Origin: Bolinopsis microptera
Lineage: Eukaryota; Ctenophora; Tentaculata; Lobata; Bolinopsidae
Assembly (NCBI RefSeq): GCF_026151205.1
Contig: NC_087084.1
Span: forward strand, 4,209,538 to 4,273,537
Direction: 5' to 3'
DNA: 64,000 nucleotides
Numbering within the stretch: position 1 is the first letter of the stretch; each line of letters opens with the position of its first letter. Shown in pieces: positions 1 through 64,000 of this stretch. The notes under the pieces were generated by a model, which was not told the origin of the DNA, ran no database searches, and was given only the letters and a program-made list of their open reading frames with translations. The position numbers and the translations under genes are program-made.

Positions 1-276
1 GACAGAAACCATCTTGGTTTATCACGTCTTCCAATATCTAATGATATATATTGTTGGGTTAGAAGGGATAACTATGTCAAATTATGGTTTAACCGCCACG
101 ATTTCGTTTAGCCGAAATAGATTTTACTTACATTTTCTCACTCCACTCACTGTCTGACAGTGTTGATATTTCCCTAACCTTCATAAATCATTATCGATAT
201 TTTGGTCTTGTGTAAATGTAATATCATAATACATTGATGTAAAACCTATTCGAAAACTAAAATATAAAAGTATAAC

Positions 277-469
277 CTCAGTATCATTAGCAGCTGCTGC
301 ATGGTGGAAAGTACTCCATCCTTCATAATCAAGATCCTCAACTCCCACCGGGTAGATTATAACCTTCTCCTGCAACTGCTCTATATCAAACCCATAGGCT
401 TGTCGGAGATGATCAGCATGTGTCTCGTCACTGAGGGGTCGTGTATTTCGTGAGTAATAGATCCGGATA
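277..469 (-). CDS. Probable internal exon of an ankyrin-repeat gene (partial)
   Basis: On the minus strand an open stretch of 64 codons runs between a possible acceptor (CAG before 469, phase 2 entry) and a possible donor (GAG then GTTATA, phase 0 exit). The end reads LDYEGWSTFHHAAAANDTE, which fits the start of an ankyrin repeat (D-x-x-G-x-T/S-x-x-H-x-A). Upstream residues are mixed and unremarkable. The gene would continue off the left edge. The donor is weak and no partner exon was found, so this is a candidate only. Confidence 0.4.
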
Positions 470-2049
470 CTGAGTACTGGTGTGGACTGTGATGTGAATA
501 TGCTAATAATATGTTAATAATATGTTCTTAATCTCCACGTTACAATCCAGATCTATATACAACTTTTGTATATTGTCGTCAAGGAAAGTTAAAATGCAAA
601 CAAAAGCCAACAATAGAATCCAAACGTAAACCTAAAGAAACAGAATCCTTGATTAAACCAACAGGCTTAAGTGTTGACTTGAAGTTAAACAGCACAACAG
701 TAAAAGAATAAAGCCAAATAAAATTTGAGATGAAGGCTGCAATTTGAGCGGTGAAGAGTGTTTACCGTTTAATTGTAGTAAGATCCATCGTACATACGTT
801 CGCTACACACAACTGCACTGCAACAAAAAGAAATACTAAGCAATATTAAGATGTAGCAAGCATAAATCAGAACGAAGAAACGCTCTATTAAATGTAATTC
901 ATTTAGAGCCGCATTTTCAGAATCATTCAGAATTTTTTACGTGAAAAAGACGTACCAATTAAATAATTTTGGAGATTCGAACAAAATCACAACAAGAAAC
1001 GACAGGTTACCTTTCATGTGATTAAAGAAGTTAAACTTTTTACCTTAAACGCCTCCGGTTGATCATGGCATTTGAAGTGACTAATTCTGCATAGTAAGAG
1101 CAATGGAATGGCACATCGGGGGGCATCATGCATGCACAGTTTTAACTTAAGAACTAATCAATTCAGTCAATCACTTGTTAAATATTCATTGAAATATAAA
1201 TTACGGATAAAACGTTGAATTAAGGCAAAATAGTAATATAGTAATATAGTAGTAGTAAATAAAATTAAAGATATTTTTCATTGAGCTATAATGATTGGTG
1301 ACTAAACATGCAGCATTGTATTGTGCTGTAAGCATTGTAGGATAGTTAATAATTAATGATTTTAAAGTTTCCTACCTGCAAATCTAGAATAAATATGTTG
1401 AACACTGACTTGTGGTCTAAATGTAGTTTGATGACGTCATATGTTTCTTTTAAGTTTTCAAGTGTGTGAATGAAGTTGAGACATGATTACCTAGCTTGCT
1501 AGTCTATTTCTCGCTCCTCTCACGTATAAAGGAGCTTCCTGTAGAGCTTCCTCGATCCAGATCCAGTCTTAACCTTACTTAGCTTGCTAGTCTATTGCTC
1601 GCTCCTCTCATTGAGCTTTGTAAGCTGGTATTGTAACGTCCTGTCTATGACAAAGGCATGTTGCCGAAACGTCTACAACTAATTTGTTTTGAAACAGTGA
1701 GTGGATACTCACCAACATAACCATTGCTATTAATATTTTGGTAATCTATATTATGATAAAAGAAATGGGTGGGGCTTATCATAGGATACTATTAGTACCA
1801 TCGTGACTTTACAAAGCTCAAATAGTGGTTATCGCGAAGCCAAACTCAATAAAAAATTTAGAATATTATTTGGATTGTCATAATGTCATACTTTCAAATG
1901 TGACATTCAAATGTGTAACCTCAGGTGAGTCAGGTAGCATGTTCCCTTAACAAATTGTGCCGCAGTTGCAGCTGTGATCTCTCAAATCAATTAATATCTC
2001 ATCCTTTTTAGAACACTTGTGATCTTCCCCATTATCTTACGACAACCCC
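470..2049. other. Non-coding stretch upstream of the PLXDC-like gene
   Basis: No convincing exon seen. A phrase containing TAGCTTGCTAGTCTATT occurs twice (about 1491 and 1578) with nearby CTCGCTCCTCTCA, so there is a local duplication. A motif TTGCCGAAACGTCT lies near 1660. GATGACGTCAT, a CRE-like palindrome, lies near 1430. I see no clear promoter. Confidence 0.5.
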
Positions 2050-2666
2050 ACGGAGCAAATGTTATTGACACACGCTGCAACCTCTTTTGATCACGGAGCA
2101 AATGTTATTGACACACGCTGCAACCTCTTTTGATCACGGAACAAATGTTATTGACACACGCTGCAACCTCTTTTGATCACGGAGCAAATGTTATTGACAC
2201 ACGCTGCAACCTCTTTTGATCACGGAGCAAATGTTATTGACACACGCTGCAACCTCTTTTGATCACGGAACAAATGTTATTGACACACGCTGCAACCTCT
2301 TTTGATCACGGAGCAAATGTTATTGACACACGCTGCAACCTCTTTTGATCACGGAGCAAATGTTATTGACACACGCTGCAACCTCTTTTGATCACGGAGC
2401 AAATGTTATTGACACACGCTGCAACCTCTTTTGATTACGGAGCAAATCTTATTGACAGACGCTGCAACCTCTTTTGATTACGGAGCAAATGTTATTGACA
2501 CACGCTGCAACCTCTTTTGATCACGGAGCAAATGTTATTGACACACGCTGCAACCTCTTTTGATCACGGAGCAAATGTTATTGACACACGCTGCAACCTC
2601 TTTTGATTACGGAGCAAATGTTATTGACACACGCTGCAACCTCTTTTGATCACGGAGCAAATGTTA
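2050..2666. repeat. 43-bp minisatellite, about 14 copies
   Basis: Tandem unit of 43 bp containing GACACACGCTGCAACCTC and TTTTGATCACGGAGCAAAT, with very few substitutions between copies, suggesting recent amplification. It lies about 300 bp before the first exon of the PLXDC-like gene. The core TTGACACACGCTGCAACC recurs once at about 49286 inside the terminal region of the foldback-like element, so the array was probably seeded by, or shares ancestry with, that element. Confidence 0.95.
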
Positions 2667-2903
2667 CAATCTATAACACTCTCTCCCGGGATAATTAAAA
2701 AGTTAAAATTAAAACTTCCCCACTCACTTACCTTACACATGTTGTCACGTGGTAAAGCTGTGCCAATTCCGTGCAAACACCTCAAGTGTACATTGCTGCA
2801 TAAGTTTTCTTGAAATTTCCCTTTGGCTTTATTTTGTATTCCTGACGTTAGGGCTTACTGTAGTTTGTAAACAGCACATTAGTGTGATTATCTACAAAAT
2901 ATA

Positions 2904-2974
2904 GTTTAGTAACCATTTTAGTAACCATTTTAGTTATAATTTTAGTAACCATTTTAGTAACTATTTTAGTAACC
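2904..2974. repeat. 12-bp repeat abutting a start codon
   Basis: Five to six copies of a TTTTAGTAACCA-type unit run directly into the ATG at 2975. The last copy supplies the AACC immediately before the initiator, so the repeat would form the 5' leader of the PLXDC-like mRNA or its promoter-proximal DNA. Confidence 0.85.
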
Positions 2975-3008
2975 ATGATGATCCTGTTGTTATTTGTGAC
3001 TAGCATTG
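2975..3008 (+). CDS. PLXDC-like exon 1 (signal peptide start)
   Basis: Starts ATGATG and encodes MMILLLFVTSI plus one base, then a strong donor GTAAGT (phase 1). Joined to exon 2 it gives MMILLLFVTSIGSCWG, a typical secretion signal. An upstream non-coding exon cannot be excluded. Confidence 0.8.
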
Positions 3009-6000
3009 GTAAGTTCATTATTCAAAGTTTCAACATAAAATATGAAACATGAGTCTCAATCAAAATATTTTGGAAGGCATTTGATCTCTCTTCATTATTG
3101 ATAATTAAATGGTGTTTTTAATTTTATTCTAATTTTCTTGCATACCTCATTTTTGAATAAGGGTGCAAATACGCTTTATATTGGGTCAGACATTACCATT
3201 GTATTTTTATTTTTGAATCGTTTAATCCGTTTAATTTACTCAGTAACATTTTTAAACGACTTTATAAGGTTACAGTTATTAGTTGAAAATAATTATCTCA
3301 GGGTCCTGCTGGGGTACCACCAAGATAACAGTTTATCAGGTTAGCTAATAAATAAGATAACAGTTTATCAGGTTAGCTAATAAACAAGATAACAGTTTAT
3401 CAGGTTAGCTAATAAACAAGATAACAGTTTATCAGGTTAGCTAATAAACAAGATAACAATTTATCAGGTTAGCTAATAAACAAGATAACAGTTTATCAGG
3501 TTAGCTAATAAACAAGATAACAGTTTATCAGGTTAGCTAATAAACAAGATAACAGTTTATCAGGTTAGCTAATAAACAAGATAACAGTTTATCAGGTTAG
3601 CTAATAAATAAGATAACAGTTTATCAGGTTAGCTAATAAATAAGATAAAAGTTTATCAGGTTAGCTAATAAATAAGATAACAGTTTATCAGGTTAGCTAA
3701 TAAACAAGATAACAGTTTATCAGGTTAGCTAATAAACAAGATAACAGTTTATCAGGTTAGCTAATAAACAAGATAACAGTTTATCAGGTTAGCTAATAAA
3801 CAAGATAACAGTTTATCAGGTTAGCTAATAAATAAGATTACAGTTTATCAGGTTAGCTAATAAATAAGATTACAGTTTATCAGGTTAGCTAATAAACAAG
3901 ATAACAGTTTATCAGGTTAGCTAATAAACAAGATAACAGTTTATCAGGTTAGCTAATAAACAAGATAACAGTTTATCAGGTTAGCTAATAAACAAGATAA
4001 AAGTTTATCAGGTTAGCTAATAAACAAGATAACAGTTTATCAGGTTAGCTAATAAACAAGATAACAGTTTATCAGGTTAGCTAATAAACAAGATAACAGT
4101 TTATCAGGTTAGCTAATAAACAAGATAACAGTTTATCAGGTTAGCTAATAAACAAGATAACAGTTTATCAGGTTAGCTAATAAATAAGATAACAGTTTAT
4201 CAGGTTAGCTAATAAACAAGATAACAGTTTATCAGGTTAGCTAATAAATAAGATAACAGTTTATCAGGTTAGCTAATAAATAAGATAACAGTTTATCAGG
4301 TTAGCTAATAAACAAGATAACAGTTTATCAGGTTAGCTAATAAACAAGATAACAGTTTATCAGGTTAGCTAATAATCAAGATAACAGTTTATCAGGTTAG
4401 CTAATAAATAAGATAACAGTTTATCAGGTTAGCTAATAAACAAGATAACAGTTTATCAGGTTAGCTAATAAATAAGATAACAGTTTATCAGGTTAGCTAA
4501 TAAATAAGATAAAAGTTTATCAGGTTAGCTAATAAATAAGATAACAGTTTATCAGGTTAGCTAATAAACAAGATAACAGTTTATCAGGTTAGCTAATAAA
4601 CAAGATAACAGTTTATCAGGTTAGCTAATAAACAAGATAACAGTTTATCAGGTTAGCTAATAAACAAGATAACAGTTTATCAGGTTAGCTAATAAATAAG
4701 ATTACAGTTTATCAGGTTAGCTAATAAATAAGATTACAGTTTATCAGGTTAGCTAATAAACAAGATAACAGTTTATCAGGTTAGCTAATAAACAAGATAA
4801 CAGTTTATCAGGTTAGCTAATAAACAAGATAACAGTTTATCAGGTTAGCTAATAAACAAGATAAAAGTTTATCAGGTTAGCTAATAAACAAGATAACAGT
4901 TTATCAGGTTAGCTAATAAACAAGATAACAGTTTATCAGGTTAGCTAATAAACAAGATAACAGTTTATCAGGTTAGCTAATAAACAAGATAACAGTTTAT
5001 CAGGTTAGCTAATAAACAAGATAACAGTTTATCAGGTTAGCTAATAAATAAGATAACAGTTTATCAGGTTAGCTAATAAACAAGATAACAGTTTATCAGG
5101 TTAGCTAATAAATAAGATAACAGTTTATCAGGTTAGCTAATAAATAAGATAACAGTTTATCAGGTTAGCTAATAAATAAGATAACAGTTTATCAGGTTAG
5201 CTAATAAATAAGATAAAAGTTTATCAGGTTAGCTAATAAATAAGATAACAGTTTATCAGGTTAGCTAATAAATAAGATAACAGTTTATCAGGTTAGCTAA
5301 TAAACAAGATAACAGTTTATCAGGTTAGCTAATAAACAAGATAACAGTTTATCAGGTTAGCTAATAAACAAGATAACAGTTTATCAGGTTAGCTAATAAA
5401 TAAGATTACAGTTTATCAGGTTAGCTAATAAATAAGATTACAGTTTATCAGGTTAGCTAATAAACAAGATAACAGTTTATCAGGTTAGCTAATAAACAAG
5501 ATAACAGTTTATCAGGTTAGCTAATAAACAAGATAACAGTTTATCAGGTTAGCTAATAAACAAGATAAAAGTTTATCAGGTTAGCTAATAAACAAGATAA
5601 CAGTTTATCAGGTTAGCTAATAAACAAGATAACAGTTTATCAGGTTAGCTAATAAACAAGATAACAGTTTATCAGGTTAGCTAATAAACAAGATAACAGT
5701 TTATCAGGTTAGCTAATAAACAAGATAACAGTTTATCAGGTTAGCTAATAAATAAGATAACAGTTTATCAGGTTAGCTAATAAACAAGATAACAGTTTAT
5801 CAGGTTAGCTAATAAATAAGATAACAGTTTATCAGGTTAGCTAATAAATAAGATAACAGTTTATCAGGTTAGCTAATAAACAAGATAACAGTTTATCAGG
5901 TTAGCTAATAAACAAGATAACAGTTTATCAGGTTAGCTAATAATCAAGATAACAGTTTATCAGGTTAGCTAATAAATAAGATAACAGTTTATCAGGTTAG

Positions 6001-9000
6001 CTAATAAACAAGATAACAGTTTATCAGGTTAGCTAATAAATAAGATAACAGTTTATCAGGTTAGCTAATAATCAAGATAACAGTTTATCAGGTTAGCTAA
6101 TAAATAAGATAACAGTTTATCAGGTTAGCTAATAAACAAGATAACAGTTTATCAGGTTAGCTAATAAACAAGATAACAGTTTATCAGGTTAGCTAATAAT
6201 CAAGATAACAGTTTATCAGGTTAGCTAATAAATAAGATAACAGTTTATCAGGTTAGCTAATAAACAAGATAACAGTTTATCAGGTTAGCTAATAAACAAG
6301 ATAACAGTTTATCAGGTTAGCTAATAAATAAGATAACAGTTTATCAGGTTAGCTAATAAATAAGATAACAGTTTATCAGGTTAGCTAATAAACAAGATAA
6401 CAGTTTATCAGGTTAGCTAATAAATAAGATAACAGTTTATCAGGTTAGCTTATAAATAAGATAACAGTTTATCAGGTTAGCTTATAAATAAGATAACAGT
6501 TTATCAGGTTAGCTAATAAACAAGATAACAGTTTATCAGGTTAGCTAATAAATAAGATAACAGTTTATCAGGTTAGCTAATAAACAAGATAACAGTTTAT
6601 CAGGTTAGCTAATAAACAAGATAACAGTTTATCAGGTTAGCTAATAAACAAGATAACAGTTTATCAGGTTAGCTAATAAACAAGATAACAGTTTATCAGG
6701 TTAGCTAATAAACAAGATAACAGTTTATCAGGTTAGCTAATAAACAAGATAACAGTTTATCAGGTTAGCTAATAAACAAGATAACAGTTTATCAGGTTAG
6801 CTAATAAACAAGATAACAGTTTATCAGGTTAGCTAATAAACAAGATAAAAGTTTATCAGGTTAGCTAATAAATAAGATAACAGTTTATCAGGTTAGCTAA
6901 TAAATAAGATAACAGTTTATCAGGTTAGCTAATAAACAAGATAACAGTTTATCAGGTTAGCTAATAAACAAGATAACAGTTTATCAGGTTAGCTAATAAA
7001 CAAGATAACAGTTTATCAGGTTAGCTAATAAACAAGATAACAGTTTATAAGGTTAGCTAATAAATAAGATAACAGTTTATCAGGTTAGCTAATAAACAAG
7101 ATAACAGTTTATCAGGTTAGCTAATAAACAAGATAACAGTTTATCAGGTTAGCTAATAAACAAGATAACAGTTTATTAGGTTAGCTAATAAACAAGATAA
7201 CAGTTTATCAGGTTAGCTAATAAATAGGATAAAAGTTTATCAGGTTAGCTAATAAATAAGATAACAGTTTATCAGGTTAGCTAATAAACAAGATAACAGT
7301 TTATCAGGTTAGCTAATAAATAAGATAACAGTTTATCAGGTTAGCTTATAAACAAGATAACAGTTTATCAGGTTAGCTAATAAACAAGATAACAGTTTAT
7401 CAGGTTAGCTAATAAACAAGATAACAGTTTATCAGGTTAGCTAATAAATAAGATAACAGTTTATCAGGTTAGCTTATAAACAAGATAACAGTTTATCAGG
7501 TTAGCTAATAAATAAGATAACAGTTTATCAGGTTAGCTAATAAATAAGATAACAGTTTATCAGGTTAGCTAATAAATAAGATAACAGTCTATCAGGTTAG
7601 CTAATAAATAAGATAACAGTTTATCAGGTTAGCTAATAAACAAGATAACAGTTTATCAGGTTAGCTAATAAACAAGATAACAGTTTATCAGGTTAGCTAA
7701 TAAATAAGATAACAGTTTATCAGGTTAGCTAATAAATAAGATAACAGTTTATCAGGTTAGCTAATAAACAAGATAACAGTTTATCAGGTTAGCTAATAAA
7801 CAAGATAAAAGTTTATCAGGTTAGCTAATAAACAAGATAACAGTTTATCAGGTTAGCTAATAAACAAGATAACAGTTTATCAGGTTAGCTAATAAACAAG
7901 ATAACAGTTTATCAGGTTAGCTTATAAATAAGATAAAAGTTTATCAGGTTAGCTAATAAACAAGATAAAAGTTTATCAGGTTAGCTAATAAACAAGATAA
8001 CAGTTTATCAGGTTAGCTTATAAATAAGATAAAAGTTTATCAGATTAGCTAATAAATAAGATAACAGTTTATCAGGTTAGCTAATAAATAAGATAACAGT
8101 TTATCAGGTTAGCTAATAAATAAGATAACAGTTTATCAGGTTAGCTAATAAACAAGATAACAGTTTATCAGGTTAGCTAATAAATAAGATAACAGTTTAT
8201 CAGGTTAGCTAATAAATAAGATAACAGTTTATCAGGTTAGCTAATAAACAAGATTACAGTTTATCAGGTTAGCTAATAAATAAGATTACAGTTTATCAGG
8301 TTAGCTAATAAATAAGATTACAGTTTATCAGGTTAGCTAATAAATAAGATAACAGTTTATCAGGTTAGCTAATAAACAAGATAACAGTTTATCAGGTTAG
8401 CTAATAAACAAGATAACAGTTTATCAGGTTAGCTAATAAACAAGATAACAGTTTATCAGGTTAGCTAATAAATAAGATAACAGTTTATCAGGTTAGCTAA
8501 TAAACAAGATAACAGTTTATCAGGTTAGCTAATAAATAAGATAACAGTTTATCAGGTTAGCTAATAAACAAGATAACAGTTTATCAGGTTAGCTAATAAA
8601 CAAGATAACAGTTTATCAGGTTAGCTAATAAATAAGATAACAGTTTATCAGGTTAGCTAATAAATAAGATAACAATTTATCAGGTTAGCTAATAAATAAG
8701 ATAACAGTTTATCAGGTTAGCTAATAAACAAGATAACAGTTTATCAGGTTAGCTAATAAACAAGATAACAGTTTATCAGGTTAGCTAATAAACAAGATAA
8801 CAGTTTATCAGGTTAGCTAATAAACAAGATAACAGTTTATCAGGTTAGCTAATAAATAAGATAAAAGTTTATCAGGTTAGCTAATAAATAAGATAACAGT
8901 TTATCAGGTTAGCTAATAAACAAGATAACAGTTTATCAGGTTAGCTAATAAACAAGATAACAGTTTATCAGGTTAGCTAATAAACAAGATAACAGTTTAT

Positions 9001-12000
9001 CAGGTTAGCTAATAAATAAGATAACAGTTTATCAGGTTAGCTAATAAACAAGATAACAGTTTATCAGATTAGCTAATAAACAAGATAACAGTTTATCAGG
9101 TTAGCTAATAAATAAGATAACAGTTTATCAGGTTAGCTTATAAATAAGATACAAGTTTATCAGGTTAGCTTATAAATAAGATAACAGTTTATCAGGTTAG
9201 CTAATAAACAAGATAACAGTTTATCAGGTTAGCTGATAAATAAGATAACAGTTTATCAGGTTAGCTGATAAATAAGATAACAGTTTATCAGGTTAGCTAA
9301 TAAATAAGATAACAGTCTATCAGGTTAGCTAATAAATAAGATAACAGTTTATCAGGTCAACTAATAAATTCATTTCAGTATCACCTTATCACTGTAGCAC
9401 TTAGCAGCAAACAATGATTTTATTATGCGATAGCTTTAACTCTTCAAGGTTGCTGCACTGCGGCTGGCTGTAGCCTGAAACACTAATATAAACTGCGCAT
9501 CGTGGTCAAATTTCTAAATGCTGACATTTTTTTCTGAAGTTTCAATCAAGTGAAGGGGAATGTATTTACATAATCAAGGACAATTAATTGATGAAATGAA
9601 GTGAAGTGAGTTGCTAACTCAAATAAAACAATAACTTTAACTCTCAGAGCACGCAAACTTTATTTTACATCTCGATTGCAGAGCACGCTGACGTACTACG
9701 ATACTGTATTAGGGGAGGGGGAGTGGACTTATCTCACCGATGAGGCAAAGGAGGTCAACTTTACAACCAGATTCGAGTGTCAGGTATTTCAACTTTACAA
9801 CCAGATTCGAGTGTCAGGTATTTCAAGTTACCACCAGATTCGAGTGTCAGGTATTTCGAGTTACCACCAGATTCGAGTGTCAGGTATTTCAAGTTACCAC
9901 CAGATTCGAGTGTCAGGTATTTCGAGTTACCACCAGATTCGAGTGTCAGGTATTTCAAGTTACCACCAGATTCGAGTGTCAGGTATTTCAAGTTACCACC
10001 AGATTCGAGTGTCAGGTATTTCAAGTTACCACCAGATTCGAGTGTCAGGTATTTCAAGTTACCACCAGATTCGAGTGTCAGGTATTTCGAGTTACCACCA
10101 GATTCGAGTGTCAGGTATTTCAAGTTACCACCAGATTCGAGTGTCAGGTATTTCGAGTTACCACCAGATTCGAGTGCCAGGTATTTCAAGTTACAACCAG
10201 ATTCGAGTGTCAGGTATTTCGATTACCATCAGATTCGAGTGTCATGTATTTCGAGTTACCACCAGATTCGAGTGTCAGGTATTTCGATTACCATCAGATT
10301 CGAGTGTCAGGTATTTTGAGTTACCACCAGATTCGAGTGTCAGGTATTTCGAGTTACCACCAGATTCGAGTGTCAGGTATTCCGAGTTACCATCAGATTC
10401 GAGTGTCAGGTATTTCGAGTTACCACCAGATTCGAGTGTCAGGTATTTCGAGTTACCACCAGATTCGAGTGTCAGGTATTTCGATTTACCACCAGATTCG
10501 AGTGTCAGGTATTTCGATTTACCACCAGATTCGAGTGTCAGGTATTTCGAGTTACCACCAGATTCGAGTGTCAGGTATTTCAAGTTACCACCAGATTCGA
10601 GTGTCAGGTATTTCGAGTTACCACCAGATTCGAGTGTCAGGTATTTCGATTACCATCAGATTCGAGTGTCAGGTATTTCGAGTTACCACCAGATTCGAGT
10701 GTCAGGTATTTCGAGTTACCACCAGATTCGAGTGTCAGGTATTTCGAGTTACCACCAGATTCGAGTGTCAGGTATTTCGATTACCATCAGATTCGAGTGT
10801 CAGGTATTTCGAGTTACCACCAGATTCGAGTGTCAGATATTTCGATTTACCACCAGATTCGAGTGTCAGGTATTTCGATTTACCACCAGATTCGAGTGTC
10901 AGGTATTTCGAGTTACCACCAGATTCGAGTGTCAGGTATTCCGAGTTACCACCAGATTCGAGTGTCAGGTATTTCGAGTTACCACCAGATTCGAGTGTCA
11001 GGTATTTCGAGTTACCACCAGATTCGAGTGTCAGGTATTTCGATTTACCACCAGATTCGAGTGTCAGGTATTTCGATTTACCACCAGATTCGAGTGTCAG
11101 GTATTTCGAGTTACCACCAGATTCGAGTGTCAGGTATTTCGAGTTACCATCAGATTCGAGTGTCAGGTATTTCGAGTTACCACCAGATTCGAGTGTCAGG
11201 TATTTCGATTTACCACCAGGTTCGAGTGTCAGGTATTTCGATTTACCATCAGATTCGAGTGTCAGGTATTTCGATTTACCATCAGATTCGAGTGTCAGAT
11301 ATTTCGATTACCACCAGATTCGAGTGTCAGGTATTTCGATTACCATCAGATTCGAGTCATTCGAGTGTCAGGTATTTCGATTACCACCAGATTCGAGTGT
11401 CAGGTATTTCGAGTTACCACCAGATTCGAGTGTCAGGTATTTCGATTTACCATCAGATTCGAGTGTCAGGTTTACCATCTGCATCAGATTGGAGTTTATC
11501 ACCAGTGCAACATATAGATTGAATCGAGCTAAAAATGTGCGATACGTTTATCTTGATAATGTTTCGCCTGAAAGATTCTATTGACATTTCTCAGACAAGT
11601 TCTAACATACTTTATTTGACAGTTTCTAACGTTACCGTTCGAGTTCCCCTACTACTCGGACATAATAAATCGTATTGGAGTGACTAAACTCGGTTTCGTT
11701 TATACAGGTATGTCAAGTTTTCTACACACTACACGTGTTCTGTTTTACTTTTAATATGTAATTTAGACATTATTGAGAACTTATTAATTAAGTTGACCAT
11801 TATGATGTAGAAAAACTTAGCATATTTTTGTGATCATGTAAGTTAGTCCCAACGTCACGTAACGACAACCTGACTTCTATAACCTGACTCCCCAATTTAC
11901 TACATGACGTTACCGAGTACATGATGTCACCGAGTACATGACGTCACCGAGTACATGACGTCACCGAGTACATGACGTCACCGAGAACATGACGTCACCA

Positions 12001-15000
12001 AGTATCCTTTACAGGTCCATTCAGTAACGCGAGGTTAACAGAACTGATGCACATTGCACCTCTAATGAACTTGTACACCTTGGAAGGTGGTACCGTCAAG
12101 TATGAGACTTTGGTAGAAGACAAAGGTAAGTGTTCTGTACTTTTACATTACGATTAAATATTATTATGAGTTGCATGATATTGATAGTTAAAACGATAAT
12201 TAAAGTAACTAAACATAGATTCAATGAGTTGAAAACGCAAACTGTCATTATCATACCATAATTTTTTATTAAACTCTATAAAGAACGGCTTTAGATTATA
12301 TCGCTAATGTAAACTTATTTTACGCTGCAATTATTCGCGAATTTTAAAAGTTTTCAAAACAGTATTTCTACCAAATATCACAACACAGAAAATAATGCAA
12401 AATTAAATATTAGCGTTTTGATAAATCGACTCTCCGAGCTAGTTTGTTGATAAGCAGATATCGCATCTTCATTTCTTGTACAACAGATATAGATTCATCA
12501 TCAATTAGAGACGTTTTCCAAGAAAAGATTTCATCTTCTTTAACACTGGCATGGCCTGGGAAATTTACTATTTAAAAAATTTTAAAAATGTATCCTCAAA
12601 TAACTACAGTTTATGTTCGAGTTGCATTATCATAATTTAATTTTATATTAATTGGCTGCTGCTGCATCAATGAAATTAAACAATTTAAAAGATTAAAAAT
12701 TGGTAAACACAAAAAAACAAAATTAAAAAATTCCCTCACTGTGTCAGCTTCACGGTCTTGATGTATCTCCAACAAACAATCGTAATGCAAATGTACTTTC
12801 AATTTCGGCTTTTTTTCTTCTTTTCCTGAAAATATACTCGATAGCTCACAATTATTTTACTATACTAATTAAGTAATTTATATAGTGAAACATATAGTAT
12901 TTCAAGTATTATATAAAGGGCCGGATCCAAAATATAACAAGAATTGCGCCCGTTGTTTCGTTTTGGCGGACGCTAGATTTCCGTTCACTATAACTATAAA
13001 TATAAGCTCCAATCAGCTCACTTCATAATAATAATATTGATACACATCAGTACACTATACTACGCATGCCACGTACAAATTGGGCTTGGCCCGCTTATAA
13101 CCTAATACTATACATTACATGCACCCTTATATACATTGAAACACAGTCGCGCCGCGCATTCATTGACCACAGGCTATCTATACATCACATCTCCGCAAGC
13201 AATCCTCGCGCGCTGCACTGCGCGCTGGTTGTCATGGTAACGGACGGAAGGACAGATGACAACATATTCAGACCCGCCTACCGCTATCTCCAAAATCCAC
13301 GTTTTTCTGCAAAAACGTCCATTCGTAACCTTTCACTATTGCCTTTTTACAAAAGGGTGAACGAAAAAATGTCGAGATTACTGGTGACCAGAAAAATTCT
13401 ATACAGGGTGTTTCATAAACAATGTCCTGATTTTAAAAAGAAATATATTTTATAATAGGAGTGCAAAAAGCCAATACTGAATATTACACACTCAAACGTC
13501 TGTCCTTTTCCTTGACGACACGGTAAGCAGTGTAGATTGGGACCATTATCAAACTGAAGGGAAAAACCCAGGGTATTCCCCCCTTATACTCCTGGAAGGA
13601 ACGATGAATTATTATTAACGTTATATTTTATTATTTATTGTATAAAAATGTTGTCCAAAAATAATCAAATATTGCAAGAGATTTATAGTATGTAAAGTAG
13701 CGTATCATAATGATAATATCATATAATATATATATATATATATAATGAAAGATAAATTATCATCAGAAACTGTAATAAGTAATTAACTAACCGAAAAAAG
13801 TTGACATCTAGAATACTTCCACTCTGTGTCCTCGTTACTTTGTATGTTCACATACCTGTGAAAATAGCAAAAAATAGTGAAAAATAGTGAAATATAGTGA
13901 ATAATTGTGAAAATTGTGAAATTCATTACTTTTCTCTTGATCAGCATTAAACTTTAAGTTGTCAAAAGTACATAACAGTAATTTTCATATACCAGGCCTC
14001 TCGGGGGAAATTTAAAGTGCAATTTTTTTCCTATCCCGTGCAAATTATAGAAAAAAAGTACAGGTGTGCAAACCATAAAAGGCATATTATATCATGTCAC
14101 AAACAATTCTTACGGACAATTTACGCACTAAACATGGTACTAACGTGTTATTCAGCATCGCAATTAGAGTGTTCAGAATGATGATAGCTCCGATAACTGA
14201 GTACGCTAACGTTAACACCAGGACAATCCAATATGTCACTATATGGTCCTTTGATAACTCCTTGTGGTGGTGGGCAGATTTCTAATTAGCTAATTAGTAA
14301 ATTAGAGTGATCGGAATGATGATAACATCAATTTCATATGACATTCATGTCAAAAACAATAGAATTAATTAATGACATAAAATTGATAATATAAAGAAAT
14401 GTAATCTTGATGACAACGATGATGACATGAAAAGAAAATATGTTCAGTGAACAATTATCTGATCATTGGCGCTATCTTTTACTTCAAGTTCTGTTTCAAA
14501 ATATTTAATTTATAGAAATTTATTTATTTGTTAAATTTATTTAATTTATGGAAATAATTATAAATCAACCGTACATCATAGCTGAAGATGTCAAAAAGAG
14601 TCCAGATCATGCTGACAAGAACTTTTTCAAATGTGCTGAACTGCTCATAGTATGGTGTGCCCGTAACCTTTCTGTGACAATTAGCAATGCAGAGTATTGC
14701 ACAAACAAATCCTGTGGTTAATTAGGAGTTAATTTAATTAATTGGACATTATTATATTACCTGTACTGAGTACATATGATTTATTGTGTCAACTAAGAAA
14801 TATTGTCATAAGTTAGCATGAACAAAATTAGAATATATATAGAAAACTAGAAAATAGAATATATTATGTAATAAACAATAGTATTACCTAGCAATATAAT
14901 CACAAGAAGGACGAGTAATTTAGCAACATCACTCAGCATCTTTTTAACAGCAAGCTGTAGAGGCCCAATCACGCTCATCACGTCCAGGAAGTTCATCACA

Positions 15001-18000
15001 CGAAAAAACACAAACATTTGGGTTATACCTGCAAAGATATGTTATTTAGTTAAAAATAAAATAACAATGAGATAACATCAAGATAACATCGAGATACATT
15101 TAAAATTTTAAGGCTTATTGACACATCAAAATTTCTCAATTTCGTTGGCTACCAATATTTACACTATGTCTGCAATGACCCCTAGTAAATATCTTTGTTC
15201 TCAGTACTTACTATATAAGTAGATTGATGTCAAGGTATTGGTTTTAAAACCTTCCACCAATTTCTCGGGTTCAATCAGCTGCACCTCATCTTCGATCTTT
15301 GATATGTCTACTGCAGCCACAGTACAATTCCAAAATCTTATAGCGAAAGCTACAATCATCAAGACGCAAATCAGTACATCAACATTGTTCCAGAAGTTGG
15401 AGAAGTATTTTTTGGCACTCCTCATGCAGATCATTTGATACACTTCCATTTGGATTCGTGCTAGCACACATAGCCAAAGAATTATTTCCGGAATGTTTAT
15501 CCTGGAATTGCTTTGAAGAAAATCTTCTGCATAATCATTATTGATTTCGCCCCCTTCTTGATCCTCCAAAACAAATTTGTCAGGAACTGTTAAAGCAACG
15601 TAGAGAAGAAGACCCAGAAGGATGGCATAGTTAAGAAGGTCAGCAAGAAAAGAGTAGAATGGTGTGGTAATACTCAGGGAAAGATAATCTAAACGACTAT
15701 ATTTAAAATTCCATTCTCTCAAAACCAAGTAGTCTTTGATTAGCAATAACAAATATATTGGTCCCACAAAGAAGGACGTGAACGGTTTAAAAACAAAAAG
15801 AGCTTTTCCTCTGTAGCTCTTAAAATCTTTATTACCATAAAACTCTTCAAGAACTATTTCTTGGCAAAATGGATGCGACAGAAACTTTTTTTCTTTAGTC
15901 TCCAGAGCGTTTTCAATGTAGTTGGAACCACAAAGCAAACGCCTTGCTTCCCAAAGCGTACGACAAGCATCCAAGTAAGCAAAGGTGAAATCTCTGGCTG
16001 ACTTAACGAGGATTTTGCAGTCAGTGGTGTATTCCTTTTTAACTGAAGCAACCTTGAGAAGCGCACCAATAATTTGATGGGCAGTTTTTATTGGGTCCTT
16101 GGTAAGCATCAAAAATTCATGTTGGAAAAAGGCTGTAAGGGACAACATTGCGGTGCGAGATTCTTTGTCGGGATTTTCCAGAGTAGCACACAGAGTATCC
16201 ACTGCCTGCTTGATGTCTGCTCCATGGAGTAGTAGTTGCCGGAGGATATTCTTATTATCAGTATTAGTAGCAGTAGAGTTTACCTTTAAACTCACGGATC
16301 GGGCTACATAGACTAAAGGACAATCCTTGTTATCATCCACTTGGTTCGGATTGGCCCCATATTTCAGGAGCATCATTGTCATATTGTTTCTGGAGGACCC
16401 CATTTTACATGACAGAAGGAGAGGGCAATTACCGAAATGATCACGAGCGTTTACCAGATTTATTTCCGAGTGATATTTCTTTTTGCATCCAAATTTTGGT
16501 ACGATTTCTACTGGATGGCAGTTTTTTTCAAGAAAAGATTCCATCTCAATATCACTCCCCATTTGGATGATGAGAAATAACCTTTGCAGCCTTTCAAATC
16601 TTTGATCTGGGGTTAGGTTTTTAGCTCTCTCCTCTCGTGCTTTTCTTTCTTTTTTTAACCTGGCATTTGTAACAACTCTGTTGTTCTTATTAATCGGTCT
16701 CCCCAACTTTCCTCGCTTTGTTTCACTCTGAAGCGAACTGGAAGTGACGAAAGACCGATCTCTACTTTGCTTTGAATTCAATTTGATTCCAATGGGAGTT
16801 ATAGGTTTTACCTTCTCTTTGAAAGGCTGGCGTCTTTTCTCTTTAGTTCGGCGAATGAGGGGTGTACGAGATGATTCATATTCCTCACGAGAAAGTGATC
16901 TGCGGTTGACAGCGTTGTCTTCGTTACCAGTCTGATCACTGCTTACAGTTGTATCAGACTTCCAATCCTCACTTACACAAACCTCTAGGTCCTCACTCTC
17001 ACTGGAATGTTCTGCAGCTAAACGTTTACTCCTGAGACTAGTCAGTAAATCACCAATTCCCTCGCGGATATCTTGAAACTGGGGCTTGTTTTCTCGCCAG
17101 TTTTGCAAATCTTTCAGCACCAATTGTTGATTTTCAGATGCCTGCTTTAAATTAAAAAAGTCATGAACCTTTTTATTTTTGTGACCAGTTTTTGATAAGA
17201 ATCTTGGCTTCTTTCTTTGATGAAACTGATCTTTGCCATGATCGTCTTGACTAAGATCAAAATTTGAAATGGTGGTATCCTGGTTATTGTCAGGACCATC
17301 GTCAAGGAAGTATACTATGGGTAAGCCCAAAGGAATAGGAATGTTATCAGGTTGGATTGAACTACAACCGTATTTATCCTCCCCTCCATCAGAATTTATG
17401 CTGTTCCAACCCGAACGCTTAAAGCTTGGGCTAAAATCTAAACTCATCTTTCAGTCTTTTAAGCGACGAGAAACCATTTGAACATGATGAGTCTTAGCTG
17501 AAAGATGATTCTTTACAGCTATTTTTCTAGCTGGTAAAGAGTTTTAAGATTAGGGGAGATCACGGTCAAATGGGAAATTTGGTCAAATGGGATTTTGCGA
17601 TTTCAGGAAAACAGGGATACGGTACCCTGATAGAATTATGTAACTGGTATCCCAAAGATATGAGCTACATTCCATTCTTATTGCTTTGATATGCCAAGAT
17701 AATTCGATTTTGCTCATAAACACTCTACGTTGTTTCCTGGGAAAAGAAACTATAATTTCCGTTATACTTTCGCTGATTCTGGAGTGTTGTACTTTACTTC
17801 TGTGTCTGTCCATTTCCAACCCTATTATTTAGTTACTCTAGACACTTTTAAGAGTGTAATGATAGTTGTTTGATATCGATATGCATGTTAAAAATTAGTT
17901 TCTAGTGCTTTTCCAACGCAGCCTATTTCGGTCATATGGTACGATTTTATTTAGCTATTCGGGATATCCCATTTACTTACTTTGTTACTTTGTAGGGTTT

Positions 18001-21000
18001 CATAGAATCCTCTATCGGGCCATCGAAAAAGTCGACCCCCCGGACAGTGTAGAAACTGTTTTATCACCACTCCAATCAAGCAAGGAGTTTCCATTCCGAC
18101 GGCTGTATCCTGGAGCTGGAGGCTCGTCCGGAAATGACTTCACAAAGTTCGTTAAAGCCGCTTTGAATTACATAGGATCCTCGATGGTGTGCATATGTGT
18201 TGGGATTACATTCCATAATCGAGGTCCAGTGACTGCAAATGAGTTGTCATGTAGTGCTTGATTACGTTGACTGCTGGACTTAGCTATACTGGGCACAACT
18301 GCTTTTTGACCATGTCTGAGAGTCACCGAGAACTGGATACCAATATCATTAGGGCACTTGCAATGCAGAACTTTCCACATGTTGATGATTAAATACCGTT
18401 CTCTTCTTCTTTGCAATGACATCAGATCTAGGGCCTTTAATCTCTGCCAGTAGTTGAGGTGCTGGGTGCCATCTATTTTCAATGTAAACGTACGCTGAAT
18501 CCCTTCTAGCTGTTGGATGTCCTTGTTCTTAGAGCAATTCCACAGAGGACAGCAATACTCCAGATGGCTTCTAACGAGAGACTTGTACAGAGTCATCATG
18601 GTGGCTTTGTCTCTCGTTTTGAACGCACTTAGCACCCAAGAAGCAACTTTTCCTGCGCGTTCAGCTATCCTGTTGACGTGTGGGGTCCAGGACAAATCAG
18701 CGGAAACTGTCACTCCTAGATCTTTCACCGTTTGAGTGGGGTACAGCATGTTTCCGTTAGACACTTCATATGTTTGAGCTTGGATGGCGAATGGATGATC
18801 AAACAAGGAATTCTTTGGACAATGCTTGTGAACAAGAAGCTCGAACTTATCCTCATGAAGGGCCATGTTGTTGCACTTAGCCCAATTAACAACAGAGTTG
18901 AGATCATCCTGCAGGACATCTTTGTCGGCCAAACTGTAGATATGCTTAAGAATCCTAGTGTCATCAGCAAAGAATCTGATGACAGACCCTTTAACACATA
19001 GCTTCATATCATTTATGAACAGAATGAATAACAGTGGCCCAAGAACGGTGCCTTGTGGAACTCCACTGAGGATTGCGGCAGCAAACGATGATACACCATT
19101 TAACACAACACATTGCTTCCTTTCAGTCAGGAAGGATCGGATCCAGTTTACCACCTTCTCATGAAACCCCAATCTCTTCATTTTCAGAAGCAGTAACCGA
19201 TGATCGACCTTATCAAAGGCTTTGGCAAAATCCAGATATATAGCGTCAGTGTCTGCATTTCTAGTAAGACCTTGAACTATATCGTCTACGTGACTTAACA
19301 GCTGGGTAAGGCAGCTTCTTCCTGAGCGGAACCCGTGCTGGTTGTTGCAGAGTAACTGATTTTTCTCAATAAAGTCAACCATAACACCACGGAGGATACG
19401 TTCATACACTTTGATGATGTGCGAAGTGAGAGCAACTGGTCTGTAGTTGACTGCCTTGGCCCTGTCACCCTTTTTAAATAGTGGTGTAATGTAGGTGTCT
19501 TTGTAGAACGATGGCACTGTACCGTTTTCAAATGATTCCTCCCAAATAATACGTATAGGAGAACACAACTCCTTAGCACAGTTTTTCAAGAGAGTTGTAG
19601 GTATTCCGTCCGGTCCACAAGCAGAATCTGTAGAGATACTTTTTATAGCTGAAATGATATCTTCGTCACTAATTCTAAAGTCCTCTAGTTCTTGTGGGTG
19701 CTGGATAGAGGGAGGGGAGAAAACCGGATCCTTAACATCAGGAGAGGTCGGATCGCTAAACACAGAGCTGAACTGTTCCTGCAGCAGATCGGCCATTTTC
19801 TTGGGGTCTGTGGTTATCTCCTGGTTGCTATCAAAGAGCATGTTAATACTGGATTTGATCTTCGACAGAGACTTAGCATAACTGAAAAAGAACTTGGGAT
19901 TTGTTTTGATCTTTTCTACTGCCCTGGATTCCTTTTCATCAAGTCTCTTGGTATGGGCACATCGAATATCATACTGTAGGAGTGCAACCTTGTTCCTAAC
20001 ATTTCTGATGTGATCGTCAGGTGCACCATTGTTGACTAAGGCATTCAGCCTTCCCTGGAGTCGGTTCCTTTTACGCCGCAAAGCATTGGTATGTTTTGGG
20101 CGCCCAGAAGGTTTAGCCTTGCGGGGAACATGAGACGAGCATATCTGAAAGAGGGTCTCAGTAAACAAGGCTGGGAAGTCTTCAAAAGAGCATGAAGAAC
20201 GAAGTTGAGACCAGTTAGTGTCTTCTATCTCGTCTCTGAGCGAGCTGAAGTCTGCTTGGAGAAAATCAAGGCATCTGTACGAGTTTTCATCAAACTTCGG
20301 CACTGCTGATTTCTCCTGTTCAAGTGGATTATATGCTAGCATAACATCTACCACGTGATGGTCTGACATTGTTGTGGTTTTGCATTCAACATTTGTAACA
20401 ACTCGGTTGTTGTTAGTAATAAACAGGTCCAAAACATTGTTTCCTCTCGTTGGACACATTACGTACTGACTCAGCAGATGATCAGACATGAAAGTTAAGA
20501 AATGCTGTGCTGACTGCTGAATTTCTTGCGTGCCTCCAGATTGAACACAATTTGTCTGCCAGTCAATTGAGGGTAAGTTAAAGTCTCCAGTCATCATGAT
20601 ATCGTAGCTGTCGTCATTAATACTACTGATACATACGGAGAAAAAACTGAGGAGTGCTTTAAAGCTTGACAAGGATGCATTAGGCGGACGATAAGCCACA
20701 GCAACACATGTCTTTATAGTGCTGAAACTACAGAAAAGTCCTTCACACGTGCCGTCATCAAACGTGTTACACTCACTGACCGGTAAGTTGATATGAGAGT
20801 AGAGTAGAACACCCCCTCCCACCCTTGCATCACGGTCGCTGCGAGATACCGAATAGCCTGGTATTTGCAGTTGTGCGTCTGACATATAGGACTTGAGCCA
20901 CGTTTCCGTAAGTGCTATAAACGGTAACGAGTGGTTTCTGAATTTCTCATCCTGAATAAGAGCTGAGATTTCTGGCACTTTCCATCTACTCGTACTAGGA

Positions 21001-24000
21001 TTCATGGACTGGACATTTAAGACGAGGCATGAGGAATAAGGGGCACGTGTGTCCTCTGAGGCGGTAGGAACTGCGGGTACTGGTAGTGGTATAGTGGGAG
21101 CGCTGTTCCTGGCTGAAGAGGTGGAGGTGGTCTGGGGTAGTGGTAGGGCATTTGAGTTTGAGGGAGGCTGGACCGGTGGTCGACTATTTCTGATAGGAGT
21201 CCGATCCTGGTTTGCATCGTTTCCAACAGTCTCCGTAACTCTAAAAAATCCTGATTCGCCGCTGTTACACCTTTTGATGGCATGGATTTCTTATTCTCTG
21301 CTTTTCCCTTCTTGTGTCCAACAGCAGAGTTTGTCTGACGGCGGGTACCCTTCAAATGAATAAAAGTGCAGTCAGACTTCGTGCAAAGTTTATTCTTAAC
21401 TGAAAACTTGCACAACACAGGGTGAAGAAACTTGCAGTCTGGACCTTTACTGCAACCAAACTTGTGCTGATTTCCGTATTGACAGAATCTGTTACAATAC
21501 TTCGGGTGTTCAAACTCACAAATCTGACCATTATGTTTCTTCTTCCCCTTGAGACCATGAGGACACTTTCCACGCTTGTACTTCTCACAAATTCTCTCCT
21601 GCGCAGCAGCAGATGATTTCTCGTGAAGCTCTGAATCGTCAATTGCTACACTAGATTGAGAAGTGGAGTGTTCTGTGATTTCCTCGGATGAGGACATTTG
21701 TGACGCAATCAAATCCTGCTTGGGTTGCTGAGATTCGGAATCTGATTTGTTCACAGTACTATCATCTGATTTGTTCACAGTACTATCATGCCGGCTCTTC
21801 GATTTTCGTGGTTTAATAGGAATGCTTGATTCCATGCATGATTTACACAACCAAACATAACTAGAAAGAACAGTAGCACTAGTCAAAACATCGTGGAAAC
21901 TCGTAACAGCAGAACAGTTGTGAGATCCCCGAAAACACATATGACAGTGAAAAACGGGTTTCTGATCGGCTTCAAACTCAACAGTGTACTTTTCGTTACA
22001 TTCCAAGCATTCTGATGGCAGGAACGCACGGAGCTCGAACTGAATTCTATTGGCAAGACTGTCCTTTGTATACAGTTTGTTCCCGTCTGAGTCGGCTAAA
22101 TCAATGTTCAAAAACTCTGCACACGGTTCCAACATATCAAGATTAAAAGCAGATATTAACTTGACATTTGCTGAACGCTTTGCAGAGTGGTCAAAAACTG
22201 AAATGACACGTTTCACAATTTCATTACTTCCTGCACGGAGAAGCAGGTTCCCAATAGCCAGTTCATTAGAGTTATCGCCTGACATTGTACACTTCTTGTA
22301 TACAGTTACACACGTTGTACACAAGGTTATCACAGAGTAATACCGTTTTATCAATAGAGATAAGAGAGCTGCGTAATGTACAACCAAAGCAATTTAACAA
22401 ATTTAGCCAAAATTTTGCTATCCCATTTAACCAAACTGCGTTATTTGATCTGTATATGAGCTCTTCCTTGCAGGAATATGGCCCCAAAAACAGATAAAAC
22501 TAAAAAGAAGCGTAATATATAAACATGGGGTTGGGACCTCAGTACAAGAGAAAAACTAACAGACAGTCGTGGTCGGAAGCTGACATGAGCCGGGCACTAA
22601 GAGCGATTGAGGAGAAAGAGTGTGGCTATCTAAAAGCTGCAGCACTATTTAACGTTCCAAAAACTACCTTAGAAAGACGATTCAAAGGAAAAAACAAGGT
22701 TTTTTTAGTTCTTTGCCAAACTGATAAAGGCCACTCAAGCAAACGACAGGCGAGCATCATCAGCTTGCATCATCACCAACTTTGTACTTTTCAGCCAGTG
22801 TATTAGATGATATTTTGTACTATTTTGTCAAATGGGACGTTTTTCTTTTGCCATATGGGATATCCCAAATAACCAAAATTGAAGTATCCCATTGGACCAA
22901 AAAAAAATTCTAGCCATAACTATCACTGTCAAATGGGACAGTGGTTTTACCATCAAATTAACCACATTTTTCAGTAATGCACTGGTCTATATGAAAGACT
23001 AACTTATAGAGCCATCATTTAACACCACAAAAGCCAACCTGGTAACTAGTATGATTTTAAACAAATTGAAATATAAAAGTATCCCATATTACCGTGATCT
23101 CCCCTAAATACTTTTAACTTTAGTTGATCAAGATAAAAAATCATATATATCGTATTCACCTCAATAAGGTTGAAAGTTTCGCATATACGTGTATCTCTTC
23201 CAAAAGGGCCCTGGAGGTTTGTGGAAACTAATTCCGAATCACCCCATAGCTTAGTATAAAAATGCTTTCTTGAAGAGTTCTGAGCAAAAACGTTTTTCGT
23301 CCCGTGACAAACGCATATTTGGCTGTTTAGTGTTTAGGGTTATGGATAGGGCTACGGTTAGTGTTAGGGTTACGGTTGTACCTTAATCCTAACCGTAAAA
23401 ACTGGAATCATCGCACGTGAACCTACACGGATAGATTCGATTTTAATCGCCACCTTGGAAACTGGATTTGCGTAAGCGTGATTCATGTTTTAGACGATAA
23501 TTACAATCATGATGAAACAGTTGATGTAAAGTTTACTATAAGAAACTGTTTCATAAAAGACAAAATTTAGATCAACCCAAAATTATATAGTTTACGATAT
23601 TTACAAGTGCTATATTAATATAAGCTTTAGTTTTTACTCTATACCACTAGTAAAGTTATCGAAGAAAAGTAAAGTTATCGAAGAAAAGTACAAAGGAATA
23701 AGGATCTTGAAATGAGCACATGGGATATTTTATCACTGATCAAATTTAATTACACAGCTAGACGCTGTGTTCTAACTGCGGTCGCAAAAGACCCACTCGT
23801 CCGGGTCGCAAACGACCCATCAAGTTTGTCCACGTCATTAATAGATTAATTATCAGTACCAATATCACGTGGTTCCCCATCAATAAAGTCAGCGTAACAG
23901 TTGGGGTAAATTCACTGAGCACTTCACGCACTTGTAGGTCTTAATCCCACACAAACCACGGTGGCTAACCATTAGTATAATAGGTCCCATGAGATCCTAT

Positions 24001-27000
24001 AAAGCTATAATATAATAGGCGAGTTTGGTGGGTTAATTTCTAAAACGATTTAAATTAAAATGGAAAGAGGTGTAATAGTGGTGAAAAGTGGTGAAAAGTG
24101 GTTTAAAGTGTACGGACCTTATGGTCATGGAATGTGGTGCCTAATAATGACTTAATTATCCACGAGAAAGAACTGATTCTGCGATTATGTGTTACTGTAT
24201 CAGGAGGTAAATAGTAAATACTCCTACCCTTTTTAACTGCACACTAGTATTAAATAATTGTACAGATAAAGGAAACGAAATTCACTGATGAAGGGAAAAA
24301 ATAGGCTGTCCTTATCCCAGTATTTGATGAGTTGAATGGTCCAAAGGAAGTTTTGGAATTTCCAACATGTGTATATAAAGATATAAATGCGGGAAAAATT
24401 ATTTTCGAACTGTGAAAAACAAGCGAGAAGATCAATGAAGGAGTAAAATTTTTCTTCATCGGTACTGGTAGCTAAAGACACGTCACCACTCACCAATCAC
24501 GAGAAGAGCTAGCAGTTATCTAGGGAACCATTAACGAAATATGAAATAGCAGACCATCTAATTGGTCTGTGAGAGCTCTAAACCAATTATTCATATTGGT
24601 TCCTTGTTAGTTTGTTTGTACTATAAAACAGACAGCGTATGAGCTATATTCGAATTTCGTTTCCTTTCGTTTGTGACCTTGTTATTACTGCTAAGTATGT
24701 TAACTCTATTATTGCAGTTCTAGATGAAGTTAAACTAATTACAACACTACACATTTATTACATTTATTGAGAATTATGTAATGTAACGTGATGGAAATAT
24801 TTTAAGCGGGCATATCCTGTCCAATCCCAGGATGCACTACAAGAAGAATTTGTTTTAACTTTGTATGAATGAAAAGCATTAATAGACAGCTTGACACAGA
24901 AAACGGAACTAGAAATCGTGTGTGAAGGTTAAATGAGGAGTTGTACATGATCTATACAGCGGAGCCACGGGCGAAGAAAGTGTGGTATAATATCTTAACC
25001 GTCGTTGGCCTGTGTCAGTGTGGACTGTGGACCACAGTGTGGCACTTACAGTAATTACAGTTACGATTGTTAGATGAAATTTCATATTCTTGTCAATATA
25101 AGTGTGACAGCTTATTTTTTAATAATATTATAAATGACCCCTGATTGTTCAATAAACAAGTTCGACAGATCAAGATATTGAAAATGAAAGCAGACCGGAT
25201 CAGTGAACGAACCAAATGTCCAATCGGCTCCCAGTTGGCTCCTAGTTTGTAAACAACAGAATGAATAACAGGAAAATAAATATTAATTTAAATATGAAAT
25301 CTCAGAGGCAAATATAATTAAATGTGAAAGTAAAATTCATAAGCGTGGTCACAAACTATTGTATTCTGAATAAATGCGTCTGGAAATGAGTAAAGCAGTA
25401 TTTAAGACACAACATTTTTCCTGATAAGAAATTTTAAAAACTACCTTATGCGTGTAGAAATGTCGTGACAAATAAAACATTGTGATGCTGCTTAAATATC
25501 AGTCACTGCTGTCTACCAGTTATAGTGACTGTTCATATGTAAGCTCTCCTCCAAATATGTACCTAATGATGTAGGTACCGTAATTATAATAAGGTTTCCG
25601 CAAAAGAAGATCGGAAAACTTTGTCAGTTCTTCAGATCGTTGATCTCGAGCAGAATAAATTCAATTATAGTATAATAAAGCAGATCAAGGTCACCGCAAT
25701 TTATCGATGACCGGAATTTTTCAAATAACTCCGAAACTCAAAAGTTCTTAACTTTCGTCTGATGACGAAATTGATACGCGTATATAAACCCAAGTAGGTA
25801 CCTACAAATAAAGATTAAAATATAACGAACAGATTTTGCTTACAACTAATCACAGATTGAGAACAAACTAAGTATTGTGATGAACAACATCAAGTTATAA
25901 CTTTTTAAGGGTACTCGTATACACAAAAGAAACACACATTGAAATTTGGCAACTCACGCACACACACACGTCACACATTATAACACACGCTTACCCCTAC
26001 AAAGATACACGCGGTGAAGAATGTGAACTATTGAGGTGGTCAATCGAATTAAACATTATCGAGGGGTATACAAAACCTGACGGAGTATAAAAAACGCGAT
26101 GATAGCCGCGAATCAAAGCAAATACCGGGGGTGATTTGTTGAAAATAACCCAAGTTTTATCAATTTGGTTAAATGGGCCATAAATAAATTCGGTCATATG
26201 GAATATACCATTTGACAGAATGTTCACGTGCTATTTGGCCAAAACAGCGATTCTAATCAAAACAATCGTATGATTTTGGTATCTTTCTTGGTCACAAAGT
26301 GTCTGAACAATTAAATTTGGGACTTCTTTAGTATTTATTAGACAAGTAAATGATCCACAGTTACAAAATAAAAACAGTTATAAGCATAAAACAACCTTGA
26401 TTGAAGGACAACATTCATTTGAATAACTTTCATTTAACTGATCGGGATCTGACACATGTAATTGAGTAATGATCTTTCTTATTTCTAATTTCTAATTTCT
26501 AATTTCTAATTTCTAATTTCTAATTTCTAATTTCTTTGAAACCAGTTATAGTCTCACATAATAGGATTGAACTCATTCATTCGGTCATCATCAAATTCAA
26601 AGATTGACTCAAGTCTCTTAGATCGACCTCCTACTGGCAACTTTGGCCTCGGCAATAGTAGCACAATTTTTTTCTAAATGGTGCTTGCAAATATCTTCGT
26701 CGTCAGGGTAGGTGAACTTAAGTTGTCCCCTCTTTTTAAGGTCGGCTCTCCTTAAAAATTTAGTCACAACTTCCGACTTTGGGGCGTGCTTCATAACATG
26801 ACCAGCATAATAAACAGGTTTAATATCTTTCGAGGAAGTTGGCTCGGTAGTGCTAGAAACATCTGTGTCAGTGAACTTTACTAAAATGAACTGACCGGCC
26901 GGAACATCGTCGCAAGTAAGGGAAGAAGATTTGCTAGGGCTTTTCACGTATTTTTGGTCGCCAACGTTCAGTACTTGGTTAACGTTCTCCTTCTTTTCTT

Positions 27001-30000
27001 CGTTTTATTCTTCTTGACAGGGACCTTGGAGGAGAAAAGTTTTCTCTTACTCTTAAATGTTTTTATTTTACCGATAGGCTCATCATTAACTTCGAGTTTA
27101 AGCTGCTTTTTCATAACCTTGAGCTCACGCCGATAGCCTTTAGCCTGCTCCTTCAACAGCTTGTTCTCTTCCTCAAGAGTCAATTGTTTCAGGTAAGGAC
27201 TTGAAGTCACTATAGCAGCAGCTCCTTGTCACTGGAACGGGTATGATATCCTCGGGCAGGGTTTGGTTACTTTGAACTGATCTGTTCAAGTCAATAGCAG
27301 AAACACCGTCAATCGCATCTTCTACTCTACAAGAAGTTTGGTGGGCTGACGTATATGTTCCTTTGAATATATCAGCTCTGATTGGCCATAATCCACATTT
27401 TTCAAATCCCGATAGAAGAACTTGCGGTGTGAAAGACTTGGTGTAAGCTTTCGCAAATAATTCTGCAATGTGATGAATAGTGATGCTCCGACCGTTCTCA
27501 CGGAGCCAAAGCTGGCTTTCCCTGGCAAACGCTGTTGAAAGCGGCTTCATGCAAGTTACATCGAGAAGTTGGAGTCTGTGGGTGCAGTGGGGCGGCAAAC
27601 ATATCACATGGAGACCGTTCTCCCTTGCAATAGTGATGGCTTCAATTGATTAAGTGTGTGTGCTATGTCCGTCCAAGATGAGAAGTGCTATTCGAGATTG
27701 TGAACAGCCGATGAAATCAATGAAGTGCTTGAGCCAGACAATAAATGAGTCTTTAGTCATCCATCCTGATTGTTTGTTTGCTTGAATGGTTCCGACAGGT
27801 GCACCTCGAAGTAAATCCGGATTATCTTTTACCCTCGGGAAGACGAACATTGGAGGGACCATGTTGCCGTCGGCACTGCCGCACAGCATGACTGTTGTGT
27901 TTGTTCCTTTTTCACCACTTGCCATTGTTCCAACTTGCTTCTTGCCTGTCCTTGCTAAGATCTTAGGGGGTGATTCGGAACAGTGGTTATTCCCTTCTCA
28001 ATTATACACTCTATTCGGTGGGAACTTGTACTTATCCATCAGGCTCTGATACAAGGTGAAGAAGCTGTCAACATTCGTTTTGTTGAATGATATCGATCTA
28101 GCAGCTGATGTATTTTCACTTTTCAGGGGCTCTCAGTCTCAATGAAATCTGGGGGTGTCTTCTTAAAAACCCATATAACCAGTAGTGACCTGCCATTTTC
28201 TTATCGTTGTTAAAATTGTGTTTAAAACCATTTTTTCCGCTAACTCATACCCAAGCCTTCGAACATCAAGGTAGGTTAGCCCGAACAAAGACTCCTCCAT
28301 TTTCAAAATGTGCTCAGCGAGTTTTTCCTCAAGATCTTGCGGAAGCACTGATTTTTTGTTGCCCATCATTTTACTTGCACCCTTAGAAAGCTTGTTAATA
28401 CCCTTAACTCTTCTAACTAGTGTAGTCTTTGGCACATTGTACAGAGAACTAGCTTTCTGATACCCACATTCGTTATCTTCGACAGCTTTGATCGCTCTTG
28501 CCATGTCGGCCTGGCTCCAATTTTGTCTTGTGGTCTTTCTTTTTTACTTGTAGCCATTCACATGGGGAGACGTGCGTTTGCTTCTTACCATGACAAAATC
28601 CAAGTTACTGAATTATGGAAAGTTATTCAGTGCTTGCTATGGTGGTGATTAAAGTCAAATATGAACGTTTAATTACTAATGAATTATGAATGTACGGTTT
28701 TTGTCAAATTGTACACCTTATTTTCGGTCAAATGGTACATGCCATTAAACACAATTTTATCCATGTGCCATCTAACCCAATTTGTATATTAGTTTTGAAA
28801 TGAAAGTACCTCACAAATGGTGAATAGTACACTAATGAAATTGAATAATAATGCAATAGAAAATCATCATAAACTGATAAACACGAAGGATAACAAGAAT
28901 TGCGCCCGTTGTTTCGTTTTGGCGGACGCTAGATTTCCATTTCACATTTACTATAAATTTAAGTATAAGCTCCAATCAGCTCACTTCAGACTCAGTCTTC
29001 ATGATAATAATATTGATAAATTATGCATTAAGTACAGGAAAAACTTGAAATTCAGTTCAATTGCCAAAGAACTTAACTTGTAAAGCAAAGAACTTAAATT
29101 GTAAGCAAAGGTAAACTATACTCGTGTACACATCAATATACACTACGCGTGCCACGTACAAATTGGGCTTATAACCTAATATTATACATTATATCGTATA
29201 CATTATAACACAGTTGCGCCGCGCATTCATAGATCACAGGCTATCTATACATCACATCTCCGCAAGCAATCCTCGCGCGCGCAACTTTTTGTTTGCATGG
29301 TTACTAACGGAAGGAACACGACATACTCAGACCCACCTACTGCAATCTCCAAAATCCACGTTTTTCTGCAAAAACGTACATTCGTAACCTTTCACTATTG
29401 CCTTTTTTCAAAAGGGTGAAAAGGAAAAAATTTTAGTGAAACAGGACTACATACAGGATTACGTTGGAATGTTGAGCGGGCATTACAAGACATTGTTATC
29501 ATTTTTATCAATCATCAAATAAGAAATTGGATCATTCTGCCCTTCCCTCTCTTTGATATGACTGGTGTACCATTTGACCAAGAGGTTCATTTGACCCGTA
29601 GTTCCCCTACGTGCAAATTACATTTAGCCACCTGGACGCTACCACGATCTTATTAGTCAAAATAACATAGTTAACAAAATGCAGAAAGAAACTAGAAAGA
29701 GCAAACTTTTGACAGCTCCACAACTTGTTTATTTGCATATCTTTTAACTTGTGTAATTGTCAAGGGCATCGCCATTATTAAAATTACACTGTTGATATAA
29801 AACACTGCCCTAATAGCGAGAGGTTCATCATAGAATAGTTAGATTACCAGACTGGCAAACAAATCCTGGGCCTGGTAGGATATGCCAATTGCATTTCATT
29901 TCTGATAATAACTTGTCTAATCTTGTTACTTCTTATCTTGTTTACTCTGGTTAGTGTTACAACGTAGGTACTGCTTATTGTATTGATATTTTATCATGTC

Positions 30001-33000
30001 TACTGCTACAGGCCTAAACAGTGAACATCATCAGTGTGTATAGCTCTTATGAAGGGTGACCGACAACTTAACCCAATTAAACCTTATCAAAATTATTTCG
30101 ATATAACTAAAGCTGTGGAAGTTATAGGCCAAAAAATGTAAAAACTGCAAATAAAGTCCAGACTTACTCATACTGCCTTTTCTCAGGTAAGATTTTGGAA
30201 TAACGTGATAAATTCTCATGTTTAAAGTGACTTACTGTCTTTTGTGACAGCTAAAATGTTTAAAATGTTATAATTTTTATAACGTGATCCATAGCTTAAG
30301 TTGTAAAGAATTTTCTCCTGAAAATTTTGGTACCAATATAATCTCAAAATTTCGAAAATTGGACTTACTGCCTTTTCTCAGGGAACGGCAGTGTACTTAA
30401 AAAGTTTGATAGAATATAGAAAACAAAATAGTTTACTGCTTGAAAGTTTAATAATAAACTGTAAAAGAGTGGTCATTGGTCAACGTAAATAAAACAACGT
30501 TAATAAAACAACGTAAATAAAACAAATTAAATAAAACAACGTAAATAAAACAACGTAAAAAAAACAACGTAAATAAAACAACGTAAATAAAACAACGTAA
30601 ATAAAACAACGTAAATAAAACAACGTAAATAAAACAACGTAAATAAAACAACGTAACTGAAATAAAACTACGTAAATAAAACAATGTAAATAAAGGAGCC
30701 CGAGCTGTTTTAAGCCAAATGATCTATATAACTATAACTATAAGTATGAGGTGGAATTTGAGAAGACGATTCTATGCTTAATGTCAGTCTGCGACCCAAG
30801 ACTTTTACTGGACCTCCATGGATCATTATTTCAATAAAGCACCGCTATCATCTAATTCGATTGGAGAAGCGAAAAATAAACAAACAAACTCGCTCCTACT
30901 ATTAGTAGGAGCGAGTTTGTTTGTTTATTTTATTTGTTTATTATTATTTAGTTTTCTTAAAATTTGGGCGAGCGATTTTCATTTAGTAGTACTAAATCGC
31001 TCGCCCAAATTTTAAGAAAACTCTTGTGAAAAGGCCCTCTGGGTATGAAATTGATCTGCATCGGGGTAATTTTTGACGCTTATTCCGAATCACCCCCAAC
31101 CCCCGGCCCATGACGTAGGATAAAAATGCTTCCCTGGAGAGTTATAATGGGCAAAAAACCGTTTCGGTCACGTGACTTGACGGATGTTACTCGTCTAAAT
31201 TTCTTCGAAGTAGCGCGCGCCGTTTTCTTCTCGAAAAAGCCAGTGCTACGAAGTAGACTGGTAAATGAACATATGCATGCAACAATAAAAATGCAAATTC
31301 AATAAATCTTGGAATTTAAATTTGTATCTAAAAATAAAGTTGCGACAAATTATTCATTATAATTGTTAGGCTGCAGTCTTGGCTTATACTCCGTACTCAA
31401 GGTCGATTAAATATTGGTAAATTTTTGGCTTTCTGTCAGAAAATTAATCTGAGTTTCTTTGGCCATGGGGAGGTAATTAAAAGTACGTTTACAACCACAT
31501 TCTCAGATCAGATTCAAATAAAAGGCAAAAATAATTAAAGTGACTAAAAATAGAGTCATGAGTTGAAAATGCAAACTGTCATTATAATAGCATAACTTAT
31601 TATTATAACTTTATAAAGAACAACTTTAGATTATATCGCTAATGTAAACTTATTTTACGCTAAATTATTTGCGAATTTTAGAAGTTTTCAAAACGGTATT
31701 TCTACCAAATATCACAAGACAGAAAATAATACAAAATTAAATATTAGCGTTTTGATATATCCACTCTCCTAGTTAGTTCGTTGATAAGCAAATATCGCAT
31801 CTTCAGCTCCTGTACAACAGAATCATTGTCAATGTTGAGAGACGTTATCCCTGATGAACCACCATCTTCTTCAACACTGGCCTGGAAAATTTTAAATTTC
31901 AAAAAATTTCATCAGTGAAATTATACAATTTAAAAGATTAAAAATAGGTAAACAATAAAAAATAAAAAATAAAGTTAAACAATTCCCTCACTGTGTCAGC
32001 TTCATGGTCTTGTTGTTTCTCCAACAAATGATCGTAATCCAAATATACTCTCGCCTTTGTTCCTGAAAGTATACTCGATAGCTCACTTACATTAAAAATA
32101 TAAAGTACCAGTCAAAAGGGCGAAACTTAAGAAACTCAAAGGACGAAACTTAAGTAATTTATATAGTAAAATATAAAGTATTTCAAGTATCATATAAAGG
32201 GCTGGATCCAAAATTAACATATCGAGATTACTGGTGACCTGAAAAATTGTATACAGGGTGCTCATAAAAAAATGATTTTAAAAAGCAATATTTTTTATAA
32301 AGGAGCAAAAAGCCAATACACACTCACGTCTTTTGACTTTCTTGAAGACACGGTAAACAATGTAGATTGGGGCCATTATCAAACTGAAGGGAAACACCCA
32401 TGGTATTCCCTTCTTATACTCCTAGAACGATACATTGTTATCAACGTTATAGTTTTTTATTTATTGTACACTTAAATGTTGTCGAAAACTAATCAAATAT
32501 TGCAATAGATTTATAGCATGTAAAATAGCGTATCATTTATATAATAGTATAATGAAAGATAAATTATTATCAGAAGCTCATGCCAATTAAGCAATTAGTA
32601 ATTAACTAACCGAAAAAAGTTGACATCTAGAATACTTCCACTCTGTGTCCTCGTTACTTTGTATGTTCACATACCTGTGAAAATCGCAAAAAATAGTGAA
32701 AACAGTGAAATTCGTTTCTCTCTCATGATCAGCATTAAACTTCAAGTTGTCAAAAGTACATAACAATAACTTTAATTTACCAGCTGCCTCTCGGGGGAAA
32801 TTGAAAGTGCACTTTCTTTCCTAACCCGTGCACTTAGTGCACGGTATAGAAAAATAAAGTACAGGTGTGCAAACCATAAAAGGCATATCATGTCAATTGT
32901 CACAAACAATTCTTACGGACAATTTAAACACTAAACATGGTACTAACGTGTTATTCAGCATCGCAATTAGAGTGTTCAGAATGATTATAGCTCCGATAAC

Positions 33001-36000
33001 TGAGTACGCTAACACTAACACCAGGACAATCCAATATGTCACCATATGGTCCCTTGATAAGTCCTTTTGGTGTGGGCAGATTGTTAATTAGTTAATTAGT
33101 TAATTAGTTAATTATAGTGTGGAGAATGATGATAGCACCAACAGCTGAGTACGCTGGAGGGATAGATTTTAAAGAATTAACATGTCATTGATAACTTATT
33201 AATTAATTAATTAAATATTAATAAAATTTTGTATTTTAGTGTCGATGATATAATAAAAAGAAGATAATATGTTTAGTGAACACATTTCGGATCATTGCAC
33301 ACTTCGGATCATTGCACACTTCAAGTTTCAAAATACTTGATTTATAGAAGTTCATTTATTTGTTATACTTATTAAATTTATAGAAATTAAAGTAAGTTAA
33401 CCGTACGTCATAGCTGAAGATGTCAAAAAGAGTCCAGATCATGCTGACGAGAGCTTTTTCAAATGTGCTGAACTGCTCATAGTACTGTGTGCCCTTAACT
33501 TTTCTGTAACATCTGGCAATGCAAAGTATTGCACAAACAAATCCTGCGGTGTAGGAGTTATTTAAGTGGATATTATTATATTACCAGAACTAAGTCCATA
33601 TGATTTATCGTGTCAACTAAGAAATATTGCCATAAATTAGAATTTAAAAAACTAGAATATAGAAAACTAGTATATAAAAAACTAGAACATAGAATATAAT
33701 ATGTAATAAACAATAGTATTACCTAGCAATATAATCACAAGGAGGACGAGTAATTTAGCAACATCACTCAGCATCTTTTTAACAGCAAGTTGTAGAGGCC
33801 CAATCACGCTCATCACGTCCAGGAAGTTCATCAAACGGAAGAACACAAACACTTGGGTTATACCTGCAAATAGATATTATTTAGTTTGAAATAAGATAAC
33901 ATCAAGATAACATCAAGATACATTTAACATTTTAAGGCTTATTAACAATAACACTTCATAAGTTCTCAATTTCGTTGGCTACCAATATTTTCACTATGTC
34001 TGCAATTATGACCCCTAGTAAATATCTTTGTTCTCAGTACTTACTATATAAGTAGATTGAGGTCATGGTACTAGTTTTAAAACCTTCCACCAATTCCTCG
34101 GGTGTAATCAGCTGCACCTCATCTTCTATCTTTGATATGTCTACAGCCAGAGTACAATTCCAAAATCTTATAGCGAAAGCTACGATCATCAAGACGCAAA
34201 TCAGTACATCAACATTGTTCCAGAAGTTGGAGAAGTATTTTTTGGCGCCCCTCATGCAAAGTTGATACACTTCCAGTTGGATTCGTGCTAGTACACATAG
34301 CCAAAGAATTATTTCCGGCAATTCTATTTTGGCATTGCTTTGAAGAAAACGTTCTGCATAATCACGATCACTTTCGCCCCCTTTTTGATCCTTCAAATCC
34401 AAGTTGTCAGGAACTGTTAAAGCAACGTAGAGAAGAAGACCCAGAAGGATGGCATAGTTAAGAAAATCAGCAAGAAAAGAGTAGAATGGTGTGGAAATAC
34501 TCCGGGAAAGATAATCTAAACGACTATATTTAAATCGCCATGTTCCCGAAACCAAGTAGTCTTTGATTAGCAATAAAAAGTATATTGGTCCCACAAAGAA
34601 GGACGTGAACGATTTAGAAATGAAAAGAGCTTTTCTTTTGTAGCTCTTAAAATCTTTATTACCATAAAACTCTTCAAGAACTATTTCTTGGCAAAATGGA
34701 TGCGACAAAAACTTTTTTTCTTGAGTCTCCAGAGCGTTTTCAATGTAGTTGGAACCACAAAGCAAACGCCTTGCTTCCCAAAGCGTACGACAGGCATCCA
34801 AGTAAGCAAAGGTGAAATCTCTGGCTGACTTAGCGAGGATGTTGCAGTCAGTGGTGTATTCCTCTTTAATCGAAGCAACTTTGAGAAGCATACCATTAAC
34901 TTGATGGGCAGTTTTTATTGGGTCCTTAGTAAGCATCAAAAATTCAGGTTGGATAAGGGCTGTAAGGGACATCATTGCGGTGCGAGATTCTTTGTTGGGA
35001 GTTTCCAGAGTATCACACAAAGTATCCACTGCCTGCTTGATGTCTGCTCCATGAAGTAGTAATTCCCGAAGAATCCTAATATTTCCATCATCAGGTCTTA
35101 AACTCACGGATTGGCCTACATAGACTAAAGGACAATCCTTGTTTTCATCCACTTGGTTCGGATTGGCCCCGTATTTCAGGAGCATCATTGTCATATCGTT
35201 TCTGGAGGACCCCATTTTACAAGACAGAAGGAGAGGGCAATTTCCGAAATGATCACGAGCGTTTACCAGATTTATTTCCGAATGATATTTCGTTTTGCAT
35301 CCAAATTTTGGTACGATTTCTACTGGATTGCAGTAGTATTCAAGATAAGATTCCATCTCAATAACACTTCCCATTTGGATGATGAGAAATAACCTTTGCA
35401 GCCTTTCAAATCTTTGATCTGGGGTTAGGTTTCTAGCTCTTTCTTCTCGTGCTTTTATTTCTGTTTTTAACCTAGCAGCTGTAATAACTCTGTTGTTCTT
35501 TTTAATAGGTCTTCCCATCTTTCTTCGCTTTATTTCGTTCTGAAGCGAGCTGGCAGTGACGAAAGACCGATCTCTACTTTGCTTTGAATTCGATTTGATT
35601 CCAGTGGGAGTTATAGGTTTTACCTTCTCTTTGAAAGGCTGGCGTCTTTTCTCTTTAGTTCGGCGAATGGCAGTTGCGTGTGGAGGAAGAGGGGGAGGAG
35701 GAGGAGGGATGGGAATTGTTGGAGCTTCTGGGTGGTTATTAATTGAGGGAACTGGAGATGCTGTAAGAGTAGAACCACAGTCAGCTTGTGGTTTCCTTAG
35801 AGTTTGAGGTGTACGAGTAGAACTACGGTCAGCTTGTGGTTTCCTCAGAGTTTGAGGTGATGGGAGTGTTTCAGCTTGTGATGTTGGAGGTGCTGGAGGA
35901 GCTGGAGGTGCTAAGACAGGTACTGATGGTGGTTTTGATGATGGCACTGGAGGTGGTGCACCTTCAGAAAAACCTTCTAAAGATCTGGCAAGTGATTTAT

Positions 36001-39000
36001 ATTCCTCAAGGGTAAGTGATTTGCGGTTGACGGCGTTGTCTTCGGTACCAGTCTGATCACTGCTTACAGTTATATCTGACCTCCAATCCTCACTTACACT
36101 ATCCTTTAGGTCGTCACTCTCACTGGAATTTTCTGCAGCTAAACGTCTACTCCTGAGACTAGTCAGTAAATCACCAATTCCCTCGCGGCTATCTTGAAAC
36201 TGGGGATCGTTCTCTCGCCATGATAATCTCCTTCTATTTTGCAGATCTCTCAGCACCAATTGTTGACTTTCAGATGCCTGCTTAAGATTTGCCGAGTCTG
36301 CAGATTTGGAAATGTCATGAACCTTTTTATTTTTGTGACCAGTTTTTGATAGGAATCCTGTCTTCTTTCTTCGATCAAACTGATCTTTGCCATGATCGTC
36401 TTGACAAAGTTCAAAATTCGAAATGGTGGTATCGTGGTTATTGTCAGGACCATCGTCATGAAAGTATACTATTGGTAAGCCCAGGGGAATAGGAATGTTA
36501 TCGGGTTGGATTGAACTATAATCGTCTTTATCGTCCCCTCCATCAGAAATTATGCTGTTCAAACGCCGAAAGCTTGGTCTCATCTTTCAGTCTTTTAAGC
36601 GATGGGAAACCATTTGAACCCTTTACATGATGATTCTTATCTAAAAGATGATTCTTTACAGCTATTTTTCTAGCTGGTATAAAGAGTTTTAAGATTAAAT
36701 ACTTTAGTTGATCAACAAAAATCATACATATCGTATTCACCTATTAATAAGTTCATGTAAAATCCGGATTGGAGTATTATTTATGAGTCGCATTGTTGTA
36801 ATGTATTCCGTGTAAAATTATCTTTATCCTGGTTTTTGCGACAAGTAAAAATGCTCTTATTAGGGAAAGGAGTTTACTCGACGTTTCAATGTAACTACAT
36901 CGTATTCATGATCTAAAAACAAGTGTTAAAAATTCAAAACGTAAAAAACATATATCTGAGGCAAAATTTTTGAATTTTTAACACTTGTTTTTAGATCATG
37001 AATACGATGTAGTTACATTGAAACGTCGAGTAAACTCCTTTCCCTAATAAGAGCATTTTTACTTGTCGCAACAACCGGGATAAAGATAATTTTACACGGA
37101 ATACACCTATTAATAAGGTTGAAAGTTTCGCATATAAACCTATATATATACGTGTATTTCTTGCAAAAGGGCCCTGGAGGTTTGTGGAAACTATATATTC
37201 CGAATCACCCCATACCTTAGTATAAAAATGCTTCTTTGAAGAGTTCTGAGCAATAACTATTTTTGTCCCGTGACATGCCAGTTAAACGCATATTTGGCTG
37301 TTTGGTGTTTATGGTTACGGATAGGGTTACGGTTAATGTTAGAGTTACGGTTGTACCTTAATCCTAACCGTAAAAACTGGAATCCACACAAATGAACCTA
37401 CACGAATAGATTCGATTTTAATCGCCACCTTGGAAACTGGATTTGTTTAAGCTTGATTCATGTTTTAGACGATAATTACAATCACGATGAAACAGTTGAT
37501 GTAAAGTTTATTGTAAGAAACTGTTTTATAATAGACAAAATTGTATAATTAAACGATGAATTACTCTGATTCAGTTTTAACTTGCAGAGGAAAAAAATCA
37601 TAACAGCTATAACATATTATATGTAAAATAATGCAAAACTGTATTGTTGGTCTTACCCCATTTAACGAATCAGAATAAACAGTCTTAACTCTTATACTGT
37701 GCCCACCCCCCCCACTACAAATTGTAGGGGAGCCCAATAACCGTCTACACCTGCCGCAGCCATATAGGCCCGCAGTAATTTAGATCAAACCGAAATTATA
37801 TATAATATTTACACGTGCTATAAGCTTTAGGTTTTACTCTATACCACTAGTATAGTTATCGAAGAAAAGTAAAGTTATCGAAGAAAAGTGCAAAGGAATA
37901 AGGATCTTGAAATGAGCACATGGGATATTTTATCATTGATCAAATTTAATTACAGCTCAACACCTGAACACCTTAGTTGTAAACTAAACTGGAAAAATTG
38001 GAGAACAGCTGCGTACGCTTACTGAACTTATTGTATTACTATTAAGGACCTATGTTATTTTTGACTGACGAGTGCAGCACGCCGATTATTAAAGTATTAA
38101 CCGCCGAGTGTAATTGAGTAATGAGTAATGAGTATGCACTTCGCGAAGCTTTTTAAACTTTTTACAAGTGTATTCTAATAACCAAGGCCCAAAACGACTG
38201 TTTTAGATCAAAATCGGAAAATTACCGTAAAAATTGAATCATAAAACCAACTCACAGCTATCTTCAGAAGTATCTAACTTAAAAATAAAACAAGACAGGA
38301 GACATAAACAATTAATTTTTTCAGAACACAAAACTCCCATATTTTGAATGAGAACATTGCCTGACATCTTGACAAAAACATTGCGGACTTAGCCCAGCTA
38401 ATGCTTAACGCAATCACACTTCGTCAGTATTAAACTTTAAAACTACATTCAGTCCTCAATACAACACGGATAAAGACGTTTTATACATAAACCCAGTGTA
38501 CACAGCTGGATTATAATTTTATACAATTGCATGTACAACACAGCACAAGCATTGTGGATACTGGCCTGTCAGCGAAGTGTACTAATTGAATGTTGACGTG
38601 TTCATATGTGAGACGTGAGTGACTCAACGCTGTTAGGGATTAATATTTTATCCCGCTAGCAAAACCAACATTACTTTTAGTTACAGAGTGTCATTATTAA
38701 AGTTATCTTTAAGTTAGTAAATAATAACGTTGAATATTTGGTTTCCCCCATGCAAGATTCCTCAGCGTTCCTAAGCTCTTCTTACCCTCCCGAGCAAAAA
38801 CTGATTGTAGGTGTTTGTAGCTTAGCGAAGGCATTACACTAAAATTAATATTCCAAATTACTCTGCGCAATTACATCTTTACATTATATAACTCTCTTGG
38901 TAACACGGTAGTTAATAATTCACTGTAAACTAAAATTCAAATTATCTGTCTTAACTCCTACTATTAGTATTAGGTATTATTATGTTTTTCAAAACAGTAA

Positions 39001-42000
39001 GTTAACAATAAAACAAGTCGAACTACAGATCATGTTTAGCAAATTAGAAAATGTATAGTAATATAGACACATACTTTCGGAGCTGTAATTTGTTGAAGGC
39101 CGTTTATGTAAATACATGTATACAGTTACAAACACCTTGAAGACTGGTGCAATCACACTGGACTATGTGCATTTGCACTGAGAGTGCTAAATCACTTTTG
39201 ACTCTACACTCGAACTTTTGAAATTACTCGAAGTTCCAGTGCAGACCGATCTTGAATCGATGTATTTTGAAGGCTGATTCCGAATCATTCCCTTTGCACA
39301 CTAATTATAGACTAATAGATTAATTATAGTGCACGGTATTGGACAGTTGGTCAACTTGTTGATGGCTGGGGTTAAATGAAATCAGTATCTAAGAGAAACA
39401 TAGGCCTGTAGCTTAACTCAAAGAACTTTGAGTGAAACTTTCGACACTGAACGAACGGCGACCAATTTTAACAATACATCTAAACTAGGTTCAATATTTA
39501 GCCCAGGGTATATATATACAACTACTTCTACAAATTGCTTCGCAAACACAACAAAACCAACTACCAACTCAAGTCGACGCAATTGCTTCTGAGCTAAGAG
39601 TAGCAGAACTATGATAGTAGGAAGCGGAATTATAGGAACCTATTGTATTTCAGATTACGAAATATGTACTAAAGGCTGATGTTCTTAGTGTTCCTAGAGT
39701 GGGACTAGTGTCATGGACCATGGTAATTTGATACGACTACATATTGCTTATTACAACACTACAAATCTATTACATTTATTGAGTATTATGTAACGCGATG
39801 GAAATATTTTAAGCGGGTAATATGAAATATCCTGTCAAAACCCAGGATACATAACATGAAGACTTTGTTGTAACTTTGTATGAAAAGCATTAACACTAGG
39901 TATTTTATTCACAGACTCATAATTATATAGGCTGGTGAGGGCCTGACTTTGCAGGCTGCCCGCTAAATTAGTGTGATTTCAAGAAGTCATATGTAACTTA
40001 GAGAAGATCAGCTTATCTTCACGAAAAAGATGGTTTTATTATTTATATTATTTATGTATAAATTATGTATTAATATATCCAAATTGGTAGTCAAAAATAT
40101 TTCAACGAAAGCAGATTCAAAACAATTATCAACTCATTACTTGACAGGATTGAACGTGTGTAATCAGTAATACTGTAATAGTATTGTGTCTGTTGTTATC
40201 CATATTGCCTCTTCATTTAATCTAGGAATGGGGCGGAGGAAGAGCTAGAAATCAAGGAACGTGCCAAGTCATACTACTATACAACAATAGAATGGATTTT
40301 AGATAGATTTCGGATAAGACGCCAGAATTCTCCAGTTCATGAATTAGCGATCGTTTCTTTTGGGATAATCGCGTCTTAAAGTAAAATGATCGCCGCCTAA
40401 CTCAATTATAACACAATTGTGATTGTCTAACCTTTAAAAATCAACACCTTTGTTTTTAATAGTTTTAAAATATCTACAAATTGACAAATCCAATTACATC
40501 AGTTGAGGAATTTAGTTTTTCCGTGGTACAATCCCCTCTGCACTCGACTATCACGTGACTTATATATACTATACTTTCAATTTCATCCCTGAACATTCAA
40601 ATGAACCTACATAAATTGAGCCTTAACCGGAGTTTTACATGAATTAGTCTCTTTTGTTAGATATTTGAAACATCCGCAATCTGTAAACTGTGAGATAAGA
40701 ATCGGTCTGTCGGACAAAATTCGTGTTACTGATGTAGTCGTGTTACTGATTGTTACTGATTAAGCTGTTAGATAAGCACCATAAGAAGCAATTGCTGTCT
40801 GCTGACAACTTAACTTTCTCAGGAAACTCGTTCTTTGTTCTGGAATGGGCGGATCTGACTCTCCTTGACTACTCAACTACATTTCAGCTTCAACTTTATC
40901 AAGTGCGTCTTTTTACTTACTTAATATTGCATGTATAAAACACTCTTTATCGAATGGCAGTGATTAGTGTCCTAATAAAGTGTCCCTATAAAGAGATTTG
41001 ACTGTTTTGATATTGATATAAGTTGTGGTACAATGCCAGCAGTAAGTACTGTGAAGTAACTGTGAACCTACATCTCCAGAATGGCTCCATTGTGTTTGTA
41101 TACCGGAATGTGTCTGAAGGACTTTTGGATTGGTCGCTTGTTTCAATCGTCAGCGCTTTTCCCTGGGTCACACCGGCTAACCAAGGTAAAGAGACTATCT
41201 ACAAAAATAATTGATCGCTGATTTATATCAAACATAATGATTACCCATCCAACTACTCGAAATATTTGCTGGAAAACAAAAATGTATAATATGTCACCAC
41301 ATCCACACTCCACAGCATCTAAAGATCTCATGTACTACGAATACGAGGAGGTCAATGTGGATACGAAAAATATTAAAAATGGTACTGCTATCACCTTCAA
41401 CCTACGTGAAAACTGCTTGGTAAGAAACTAAGTTTTAAAATTGGATCAGAGGTAGAACAATGACACTTATGTTGAAGAAGCTTAGAAGGTAGAATAGATC
41501 AGATAAATAGATAAACAAAGGGGCCCACGGCTATAAAAATATAAAACATTCAGATGTATCATTCGCCTGTGTAAATATTGGGGACACAATACAGTTCAAA
41601 TAATAGGATCAATCACATAAAAATATGAAGTTCAAACAACGGAATCTTTTTTAAATATTTCAATCTTCAGCTTCATCAAGAATGAAATGTTGTTACCTTT
41701 TTGCCATCAATGCAGTACAATTAGTATTCCGTATTAAGTTTTACCTATCTTTGGCAATAAATTACTTTTTTATGTGAGAAATAACCCATAGTAACCTTTA
41801 TAACGTCATGTTTTCCCCAACCTCAAAGGGGCGACATGTCCCCATTAATTGTAGTCCGATAGTTTCCCTGCATCTAAATAAACCTACTAAACTTTAAATC
41901 TACTTTAAATCTACTTTAAATTTACTTTAAATCTACTTTAAATCTACTTTAAATCTACTTTAAATCTACTTTAAATCTACTTTAAATCTACTTTAAATCT

Positions 42001-45000
42001 ACTTTAAATCTATTTAACTTTAACTCTTCAGGCAGCCACCAACTGTACGACCTGTCTGGACATAGGTAAAAGTACTCAGTTTTCCTGTATGTGGTGTGAC
42101 GCACTGCAGAGGTAATACTATAAGTTTAACAAAACTCAATGTTGCATATTTATATTCCTGATAAATTTAATTTATCATTTATTAAATAATAATAAATATA
42201 TACGAGAGCACTTTAAGCTTGATTTAAGTTTTCATTCCACCTTAGTCTTACTGCAAGTATACTGTATAAGCACATGTTTCACAATGCTGGCAAGCATAAC
42301 CGTTGCCCTTATATTCACAACACTATTTACCCCCTATACTATTATATCCCCTTTATTGTTTTCCAGGCATTAAGACTCATCGAAAGTAATTCAGCAGGTA
42401 TATTTAAGTTCAAAACATTCTAATTCAATGTTAAAGATGACAGGAATAAGAAATAGTTATGTGGAGGTTTTTAAGAAATTTGCGCAAAATACGCGCCAGC
42501 ATGTTATACGAAATTAGGTAAAAAACCCAAAATCGCCATATTCAGGTGCCTTAAAAACCATGTTAAAATTGAGTCAGAGATCTGAAACGTTGCAGGGCGT
42601 CTAGACCTTGTCCAAATCGACTGTAAAAAAAATTTCATGTTTCAGGAGTATCGGGAAGTGGGTTTTCTGGAACCCCTGTTTTACAACAGATTGTCGTGAA
42701 GCATATATAATATGTATGTATGTATAGACGCTTTTTGCAGTCAATTGTAGCCTACATTTAAGTGTCCGTAGATTCAAAAGTATAAAAGATACAGTCATTT
42801 CGAACCACAGCTTTTAAAGATAATCGTTTATACTTTAGTTTACTTTATATTGAAAAATAATTTATCGTCATCATCATCACTTGATGACGTCATCAATTTA
42901 AGTGTTTTTAAAACTTGATTTTTGACAAAATAACAACTTTTCAAATCGATTTTACACCATTAAGGAGTAATTTTATTCAAAATCTGAGGACATTTTCACC
43001 TTAGATAATTGTTCAAGCATTCTGAAAATCTACCGGAAAAGTTTCTTACCTTACTCCTTCATTAAAATATTCGCTATTGAAGTTAGTGCTTTTTTGAAGA
43101 ATAATTTTATAAAAACACAAAAGTTGTGAATTAGTATTCTCTGGTGTTGGGCCATCTGTTGGGTTGTGGAGCTCAATTTTACTTCTTAAAGGTCTAAATT
43201 GTGTTATAGGCTAGTTTTAAAGTTAAAAATCGAAAAGTTGCACACGTGGGGACACGCCCAAATTGATTTAAAATAGCTAAAATCACTGAAAATTGTTATT
43301 TTCACATTGTTATTTTTGGAGTCCCGTTGTGATCCAAGTTCTTTTTGAAATCTTCTGAAACTTTGCATGCTTATCAAACTATATATTAAATACCACTATG
43401 CAAAAATTTACGGTGATTCAATATTGTATGCGCACGCAACGTCCGCTCAAAGTTTGCATGTGCGAAAGGTGAGAATTTTGCTCATTCGTGATTTCGAATA
43501 TATTCTGCTTTCCCACGATATTTAAATGGCATTATATATGAATTAAATGCCAACTTGAATGAGTAAAAAGTGCCATATTCAGTCTGTTATCGACAGATAA
43601 ACCTACCTGAACACAAGGAAACGTTTTCAAAGGTGAAATTTCAAAATTGTTGAAATTACCTCCTTATTAATGAAGTTTCGACTGTGTAAATTATCCTGAC
43701 ATTATAATCAAAAAGAGATGATATTTGACCAAAACCCATAATCATGGGTAGAGTGAACCGCTGCCAGTGTCTCTCTTTTTCAAACAAAAGGAAATGATAT
43801 TAATTTGAGGAACCGTCCGCAAATGCAAATTGATACCGAGAATGAAATCGGTCGCTCGCTTTTCCCATTCATTCACGGCTTACGAATTGTAATAAAGCTT
43901 ATTGAATGGGAAAAGCGAGCGACCGATTTCATTCTCGGTATCAATTTGCATTTGCGGACGGTTCCTCAAATTAATATCATTTCCTTTTGTTTGAAAAAGA
44001 GAGACACTGGCAGCGGTTCACTCTACCCATGATTATGGGTTTTGGTCAAATTACTAATATCAAAGATGGATTTGGTATAGTCATCCAATCCTTGACATAG
44101 ACACTGTCAAGTACTCAATTGATGTTTCTGCTATAAAATTTTCAAAACATACACATTGTGCATACACTATACCTGTACAATGTACATTATGTATACACAT
44201 AGCATATAGATAACGTATACATTGTGTATTTTTTGATAAATGGTATCTCTTCTCCAGGTGTTCAGATACGTTTGACAGCAAGTATTCTCAATGGGAGTCA
44301 GAGTGTTCCCAACCTACCACTCAGTACACAGAATGTCCTGCTAACCAAGGTAAGTAAACACCGATTTACCGCAGGGTTTGGGGAAAGAAAAACATCCGCG
44401 GTAAATAGGGGTTCGCGGTAAATCGGGGTTTTGTTTGTTTGCATTATGCATGTTAAGCCCTATTTGAGGAAAAGAAAATGGCCGCGGTAAATCGGGCTAG
44501 TAACCAGTAGCCTAGTAACCAGTAGCCTAGTAACCTAGTAGTAGCCTAGTAGCCAGTCCCCCAGTAATCTAGTAACCAATATTTAGTTACATACACTTCC
44601 TTTCTATATGCTAACTTACTGTTCTCTGACCTTGCAACCCTGTCAGATCGCAACGAAACACTAACCAGTCTATCAGATGAGTTGTTCGAGCAGCAGTTGG
44701 CTTTGTTGAACGAGTGGTTTGAAAGTCTTGCTACCTCCCTCTTTCAGTCCAGTAGTAAGTATCCAGAGTAGTGAGAGTGCATGTTCCCCACGTTATCTGT
44801 GAAATAAGTGAATCCGACCCTATCAGGAGATAACTGTAATGTTCAACTAGTATTAGTTACAGCATCTACAAGAACCTAAAGTCGAACACGCACCAATTAT
44901 GAGCACCAATTCAACCTCAGGTACCTACCTTATCTACTGTTACTGCTGCAGGCGGCGCTCAGCCTGCAGATGCACATATTAGGTGCGATGGGTGCGGGAT

Positions 45001-48000
45001 CGCACAATTTACCGTTTTCCGCACATTTCCGCATAATTCATTGTTTTCCGCACATTTTGTAATTTTCTGCATATTTCCGCATAATCTAGCATTTTCCGCT
45101 TAATTTCGCATAATTTTGAAATTTTCGCGTTAAGATTTTCGAGTGTAAAAACCAAAATATGTTAAAAGTCGGGCCCTTTTAGGACCGTGACTCAGGCCCT
45201 TTTAGGACCGTGACCCAGGCCCTTTTGGAACTCATACCTAGGCCACGTGACCCAGGCCCTTTCGGGACCCTGACCCAGGCCCTTTCGGGACCCTGACCCA
45301 GGCCCTTTCGGGACCGTGACCCAGGCCCTTTTGGAACTCATACCTAGGCCACGTGACCCAGTTACCACGTGACCCAGGCCTTTTCGGGACCCATGCCTAG
45401 GCCACGTGACCCGGTTACCACGTGACCCAGGCCCTTTCGGGACCATGACGGTCCATGACCCAGGCCCTTTCGGGACCGTTACCCAGGCCCTTTTGGAACC
45501 CATGCCTAGGCCACGTGACCCGGTTACCACGTGACCCAGGCCCTTTCGGGACCATGACGGTCCATGACCCAGGCCCTTTCGGGACCGTTACCCAGGCCCT
45601 TTCGGGACCGTGACCCAGGCCGTTATGGAACCCTCGTCGTTACCGTACTTCGATCATACCTGCAGCCCTTTATATCGGGTAATGAGCTCTATTCGTTGTA
45701 GCGTTGGCTTTATAGTGGGCTTAATGGATCTTGGATCAAATGGTTTACAAGTACTGACGATCAATGCCAACAAGCGTGTCACATATTTGCGATCACGCTT
45801 GGGATCTGATCGACTCTATCAAGAGGCGTCTTCAAATAACTGTCTCCTGATCTCTACCAGATCAAGTCACTGTTCTCAGATAACTGGATCTCAATATAGG
45901 TTCAATCATGGACTTAGTAAAGAACTACACCCTCAGTAACACATAAACAGACCTATTTTTGATAAGAGCGGCGGTTATACGTTCAGAATTTCCAAAGTCC
46001 TTCAGAAAATACAAATGAAAACCGCACAATTCCCGCACAAATTTCGAAAAAATCGTCGCACATTTGCCGCATAATTGGTAAAAATTTACCGCACCTTACC
46101 GCACATTTTACCTTTATAGTCGGGTGCGGTACCGCATAATTTCGATTTTTTTACCGCACCTAATATGTGCCTCTGTCAGCCTGTCATTCCAAATCTCCAT
46201 TCGGAGATTCATATGATTATGAACATAAATATAATAGCCTGGGGTCCCCAGGTAAAATCTACTGTATCTCAGGTACCACGTGTAACCTCAGACACCTAAT
46301 CTACTGTATCTCAGTTACCACGTGTAACATCAGACACCTAATCTACTGTATCTCAGGTACCACGTGTAACCTCAGACACCTGATCTACTGTATCTCAGGT
46401 ACCACGTGTAGCCTCAGGTACCTAATCTACTGTATCTCAGGTACCACGTGTAACCTCAGACACCTGATCTACTGTATCTCAGGTACCACATGTAACGAAG
46501 GTTTGTTCTACAGCCCCTACACGCTAAGCTGTAATGATTGTATCTATTGTGCCACCGTTGACTGTCAGGATCAATGCTCCAATGCTACCCAGGTTAATTG
46601 TGCCTGATCTTATCAGTACTTGTTTTGATTTTTAAACGAAGTGAGATATTTCCAGTGAGCTTATAACTTGTACCTGTCAAATTGTGAGGAGGTACAAGTT
46701 TAGTCAGACAATTATAGTGATTGTATATTTGAGAATATCATGTCTTAACTTAACCGGACATATTATATCAGGATAACATATCGAACATGTCTTAACCGGA
46801 CATATTATATCAGGATAACATATCGAACATGTCTTAACCGGACATATTATATCAGGATAACATATCGAACTTGTCTTAACCGGACATATTATATCAGGAT
46901 AACATATCGAACATGTCTTAACCGGACATATTATATCAGGATAACATATCGAACATGTCTTAACCGGACATATTATATCAGGATAACATATCGAACATGT
47001 CTTAACCGGACATATTATATCAGGATAACATATCGAACACGTCTTAACCGGACATATTATATCAGGATAACATATCGAACATGTCTTAACCGGACATATT
47101 ATATCAGGATAACATATCGAACACGTCTTAACCGGACATATTATATCAGGATAACATATCGAACACGTCTTAACCGGACATATTATATCAGGATAACATA
47201 TCGAACGAGAGCAACCCTCGGAAGAATATGAAAATCAAAAACTACAAGTTTAGGGACATAAGTCCTGATAGTGACTTTTGGAAATGTGAGTTGCGATCAT
47301 AATCCCGCTTATTCGTTTATTTTTATGTATTTTGTTCTGTTTATACTTATAGTTATAGAAACCGTTTGAGGATTTACATCCATGATGTTCTTTAACATCC
47401 TTTCGAAGATGATGCCAATATTTTCTTTGATTCCTGAGCATACAAAAACTTGTTTGATATGTAACTTTTTAGGAAATCAAGCAGTCTTAAATCTCCATAA
47501 CATTTAGCAACGTTATATTTTACGCCTTATGTTTTTCCATCCTTCTTGGATAGAGAAACTTACCAAAGACAGGATTCTTGAAATCAGTTATCCCCTGTAT
47601 TTTAAACGGGTGATACTCGTAAAATATTTGTTTCAAATGTTAAAGAGAGCGTCGACGAGTCCAAACCGTCGACGAGTCCAACTCGGTGCGCGTCTTGCAG
47701 TAGGTTATAAACCTACATAACTGTATAGTATTTTCACTCATTTTCTTTTCAGCTGCGTTTATAGGCATGACATGCGGGGTGGCGGTGTCAGTTTGTTTTG
47801 GTTTCCTGCTAGTCTGTATGAAGAGGAGGAACTACGTGCAACCTGGGGGAGTTACCTGGGATCCTCGTACTACTCCTGCCAGTATGGTTAGTAGTGTGTA
47901 TATTTCATATCTTACTATATATAAAGCGAGACGATATATATATATATGGATCCGTACGATTTTACTGACACCACGGCATCAACTTTAACGCGACTTTCCG

Positions 48001-48546
48001 CAAAAGCCGTAAAAGATATACAATTGAAACTTGGGCCAAATGCTTTAATGGCCTCCAAATCAGCATGAAAAAACAAAAAATTGGCCAAGAAATAGGAGTT
48101 TTAGAGCCCAAAATTTGTATATCACGCCTGGTTACCTCATCGGACCATATTTGAACGGACATTAATTGGACGCTACATGACAGGCCCTATTATATTATAT
48201 ATAGCGTTCATTTTAATGTTTGCTCAAATTTTTGCGGACGTCCTAAGTAGCGTGTGTATATTATTTTGACTTCATTTCTTTTATTTTTCGTATGATTACA
48301 GAATTTGGTTGAATAATTTTTTTAAAAGTTTTGATCTGACGCATGTGTTAAATTGTAAAGATCTTTCTAATTTCTAAAAATAATTTCTATCACACGTACT
48401 GATATATTATAATTACTTTGATGAAGTCAATGAAATGTAATTAAATTGTGAATCAACTTCAACTTCATATCCTGAATTCGTTTCAGAGCCAACTGGACGA
48501 GAAACCTTTGATTTATGGAAGTTCTGTCGAAGGATACAATGCGTAA
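2975..48546 (+). CDS. PLXDC-like (TEM7 family) single-pass membrane receptor, 15 exons
   Basis: Exons: 2975-3008, 3302-3339, 9682-9783, 11623-11707, 12015-12125, 40823-40902, 41023-41185, 41316-41419, 42032-42111, 44258-44349, 44647-44754, 46483-46592, 47192-47285, 47753-47886, 48487-48546. All 14 junctions are GT..AG with matching phases; the total is 1395 nt, 464 aa. Residue order recalls vertebrate PLXDC1/2 (about 500-530 aa): signal peptide, PFEFPYYS and GFVYTG strands, MHIAPLMN, FVLEWADL, LHLQNGSIVFVYRN, a PSI domain (Cys pattern around CTTCLDIG and CMWC), a Cys-rich piece, stalk, TM helix and a basic juxtamembrane start of the tail. The family binds extracellular partners (PEDF and nidogen/cortactin are reported for vertebrates); the ligand here is unknown. 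Intron 5 is 28.7 kb and hosts two antisense TRPC-like genes. Four exon boundaries are embedded in minisatellites. Assembled by eye without transcripts; alternative exons are possible. Confidence 0.88.
3302..3339 (+). CDS. PLXDC-like exon 2
   Basis: Acceptor ATTATCTCAG, then 38 nt completing the signal peptide (GSCWG) and adding TTKITVYQ, ending CAG before GTTAGC (phase 0). Its last 18 nt are the first unit of the 32-bp minisatellite, so the exon end exists in about 190 copies. Phase and signal-peptide continuity support it. Confidence 0.75.
3322..9370. repeat. 32-bp minisatellite, about 188 copies, carrying a 5' splice site
   Basis: Almost unbroken 6-kb array. Each unit holds the 18-nt end of exon 2 (ending TTTATCAG) followed by the 14-nt intron start GTTAGCTAATAAAC. 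Variants are mostly C/T at one position plus rare ATTACAG, AAAAG and TTATAAA types. Blocks of several units recur in the same order, which points to higher-order duplication. The array is intron 2 of the PLXDC-like gene. Reading on past the first donor in frame meets TAA within four codons. Confidence 0.97.
9371..9681 (+). other. End of PLXDC-like intron 2
   Basis: Ordinary AT-rich intron sequence between the 32-bp array and exon 3. It ends in CATCTCGATTGCAG, a good acceptor. Nothing else seen. Confidence 0.6.
9682..9783 (+). CDS. PLXDC-like exon 3 (N-terminal ectodomain)
   Basis: 34 codons, phase 0 in and out, beginning STLTYYDTVLGEGEWTYL, comparable with the YY...W motif region of PLXDC N-termini. 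The exon ends RFECQ at CAG before GTATTTC. Its last 27 nt are the founder-like first unit of the 33-bp minisatellite. An earlier donor (GAG before GTCAAC at 9754) would also keep phase 0 but drops ten residues. Confidence 0.75.
9757..11476. repeat. 33-bp minisatellite, about 50 copies, carrying a 5' splice site
   Basis: The unit contains CCAGATTCGAGTGTCAG (exon-3 end) then GTATTTC plus a linker. Most units are 33 bp, the first is 34, and units with GATTACCATCAG are 32. Because 33 is divisible by three, all three plus frames and one minus frame stay open for hundreds of codons, which produces long artefactual ORFs. The array is intron 3 of the PLXDC-like gene. Confidence 0.95.
11623..11707 (+). 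CDS. PLXDC-like exon 4
   Basis: Acceptor TTATTTGACAG, 28 codons beginning FLTLPFEFPYYSDIINRIG and ending GFVYT plus one base, donor GTATGT (phase 1). It aligns by eye with the conserved F-x-F-P-F-Y-G ... G-F-I-Y-x-G segment of PLXDC proteins, one of the most diagnostic parts of the family. Confidence 0.9.
11903..11998. repeat. 17-bp repeat with CRE-like octamers, about 6 copies
   Basis: Tandem copies of TACATGACGTCACCGAG. Four carry the perfect ATF/CREB octamer TGACGTCA and the first two are one-base variants. The array ends about 16 nt before exon 5. It may bind bZIP factors or be chance amplification of a short motif. Confidence 0.9.
12015..12125 (+). CDS. PLXDC-like exon 5
   Basis: 111 nt, phase 1 in and out, with acceptor CCTTTACAG and donor GTAAGT. 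Contains MHIAPLMNLYTLEGGTVKY, matching the family block (Y-I-A-P-L-M ... V-R-Y). Followed by the 28.7-kb intron 5. Confidence 0.92.
12410..12825 (-). pseudogene. Decayed last two exons of TRPC-a
   Basis: 12740-12825 corresponds to TRPC-b exon 7, and 12410-12555 to exon 8. Two defects separate them from TRPC-a. The preceding donor is GTTTGAGT where TRPC-b has GTGAGT, so reading through reaches a stop at 13484. Also, five extra bases at the start of the exon-8 copy shift the frame to a stop at 12505, whereas the original frame would run to 12410. The C-terminal tail shared by TRPC-b and TRPC-c is therefore probably lost. Confidence 0.7.
12934..13368. mobile_element. Interspersed repeat, copy A (about 435 bp)
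   Basis: Present in TRPC-a intron 6 but absent from the same point of TRPC-b (about 32215), which is an empty site. Starts TAACAAGAATTGCGCCCG and ends near AAAGGGTGAACGAAAAA. Related copies lie at about 28891-29430 and 60761-61030. I see no clear TIR or protein, so the class is unknown. Confidence 0.75.
13484..17447 (-). CDS. TRPC-like cation channel, paralog a
   Basis: Exons on the minus strand: 15212-17447, 14888-15028, 14575-14711, 14145-14260, 13792-13855, 13484-13591; 2802 nt, 933 aa. The N-terminal half carries an IPIPLGLPI motif, then ankyrin-type repeats (GANPNQVDDNKDCPLVYVA), then a TRP_2-like block (DPIKTAH ... ARDFTFAYLDACRT). The channel has S1-S6, a G-P-L-Q motif after S4, a pore helix reading WTLFDIF, S6 ending LNTLIAMLNN and a TRP box EWKYSR. 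TRPC-type channels are tetrameric plasma-membrane cation channels, often gated downstream of PLC. It lies antisense inside PLXDC-like intron 5. Its C-terminus is shortened (stop at 13484) relative to TRPC-b. Family assignment is firm; subfamily and gating are inferred. Confidence 0.85.
13792..15028 (-). CDS. TRPC-a exons 2-5 (S4-S5 linker to TRP box)
   Basis: Exon 2 (14888-15028) gives the S4-S5 linker and S5 start, including VIGPLQLAVKKM. Exon 3 (14575-14711) gives S5 end, turret and pore helix. Exon 4 (14145-14260) gives S6. Exon 5 (13792-13855) gives the TRP box. The same four exons, with identical phases (1-1, 1-0, 0-2, 2-0), recur in the other two paralogs. Confidence 0.85.
15212..17447 (-). 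CDS. TRPC-a exon 1 (N-terminus to S4)
   Basis: One 2236-nt exon starting MSLDFSPSFKRSG and ending in the phase-1 donor GTAAGT. Low-complexity charged N-terminus, basic stretch with RRTKEKRRQPFKEK, ankyrin region about residues 290-430, TRP_2-like block about 440-510, then S1-S4 from about residue 580. Unlike paralog b it has no proline-rich insert. Confidence 0.88.
18168..21005 (-). CDS. LINE ORF2: endonuclease and reverse transcriptase
   Basis: 945 codons. The APE-type endonuclease part shows ALTETWL, GDFNLPSIDW and SDHHVVD. The RT part shows SGVPQGTVLGPLLF and the catalytic FFADDTRIL. The start lacks the first endonuclease strand, so the true N-terminus may be missing or diverged. The frame continues past the stop at about 18168 for another 50 codons (to 18012) with plausible LINE C-terminal sequence (FVKSFPDEPPAPGYSRR), so that stop is probably a mutation. 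It starts 11 nt after ORF1 ends, so both were on one transcript. Confidence 0.85.
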   Translation of the reverse strand: MNPSTSRWKVPEISALIQDEKFRNHSLPFIALTETWLKSYMSDAQLQIPGYSVSRSDRDARVGGGVLLYSHINLPVSECNTFDDGTCEGLFCSFSTIKTCVAVAYRPPNASLSSFKALLSFFSVCISSINDDSYDIMMTGDFNLPSIDWQTNCVQSGGTQEIQQSAQHFLTFMSDHLLSQYVMCPTRGNNVLDLFITNNNRVVTNVECKTTTMSDHHVVDVMLAYNPLEQEKSAVPKFDENSYRCLDFLQADFSSLRDEIEDTNWSQLRSSCSFEDFPALFTETLFQICSSHVPRKAKPSGRPKHTNALRRKRNRLQGRLNALVNNGAPDDHIRNVRNKVALLQYDIRCAHTKRLDEKESRAVEKIKTNPKFFFSYAKSLSKIKSSINMLFDSNQEITTDPKKMADLLQEQFSSVFSDPTSPDVKDPVFSPPSIQHPQELEDFRISDEDIISAIKSISTDSACGPDGIPTTLLKNCAKELCSPIRIIWEESFENGTVPSFYKDTYITPLFKKGDRAKAVNYRPVALTSHIIKVYERILRGVMVDFIEKNQLLCNNQHGFRSGRSCLTQLLSHVDDIVQGLTRNADTDAIYLDFAKAFDKVDHRLLLLKMKRLGFHEKVVNWIRSFLTERKQCVVLNGVSSFAAAILSGVPQGTVLGPLLFILFINDMKLCVKGSVIRFFADDTRILKHIYSLADKDVLQDDLNSVVNWAKCNNMALHEDKFELLVHKHCPKNSLFDHPFAIQAQTYEVSNGNMLYPTQTVKDLGVTVSADLSWTPHVNRIAERAGKVASWVLSAFKTRDKATMMTLYKSLVRSHLEYCCPLWNCSKNKDIQQLEGIQRTFTLKIDGTQHLNYWQRLKALDLMSLQRRRERYLIINMWKVLHCKCPNDIGIQFSVTLRHGQKAVVPSIAKSSSQRNQALHDNSFAVTGPRLWNVIPTHMHTIEDPM
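21017..22387 (-). CDS. LINE ORF1: zinc-finger RNA-binding protein
   Basis: 456 codons upstream of ORF2 on the same strand. The middle has a Cys/His cluster (CHMCFRGSHNC ... CKSCM) resembling a PHD-like finger. The second half has several CCCH fingers (CEKYKRGKCPHG, CSKGPDCKFLH, CTKSDCTFIH). The tail is proline/tyrosine-rich. CR1/L2-type ORF1 proteins often carry such fingers and bind the LINE RNA. The initiator is uncertain; a later Met (MSGDNSNELAIG) is a better start by comparison with usual ORF1 length. Confidence 0.75.
   Translation of the reverse strand: MVVHYAALLSLLIKRYYSVITLCTTCVTVYKKCTMSGDNSNELAIGNLLLRAGSNEIVKRVISVFDHSAKRSANVKLISAFNLDMLEPCAEFLNIDLADSDGNKLYTKDSLANRIQFELRAFLPSECLECNEKYTVEFEADQKPVFHCHMCFRGSHNCSAVTSFHDVLTSATVLSSYVWLCKSCMESSIPIKPRKSKSRHDSTVNKSDDSTVNKSDSESQQPKQDLIASQMSSSEEITEHSTSQSSVAIDDSELHEKSSAAAQERICEKYKRGKCPHGLKGKKKHNGQICEFEHPKYCNRFCQYGNQHKFGCSKGPDCKFLHPVLCKFSVKNKLCTKSDCTFIHLKGTRRQTNSAVGHKKGKAENKKSMPSKGVTAANQDFLELRRLLETMQTRIGLLSEIVDHRSSLPQTQMPYHYPRPPPPLQPGTALPLYHYQYPQFLPPQRTHVPLIPHASS
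22525..22806 (+). pseudogene. pogo-like transposase HTH remnant
   Basis: About 58 residues read as a Psq/CENP-B-type helix-turn-helix (WSEADMSRALRAIEEKECGY then NVPKTTLERRFKG), after which homology stops. No DDE domain remains, so the element is non-autonomous. It resembles the HTH at 28384-28504 of the second pogo-like element. Confidence 0.75.
23107..25980. other. Duplicated flank and plain intron sequence
   Basis: 23107-23760 matches 37110-37960, including a patch of TTAGGG-like words (23325-23395: GTTTAGGG, GTTAGGGTTACGG, CCTAACCG). 24740-24890 matches 39750-39895. A short GGTCGC...GACCC pair lies near 23780-23815. No exon of either strand stands out. Confidence 0.5.
26460..26535. repeat. 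(TTTCTAA)n microsatellite
   Basis: About ten perfect 7-bp units between the left part of the pogo-like element and its transposase remnant. Confidence 0.95.
26618..28504 (-). pseudogene. Tigger/pogo-type DDE transposase, frameshifted
   Basis: Pieces in order on the minus strand: HTH (28163-28504, NVPKTTLVRRVKGINK), DDE core (27650-27925, LILDGHSTH), its continuation (27173-27607, LPPHCTHRLQLLDVTCMKPL) and a C-terminal tail (26618-27210, KKRGQLKFTYPDDED). Stops and frame changes near 27630, 27200 and 26950, and a poorly matching stretch 27930-28160, break it. The DGHSTH and PPHCTH..QPLD-like motifs identify the DDE_1 superfamily. It cannot make an intact enzyme as written. Confidence 0.85.
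28891..29430. mobile_element. Interspersed repeat, copy B
   Basis: Longest copy of the family seen in TRPC-a intron 6: same start TAACAAGAATTGCGCCCG and same end region AAAAGGGTGAA. It has extra internal sequence shared with copy C (around AACTTAACTTGTA). It lies within the second pogo-like element. Confidence 0.75.
30483..30690. repeat. 14-bp minisatellite (AACAACGTAAATAA type)
   Basis: About 15 copies of a unit built on ACGTAAATAAAACA with few changes. It opens an 80-codon minus frame of repetitive FYLRC residues, which is an artefact. Confidence 0.95.
30874..31022. repeat. Two adjacent perfect hairpins
   Basis: First: 28-nt arms 30874-30901 and 30903-30930 with a single centre base. Second: 29-nt arms 30950-30978 and 30994-31022 around a 15-nt loop that is itself nearly palindromic. 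Both include a GC-rich GAGCGA/CGAGCG patch. Confidence 0.93.
31744..33863 (-). CDS. TRPC-b exons 2-8
   Basis: Exon 6 (32328-32421) ends with a strong GTGAGT donor, the site that has become GTTTGAGT in paralog a. Exon 7 (31992-32062) encodes a charged linker (LDYDHLLEKQQDHEAD). Exon 8 (31744-31881) encodes ASVEEDGGSS through VVQELKMRYLLINELTRRV, a probable amphipathic helix, then the stop. Acceptors are TTTCAG and TTCCAG. Confidence 0.85.
31744..36583 (-). CDS. TRPC-like cation channel, paralog b (complete)
   Basis: Exons on the minus strand: 34045-36583, 33723-33863, 33407-33543, 32948-33063, 32611-32674, 32328-32421, 31992-32062, 31744-31881; phases agree and the sum is 3300 nt, 1099 aa. 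Exon 1 covers the motif IQPDNIPIPLGLPI (25-38), a proline-rich stretch (208-303), ankyrin-like repeats (about 398-530), a TRP_2-like block (545-610) and S1-S4 (about 657-808). Later exons give the G-P-L-Q linker, pore helix WTLFDIF, S6 (LNTLIAMLNN), the TRP box, a YKKGIPWVFPFSLIM segment as in TRPC tails, and a C-terminus ending DISKR. It sits antisense in PLXDC-like intron 5. Likely a plasma-membrane cation channel; gating unknown. Confidence 0.9.
34045..36583 (-). CDS. TRPC-b exon 1 with proline-rich insert
   Basis: 2539 nt. Relative to paralog a it has about 95 extra residues at 208-303 rich in PPP runs, including a doubled TLRKPQAD and IPIPPPPPPLPP. Such stretches are typical SH3/EVH1/profilin targets. 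Paralog a jumps straight from the EEYESS region to RRTKEKRR, so the segment was gained in b or lost in a. Confidence 0.88.
36802..37104. mobile_element. Foldback (hairpin) element, 0.3 kb
   Basis: Arms about 36802-36943 and 36966-37104 are inverted copies with one short mismatched patch. Sequence like ACCTATTAATAAG occurs on both sides (about 36740 and 37105), and the equivalent site in copy 1 (near 23160) has it once, so this plus about 55 bp to its left is an insertion. Confidence 0.85.
37105..40822. other. Remainder of PLXDC-like intron 5
   Basis: Shares 37110-37960 and 39750-39895 with copy 1. A TTAGGG-like patch lies at 37300-37370, and a C-run with CTACAAATTGTAGGGG hairpin near 37710. 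No exon recognised until 40823. Confidence 0.5.
40823..40902 (+). CDS. PLXDC-like exon 6
   Basis: Acceptor AACTTTCTCAG, phase 1 entry, 80 nt, encoding NSFFVLEWADLTLLDYSTTF and QLQLYQ, donor CAA before GTGCGT (phase 0). Matches the family block (A-L-V-V-x-W-D ... F-T-F-Q-A-x-L). Confidence 0.85.
41023..41185 (+). CDS. PLXDC-like exon 7
   Basis: Phase 0 entry after TATAAG (an unusually purine-rich acceptor), 163 nt, donor GTAAAG (phase 1). Contains CEVTVNLHLQNGSIVFVY, equivalent to the family's L-H-x-D-G-x-I-V-F-x-Y strand. Possible N-glycosylation sites: NAS, NGS, NVS. Confidence 0.85.
41316..41419 (+). CDS. PLXDC-like exon 8
   Basis: Acceptor CTCCACAG, 104 nt, phase 1 to phase 0, donor GTAAGA. 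Contains YYEYEEVNVDTKNIKNGTAI, fitting the T-I-Y-E-Y-H-x-V segment just before the PSI domain in PLXDC proteins. Confidence 0.85.
41886..42015. repeat. 11-bp minisatellite (CTACTTTAAAT)
   Basis: About 11 nearly perfect units ending 16 nt before exon 9. It does not enter the exon but supplies T-rich sequence next to its acceptor. Confidence 0.95.
42032..42111 (+). CDS. PLXDC-like exon 9 (PSI domain, first half)
   Basis: Acceptor TAACTCTTCAG; encodes AATNCTTCLDIGKSTQFSCM and WCDALQ, phase 0 to phase 2, donor AG before GTAATA. The C-x-x-C ... C-x-W-C spacing is the PSI (plexin-semaphorin-integrin) signature. Confidence 0.92.
42112..43723. other. PLXDC-like intron 9, left part
   Basis: No exon seen. 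Holds the 16-nt perfect palindrome TTGATGACGTCATCAA (42881-42896), centred on a CRE-like octamer. The rest is AT-rich and unassigned. Confidence 0.5.
43724..44050. mobile_element. Foldback element with 148-nt arms
   Basis: Arms 43724-43871 and 43903-44050 are essentially perfect inverted copies around a 31-nt loop. No coding. Probably a hairpin MITE. If transcribed within the PLXDC-like pre-mRNA it would form a long double-stranded stem between the two PSI exons. Confidence 0.93.
44258..44349 (+). CDS. PLXDC-like exon 10 (PSI domain, second half)
   Basis: Acceptor TCTTCTCCAG, 92 nt, phase 2 to phase 1, donor GTAAGT. Encodes CSDTFDSKYSQWESECSQPT and TQYTECPANQ, completing the PSI cysteines. 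Confidence 0.92.
44647..44754 (+). CDS. PLXDC-like exon 11
   Basis: Acceptor CCCTGTCAG, 108 nt, phase 1 in and out, donor GTAAGT. Encodes an acidic, probably helical stretch (DRNETLTSLSDELFEQQLAL ... NEWFESLATSLF) with an NET glycosylation site. I recognise no domain. Confidence 0.85.
44967..46175. mobile_element. Non-autonomous hAT-like transposon, 1209 bp
   Basis: TIRs start CAGATGCACATATTAGG (left) and CAGAGGCACATATTAGG (right, complement), 20 of 21 bases equal. The 8-bp duplication TCAGCCTG flanks both sides. Subterminal regions carry many CCGCACATTT / CCGCATAATT words, typical of hAT transposase sites. No transposase. The centre is a minisatellite and unrelated DNA. Confidence 0.9.
45171..45625. 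repeat. GC-rich minisatellite inside the hAT-like element
   Basis: Units of about 23 bp such as CCCAGGCCCTTTCGGGACC, interspersed with a second type CACGTGACC(C/A)G(G)TTACCACGTGA. CACGTGAC is E-box-like. It opens an artefactual minus frame. Confidence 0.92.
46256..46494. repeat. 42-bp minisatellite carrying a 3' splice site, about 6 copies
   Basis: Each unit contains CTACTGTATCTCAG followed by GTACCACGTGTAAC; CAG ends occur at 46272, 46314, 46356, 46398, 46440 and 46482. The last is the acceptor used in the exon-12 model. 42 is divisible by three and no stop falls in frame, so any of the six could start the exon. Confidence 0.93.
46483..46592 (+). CDS. PLXDC-like exon 12 (Cys-rich)
   Basis: Phase 1 entry (completing Ser), then TTCNEGLFYSPYTLSCNDC and IYCATVDCQDQCSNATQ; donor CAG before GTTAAT (phase 0). 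Seven cysteines in about 36 residues suggest a small disulphide module outside the membrane. If upstream acceptors were used, the exon would gain 14-residue modules each with two cysteines. Confidence 0.78.
46743..47206. repeat. 42-bp minisatellite carrying a 3' splice site, 11 copies
   Basis: Unit contains ACATATTATATCAG then GATAACATATCGAAC, i.e. the acceptor and first 15 nt of exon 13. The acceptors lie at 46771, 46813 and so on every 42 bases to 47191. In the upstream copies the frame runs into TAA after seven codons, so only the last acceptor gives a coding exon. Confidence 0.95.
47192..47285 (+). CDS. PLXDC-like exon 13 (stalk)
   Basis: 94 nt, phase 0 to phase 1, with strong donor GTGAGT. 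Encodes DNISNESNPRKNMKIKNYKF and DISPDSDFWK, hydrophilic with two potential N-glycosylation sites. It supplies exactly the phase change needed between exon 12 (phase 0) and the TM exon (phase 1). Confidence 0.78.
47607..47716. repeat. Short palindrome-ended repeat, copy 1
   Basis: About 110 bp: CGGGTGATACTCGTAAAA, then GTCGACGAGTCC (twice here), GTGCGCGTC and the 17-nt palindrome GTAGGTTATAAACCTAC. Other copies lie at about 49960-50060 (diverged) and 55707-55800. This copy lies 36 nt before the TM exon. Confidence 0.8.
47753..47886 (+). CDS. PLXDC-like exon 14 (transmembrane)
   Basis: Acceptor CATTTTCTTTTCAG, phase 1 entry, 134 nt, donor ATG before GTTAGT (phase 0). Encodes the TM helix FIGMTCGVAVSVCFGFLLVC, a basic stop-transfer MKRRN and the start of the cytoplasmic tail (VTWDPRTTPASM). 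Confidence 0.9.
47911..48480. other. Last PLXDC-like intron, possible Helitron-like start
   Basis: The words TCTTACTATATATAAAGC at 47910 recur at 60221. They resemble 5' ends of Helitrons (TC...TACTA...TATAAAG). No 3' CTRR hairpin was pinned down, so the assignment is tentative. No exon seen in the rest. Confidence 0.3.
48487..48546 (+). CDS. PLXDC-like exon 15 (C-terminus and stop)
   Basis: Acceptor GAATTCGTTTCAG, phase 0 entry, encodes SQLDEKPLIYGSSVEGYNA then TAA at 48544. The short tail keeps two tyrosines. A polyadenylation signal is not obvious close by; AATAAA occurs near 48949. Confidence 0.82.
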   Translation, partial: SQLDEKPLIYGSSVEGYNA

Positions 48547-48563
48547 TAAGGCATATATTTGTT

Positions 48564-48703
48564 GATAATGATTTTTGGGATAATATCCGGTAGTAGAGAC
48601 TAGGTAGGACAAGTGAAACTACTGTTTAGGAGTAGTTTAGGAGTAATTTCACTTGTCCTACATAGTCTCTATACTACCGGATATTATCCCAAAAATCATT
48701 ATC
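48564..48703. repeat. Inverted repeat just after the PLXDC-like stop codon
   Basis: Arms of about 55 nt (48564-48618 and 48648-48703) with few mismatches and a 29-nt loop, beginning 18 nt after the stop. It would form a stable hairpin in the 3' UTR. Probably a small foldback MITE. Confidence 0.88.
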
Positions 48704-49239
48704 TTATCATAAGACTGATAAACAGCGAACCTCTCCAAAATCTTATATATTTGTTGGTCTTTGCAGACTGCGACAATGACGACCAGATGAAACTTTTTAG
48801 GATCTTTTGGGTGGATTTAAATTTTATCTTTGATCATAATATGTTTTGGTTTTACCGACAATTTTCAAAGATTTGTGGTTTTGTTAATTTCAAAATTATG
48901 AATTTACATTTGATAAAATTGATCTAGTAAATGATTTCAATTGGTAAAAATAAATACAAACGATTAGCATAAAATATTAACATTAGATTATGAACTAACA
49001 TGGCGGCAGATAAATCGCATTGTTTGAACCGTTAAACTTTGCAGATCATGCTATGGTTTGGTAAACATTCAATTTTCCTCGCTAGGAGTAAAAGTTTAAA
49101 CTTATTATCATATCAAATGAAATAAAGTTGGATGACATGGAAGTCTATCTTCCCCAAAATGAGTTTAATCACGAATTAATATCACTATGAGCTGCATGAT
49201 ATGTGCTAGTAATCAATAATTACACCGTATTTAAAAAAG
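48704..49239. other. Non-coding gap after the PLXDC-like gene
   Basis: AT-rich sequence, probably the 3' UTR and flank. No gene seen. Confidence 0.5.
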
Positions 49240-49285
49240 GAAATAATGGTTCTTTTGCGATAGTCAAAACGCGACAACTAGCGCT

Positions 49286-49910
49286 TTGACACACGCTGCA
49301 ACCCCTTTTGATCGCGCGGCCGGCGTGCACGCTTTGCGTGCACGAGAGGTATACAACGTGTAGCAACTAGCGCTGGATGGCGACAACTAGCGCTATCCAG
49401 CGCTAGTTGTCGCCATCCAGCGCTAGTTGTCGCTATCCAGCGCTGGATAACGCTGGCCAGCGCAAAATATATATGTTCGATAATTGTCGCTATCCAGCGC
49501 TATAGTTGTCGCCATCCAGCGCTAGTTGTCGCCATCCAGCGCTAGTTGTCGCTATCCAGCGCTAGTTGTCGCTGGCTATGCGACACTGTCGCACGCGATA
49601 GTTTGCGATGGCCAGCGCAACTGGCCATCGCAGAAAACAGTTCGATAACTAGCGCTGGATAGCGACAACTAGCGCTGGATAGCGACAACCAGCGCTGGCC
49701 AGCGCTAGCCAGCGCTGGCCAGCGCTAACCAGCGCTAACCAGCGCTAACCAGCGCTAACCAGCGCTAACCAGCGCTAACCAGCGCTAACCAGCGCTAACC
49801 AGCGCTAACCAGCGCTAACCAGCGCTGGCCAGCGCTATCCAGCGCTAACCAGCGTTGGCCAGCGCTGGCCAGCGAAATGTATCAAAATCATATACTTATT
49901 ACTCTTCAGC
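49286..49910. repeat. Left AGCGCT array
   Basis: Dense 6-bp palindrome AGCGCT (Eco47III-type) every 10-16 bp, including ten or so tandem AGCGCTAACC units (49725-49820). Starts with the stretch also found in the 43-bp minisatellite at 2050. Confidence 0.93.
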
Positions 49911-50573
49911 CAGCGCTGGCCAGCGCAAAATATTTGCAATATTTTTTGTCAGCTTAACGGGTGAAACTGATACTCGTAAAATTGGAAATATTTTTTCAAA
50001 TCCAAGTCCAACTCGGTGCGCATATATTTGTAAAGGTACAGTTATAAACCTACATTTACAATCGTCAGCTAGCGTTGGCTTACTAGCTGGGCGGAGCTGA
50101 TCAACTTACTGGGCGGCGCTCAGCCTGTCATTCCGCCGAATCTCTATTCTAATACATAATAGTAATATTAATATTACTGGCTGTGGAGTGAACAGTAGCT
50201 AAAGAGGTATTGGCCGTTTGCCTCTGACCTTGTTTCTATGACCCAGGTAAACTGGACCACGCTCTGGTAACAGGATCGGCCCCCCATGCCTGGGGTAACG
50301 AGGTAGTCAGGGGGAAGGTTAGCCCCCGTAAAAGTGGAGCCTTGGCTCACACTCTAATCTCCCTAAGCTTTGGGACAAAAGCGTATAGTCATTTACTGGA
50401 ATTGGTGAAGAAAGAAGAAATAATACAACGACAGGACATCATCACAAAACCCACTCTTACTGATTAGTAGCAACAAGTGTTCTAGCGGAAGTTGTTACTC
50501 AAGTGGCCAAGATGGATAAGTCATTTAACGCTCAAGTGGCGCCCGGCGTTAAGTAGGTGTCTCACTTTGCCTG

Positions 50574-50819
50574 ATGTGCAGGGGACTGCGCATGAGACAC
50601 CAGCCATTGAAAAGTTTGATGATGTCTTATAATAACAGTAGGGTTAAAGTCCCTACCACTGATTTAGATGTCGGAGGGGACCGGATTGATGACTCTCTCA
50701 CCCTAAAACTCCCTAGGAGAGGGGTGACAGATGATATGCCGGCTCCTTCACCCGGCACAAAAAATAACATAAAACAACAAAAAAGGATGGTGATGCATTG
50801 GTTTCTTGTAGTGAGGTAG
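50574..50819 (+). pseudogene. Possible displaced N-terminus of the LINE ORF
   Basis: An open frame ending MPAPSPGTKNNIKQQKRM... overlaps the RT ORF in another frame. Because the RT ORF has no ATG at its start (first codon TTG at 50798), a frameshift between about 50780 and 50815 may separate the two parts. Confidence 0.4.
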
Positions 50820-53719
50820 CTCTAGTAGGGACATTTAATGTCCGAACTGCTAGAGAAGGTTACAAGCGCATTGAACTCGTGACTCAGTTTCTGGAGAGTG
50901 GCATGGAGATCCTTGGGATCCAAGAACATAGGATTGTCCACCAGGAGCCGATCAAGATCGAAAAGTTCAAGGAGGGGGTTAGCTTGGTAACTGTTTCAGC
51001 ATGGAGGAATGGAGCAGGAGCAGCCACTGGTGGAGTGGGCTTTCTGCTGACTAGAAGAGCATACAGCGCAATCAGCCTCATTAAACCCTATGGCTCAAGG
51101 GTGCTGACTATCTCTTTCAACGGAAATCCCAGACTCACAACTATAACTGCCTATAGTCCTACCGAGGCAGCACTAGTTGAAGAAGCGGAGGATTTTCATA
51201 ACACCCTTAGACAGGCTATGAATGATGTGCCAGCGCACCACCTGCTGATCACAGAGGGAGATATGAACGCCCGGCTTGGAAAGGAGAGTGAAGAAGATTC
51301 CCGTTGGTACTTTCATACTCGTACCAATCGGAATGGAGAGCTACTGAGAGACACTGCCCTGGAGTGCGATATGGAAATTACCAATATCCGCTTCAGAAAA
51401 AAGGTCAACAAGAGGTGGACCTTCTTATCCGATGGGACACTTAACAAAGGTCAGATTGACTATATCCTCATACGGCGGAAGTGGAAAAACTCATTAAAGA
51501 ACACTGAAGTTTACAACACTTTTCAGTCGTTGGGATCTGATCACAGAGTTGTAGTGTGTAAGATCAAAGTTAGCTTTAGGAAAGGACACAGGCCTCCGAA
51601 AAAAGTTAACTATGATTATAGTGCCCTGAAGTCGGATGGTGAGCTTCAAAAAAAGTATGCAATTGAAGTTCGGAATAGATTCTCTTGCCTGGTAGAGGAG
51701 GATGATGGGGCCACTGAAAGCTACGGGAAGCTTATGGTTTCTATTGAGGCGGCAAACAAGAGCCTTCTGCCAAAGAAGACTCGACAAAAGCAGATCGACC
51801 CCTCAAGTGACCCAAGAGTGGACAGTGCAAGGAGGGGACTGTTCTTGGCCAAGGACCAATACCATCAGGAGCCTTGTGAGGAGAAGAGAGAGGAAGTTGC
51901 CACTAAAAAGGATTTGTTAAAGGCCTGCTACAAAGAGGTAGAGGAGGAGATCCTGAAAGGAAAGATCAGGAAAGTTGAGGATACTGCTGATCGTTGTAAG
52001 AACAAGGAAAGCTGGAAGCTTGTCAACGATATTTCAGGGAGGACAAATCCCAGCTGTGGACTCGTGGAAGGGGGCAGCTCAACAGAACGTCTTGAGAACT
52101 GGAGGAAGCACTTCTCTGGGTTACTTGGACAGCCACCCACAGTCCCTGACAATAGTATTCCGATCAGGAATATACACCCTCCACTGAATATAGAGGATGG
52201 CCCGTTCACCATTGAGGAACTACGTCTTGCCAAAAAGCAGATAGTAGAAGGCAAAGCTTATGGTGATGACGGTATCTCACCTGAAGTGATGAAGAGGGTG
52301 GACATCGATGACGTCATCCTGAAGTTCTGCAACGATGCATTATGTGATGGTCTCATGCCCGATCAATGGAAGCTCAGTAATATTGTTCCTGTGCCAAAGA
52401 AAGGGGACCTCACTAAGACCGACAACTACAGAGGAATATCTCTGACATCGATAGTCAGTAAAACTCTGAACAAAATGTTGCTGAACAGGATGAAGCCAAG
52501 TCTTGAGGAAGTTTTAAGGGACAACCAGAATGGCTTTAGACCTGGGCGCTCTACAACATCGCACATCCTTGCTCTACGAAGAATTATGGAGGGTGCTAGA
52601 GCCAAAAATCTTAAGGCCACCATGGTTTTCATTGATTTCAAAAAGGCGTTCGATAGTGTGCATAGATCAGGTTTGCTCATGAAGATATTGAAAGCATATG
52701 GCATACCAGAAGCCATAGTGCGGCTCATTGAGGGTATCTATACGAGCACAAAGGCTAAAGTAGTTACAGCCGATGGTATAACAGAAATTTTTGATATCCT
52801 GGCTGGAGTACTGCAAGGAGACACTCTTGCCCCGTACTTGTTCATTATCGTGATTGACTATATCATGACAGTGTCTATAGACGATGATGACTCGGACTCT
52901 GGGTTTACTCTCAGGCCTGCACGGAGTAGAAGGATTGGTGCCGAGAAGATCGCAGACGTCGAGTTTGCAGATGATGTTGCCCTTATCACTGATACCATTG
53001 AAGGGGCAAAACTACTCCTGGACAGGCTTGAGAAAGCAGCACTGAGTGTTGGGCTAGCCATGAACGGCTCTAAAACTAAGTTCATGACTCTGAACATGAC
53101 AGAGGAGGCGAGTAGTCTTAATAGCTGTTCTGGAAACCAGCTGGAAAAGGTGACAGACTTTGTTTACCTTGGAGCTTGGATAGCAACAACAGAGAGGGAC
53201 CTGCGGGTCAGAAAAGCTAAGGCTTGGGCAGCCTGCCACAAGCTAAAGAAGATGTGGAAGTCTGACCTTAGAAGAGGACTAAAGATCCGTCTATTTGTTG
53301 CTACTGTGGAGTCAATACTTCTTTATGGTTCTGAAACGTGGACGTTGACAGAGCAATTGAAGAAACGCATTGATGGCTGCTACACTAGAATGCTAAGGAT
53401 GGCACTTAATGTGGATTGGAAGCAGCGAAAAACCAACAAAGAAGTCTATGGCAACCTACCGAGAGCAACCATGAAGATCCAAGAGCGCAGGATGCGACTA
53501 GCAGGCCATATCCACCGGCACCCAGAACTAGTCGCAAACCGCTTGCTACTCTGGGAACCAACTCATGGGGTGCGGAGTAGGGGGAGACCAGCCATGACCT
53601 ATGTTGATAGCCTACGAGCTGACACGGGTCTCAACGACACTGGAGAAATGGGCGGACTTATGGCGGATAGAGTTTTATGGAGACAGCGCATCAATACTCG
53701 GACGCTGAAGCCGCCTTAA
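50798..53719 (+). CDS. LINE ORF: endonuclease and reverse transcriptase
   Basis: 973 codons. APE-type endonuclease motifs: GTFNVRTARE near the start, GIQEHR, GDMNARLG and SDHRVV. RT motifs: NGFRPGRSTTSHI, FIDFKKAFDSV, GVLQGDTLAPYLF and the catalytic FADDVALI. The C-terminal region (ETWTLTEQLKKRIDGCYTRM, then RMRLAGHIHRHPEL and RSRGRP) is shared with many invertebrate RTE/Ingi-like elements; I do not assign a clade. The frame is intact through the RT, so this copy is young or under recent constraint. Confidence 0.9.
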   Translation: MVSCSEVALVGTFNVRTAREGYKRIELVTQFLESGMEILGIQEHRIVHQEPIKIEKFKEGVSLVTVSAWRNGAGAATGGVGFLLTRRAYSAISLIKPYGSRVLTISFNGNPRLTTITAYSPTEAALVEEAEDFHNTLRQAMNDVPAHHLLITEGDMNARLGKESEEDSRWYFHTRTNRNGELLRDTALECDMEITNIRFRKKVNKRWTFLSDGTLNKGQIDYILIRRKWKNSLKNTEVYNTFQSLGSDHRVVVCKIKVSFRKGHRPPKKVNYDYSALKSDGELQKKYAIEVRNRFSCLVEEDDGATESYGKLMVSIEAANKSLLPKKTRQKQIDPSSDPRVDSARRGLFLAKDQYHQEPCEEKREEVATKKDLLKACYKEVEEEILKGKIRKVEDTADRCKNKESWKLVNDISGRTNPSCGLVEGGSSTERLENWRKHFSGLLGQPPTVPDNSIPIRNIHPPLNIEDGPFTIEELRLAKKQIVEGKAYGDDGISPEVMKRVDIDDVILKFCNDALCDGLMPDQWKLSNIVPVPKKGDLTKTDNYRGISLTSIVSKTLNKMLLNRMKPSLEEVLRDNQNGFRPGRSTTSHILALRRIMEGARAKNLKATMVFIDFKKAFDSVHRSGLLMKILKAYGIPEAIVRLIEGIYTSTKAKVVTADGITEIFDILAGVLQGDTLAPYLFIIVIDYIMTVSIDDDDSDSGFTLRPARSRRIGAEKIADVEFADDVALITDTIEGAKLLLDRLEKAALSVGLAMNGSKTKFMTLNMTEEASSLNSCSGNQLEKVTDFVYLGAWIATTERDLRVRKAKAWAACHKLKKMWKSDLRRGLKIRLFVATVESILLYGSETWTLTEQLKKRIDGCYTRMLRMALNVDWKQRKTNKEVYGNLPRATMKIQERRMRLAGHIHRHPELVANRLLLWEPTHGVRSRGRPAMTYVDSLRADTGLNDTGEMGGLMADRVLWRQRINTRTLKPP

Positions 53720-53809
53720 GTCAAGTAAGTCAATATTAATAGTAATATTGCAAGTCTGTATATAATACTAATAGTAATATCGCAAGTATTTGATTTTGAT
53801 ACATTGGCA

Positions 53810-54391
53810 TTGCGCTGGCCAGCGCTGGCTAGCGCTGGCTAGCGCTGCATGGTTAGCGCTGGATAGCGCTGGCCAGCGCTAGCCAGCGCTAGCCAGCGCT
53901 GGTTAGCGCTGGTTAGCGCTGGTTAGCGCTGGATAGCGCTGGCCAGCGCTAGCTGACGAGTAATATCGCAAACATATCCGCAAACATATCGGCCGAATCT
54001 CTATTCTAATACTAATAGTAATATTGTAAGTATATAGTAATATCGCAAGTATTTGATTTTGATACATTGGCATTGCGCTGGTTAGCGCTGGTTAGCGCTG
54101 GATAGCGCTGGCCAGCGCTAGCTGACGAGTAATATCGCAAACATTTTGCGCTGGCTTTCGATGGCCAGCGCTAGTTGTCGCCATCCAGCGCTAGTTGTCG
54201 CTGGCCAGCGCTAGTTGTCGCTATCCAGCGCTAGTTATCGAACTGTTTTCTGCGATGGCCAGTTGCGCTGGCCATCGCAAACTATCGCGTGCGACAGTGT
54301 CGCATAGCCAGCGACAACTAGCGCTGGATTGCGCGACAACTAGCGCTGGATGGCGACAACTAGCGCTGGATAGCGCTAGTTATCGCTATCC
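53810..54391. repeat. Right AGCGCT array
   Basis: Inverted counterpart of the left array, with AGCGCTGGTT and AGCGCTGGCC units. A sequence GTATTTGATTTTGATACATTG occurs twice (about 53788 and 54051) and once in reverse on the left arm (about 49876), which helps define how far the arms match. Confidence 0.92.
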
Positions 54392-54437
54392 AGCGCTAGT
54401 TGTCGCGTTTTGACTATCGCAAAAGAACCGAAATAAT

Positions 54438-55322
54438 TACAATCATAATGATAAAAACATTGATGAAATGACAACAATTTCAAAAAACTAAACTGATATC
54501 CAAAATTATAATAATTGCACTAACAACAATGATTAAAATGGCTAAAAATGGATTTTAAGAAATGAAAAGATTCAAACCATCGTTAAAAATTAAAATAACA
54601 TTTTAAAATAACATTTTTTTAAATAATTTTTAACATTGATAATCGTATTAAAAAGTAATTTAATTTTAACCGTTTAATTTCCACACGTCCTCAACAAATA
54701 ATGACATAACCTGCAACACGATTATAAACTATCAACAAACTTTGATAATTTGTTGTGGTTTATTGGGGTTAGTAATTAGAATCACAAAATATTAAAAATT
54801 CTACATCAAGTAGAGAGTTACGTTTAAGGAGTTACACCGGGATTAATCAACTTAATATTCATTATAAACATTGCATTCTGGCATTCAGTGGTCACATTTA
54901 TAGCTGTCCACTTGTTATTTAAATACTTAGGAAAATGTTATAGCTTATATAAGCTAGGTAATTATTGGTTAACTGGTTACTTATAAAATAATCAAATATC
55001 AATACCAATGCCAACAAAACCTTAATTATGTTCGAAGCGATAAACAATCATCAAATTAAATTGTCATTTCAACATTCGACCAAGTCATTATTTTTCATGC
55101 CTAAAGGAAGAGCTCATAAGTAATATTAATAACCGCTGTATAAACATAATAACACGAATCACATTTGATTTTTATATTTATCATTTTGGTTCCACCTCTT
55201 GCTAAAACTGAATGAGTCGTTTATAATTATTTATAAAATCGTGATCAGGTTGTAAGATTTAGTTTTAAAACGTTGTTTAGATAAACAAGTAAAAGTTCAT
55301 TCTTATACTTTGGCTTCTGCAC
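54438..55322. other. Non-coding gap before TRPC-c
   Basis: AT-rich, with runs such as AAATAACATTTTTTTAAATAA. No gene seen. Confidence 0.5.
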
Positions 55323-57925
55323 CTAGCCATGTACTTTCGCGCCACTGTAATTATAAGCGCAAGGGCTCTGATTAGAGCAATACTTTCGCTGCGAGTGTCT
55401 TCTTCCCAGCATGTTGATCAGAAGGTACCTCATTTGGATTTCATGCTTCACCGGATCCGGGTCTTCTAGGTCCGGCTTTATAAACGCTGCCTCTACAACT
55501 ATCCCATCCGTCTCGTCGGCTACTATCTGTAAATAAATAAAGTGATAACTGTCAGTGTCTTGAAGGACTGAACGACAAATGTTCCAATGACGATAAAAGA
55601 AACATTTAAAAAATAAGTATTTTTCATTTTACGAGTGCATGAAGACATAACTACCGTATCGGTCATAATTTTCACGGACATTACTTTCACGCTGAAGACT
55701 TTTAATTTAACGGGTGATACTCGTAAAATATTTGTTCCAATTATATTGGGACCGTCGACGAGTCCAACTCAGCGCGCGTCCTGGTAGGTTATAAACCTAC
55801 AAGTACAATGAAGACCTTAGCGTGAATAATTAAGTCCGTGAAAATAATTTCTGTGGTATTTATAAGGTCCGTGAATAATAAAGTCCGGTAATTATTTCCA
55901 TTAATTTTAGTGTGTGTGTCCCTAAATATGCGTAGATATATGTGTAGCCGATTACTATATTAGTTTATTAGTATACTAGGACAAATATAATCTAAAACAC
56001 ACAATTAAATTTAGGTAAAAATCTGAAAATCATAACTTCCACGTTTCAAAATTGCCGTCCAATCTTCGTTATTTATATCATGATCATCCTTTTGCCATTA
56101 TCGAGATAAAAAATAAAAAATACGCTGCATTTTTACATAATAAAGCTCATTACCAAAAACGAAGTCTTTTTAAAAATCATCGTTTTATCTTCCAAAAGAT
56201 GAAATCGTTACAAGCTTTTAAATTAGTCAATTTGTAATTGTATACTTACGTGCCCTGAATTAACTTCAGTATCTCTAACGTCACTCTCCAAATCTAGCCC
56301 TTTTCCATATTGTAAGCTGGCATGTTTTTTATCCTTATCTGTAAATATTTTAAAATCAGCTAACCTAGCTAACAAAAAATAGCTGAGCCAAAACCATATG
56401 CCCATACTCCAATTTTTATGAACTTAATATGATAGTTTTCAGCCCAAATAAGCTAACGTAAATAAATATTGTATTTATATTTTCTTCTCGAAAAATCGTA
56501 ATAAGCAATATTTATCTTAGATTAAAACCGAAATGTGGACCAAACAATAACATACATCGCACAGATTATAAAATATATAGTGGTTGATTATTATCATGTC
56601 TTAACTACTTTTATTTAGATTTGTTTCTAAACTTGTATTTATTTGTTACCGTTTGTACGCCACTTTGCATAACTGTTATATGCCCTACATGCCAAACACA
56701 AGGGGATCACTATTAAACTGAATGGGAATAGCCATGGAATACCTTCTTTGTACTCCTGAGAAGACATCCTATATCAAAATAATATAGGAAAGATTCTAGT
56801 TGTATTTTTGGAAGCTGATAAATCTATAAATGATTATAATTTGGTTTATCTTCATGATTTATTTTAGATAAGTTTAGACTTGAACTGCTCAACGTTTCCG
56901 AATATGTTATTCATCATGTTTTCATTTCAGGTTTTTAACTTACCGAGAATAATGCACTTCTGGAGAACTTCCACTCCATATCGACGTTTTCTTGTATCTG
57001 TTGGTACCTGTCAAATTTTAAATTCAGGACAATTATTTTGACACAATACCTTACTTAATTTTCTTTCATAATTCAAACATGTTACCAAGAATTAAAAATA
57101 AAGCTTTATTCTTTAATGATAATCCTTATTAATAACTCACGTGTTGTTGAGCATAGCAATGAGCATGTTTAGTATGATAACTGTTCCGATTATAGAGTGG
57201 ACGAGAACTAGAACAAGTATTATCCGGTAGGTTACTACGTGCGAATGTAATAGACCCTGATATAAATGTAATAAGAATTTACTCTATTTATTTAACTATT
57301 TATTAACAAAAAGATGTAGTTATGCAATAAGAATTTATTTTTGGCTGATAATAGTATTATATCTTTATACGATCGATAAGAATTTCATCTTTGAATGTAA
57401 AGTTAATAATAGTAAAATATGTAAAATTAAAAATAAAACCTACGTCATACTGAAAGATGTCAAAGAGAGACCAAGTAACGGTGATCAATGTTTCACTAAA
57501 AGTTTTGAACTGCTCGAACATATTGTCTCCGCTCTCCTCCGTGGAGTTTGATGTGGAATTAAAATCAATCCATACGTTTCTATAACAGCTAGCCACGCTG
57601 TAGATCGCACAGACAAAGCCTGTTGATAAATTAGTTTTAATTATTGATTATATTGTTTTCAAAGGCTCTTCACTCTTGATATAAAGTCAAAGTTACTCGT
57701 AAGGCAAAACCATGATTTAACACATAATTATTGCGATTCCTACTAATTAATGCATTAATTAATCAAAACATAGCATTTACTTACCCATCACGATTATGAC
57801 AAGGATAACTGATAGTTTGAAGACATCATAAAACATCCGCCTCACTGCAAGCTGTAAGGGTCCTATGAGACACGTAGCACCCAGAAAGTTCATGACACGG
57901 AAGAATACGAAAACTTGTGTTATGC
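55323..57925 (-). CDS. TRPC-c exons 2-8
   Basis: Exon 7 (56250-56368) gives a charged segment (FKIFTDKDKKHASLQYGKGL). Exon 8 (55323-55526) holds EIQMRYLLINMLGRR, matching the ELKMRYLLINELTRR helix of paralog b, and adds a 25-residue tail with two cysteines. Donors include GTAAGT at four of the seven junctions. Confidence 0.85.
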
Positions 57926-60003
57926 CTGAAACGTTATTGATCTGAGTCAATAACCAAACATAACAAATTAAAAACATTGATATTTTCTAGGGTATTACCA
58001 AAGTTTGCCCAAGAATTGCCGAAAATGGATAAAACTATAAAAAGGCCAATAGTCACTGTTTTAGTTTACTTTGGAGCCATTTTTGGTTAATTTACGATCT
58101 GAAAATATATCCTGAGCAACAGAATCATTATAGTCCATAAACTACCTGCAAGATCATATGAAATTGACATATACTCACTGTAAATGTAAATAGCATTAGT
58201 GAAAGTATTTTTGAACTCTTCTGCCGAGTTTTCAATGTCCACATTGTTAGACATTGCTCGGATGCCGTAAATCCTGAGTCCACAACCTAAAGTCAGTAAA
58301 GCACATATGGACACATCAATATAGTTCCAAAAGTTGGAACGATACTTCTTGACTCCTATTGAGAAGCACTGGTAGAACTCTGTAAGGACTCTAGATAAAA
58401 TACTCAACCAAAGTAGCAGCTCAGGCAGAGCAATCTTTGTGCTCCTTTTTAATATATCAACTTCATTACTTGTGGCATTATCTTTATCTTTGGCAGCTTT
58501 GAACTTTTGTGGAACTGAGCTAGCCACATACACCAAAAGAACCAAAAGCATTGCAAGATTGAATGCATCGCAGAGGAATGAATAGAAAGGTGTTTTCAAC
58601 GTCCGGACACAGTAATACAATGAGCTGTACTTGTATATCCAAGGTCTAGGGGGAATTTGGTCTTCACCTTCATTAGCAGTATAATGTATGTAACCTTTTG
58701 GAACCAGGACTATAAGGCTTAATGAATGTATGCAACACCAGAACGCTGCATACACCCCTTTCAAAATAAGCAAAATCATTTTGCAGTACGTCTTGCAGTC
58801 TTGGCTACCATAAAATTCTTCGAGGATTATTTCTTGACAGAAAGGGTGCGACAGGAACAATTTTTCTTTTGTCTCTAACGCGTTCTCGATGTGGTTAGAT
58901 CTATAAAGCAGTCGTCTTGCCTCCCAATGTGTTTGGCAGTTGTCCAAGAAATCGTATGCAAATTTTCTCCCTGTCTCAATTAAGTTGATGCAATGGGTGG
59001 TATATTCTACGATTATTTCTTTGATCATCGTGAGTTTGTAATTTACATAATGAGCAGTTTCAATTGGATCTTTGGTAAGCATCAAAAATTCAGGTTGGAT
59101 AAGGGCTGTAAGGGACATCATTGCGGTGCGAGTTTCTTTCCTGGGATTTTCAAAAGTACCACACAGAGTATCCACTGCCTGCTTGATGTCTGCTCCATGA
59201 CGTAGTAGTTGCCGGAGAATATTCTCATTATCAGTATTAGTAGCAGTAGATTTTACCTTTAAACTCACGGATCGGGCTACATAGACTAAAGGACAATCCT
59301 TGTTATTATCCACTTGGTTCGGATTGGCCCCATATTTCAGGAGCATCATTGTCATATTGTTTCTGGAGGACCCCATTTTACATGACAGAAGGAGAGGGCA
59401 ATTACCGAAATGATCACGAGCGTTTACCAGATTTATTTCCGAGTGATATTTCCTTTTGCATCCAAATCTTGATACAATTTTTACTGGATTGCAGTATTTT
59501 TCAAGAAAAGATTCCATCTCAATATCACTCCCCATTTGGATGATGAGAAATAACTTTTGCAGGCTTTCAAATGTTTCTAAATCAGTTAGGGTATCAGTTC
59601 TGTCTTCTCGTGCCTCTATTTCTTTCTTTAGCCAAGCACAGCATCCATTGTTCTTTTTACTTGATCCTATTTGCATTTCATCTACATTCTGCATTTCAAA
59701 AACTTCATGAGTAACTGCAAGGCAAGTTACAGTTTCCTCGTCTAAAGAATTTTTCCGGGAATAAGACCTTTTTGTTTCGTAATTCCGCAGCACCTGTTGC
59801 ACCTTTTGGCGATATTCGTTATCGAAAGAGTTTTTTCTATCATTTTCGTGAAGTATAGGTAATCCCAGAGGGATAGGAATCCCATCTGGTCTAATTTGGC
59901 TGAAATCGCCGGTATCTTTATTCTCAGATTCATCTAAATCTTCATCAGTACTCGCAGCTCGTTGGAAGTTCATTTTTTCTTGTCGTCTTGATCCATCATT
60001 CAA
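55323..60003 (-). CDS. TRPC-like cation channel, paralog c (complete)
   Basis: Exons on the minus strand: 58179-60003, 57785-57925, 57444-57619, 57141-57256, 56944-57007, 56650-56755, 56250-56368, 55323-55526; sum 2751 nt, 916 aa, phases as in the other paralogs. Exon 1 begins with the same IRPDGIPIPLGLPI motif, then a shorter linker, ankyrin-like repeats nearly identical to paralog a, a TRP_2-like block and S1-S4. Pore helix reads WSLFDIF, S6 ends LNMLIAMLNN, TRP box is EWKFSR, and an EYKEGIPWLFPFSLI segment follows. Exon 3 is 39 nt longer than in a and b (extra turret with NST sites). The C-terminus ends KVHG. Outside the ankyrin block it is clearly more diverged than a is from b. Confidence 0.9.
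55660..55850. mobile_element. Small MITE with inverted ends, containing palindrome repeat copy
   Basis: ATTTTCACGGAC ... TTTCACGCTGAAGAC at the left is mirrored by GAAGACCTTAGCGTGAA ... GTCCGTGAAAAT at the right. Between them is the CGGGTGATACTCG / GTAGGTTATAAACCTAC repeat seen upstream of the PLXDC-like TM exon. Lies in TRPC-c intron 7. Confidence 0.75.
58179..60003 (-). CDS. TRPC-c exon 1
   Basis: 1825 nt ending in the phase-1 donor GTGAGT; starts MNDGSRRQEKMNFQRAAST. The stretch about 59040-59560 is nearly the same as paralog a at the nucleotide level, whereas the flanking N-terminal linker and the S1-S4 region are only moderately similar. Confidence 0.88.
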
Positions 60004-60415
60004 GAAATTAGACTATCAGAGTTAATCATATGATAATGATGCAAAATATTCGCTGTTGGTTTGTCGGGATATAACTATGTATAACTACATATATTTTTAT
60101 ATAATAAGCAGTAAACATATAATAAGCAGTACATGCACAGATATATAATAATTTTTCATTTGCAGTAAGTGCAGTGATCGACTGAAAAGTAGCCAAGAAT
60201 TGTAATTGAATAAATAGTTATCTTACTATATATAAAGCAAGACAATATGGTTATATCTGTCGCCATCTTAGGGGGGCACCAAATGGTCGTTTGAATGTGG
60301 GACAATTTAAAAAAACTTAAATGAGGTACTAGTATAACTAGCAAAACTGCGTATCCTCCTTTACCGGCGTATCCTCTAAAATCGCCTAATTTGTTCAACA
60401 GGGGGGCTTTTCGGC

Positions 60416-60441
60416 GGGGGGGGGGGGGGGGGGGGGGGGGG
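60416..60441. repeat. Poly-G tract, 26 nt
   Basis: Uninterrupted G run flanked by GGC and CGCC. Could form G-quadruplexes. Its length may be affected by sequencing or assembly. Confidence 0.9.
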
Positions 60442-60760
60442 CGCCAACAGGCAACATTACGCCACTGACTTTAGGGCCCGAAATTTGAACCCCCAAGTGG
60501 AGTCAAAATCATAAAATGAATAAATATTAGTTTATCTTGACACCACTTTAGTGTAAGATGGGTTCATGCTAGTAGTACTAGTAGCTTTAATGCCCATGCC
60601 CCGCAATTTAATACTAAAAATTAAATCACATCTTTAGTCTAGAGAAATAGTTGAATTAAATTGTTTCCACTGCGAACTTATTATTATGTCCAGGATATGA
60701 GTACATTTAAATTTCCGTCAAATTCAATTTCTGTAAATAGAGATTTATATCATATGATCA

Positions 60761-61030
60761 ATACGCTAGATTTCCATTCACTATAAGTATAACTATAAGT
60801 ATAAGCTCTAATCTAAATCAGCTCACTTCATAATAATAATATTGATAAATTATGCTTTAAATACGGGAAACACTTGAAATTCAATTCGATTGCCGTAGAA
60901 CTTAACTTGTATCTGTAATTCAAGAAATTGTAATCAAAAGTAAACTATACTCATGTTTTATACACATCAGTACACTACGTGTGCCACGTACAAATTGGGC
61001 TTATTACCTAATACTATACATTACATAGTA
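60761..61030. mobile_element. Interspersed repeat, copy C (partial)
   Basis: Begins inside the family at ACGCTAGATTTCCATTCAC and ends at ACTATACATTACAT, so both ends are missing relative to copy B. Confidence 0.7.
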
Positions 61031-61577
61031 ACATAGTATCAGTTCAGAGTTCAGAGGTTGCTTGAAATAGCTAGAATTAGAATGAACTGGTGGTAGCTGG
61101 GTGGTGCTGGCATGGAGGTAGCAGAACGTAGCTACATGAGGTTGCATTGGAGTTTGTTATTTTAATGGCCAAAGAGTGCCGGAAATAAACATAAAGTAAT
61201 TTAAGATTACACTTGAGGGGCAGTGCAAAACACGGTTGAGTCAGGGACACAGAGCTGCAGTGATTTCTGAACTCCAACTTAAAATATTGGTGATTTTAGT
61301 TTTTCCCAATAACAAATTAACTTTATTTGGTAATTAGCTAATTGGTAATTATCCAATTAGGTGATTGTTCAAGGTCAACATTTTTCTAATAAACGTTTTT
61401 CTCCTTGATAAGATGAAAATCCTCAATTAATTTGCAACCTTCTACGACGTTCACAACAAAAGATATTTGGCAAAACCAGAAAGGTGATAAAAAGGTAGTA
61501 AAAAGTGGAAAAGAGTGGTGTTGCCGCGAGATTAAAAAATTGGCGACAAGTCTAATTAAATTATGTTCGTAGGGGTC

Positions 61578-61772
61578 CTAATTACCATATTCAGTTGATA
61601 TTGATAAATCCTTATTGCCATCCAAATCCAACGAACTGACACTCTTTCCCTGACTATATAAAACTAACAATATGGAAAAATAGCTTAACCATAATAAAAT
61701 TATAAAGATTACAGTATTAAGCTTATAAGGAGGAACAAACCGGGGCCCCTCCACGGGCTGAAGAGTAAGGCT
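61578..61772 (-). CDS. Candidate first exon of a single-TM protein
   Basis: ATG in a fair context (CTACCATGA), then MSLTLQPVEGPRFVPPYKLN, a hydrophobic helix TVIFIILLWLSYFSILLVLY and a polar stretch ending near STEYG, with a possible donor GTAATT. It resembles an N-terminal cytoplasm plus signal-anchor. No downstream exon was identified and I do not recognise the protein. Confidence 0.35.
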   Translation of the reverse strand, partial: SLTLQPVEGPRFVPPYKLNTVIFIILLWLSYFSILLVLYSQGKSVSSLDLDGNKDLSISTEYGN

Positions 61773-61928
61773 CATGGTAGTCGGGTGCCGCTTACACTTA
61801 CTAAGTGTTTGTAGTAAAGTAACTAATTCTAATTCTAGTATTAACTGTATAACTATTTTTTTTAAATTGAAATCTTTCAAATCGATCAATTTAATTACAT
61901 ACAAATTTACACAATGAATGAACAACAT

Positions 61929-64000
61929 TAAATATTGTCAAAAGTATAAGACTCCGATAAAATAAGATTTTCTAGGACAAAATGTATGTAATCAAAGGAC
62001 CTGAGGGTCACCAAAACACAGATGTTGAGAGCAAAAAGCACCTCCTGCACAAGTATGGGCCCACGAAAATCTTGAATTTTAAATAGAATTTCAAATATAA
62101 TCACACAAAAATATCAAAAGCAATCAAATCATATAATAAAGTGAAATCCATGATGTGATGATATGCACTAAAATGAGAAATGAGAAATACAGACAGCAGG
62201 GATTTAAGCTCTTATGAACATAATGTTATAGCTTTTAGGTAAACTGCCTCACATCTCTGTCTCAAGGGAATAATCTAGATCATAATCAAAGTCCTCCAGC
62301 AGAATTTTATCCCACATGTAGGAGGTCAATTTGCTTTTGAACTCAGAAATAGTCTCTATCTCACGTATAGCTATAGTATCTTCTAGTTTCAGTTATTTCA
62401 AATTAATTGTATACGGTAGTACATAGTAATATGTGTCACTATCAGCTAAGCTAGAAGAACTTTCGGTACTAATATTATATTTTAAGATTTAAAGAAATAT
62501 TATTTTCAAAATATCCAATAGTTTAGAAGTTATAGGCATTTTATGCAAGACATATTATATTTCTCGTCAATTTTACACACTTGGAATGCATAAGAGGCCC
62601 ACATACAGCTCGACCTAATCGTGCTGCACGATGAATTCATATTATTCACACTTAGAGGCAACATTTGGTACCTAGCTAAAAATCGGAGACAAAAAATTGT
62701 GTGCCAACTTATTACTATACACACTTATTACATAAACTATTGAAAAAAGTACTGAAGTAGAATGATGATAAAAACATCGTTCTTGTTGCAATTCTTCATG
62801 TATTTATTATACTCTTACACAGAAATCGTATCATTAGTAGCAAACCATGAATGGAAAACGTAACGTTTTATTTGTGGTACTGGTAAATAAGTGTAATATG
62901 ATCTTACTGGGTGGCGCTCAGCCTTTCCACTTCCAATCCGCTGAATCTCTTATTCTATTTTATGAACATAATAGCTTGGCGGGTCCGATCCCCAATCAAA
63001 ATATATTCTTGCATAAGGACATTGTATCACCAATAAAGCAATAAGTCGCGAACACTGAGCGCTATAAAAGATATAAGAAGAGTAGATCAGTTTCATGTTA
63101 AAATGGTTAATTGCGAAGAATTAACTTATTTCTTAAAACTAAAATGAACTATTTACACTAACTTTCGCTACTTTCAGTAAGTGTAACTCAATTCATATAT
63201 TAATATGGTAAAATGACGGATACTCCAGCCTGGCAGTCAAATATGATGTGAGCCAATATAATACCGCATTTATATTTATGTGTCCCTTATAATTATAATG
63301 ATAAACATTGTGTTATTAAAGTTAAAATGCTCCCTATAATGTTTTAAAGTCTTTATTAAAATATTATAAAACGTTAAATTGTGCAAGCTCGAGACAAGTG
63401 AGACAATTTCATAAACCAGAAACTAGAAAGCAATCAAACCACTCAATACAATAAATTCCAGGCTTTTCACTGAAAACATAAAATAGCTCTTCTGCTTAAG
63501 AGTAAATATATCCTAGTACTAAAAATAACAGTCAGAAGAATTTAGCCTTAGTTAGAAAAAAAAAGATTACATTAATAATCAAGCAGCCAAGAAAATATAT
63601 GTAAAAGCGTAATAATAAAATATATTGTATAACTAATCAGTGAGAAATCACAAAATACCAACAACAAAAAGAAATAAACGATAGAAAATAAACAATCAAA
63701 TTTTAAATAAAAAATAGTCATATATTGGACAGTAATTGGATTGTCATGCTGTAACAAGAATTGTTATTATGTATAATAATCTCAAAATTGGACGTACAAT
63801 ATTACTTTAATTGACGACGAGTGGGTTATACGGGTTCCTGCTAGTTCCTATAATGCGATAAATCCCTGTGTCAAAATGTCCTTGATTAAAAAAGTTATAT
63901 AATATGTGAATTCTGGTGGGGAGGTGAAGCATTTTTTGTGACACATGGCAGCGATTTTAGGGTTTGAATAGTCGATTCTCGATAGTCGATTCTGATTGTT
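61929..64000. other. Right-edge sequence with a LINE-like scrap
   Basis: 62246-62385 (minus) encodes about 45 residues ending at a stop, including TISEFKSKLTSYMW, which looks like the extreme C-terminus of a LINE ORF2. 62909-62995 is a copy of the GGCGCTCAGCC repeat. The rest is AT-rich with no gene seen. Confidence 0.4.

Follow-up and report, generated by a model that had tools for sequence, protein, structure and literature searches.

Tandem arrays across four splice junctions of a predicted PLXDC-like gene resemble the mirages of amphioxus

Introduction

Why should four tandem arrays with unrelated units, all in one gene, each lie across a splice junction? This question is raised by a predicted PLXDC-like gene in a 64,000-nt stretch of DNA, the whole of which was analyzed and is referred to here as the window. 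A first-pass annotation of the window had proposed a mutational process that amplifies splice junctions, or selection for decoy or alternative splice sites, and had named no known system of this kind. The latter point was mistaken, since such a system has been described in amphioxus, a cephalochordate, under the name of mirages (PMC3087553, PMC3902484; these and the other studies cited are represented by excerpts). According to the excerpt of PMC3087553, mirages are minisatellite-like tandem repeats that include an exon/intron boundary, at 5' or 3' splice sites, and many of their units carry splice signals. They occur in Adh3, with units of 10–72 bp, and in the globin genes BflGb6 and BflGb9, and RT-PCR suggests that the amphioxus mirage genes are regularly spliced (PMC3087553). 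PGBD5 was added to these genes and troponin C is mentioned in the excerpt of PMC3902484. In the excerpt of a C. elegans study, intronic minisatellites were linked with alternative splicing. A genome-wide survey of junction minisatellites was not found in the literature searched, which comprised few subscription papers.

Results

Gene Model and Its Surroundings

The PLXDC-like gene model was read from the sequence as a chain of exons joined by phase. It extends from 2975 to 48546 on the forward strand, with 15 exons in consistent phase, 14 GT-AG introns, and a coding length of 1395 bases that ends with TAA and specifies a product of 464 aa. The gene name follows a resemblance and is presumptive. 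Searching Pfam with the product returned the PSI domain (plexin repeat) as the only match, with E = 0.0013, which is below the curated cut-off, and in the PDB no relative of the product was found up to E = 1.

Intron 5 (12126–40822) spans 28.7 kb and contains two TRPC-like genes on the strand opposite to the PLXDC-like gene. For these neighbouring channel genes, a sequence match to TRPC3 was obtained with the one gene tested (best E 9.6e-18). The second TRPC-like gene carries a 48-bp two-copy tandem duplication in a coding exon (35762–35859), which keeps the frame. The same intron holds a LINE with endonuclease and reverse transcriptase (18168–21290) and a transposase region with DDE_1 and HTH_psq (27173–28543), both on the reverse strand. 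Intron 11 harbors an element at 44959–46183 that we take to be hAT-like, with an 8-bp target duplication, terminal inverted repeats matching at 20/22 positions and internal tandem repeats at 45172–45621. At the other end of the gene, a 12-bp array (TTTAGTAACCAT x 6; 2905–2976) runs into the predicted start codon, whose first bases are the last of the array.

Four Arrays Overlap Exon Ends

Arrays were detected by running TRF over the whole window, and the arrays and exons described in the following lie on the forward strand. Array 1 (3321–9368) consists of 189 copies (189.0) of a 32-bp unit at the 5' splice site of exon 2 (3302–3339), and the last 19 nt of this exon belong to its first copy. 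Array 2 (9755–11471; TRF: 9761–11471), with 52 copies (51.8) of a 33-bp unit, is located at the 5' splice site of exon 3 (9682–9783). Its first copy takes in the last 23–29 nt of the exon, i.e., 23 nt by TRF, and 29 nt when the 34-bp copy at its start is traced back to 9755. Array 3 (46256–46496; 42 bp, 5.7 copies) is positioned at the 3' splice site of exon 12 (46483–46592), whose first 14 nt are part of its last copy. Likewise, the first 15 nt of exon 13 (47192–47285) are part of the last copy of array 4 (46749–47206; 42 bp, 10.9 copies), which lies at the 3' splice site of that exon.

Thus, TRF and the 15-exon model confirmed that four arrays straddle splice junctions of a single phase-consistent gene, as the first-pass annotation had described. 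The arrays had also been said to start or stop exactly at the exon, which is not the case: in the predicted gene model, each unit spans the boundary and each array reaches 14–29 nt into its exon, as is characteristic of mirages. The unit lengths of 32, 33, 42 and 42 bp were reproduced by TRF, with the correction that the copies of array 2 nearest exon 3 measure 34 bp, the unit being 33 bp otherwise. Both kinds of boundary are duplicated, namely the donors of exons 2 and 3 and the acceptors of exons 12 and 13.

Three introns consist largely of these copies. Array 1 accounts for 6029 of the 6342 nt of intron 2 (95%), array 2 for 1688/1839 nt of intron 3 (92%) and array 4 for 443/599 nt of intron 12 (74%), and array 3 fills 227/1728 nt (13%) of intron 11. 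The splice signal is repeated with the unit: CAG|GT is present in 185 of 189 copies of array 1, in 49/52 copies of array 2 and in 5/6 copies of array 3, and array 4 has CAG|GA, the acceptor only, in all 11 copies. TCAGG at the junction is common to all four otherwise unrelated units. Two further arrays end short of acceptors and do not overlap an exon: an 11-bp array (41891–42017; 11.6 copies) ends 14 nt before the exon 9 acceptor, and a 17-bp array (11901–12004; 6.1 copies) ends 10 nt before that of exon 5.

The arrays share with mirages, as excerpted, the repeated exon/intron boundary, the occurrence at both 5' and 3' sites and the presence of splice signals in many units, and hence agree with mirages in the anatomical features accessible to testing. 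The difference is one of extent, with four arrays in a single gene and about 189 copies in the longest of them, as compared to 3 or 6 copies in amphioxus BflGb6 (PMC3087553, in excerpt). The likeness is anatomical; regular splicing and a length that is unstable between alleles or in the soma are further features of mirages, and the arrays are known here from one DNA sequence.

Two further systems were compared on the basis of excerpts. Introns can be gained when an exon segment containing AGGT is duplicated in tandem, an established model (PMC4974935, potato RdRp; cited in PMC3087553) in which, as in the arrays, tandem duplication across an intron-exon boundary passes on splice signals. CAG|GT in the units of arrays 1–3 is in line with an origin of these introns by this route. 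However, copies would then be expected at both intron ends, and arrays 1 to 4 sit at one end, with 313, 151, 1501 and 156 array-free nt before the opposite exon; they lengthen one side of an intron and give no sign of a new one. Since copies are absent from one end of each intron, intron gain was not favored, and it is regarded as extremely improbable. Human internal tandem repeats in segmental duplications (PMC2812944) likewise have minisatellite units of about 30 bp, some of them at an exon-intron boundary, but these are repeated four times on average, occur in recent paralogues and were proposed to form new introns.

Coincidence of Arrays and Junctions

In a junction scan, 24-mers centered on the 28 junctions of the PLXDC-like model were used to search for duplicates within 700 nt. 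The four array junctions had near-perfect local duplicates (23 or 24/24), and the other 24 junctions had none (13–16/24). For 1500 background positions outside arrays, the median was 14, the 95th percentile 17 and the 99th percentile 23. None of 22 junctions of TRPC-like genes, which were set by eye and do not comprise every junction of the three genes, was locally duplicated (best 18/24; the two exon 4 acceptors included gave 13 each). At these 22 junctions, the earlier observation that the TRPC-like genes lack the pattern holds.

Chance coincidence was assessed first with uniform placement, counting array edges located inside an exon and no more than 30 nt from a junction. For the five arrays with a period of at least 20 and about 5 or more copies, the fifth of which lies inside a transposable element, 4 edges were counted vs. 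0.16 expected (P = 5e-5; 0/20,000 draws reached this value). The values were 4 vs. 0.34 (P = 8.5e-4) for the 10 arrays of period of at least 20, and 4 vs. 0.96 (P = 0.021) for all 28 arrays in the span, a set obtained by merging TRF rows by hand. When straddling arrays were counted instead of edges, P was 0.005, 0.019 and 0.096 for 5, 10 and 28 arrays, respectively. Secondly, every array was collapsed to one seed, and the probability of at least 4 of 5 seeds on junctions was computed. It amounted to 2.5e-6 for the gene as a whole, 8e-4 with intron 5 omitted and 1.4e-3 with both intron 5 and the hAT-like element omitted. With each seed confined to its own collapsed intron, the joint probability was 1.3e-3, and it rose to 6.1e-3 when the intron 11 element was disregarded. 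In the compact part of the gene, random seeding is expected to give 0.10–0.15 junction hits per seed, and 4/5 were seen.

Hence, the P value for the junction arrays varies with the null chosen, and all these figures are flattered because the gene was picked for its pattern. The first-pass view that the geometry is hard to see as chance stands under uniform placement (2.5e-6 to 5e-5) and is weaker under nulls that take short introns into account (about 1e-3 to 6e-3).

These figures bear on the idea that splice junctions attract a mutational process, so that arrays are seeded there more often, for example by DNA damage linked to transcription or splicing, or with CAG|GT acting as microhomology. 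The four of five sizeable arrays found on junctions against 0.16 expected edges, the seed nulls of 2.5e-6 to 6e-3 and the recurrence of TCAGG in four unrelated units speak for such targeting. Against it, TCAGG is the ordinary look of a splice junction, 24 other PLXDC-like and 22 TRPC-like junctions show nothing, the window was chosen for the pattern, and P is only 0.02 when all 28 arrays are considered. Targeting is an interesting possibility that is compatible with the window, and it is considered rather unlikely as the main explanation.

Local Growth from the Exon Edge

In arrays 1 and 2, copies farther from the exon have more mismatches to the exon-bearing copy (Spearman 0.21, P 0.004, and Spearman 0.41, P 0.002, respectively). 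Neighboring copies are more alike than average pairs (0.81 vs. 0.98 for array 1 and 1.23 vs. 1.52 for array 2). The 34-bp form of the array 2 unit is common to the exon-bearing copy and the next one, and later copies are mostly a 33-bp derivative. These features match the expectation for arrays that grew locally, starting from a seed at the edge of the exon. The distance trend of array 3 was not significant (P 0.14), and its neighbors are less alike than average (2.8 vs. 2.33). The copies of array 4 are identical to the exon-bearing one at the bases compared and show no significant polarity.

An ungapped scan of both strands of the whole window found no close copy of any of the four units outside its own array, the best outside matches being 23/32, 22/33, 25/42 and 27/42 for arrays 1–4. 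The units therefore appear to have arisen locally, and an origin from a mobile element was not favored on the same grounds. Gapped local alignment revealed a piece of the unit of array 3, in diverged form, at 44915–44940 (forward strand), in the same intron and upstream of the hAT-like element. Its alignment score of 36 exceeds the best of 100 shuffles (29) and the best of 25 other stretches (23). Since this piece lies beyond the element, array 3 or a forerunner may once have been wider.

Conservation of the Core and Splicing with Other Copies

Selection might keep the arrays because their copies act as splice sites of a decoy, alternative or recursive kind and thereby adjust gene output or protein length. 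The retention of CAG|GT in 185/189, 49/52 and 5/6 copies would fit this explanation, as would the raw counts of mismatches in the CAG|G core, which are lower than in the rest of the unit for array 1 (4/945 vs. 120/5103; Fisher P 1.5e-5) and array 2 (3/260 vs. 53/1453; Fisher P 0.036). In arrays 3 and 4, the core is no different from the rest (1/30 vs. 7/211 and 0/55 vs. 4/403, respectively). However, the raw Fisher test counts shared variants repeatedly, and the non-core excess in arrays 1 and 2 is concentrated in a few columns. Variant runs were therefore counted per column. The non-core mean exceeded the core mean (2.74 vs. 0.8 in array 1 and 1.14 vs. 0.6 in array 2), but the median non-core column, like the core, had no run. 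Thus, selection on the core was favored by the raw test and not by variant runs, in a comparison that has little power because the arrays are so uniform.

The consequences of splicing at other copies differ between the arrays. None of the 184 alternative CAG|GT donors of array 1 and none of the 10 alternative acceptors of array 4 leaves the frame open. The frame of exon 3 stays open with all 49 alternative donors of array 2; 31 of them are out of phase with exon 4, and 18 are in phase and open, the first one 495 nt downstream. Each of the five upstream acceptors of array 3 is in frame and leaves it open, and four of them score the same as the model site. Therefore, splicing at the exon-proximal copy is most critical for arrays 1 and 4, and the predicted alternative sites of arrays 2 and 3 could lengthen the protein by residues of the repeat, in multiples. 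The open sites of arrays 2 and 3 would suit a decoy function and the closed frames of arrays 1 and 4 would not. Taken with the variant runs, the selection for decoy sites suggested by the first-pass annotation found no clear support and is very unlikely.

Splice sites were scored with a matrix built from 12 donors and 12 acceptors of the PLXDC-like gene itself. Two sites scored below the training range, namely the donor of exon 3 at 6.0 (training donors 6.4–12.1) and the acceptor of exon 13 at 3.2 (training acceptors 4.1–15.4). Weaker in-phase sites exist outside the repeats at 9753 (exon 3) and 47225 (exon 13). These low scores and outside sites, together with a gene model predicted from the DNA sequence and a PLXDC homology that is weak by profile, could mean that the model is wrong and that the coincidence stems from picking splice sites inside repeats. 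On the other hand, the phases agree across 15/15 exons and every intron has GT-AG ends. Among the sites listed for each of the four exons, the one in the array scores best. An erroneous model is given little credence.

Discussion

The arrays are probably mirage-type junction minisatellites, which would have arisen through a small, nearly neutral duplication across each junction and subsequent expansion. A short tandem duplication of 32–42 bp across the exon/intron junction would have been the start, with the new copy carrying a few exonic bases and the splice site. Splicing would use the exon-proximal copy, i.e., the first donor in arrays 1 and 2 and the last acceptor in arrays 3 and 4. Such a duplication would be close to neutral because the exon-proximal copy still yields the same mRNA. 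The extra copies would lie in intron DNA and could have been enlarged to 6–189 by slippage or unequal exchange, so that the arrays would lengthen introns from one side and make no new introns. We infer the use of the exon-proximal copy, the near-neutrality and the engine of slippage or exchange; the geometry, the similarity that falls with distance in arrays 1 and 2 and the lack of close copies elsewhere in the window are direct observations. Several points run counter to this explanation: the splice sites of the model were chosen inside the arrays, with two of the four scoring low; other copies are predicted to be usable in array 2 (18/49 donors) and array 3 (5/5 acceptors); junction hits at 4/5 seeds exceed the 0.10–0.15 per seed expected from random seeding; and a significant polarity was not found in arrays 3 and 4, the neighboring copies of array 3 even being less alike than average.

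As mirage-type minisatellites, the arrays look like a large new example of mirages and not like a new system. Junction arrays would represent a route for intron lengthening without a change of the mRNA, and they pose a question of splicing, namely what singles out one donor when some 189 nearly identical donors are present. It is a tentative and fairly doubtful extension that, in animals other than amphioxus, a mutational process repeatedly seeds arrays on junctions, with introns growing from copies of their own splice sites. If this is true, the PLXDC-like gene is an extreme case, with three introns made up of 74–95% junction copies. An enrichment of such arrays genome-wide would link splice junctions to local DNA instability and would provide a testable source of intron growth and, as in arrays 2 and 3, of in-frame alternative exon ends.

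Other Repeats and Mobile Elements

In an Rfam search, no family reached the gathering thresholds. A second LINE (50768–53719, forward strand) is flanked by satellites on either side (49300–49900 and 53800–54420). Relatives of the two LINE proteins of the window were not found in genome_contigs or viral_contigs (one scan each). The left satellite contains AACCAGCGCT 11 times, and the right satellite has only the reverse complement of this sequence, in 4 copies. A related 17-mer is present on each side in both orientations. Upstream of the PLXDC-like gene, a 43-bp array is present at 2049–2666, and a similar single copy (33/43) at 49286–49328 lies beside the left satellite, suggesting a common repeat source. 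Two palindromes, at 43723–44051 and 48564–48703, have exact arms of 149 and 32 nt, respectively, and are perhaps foldback or MITE-type elements.
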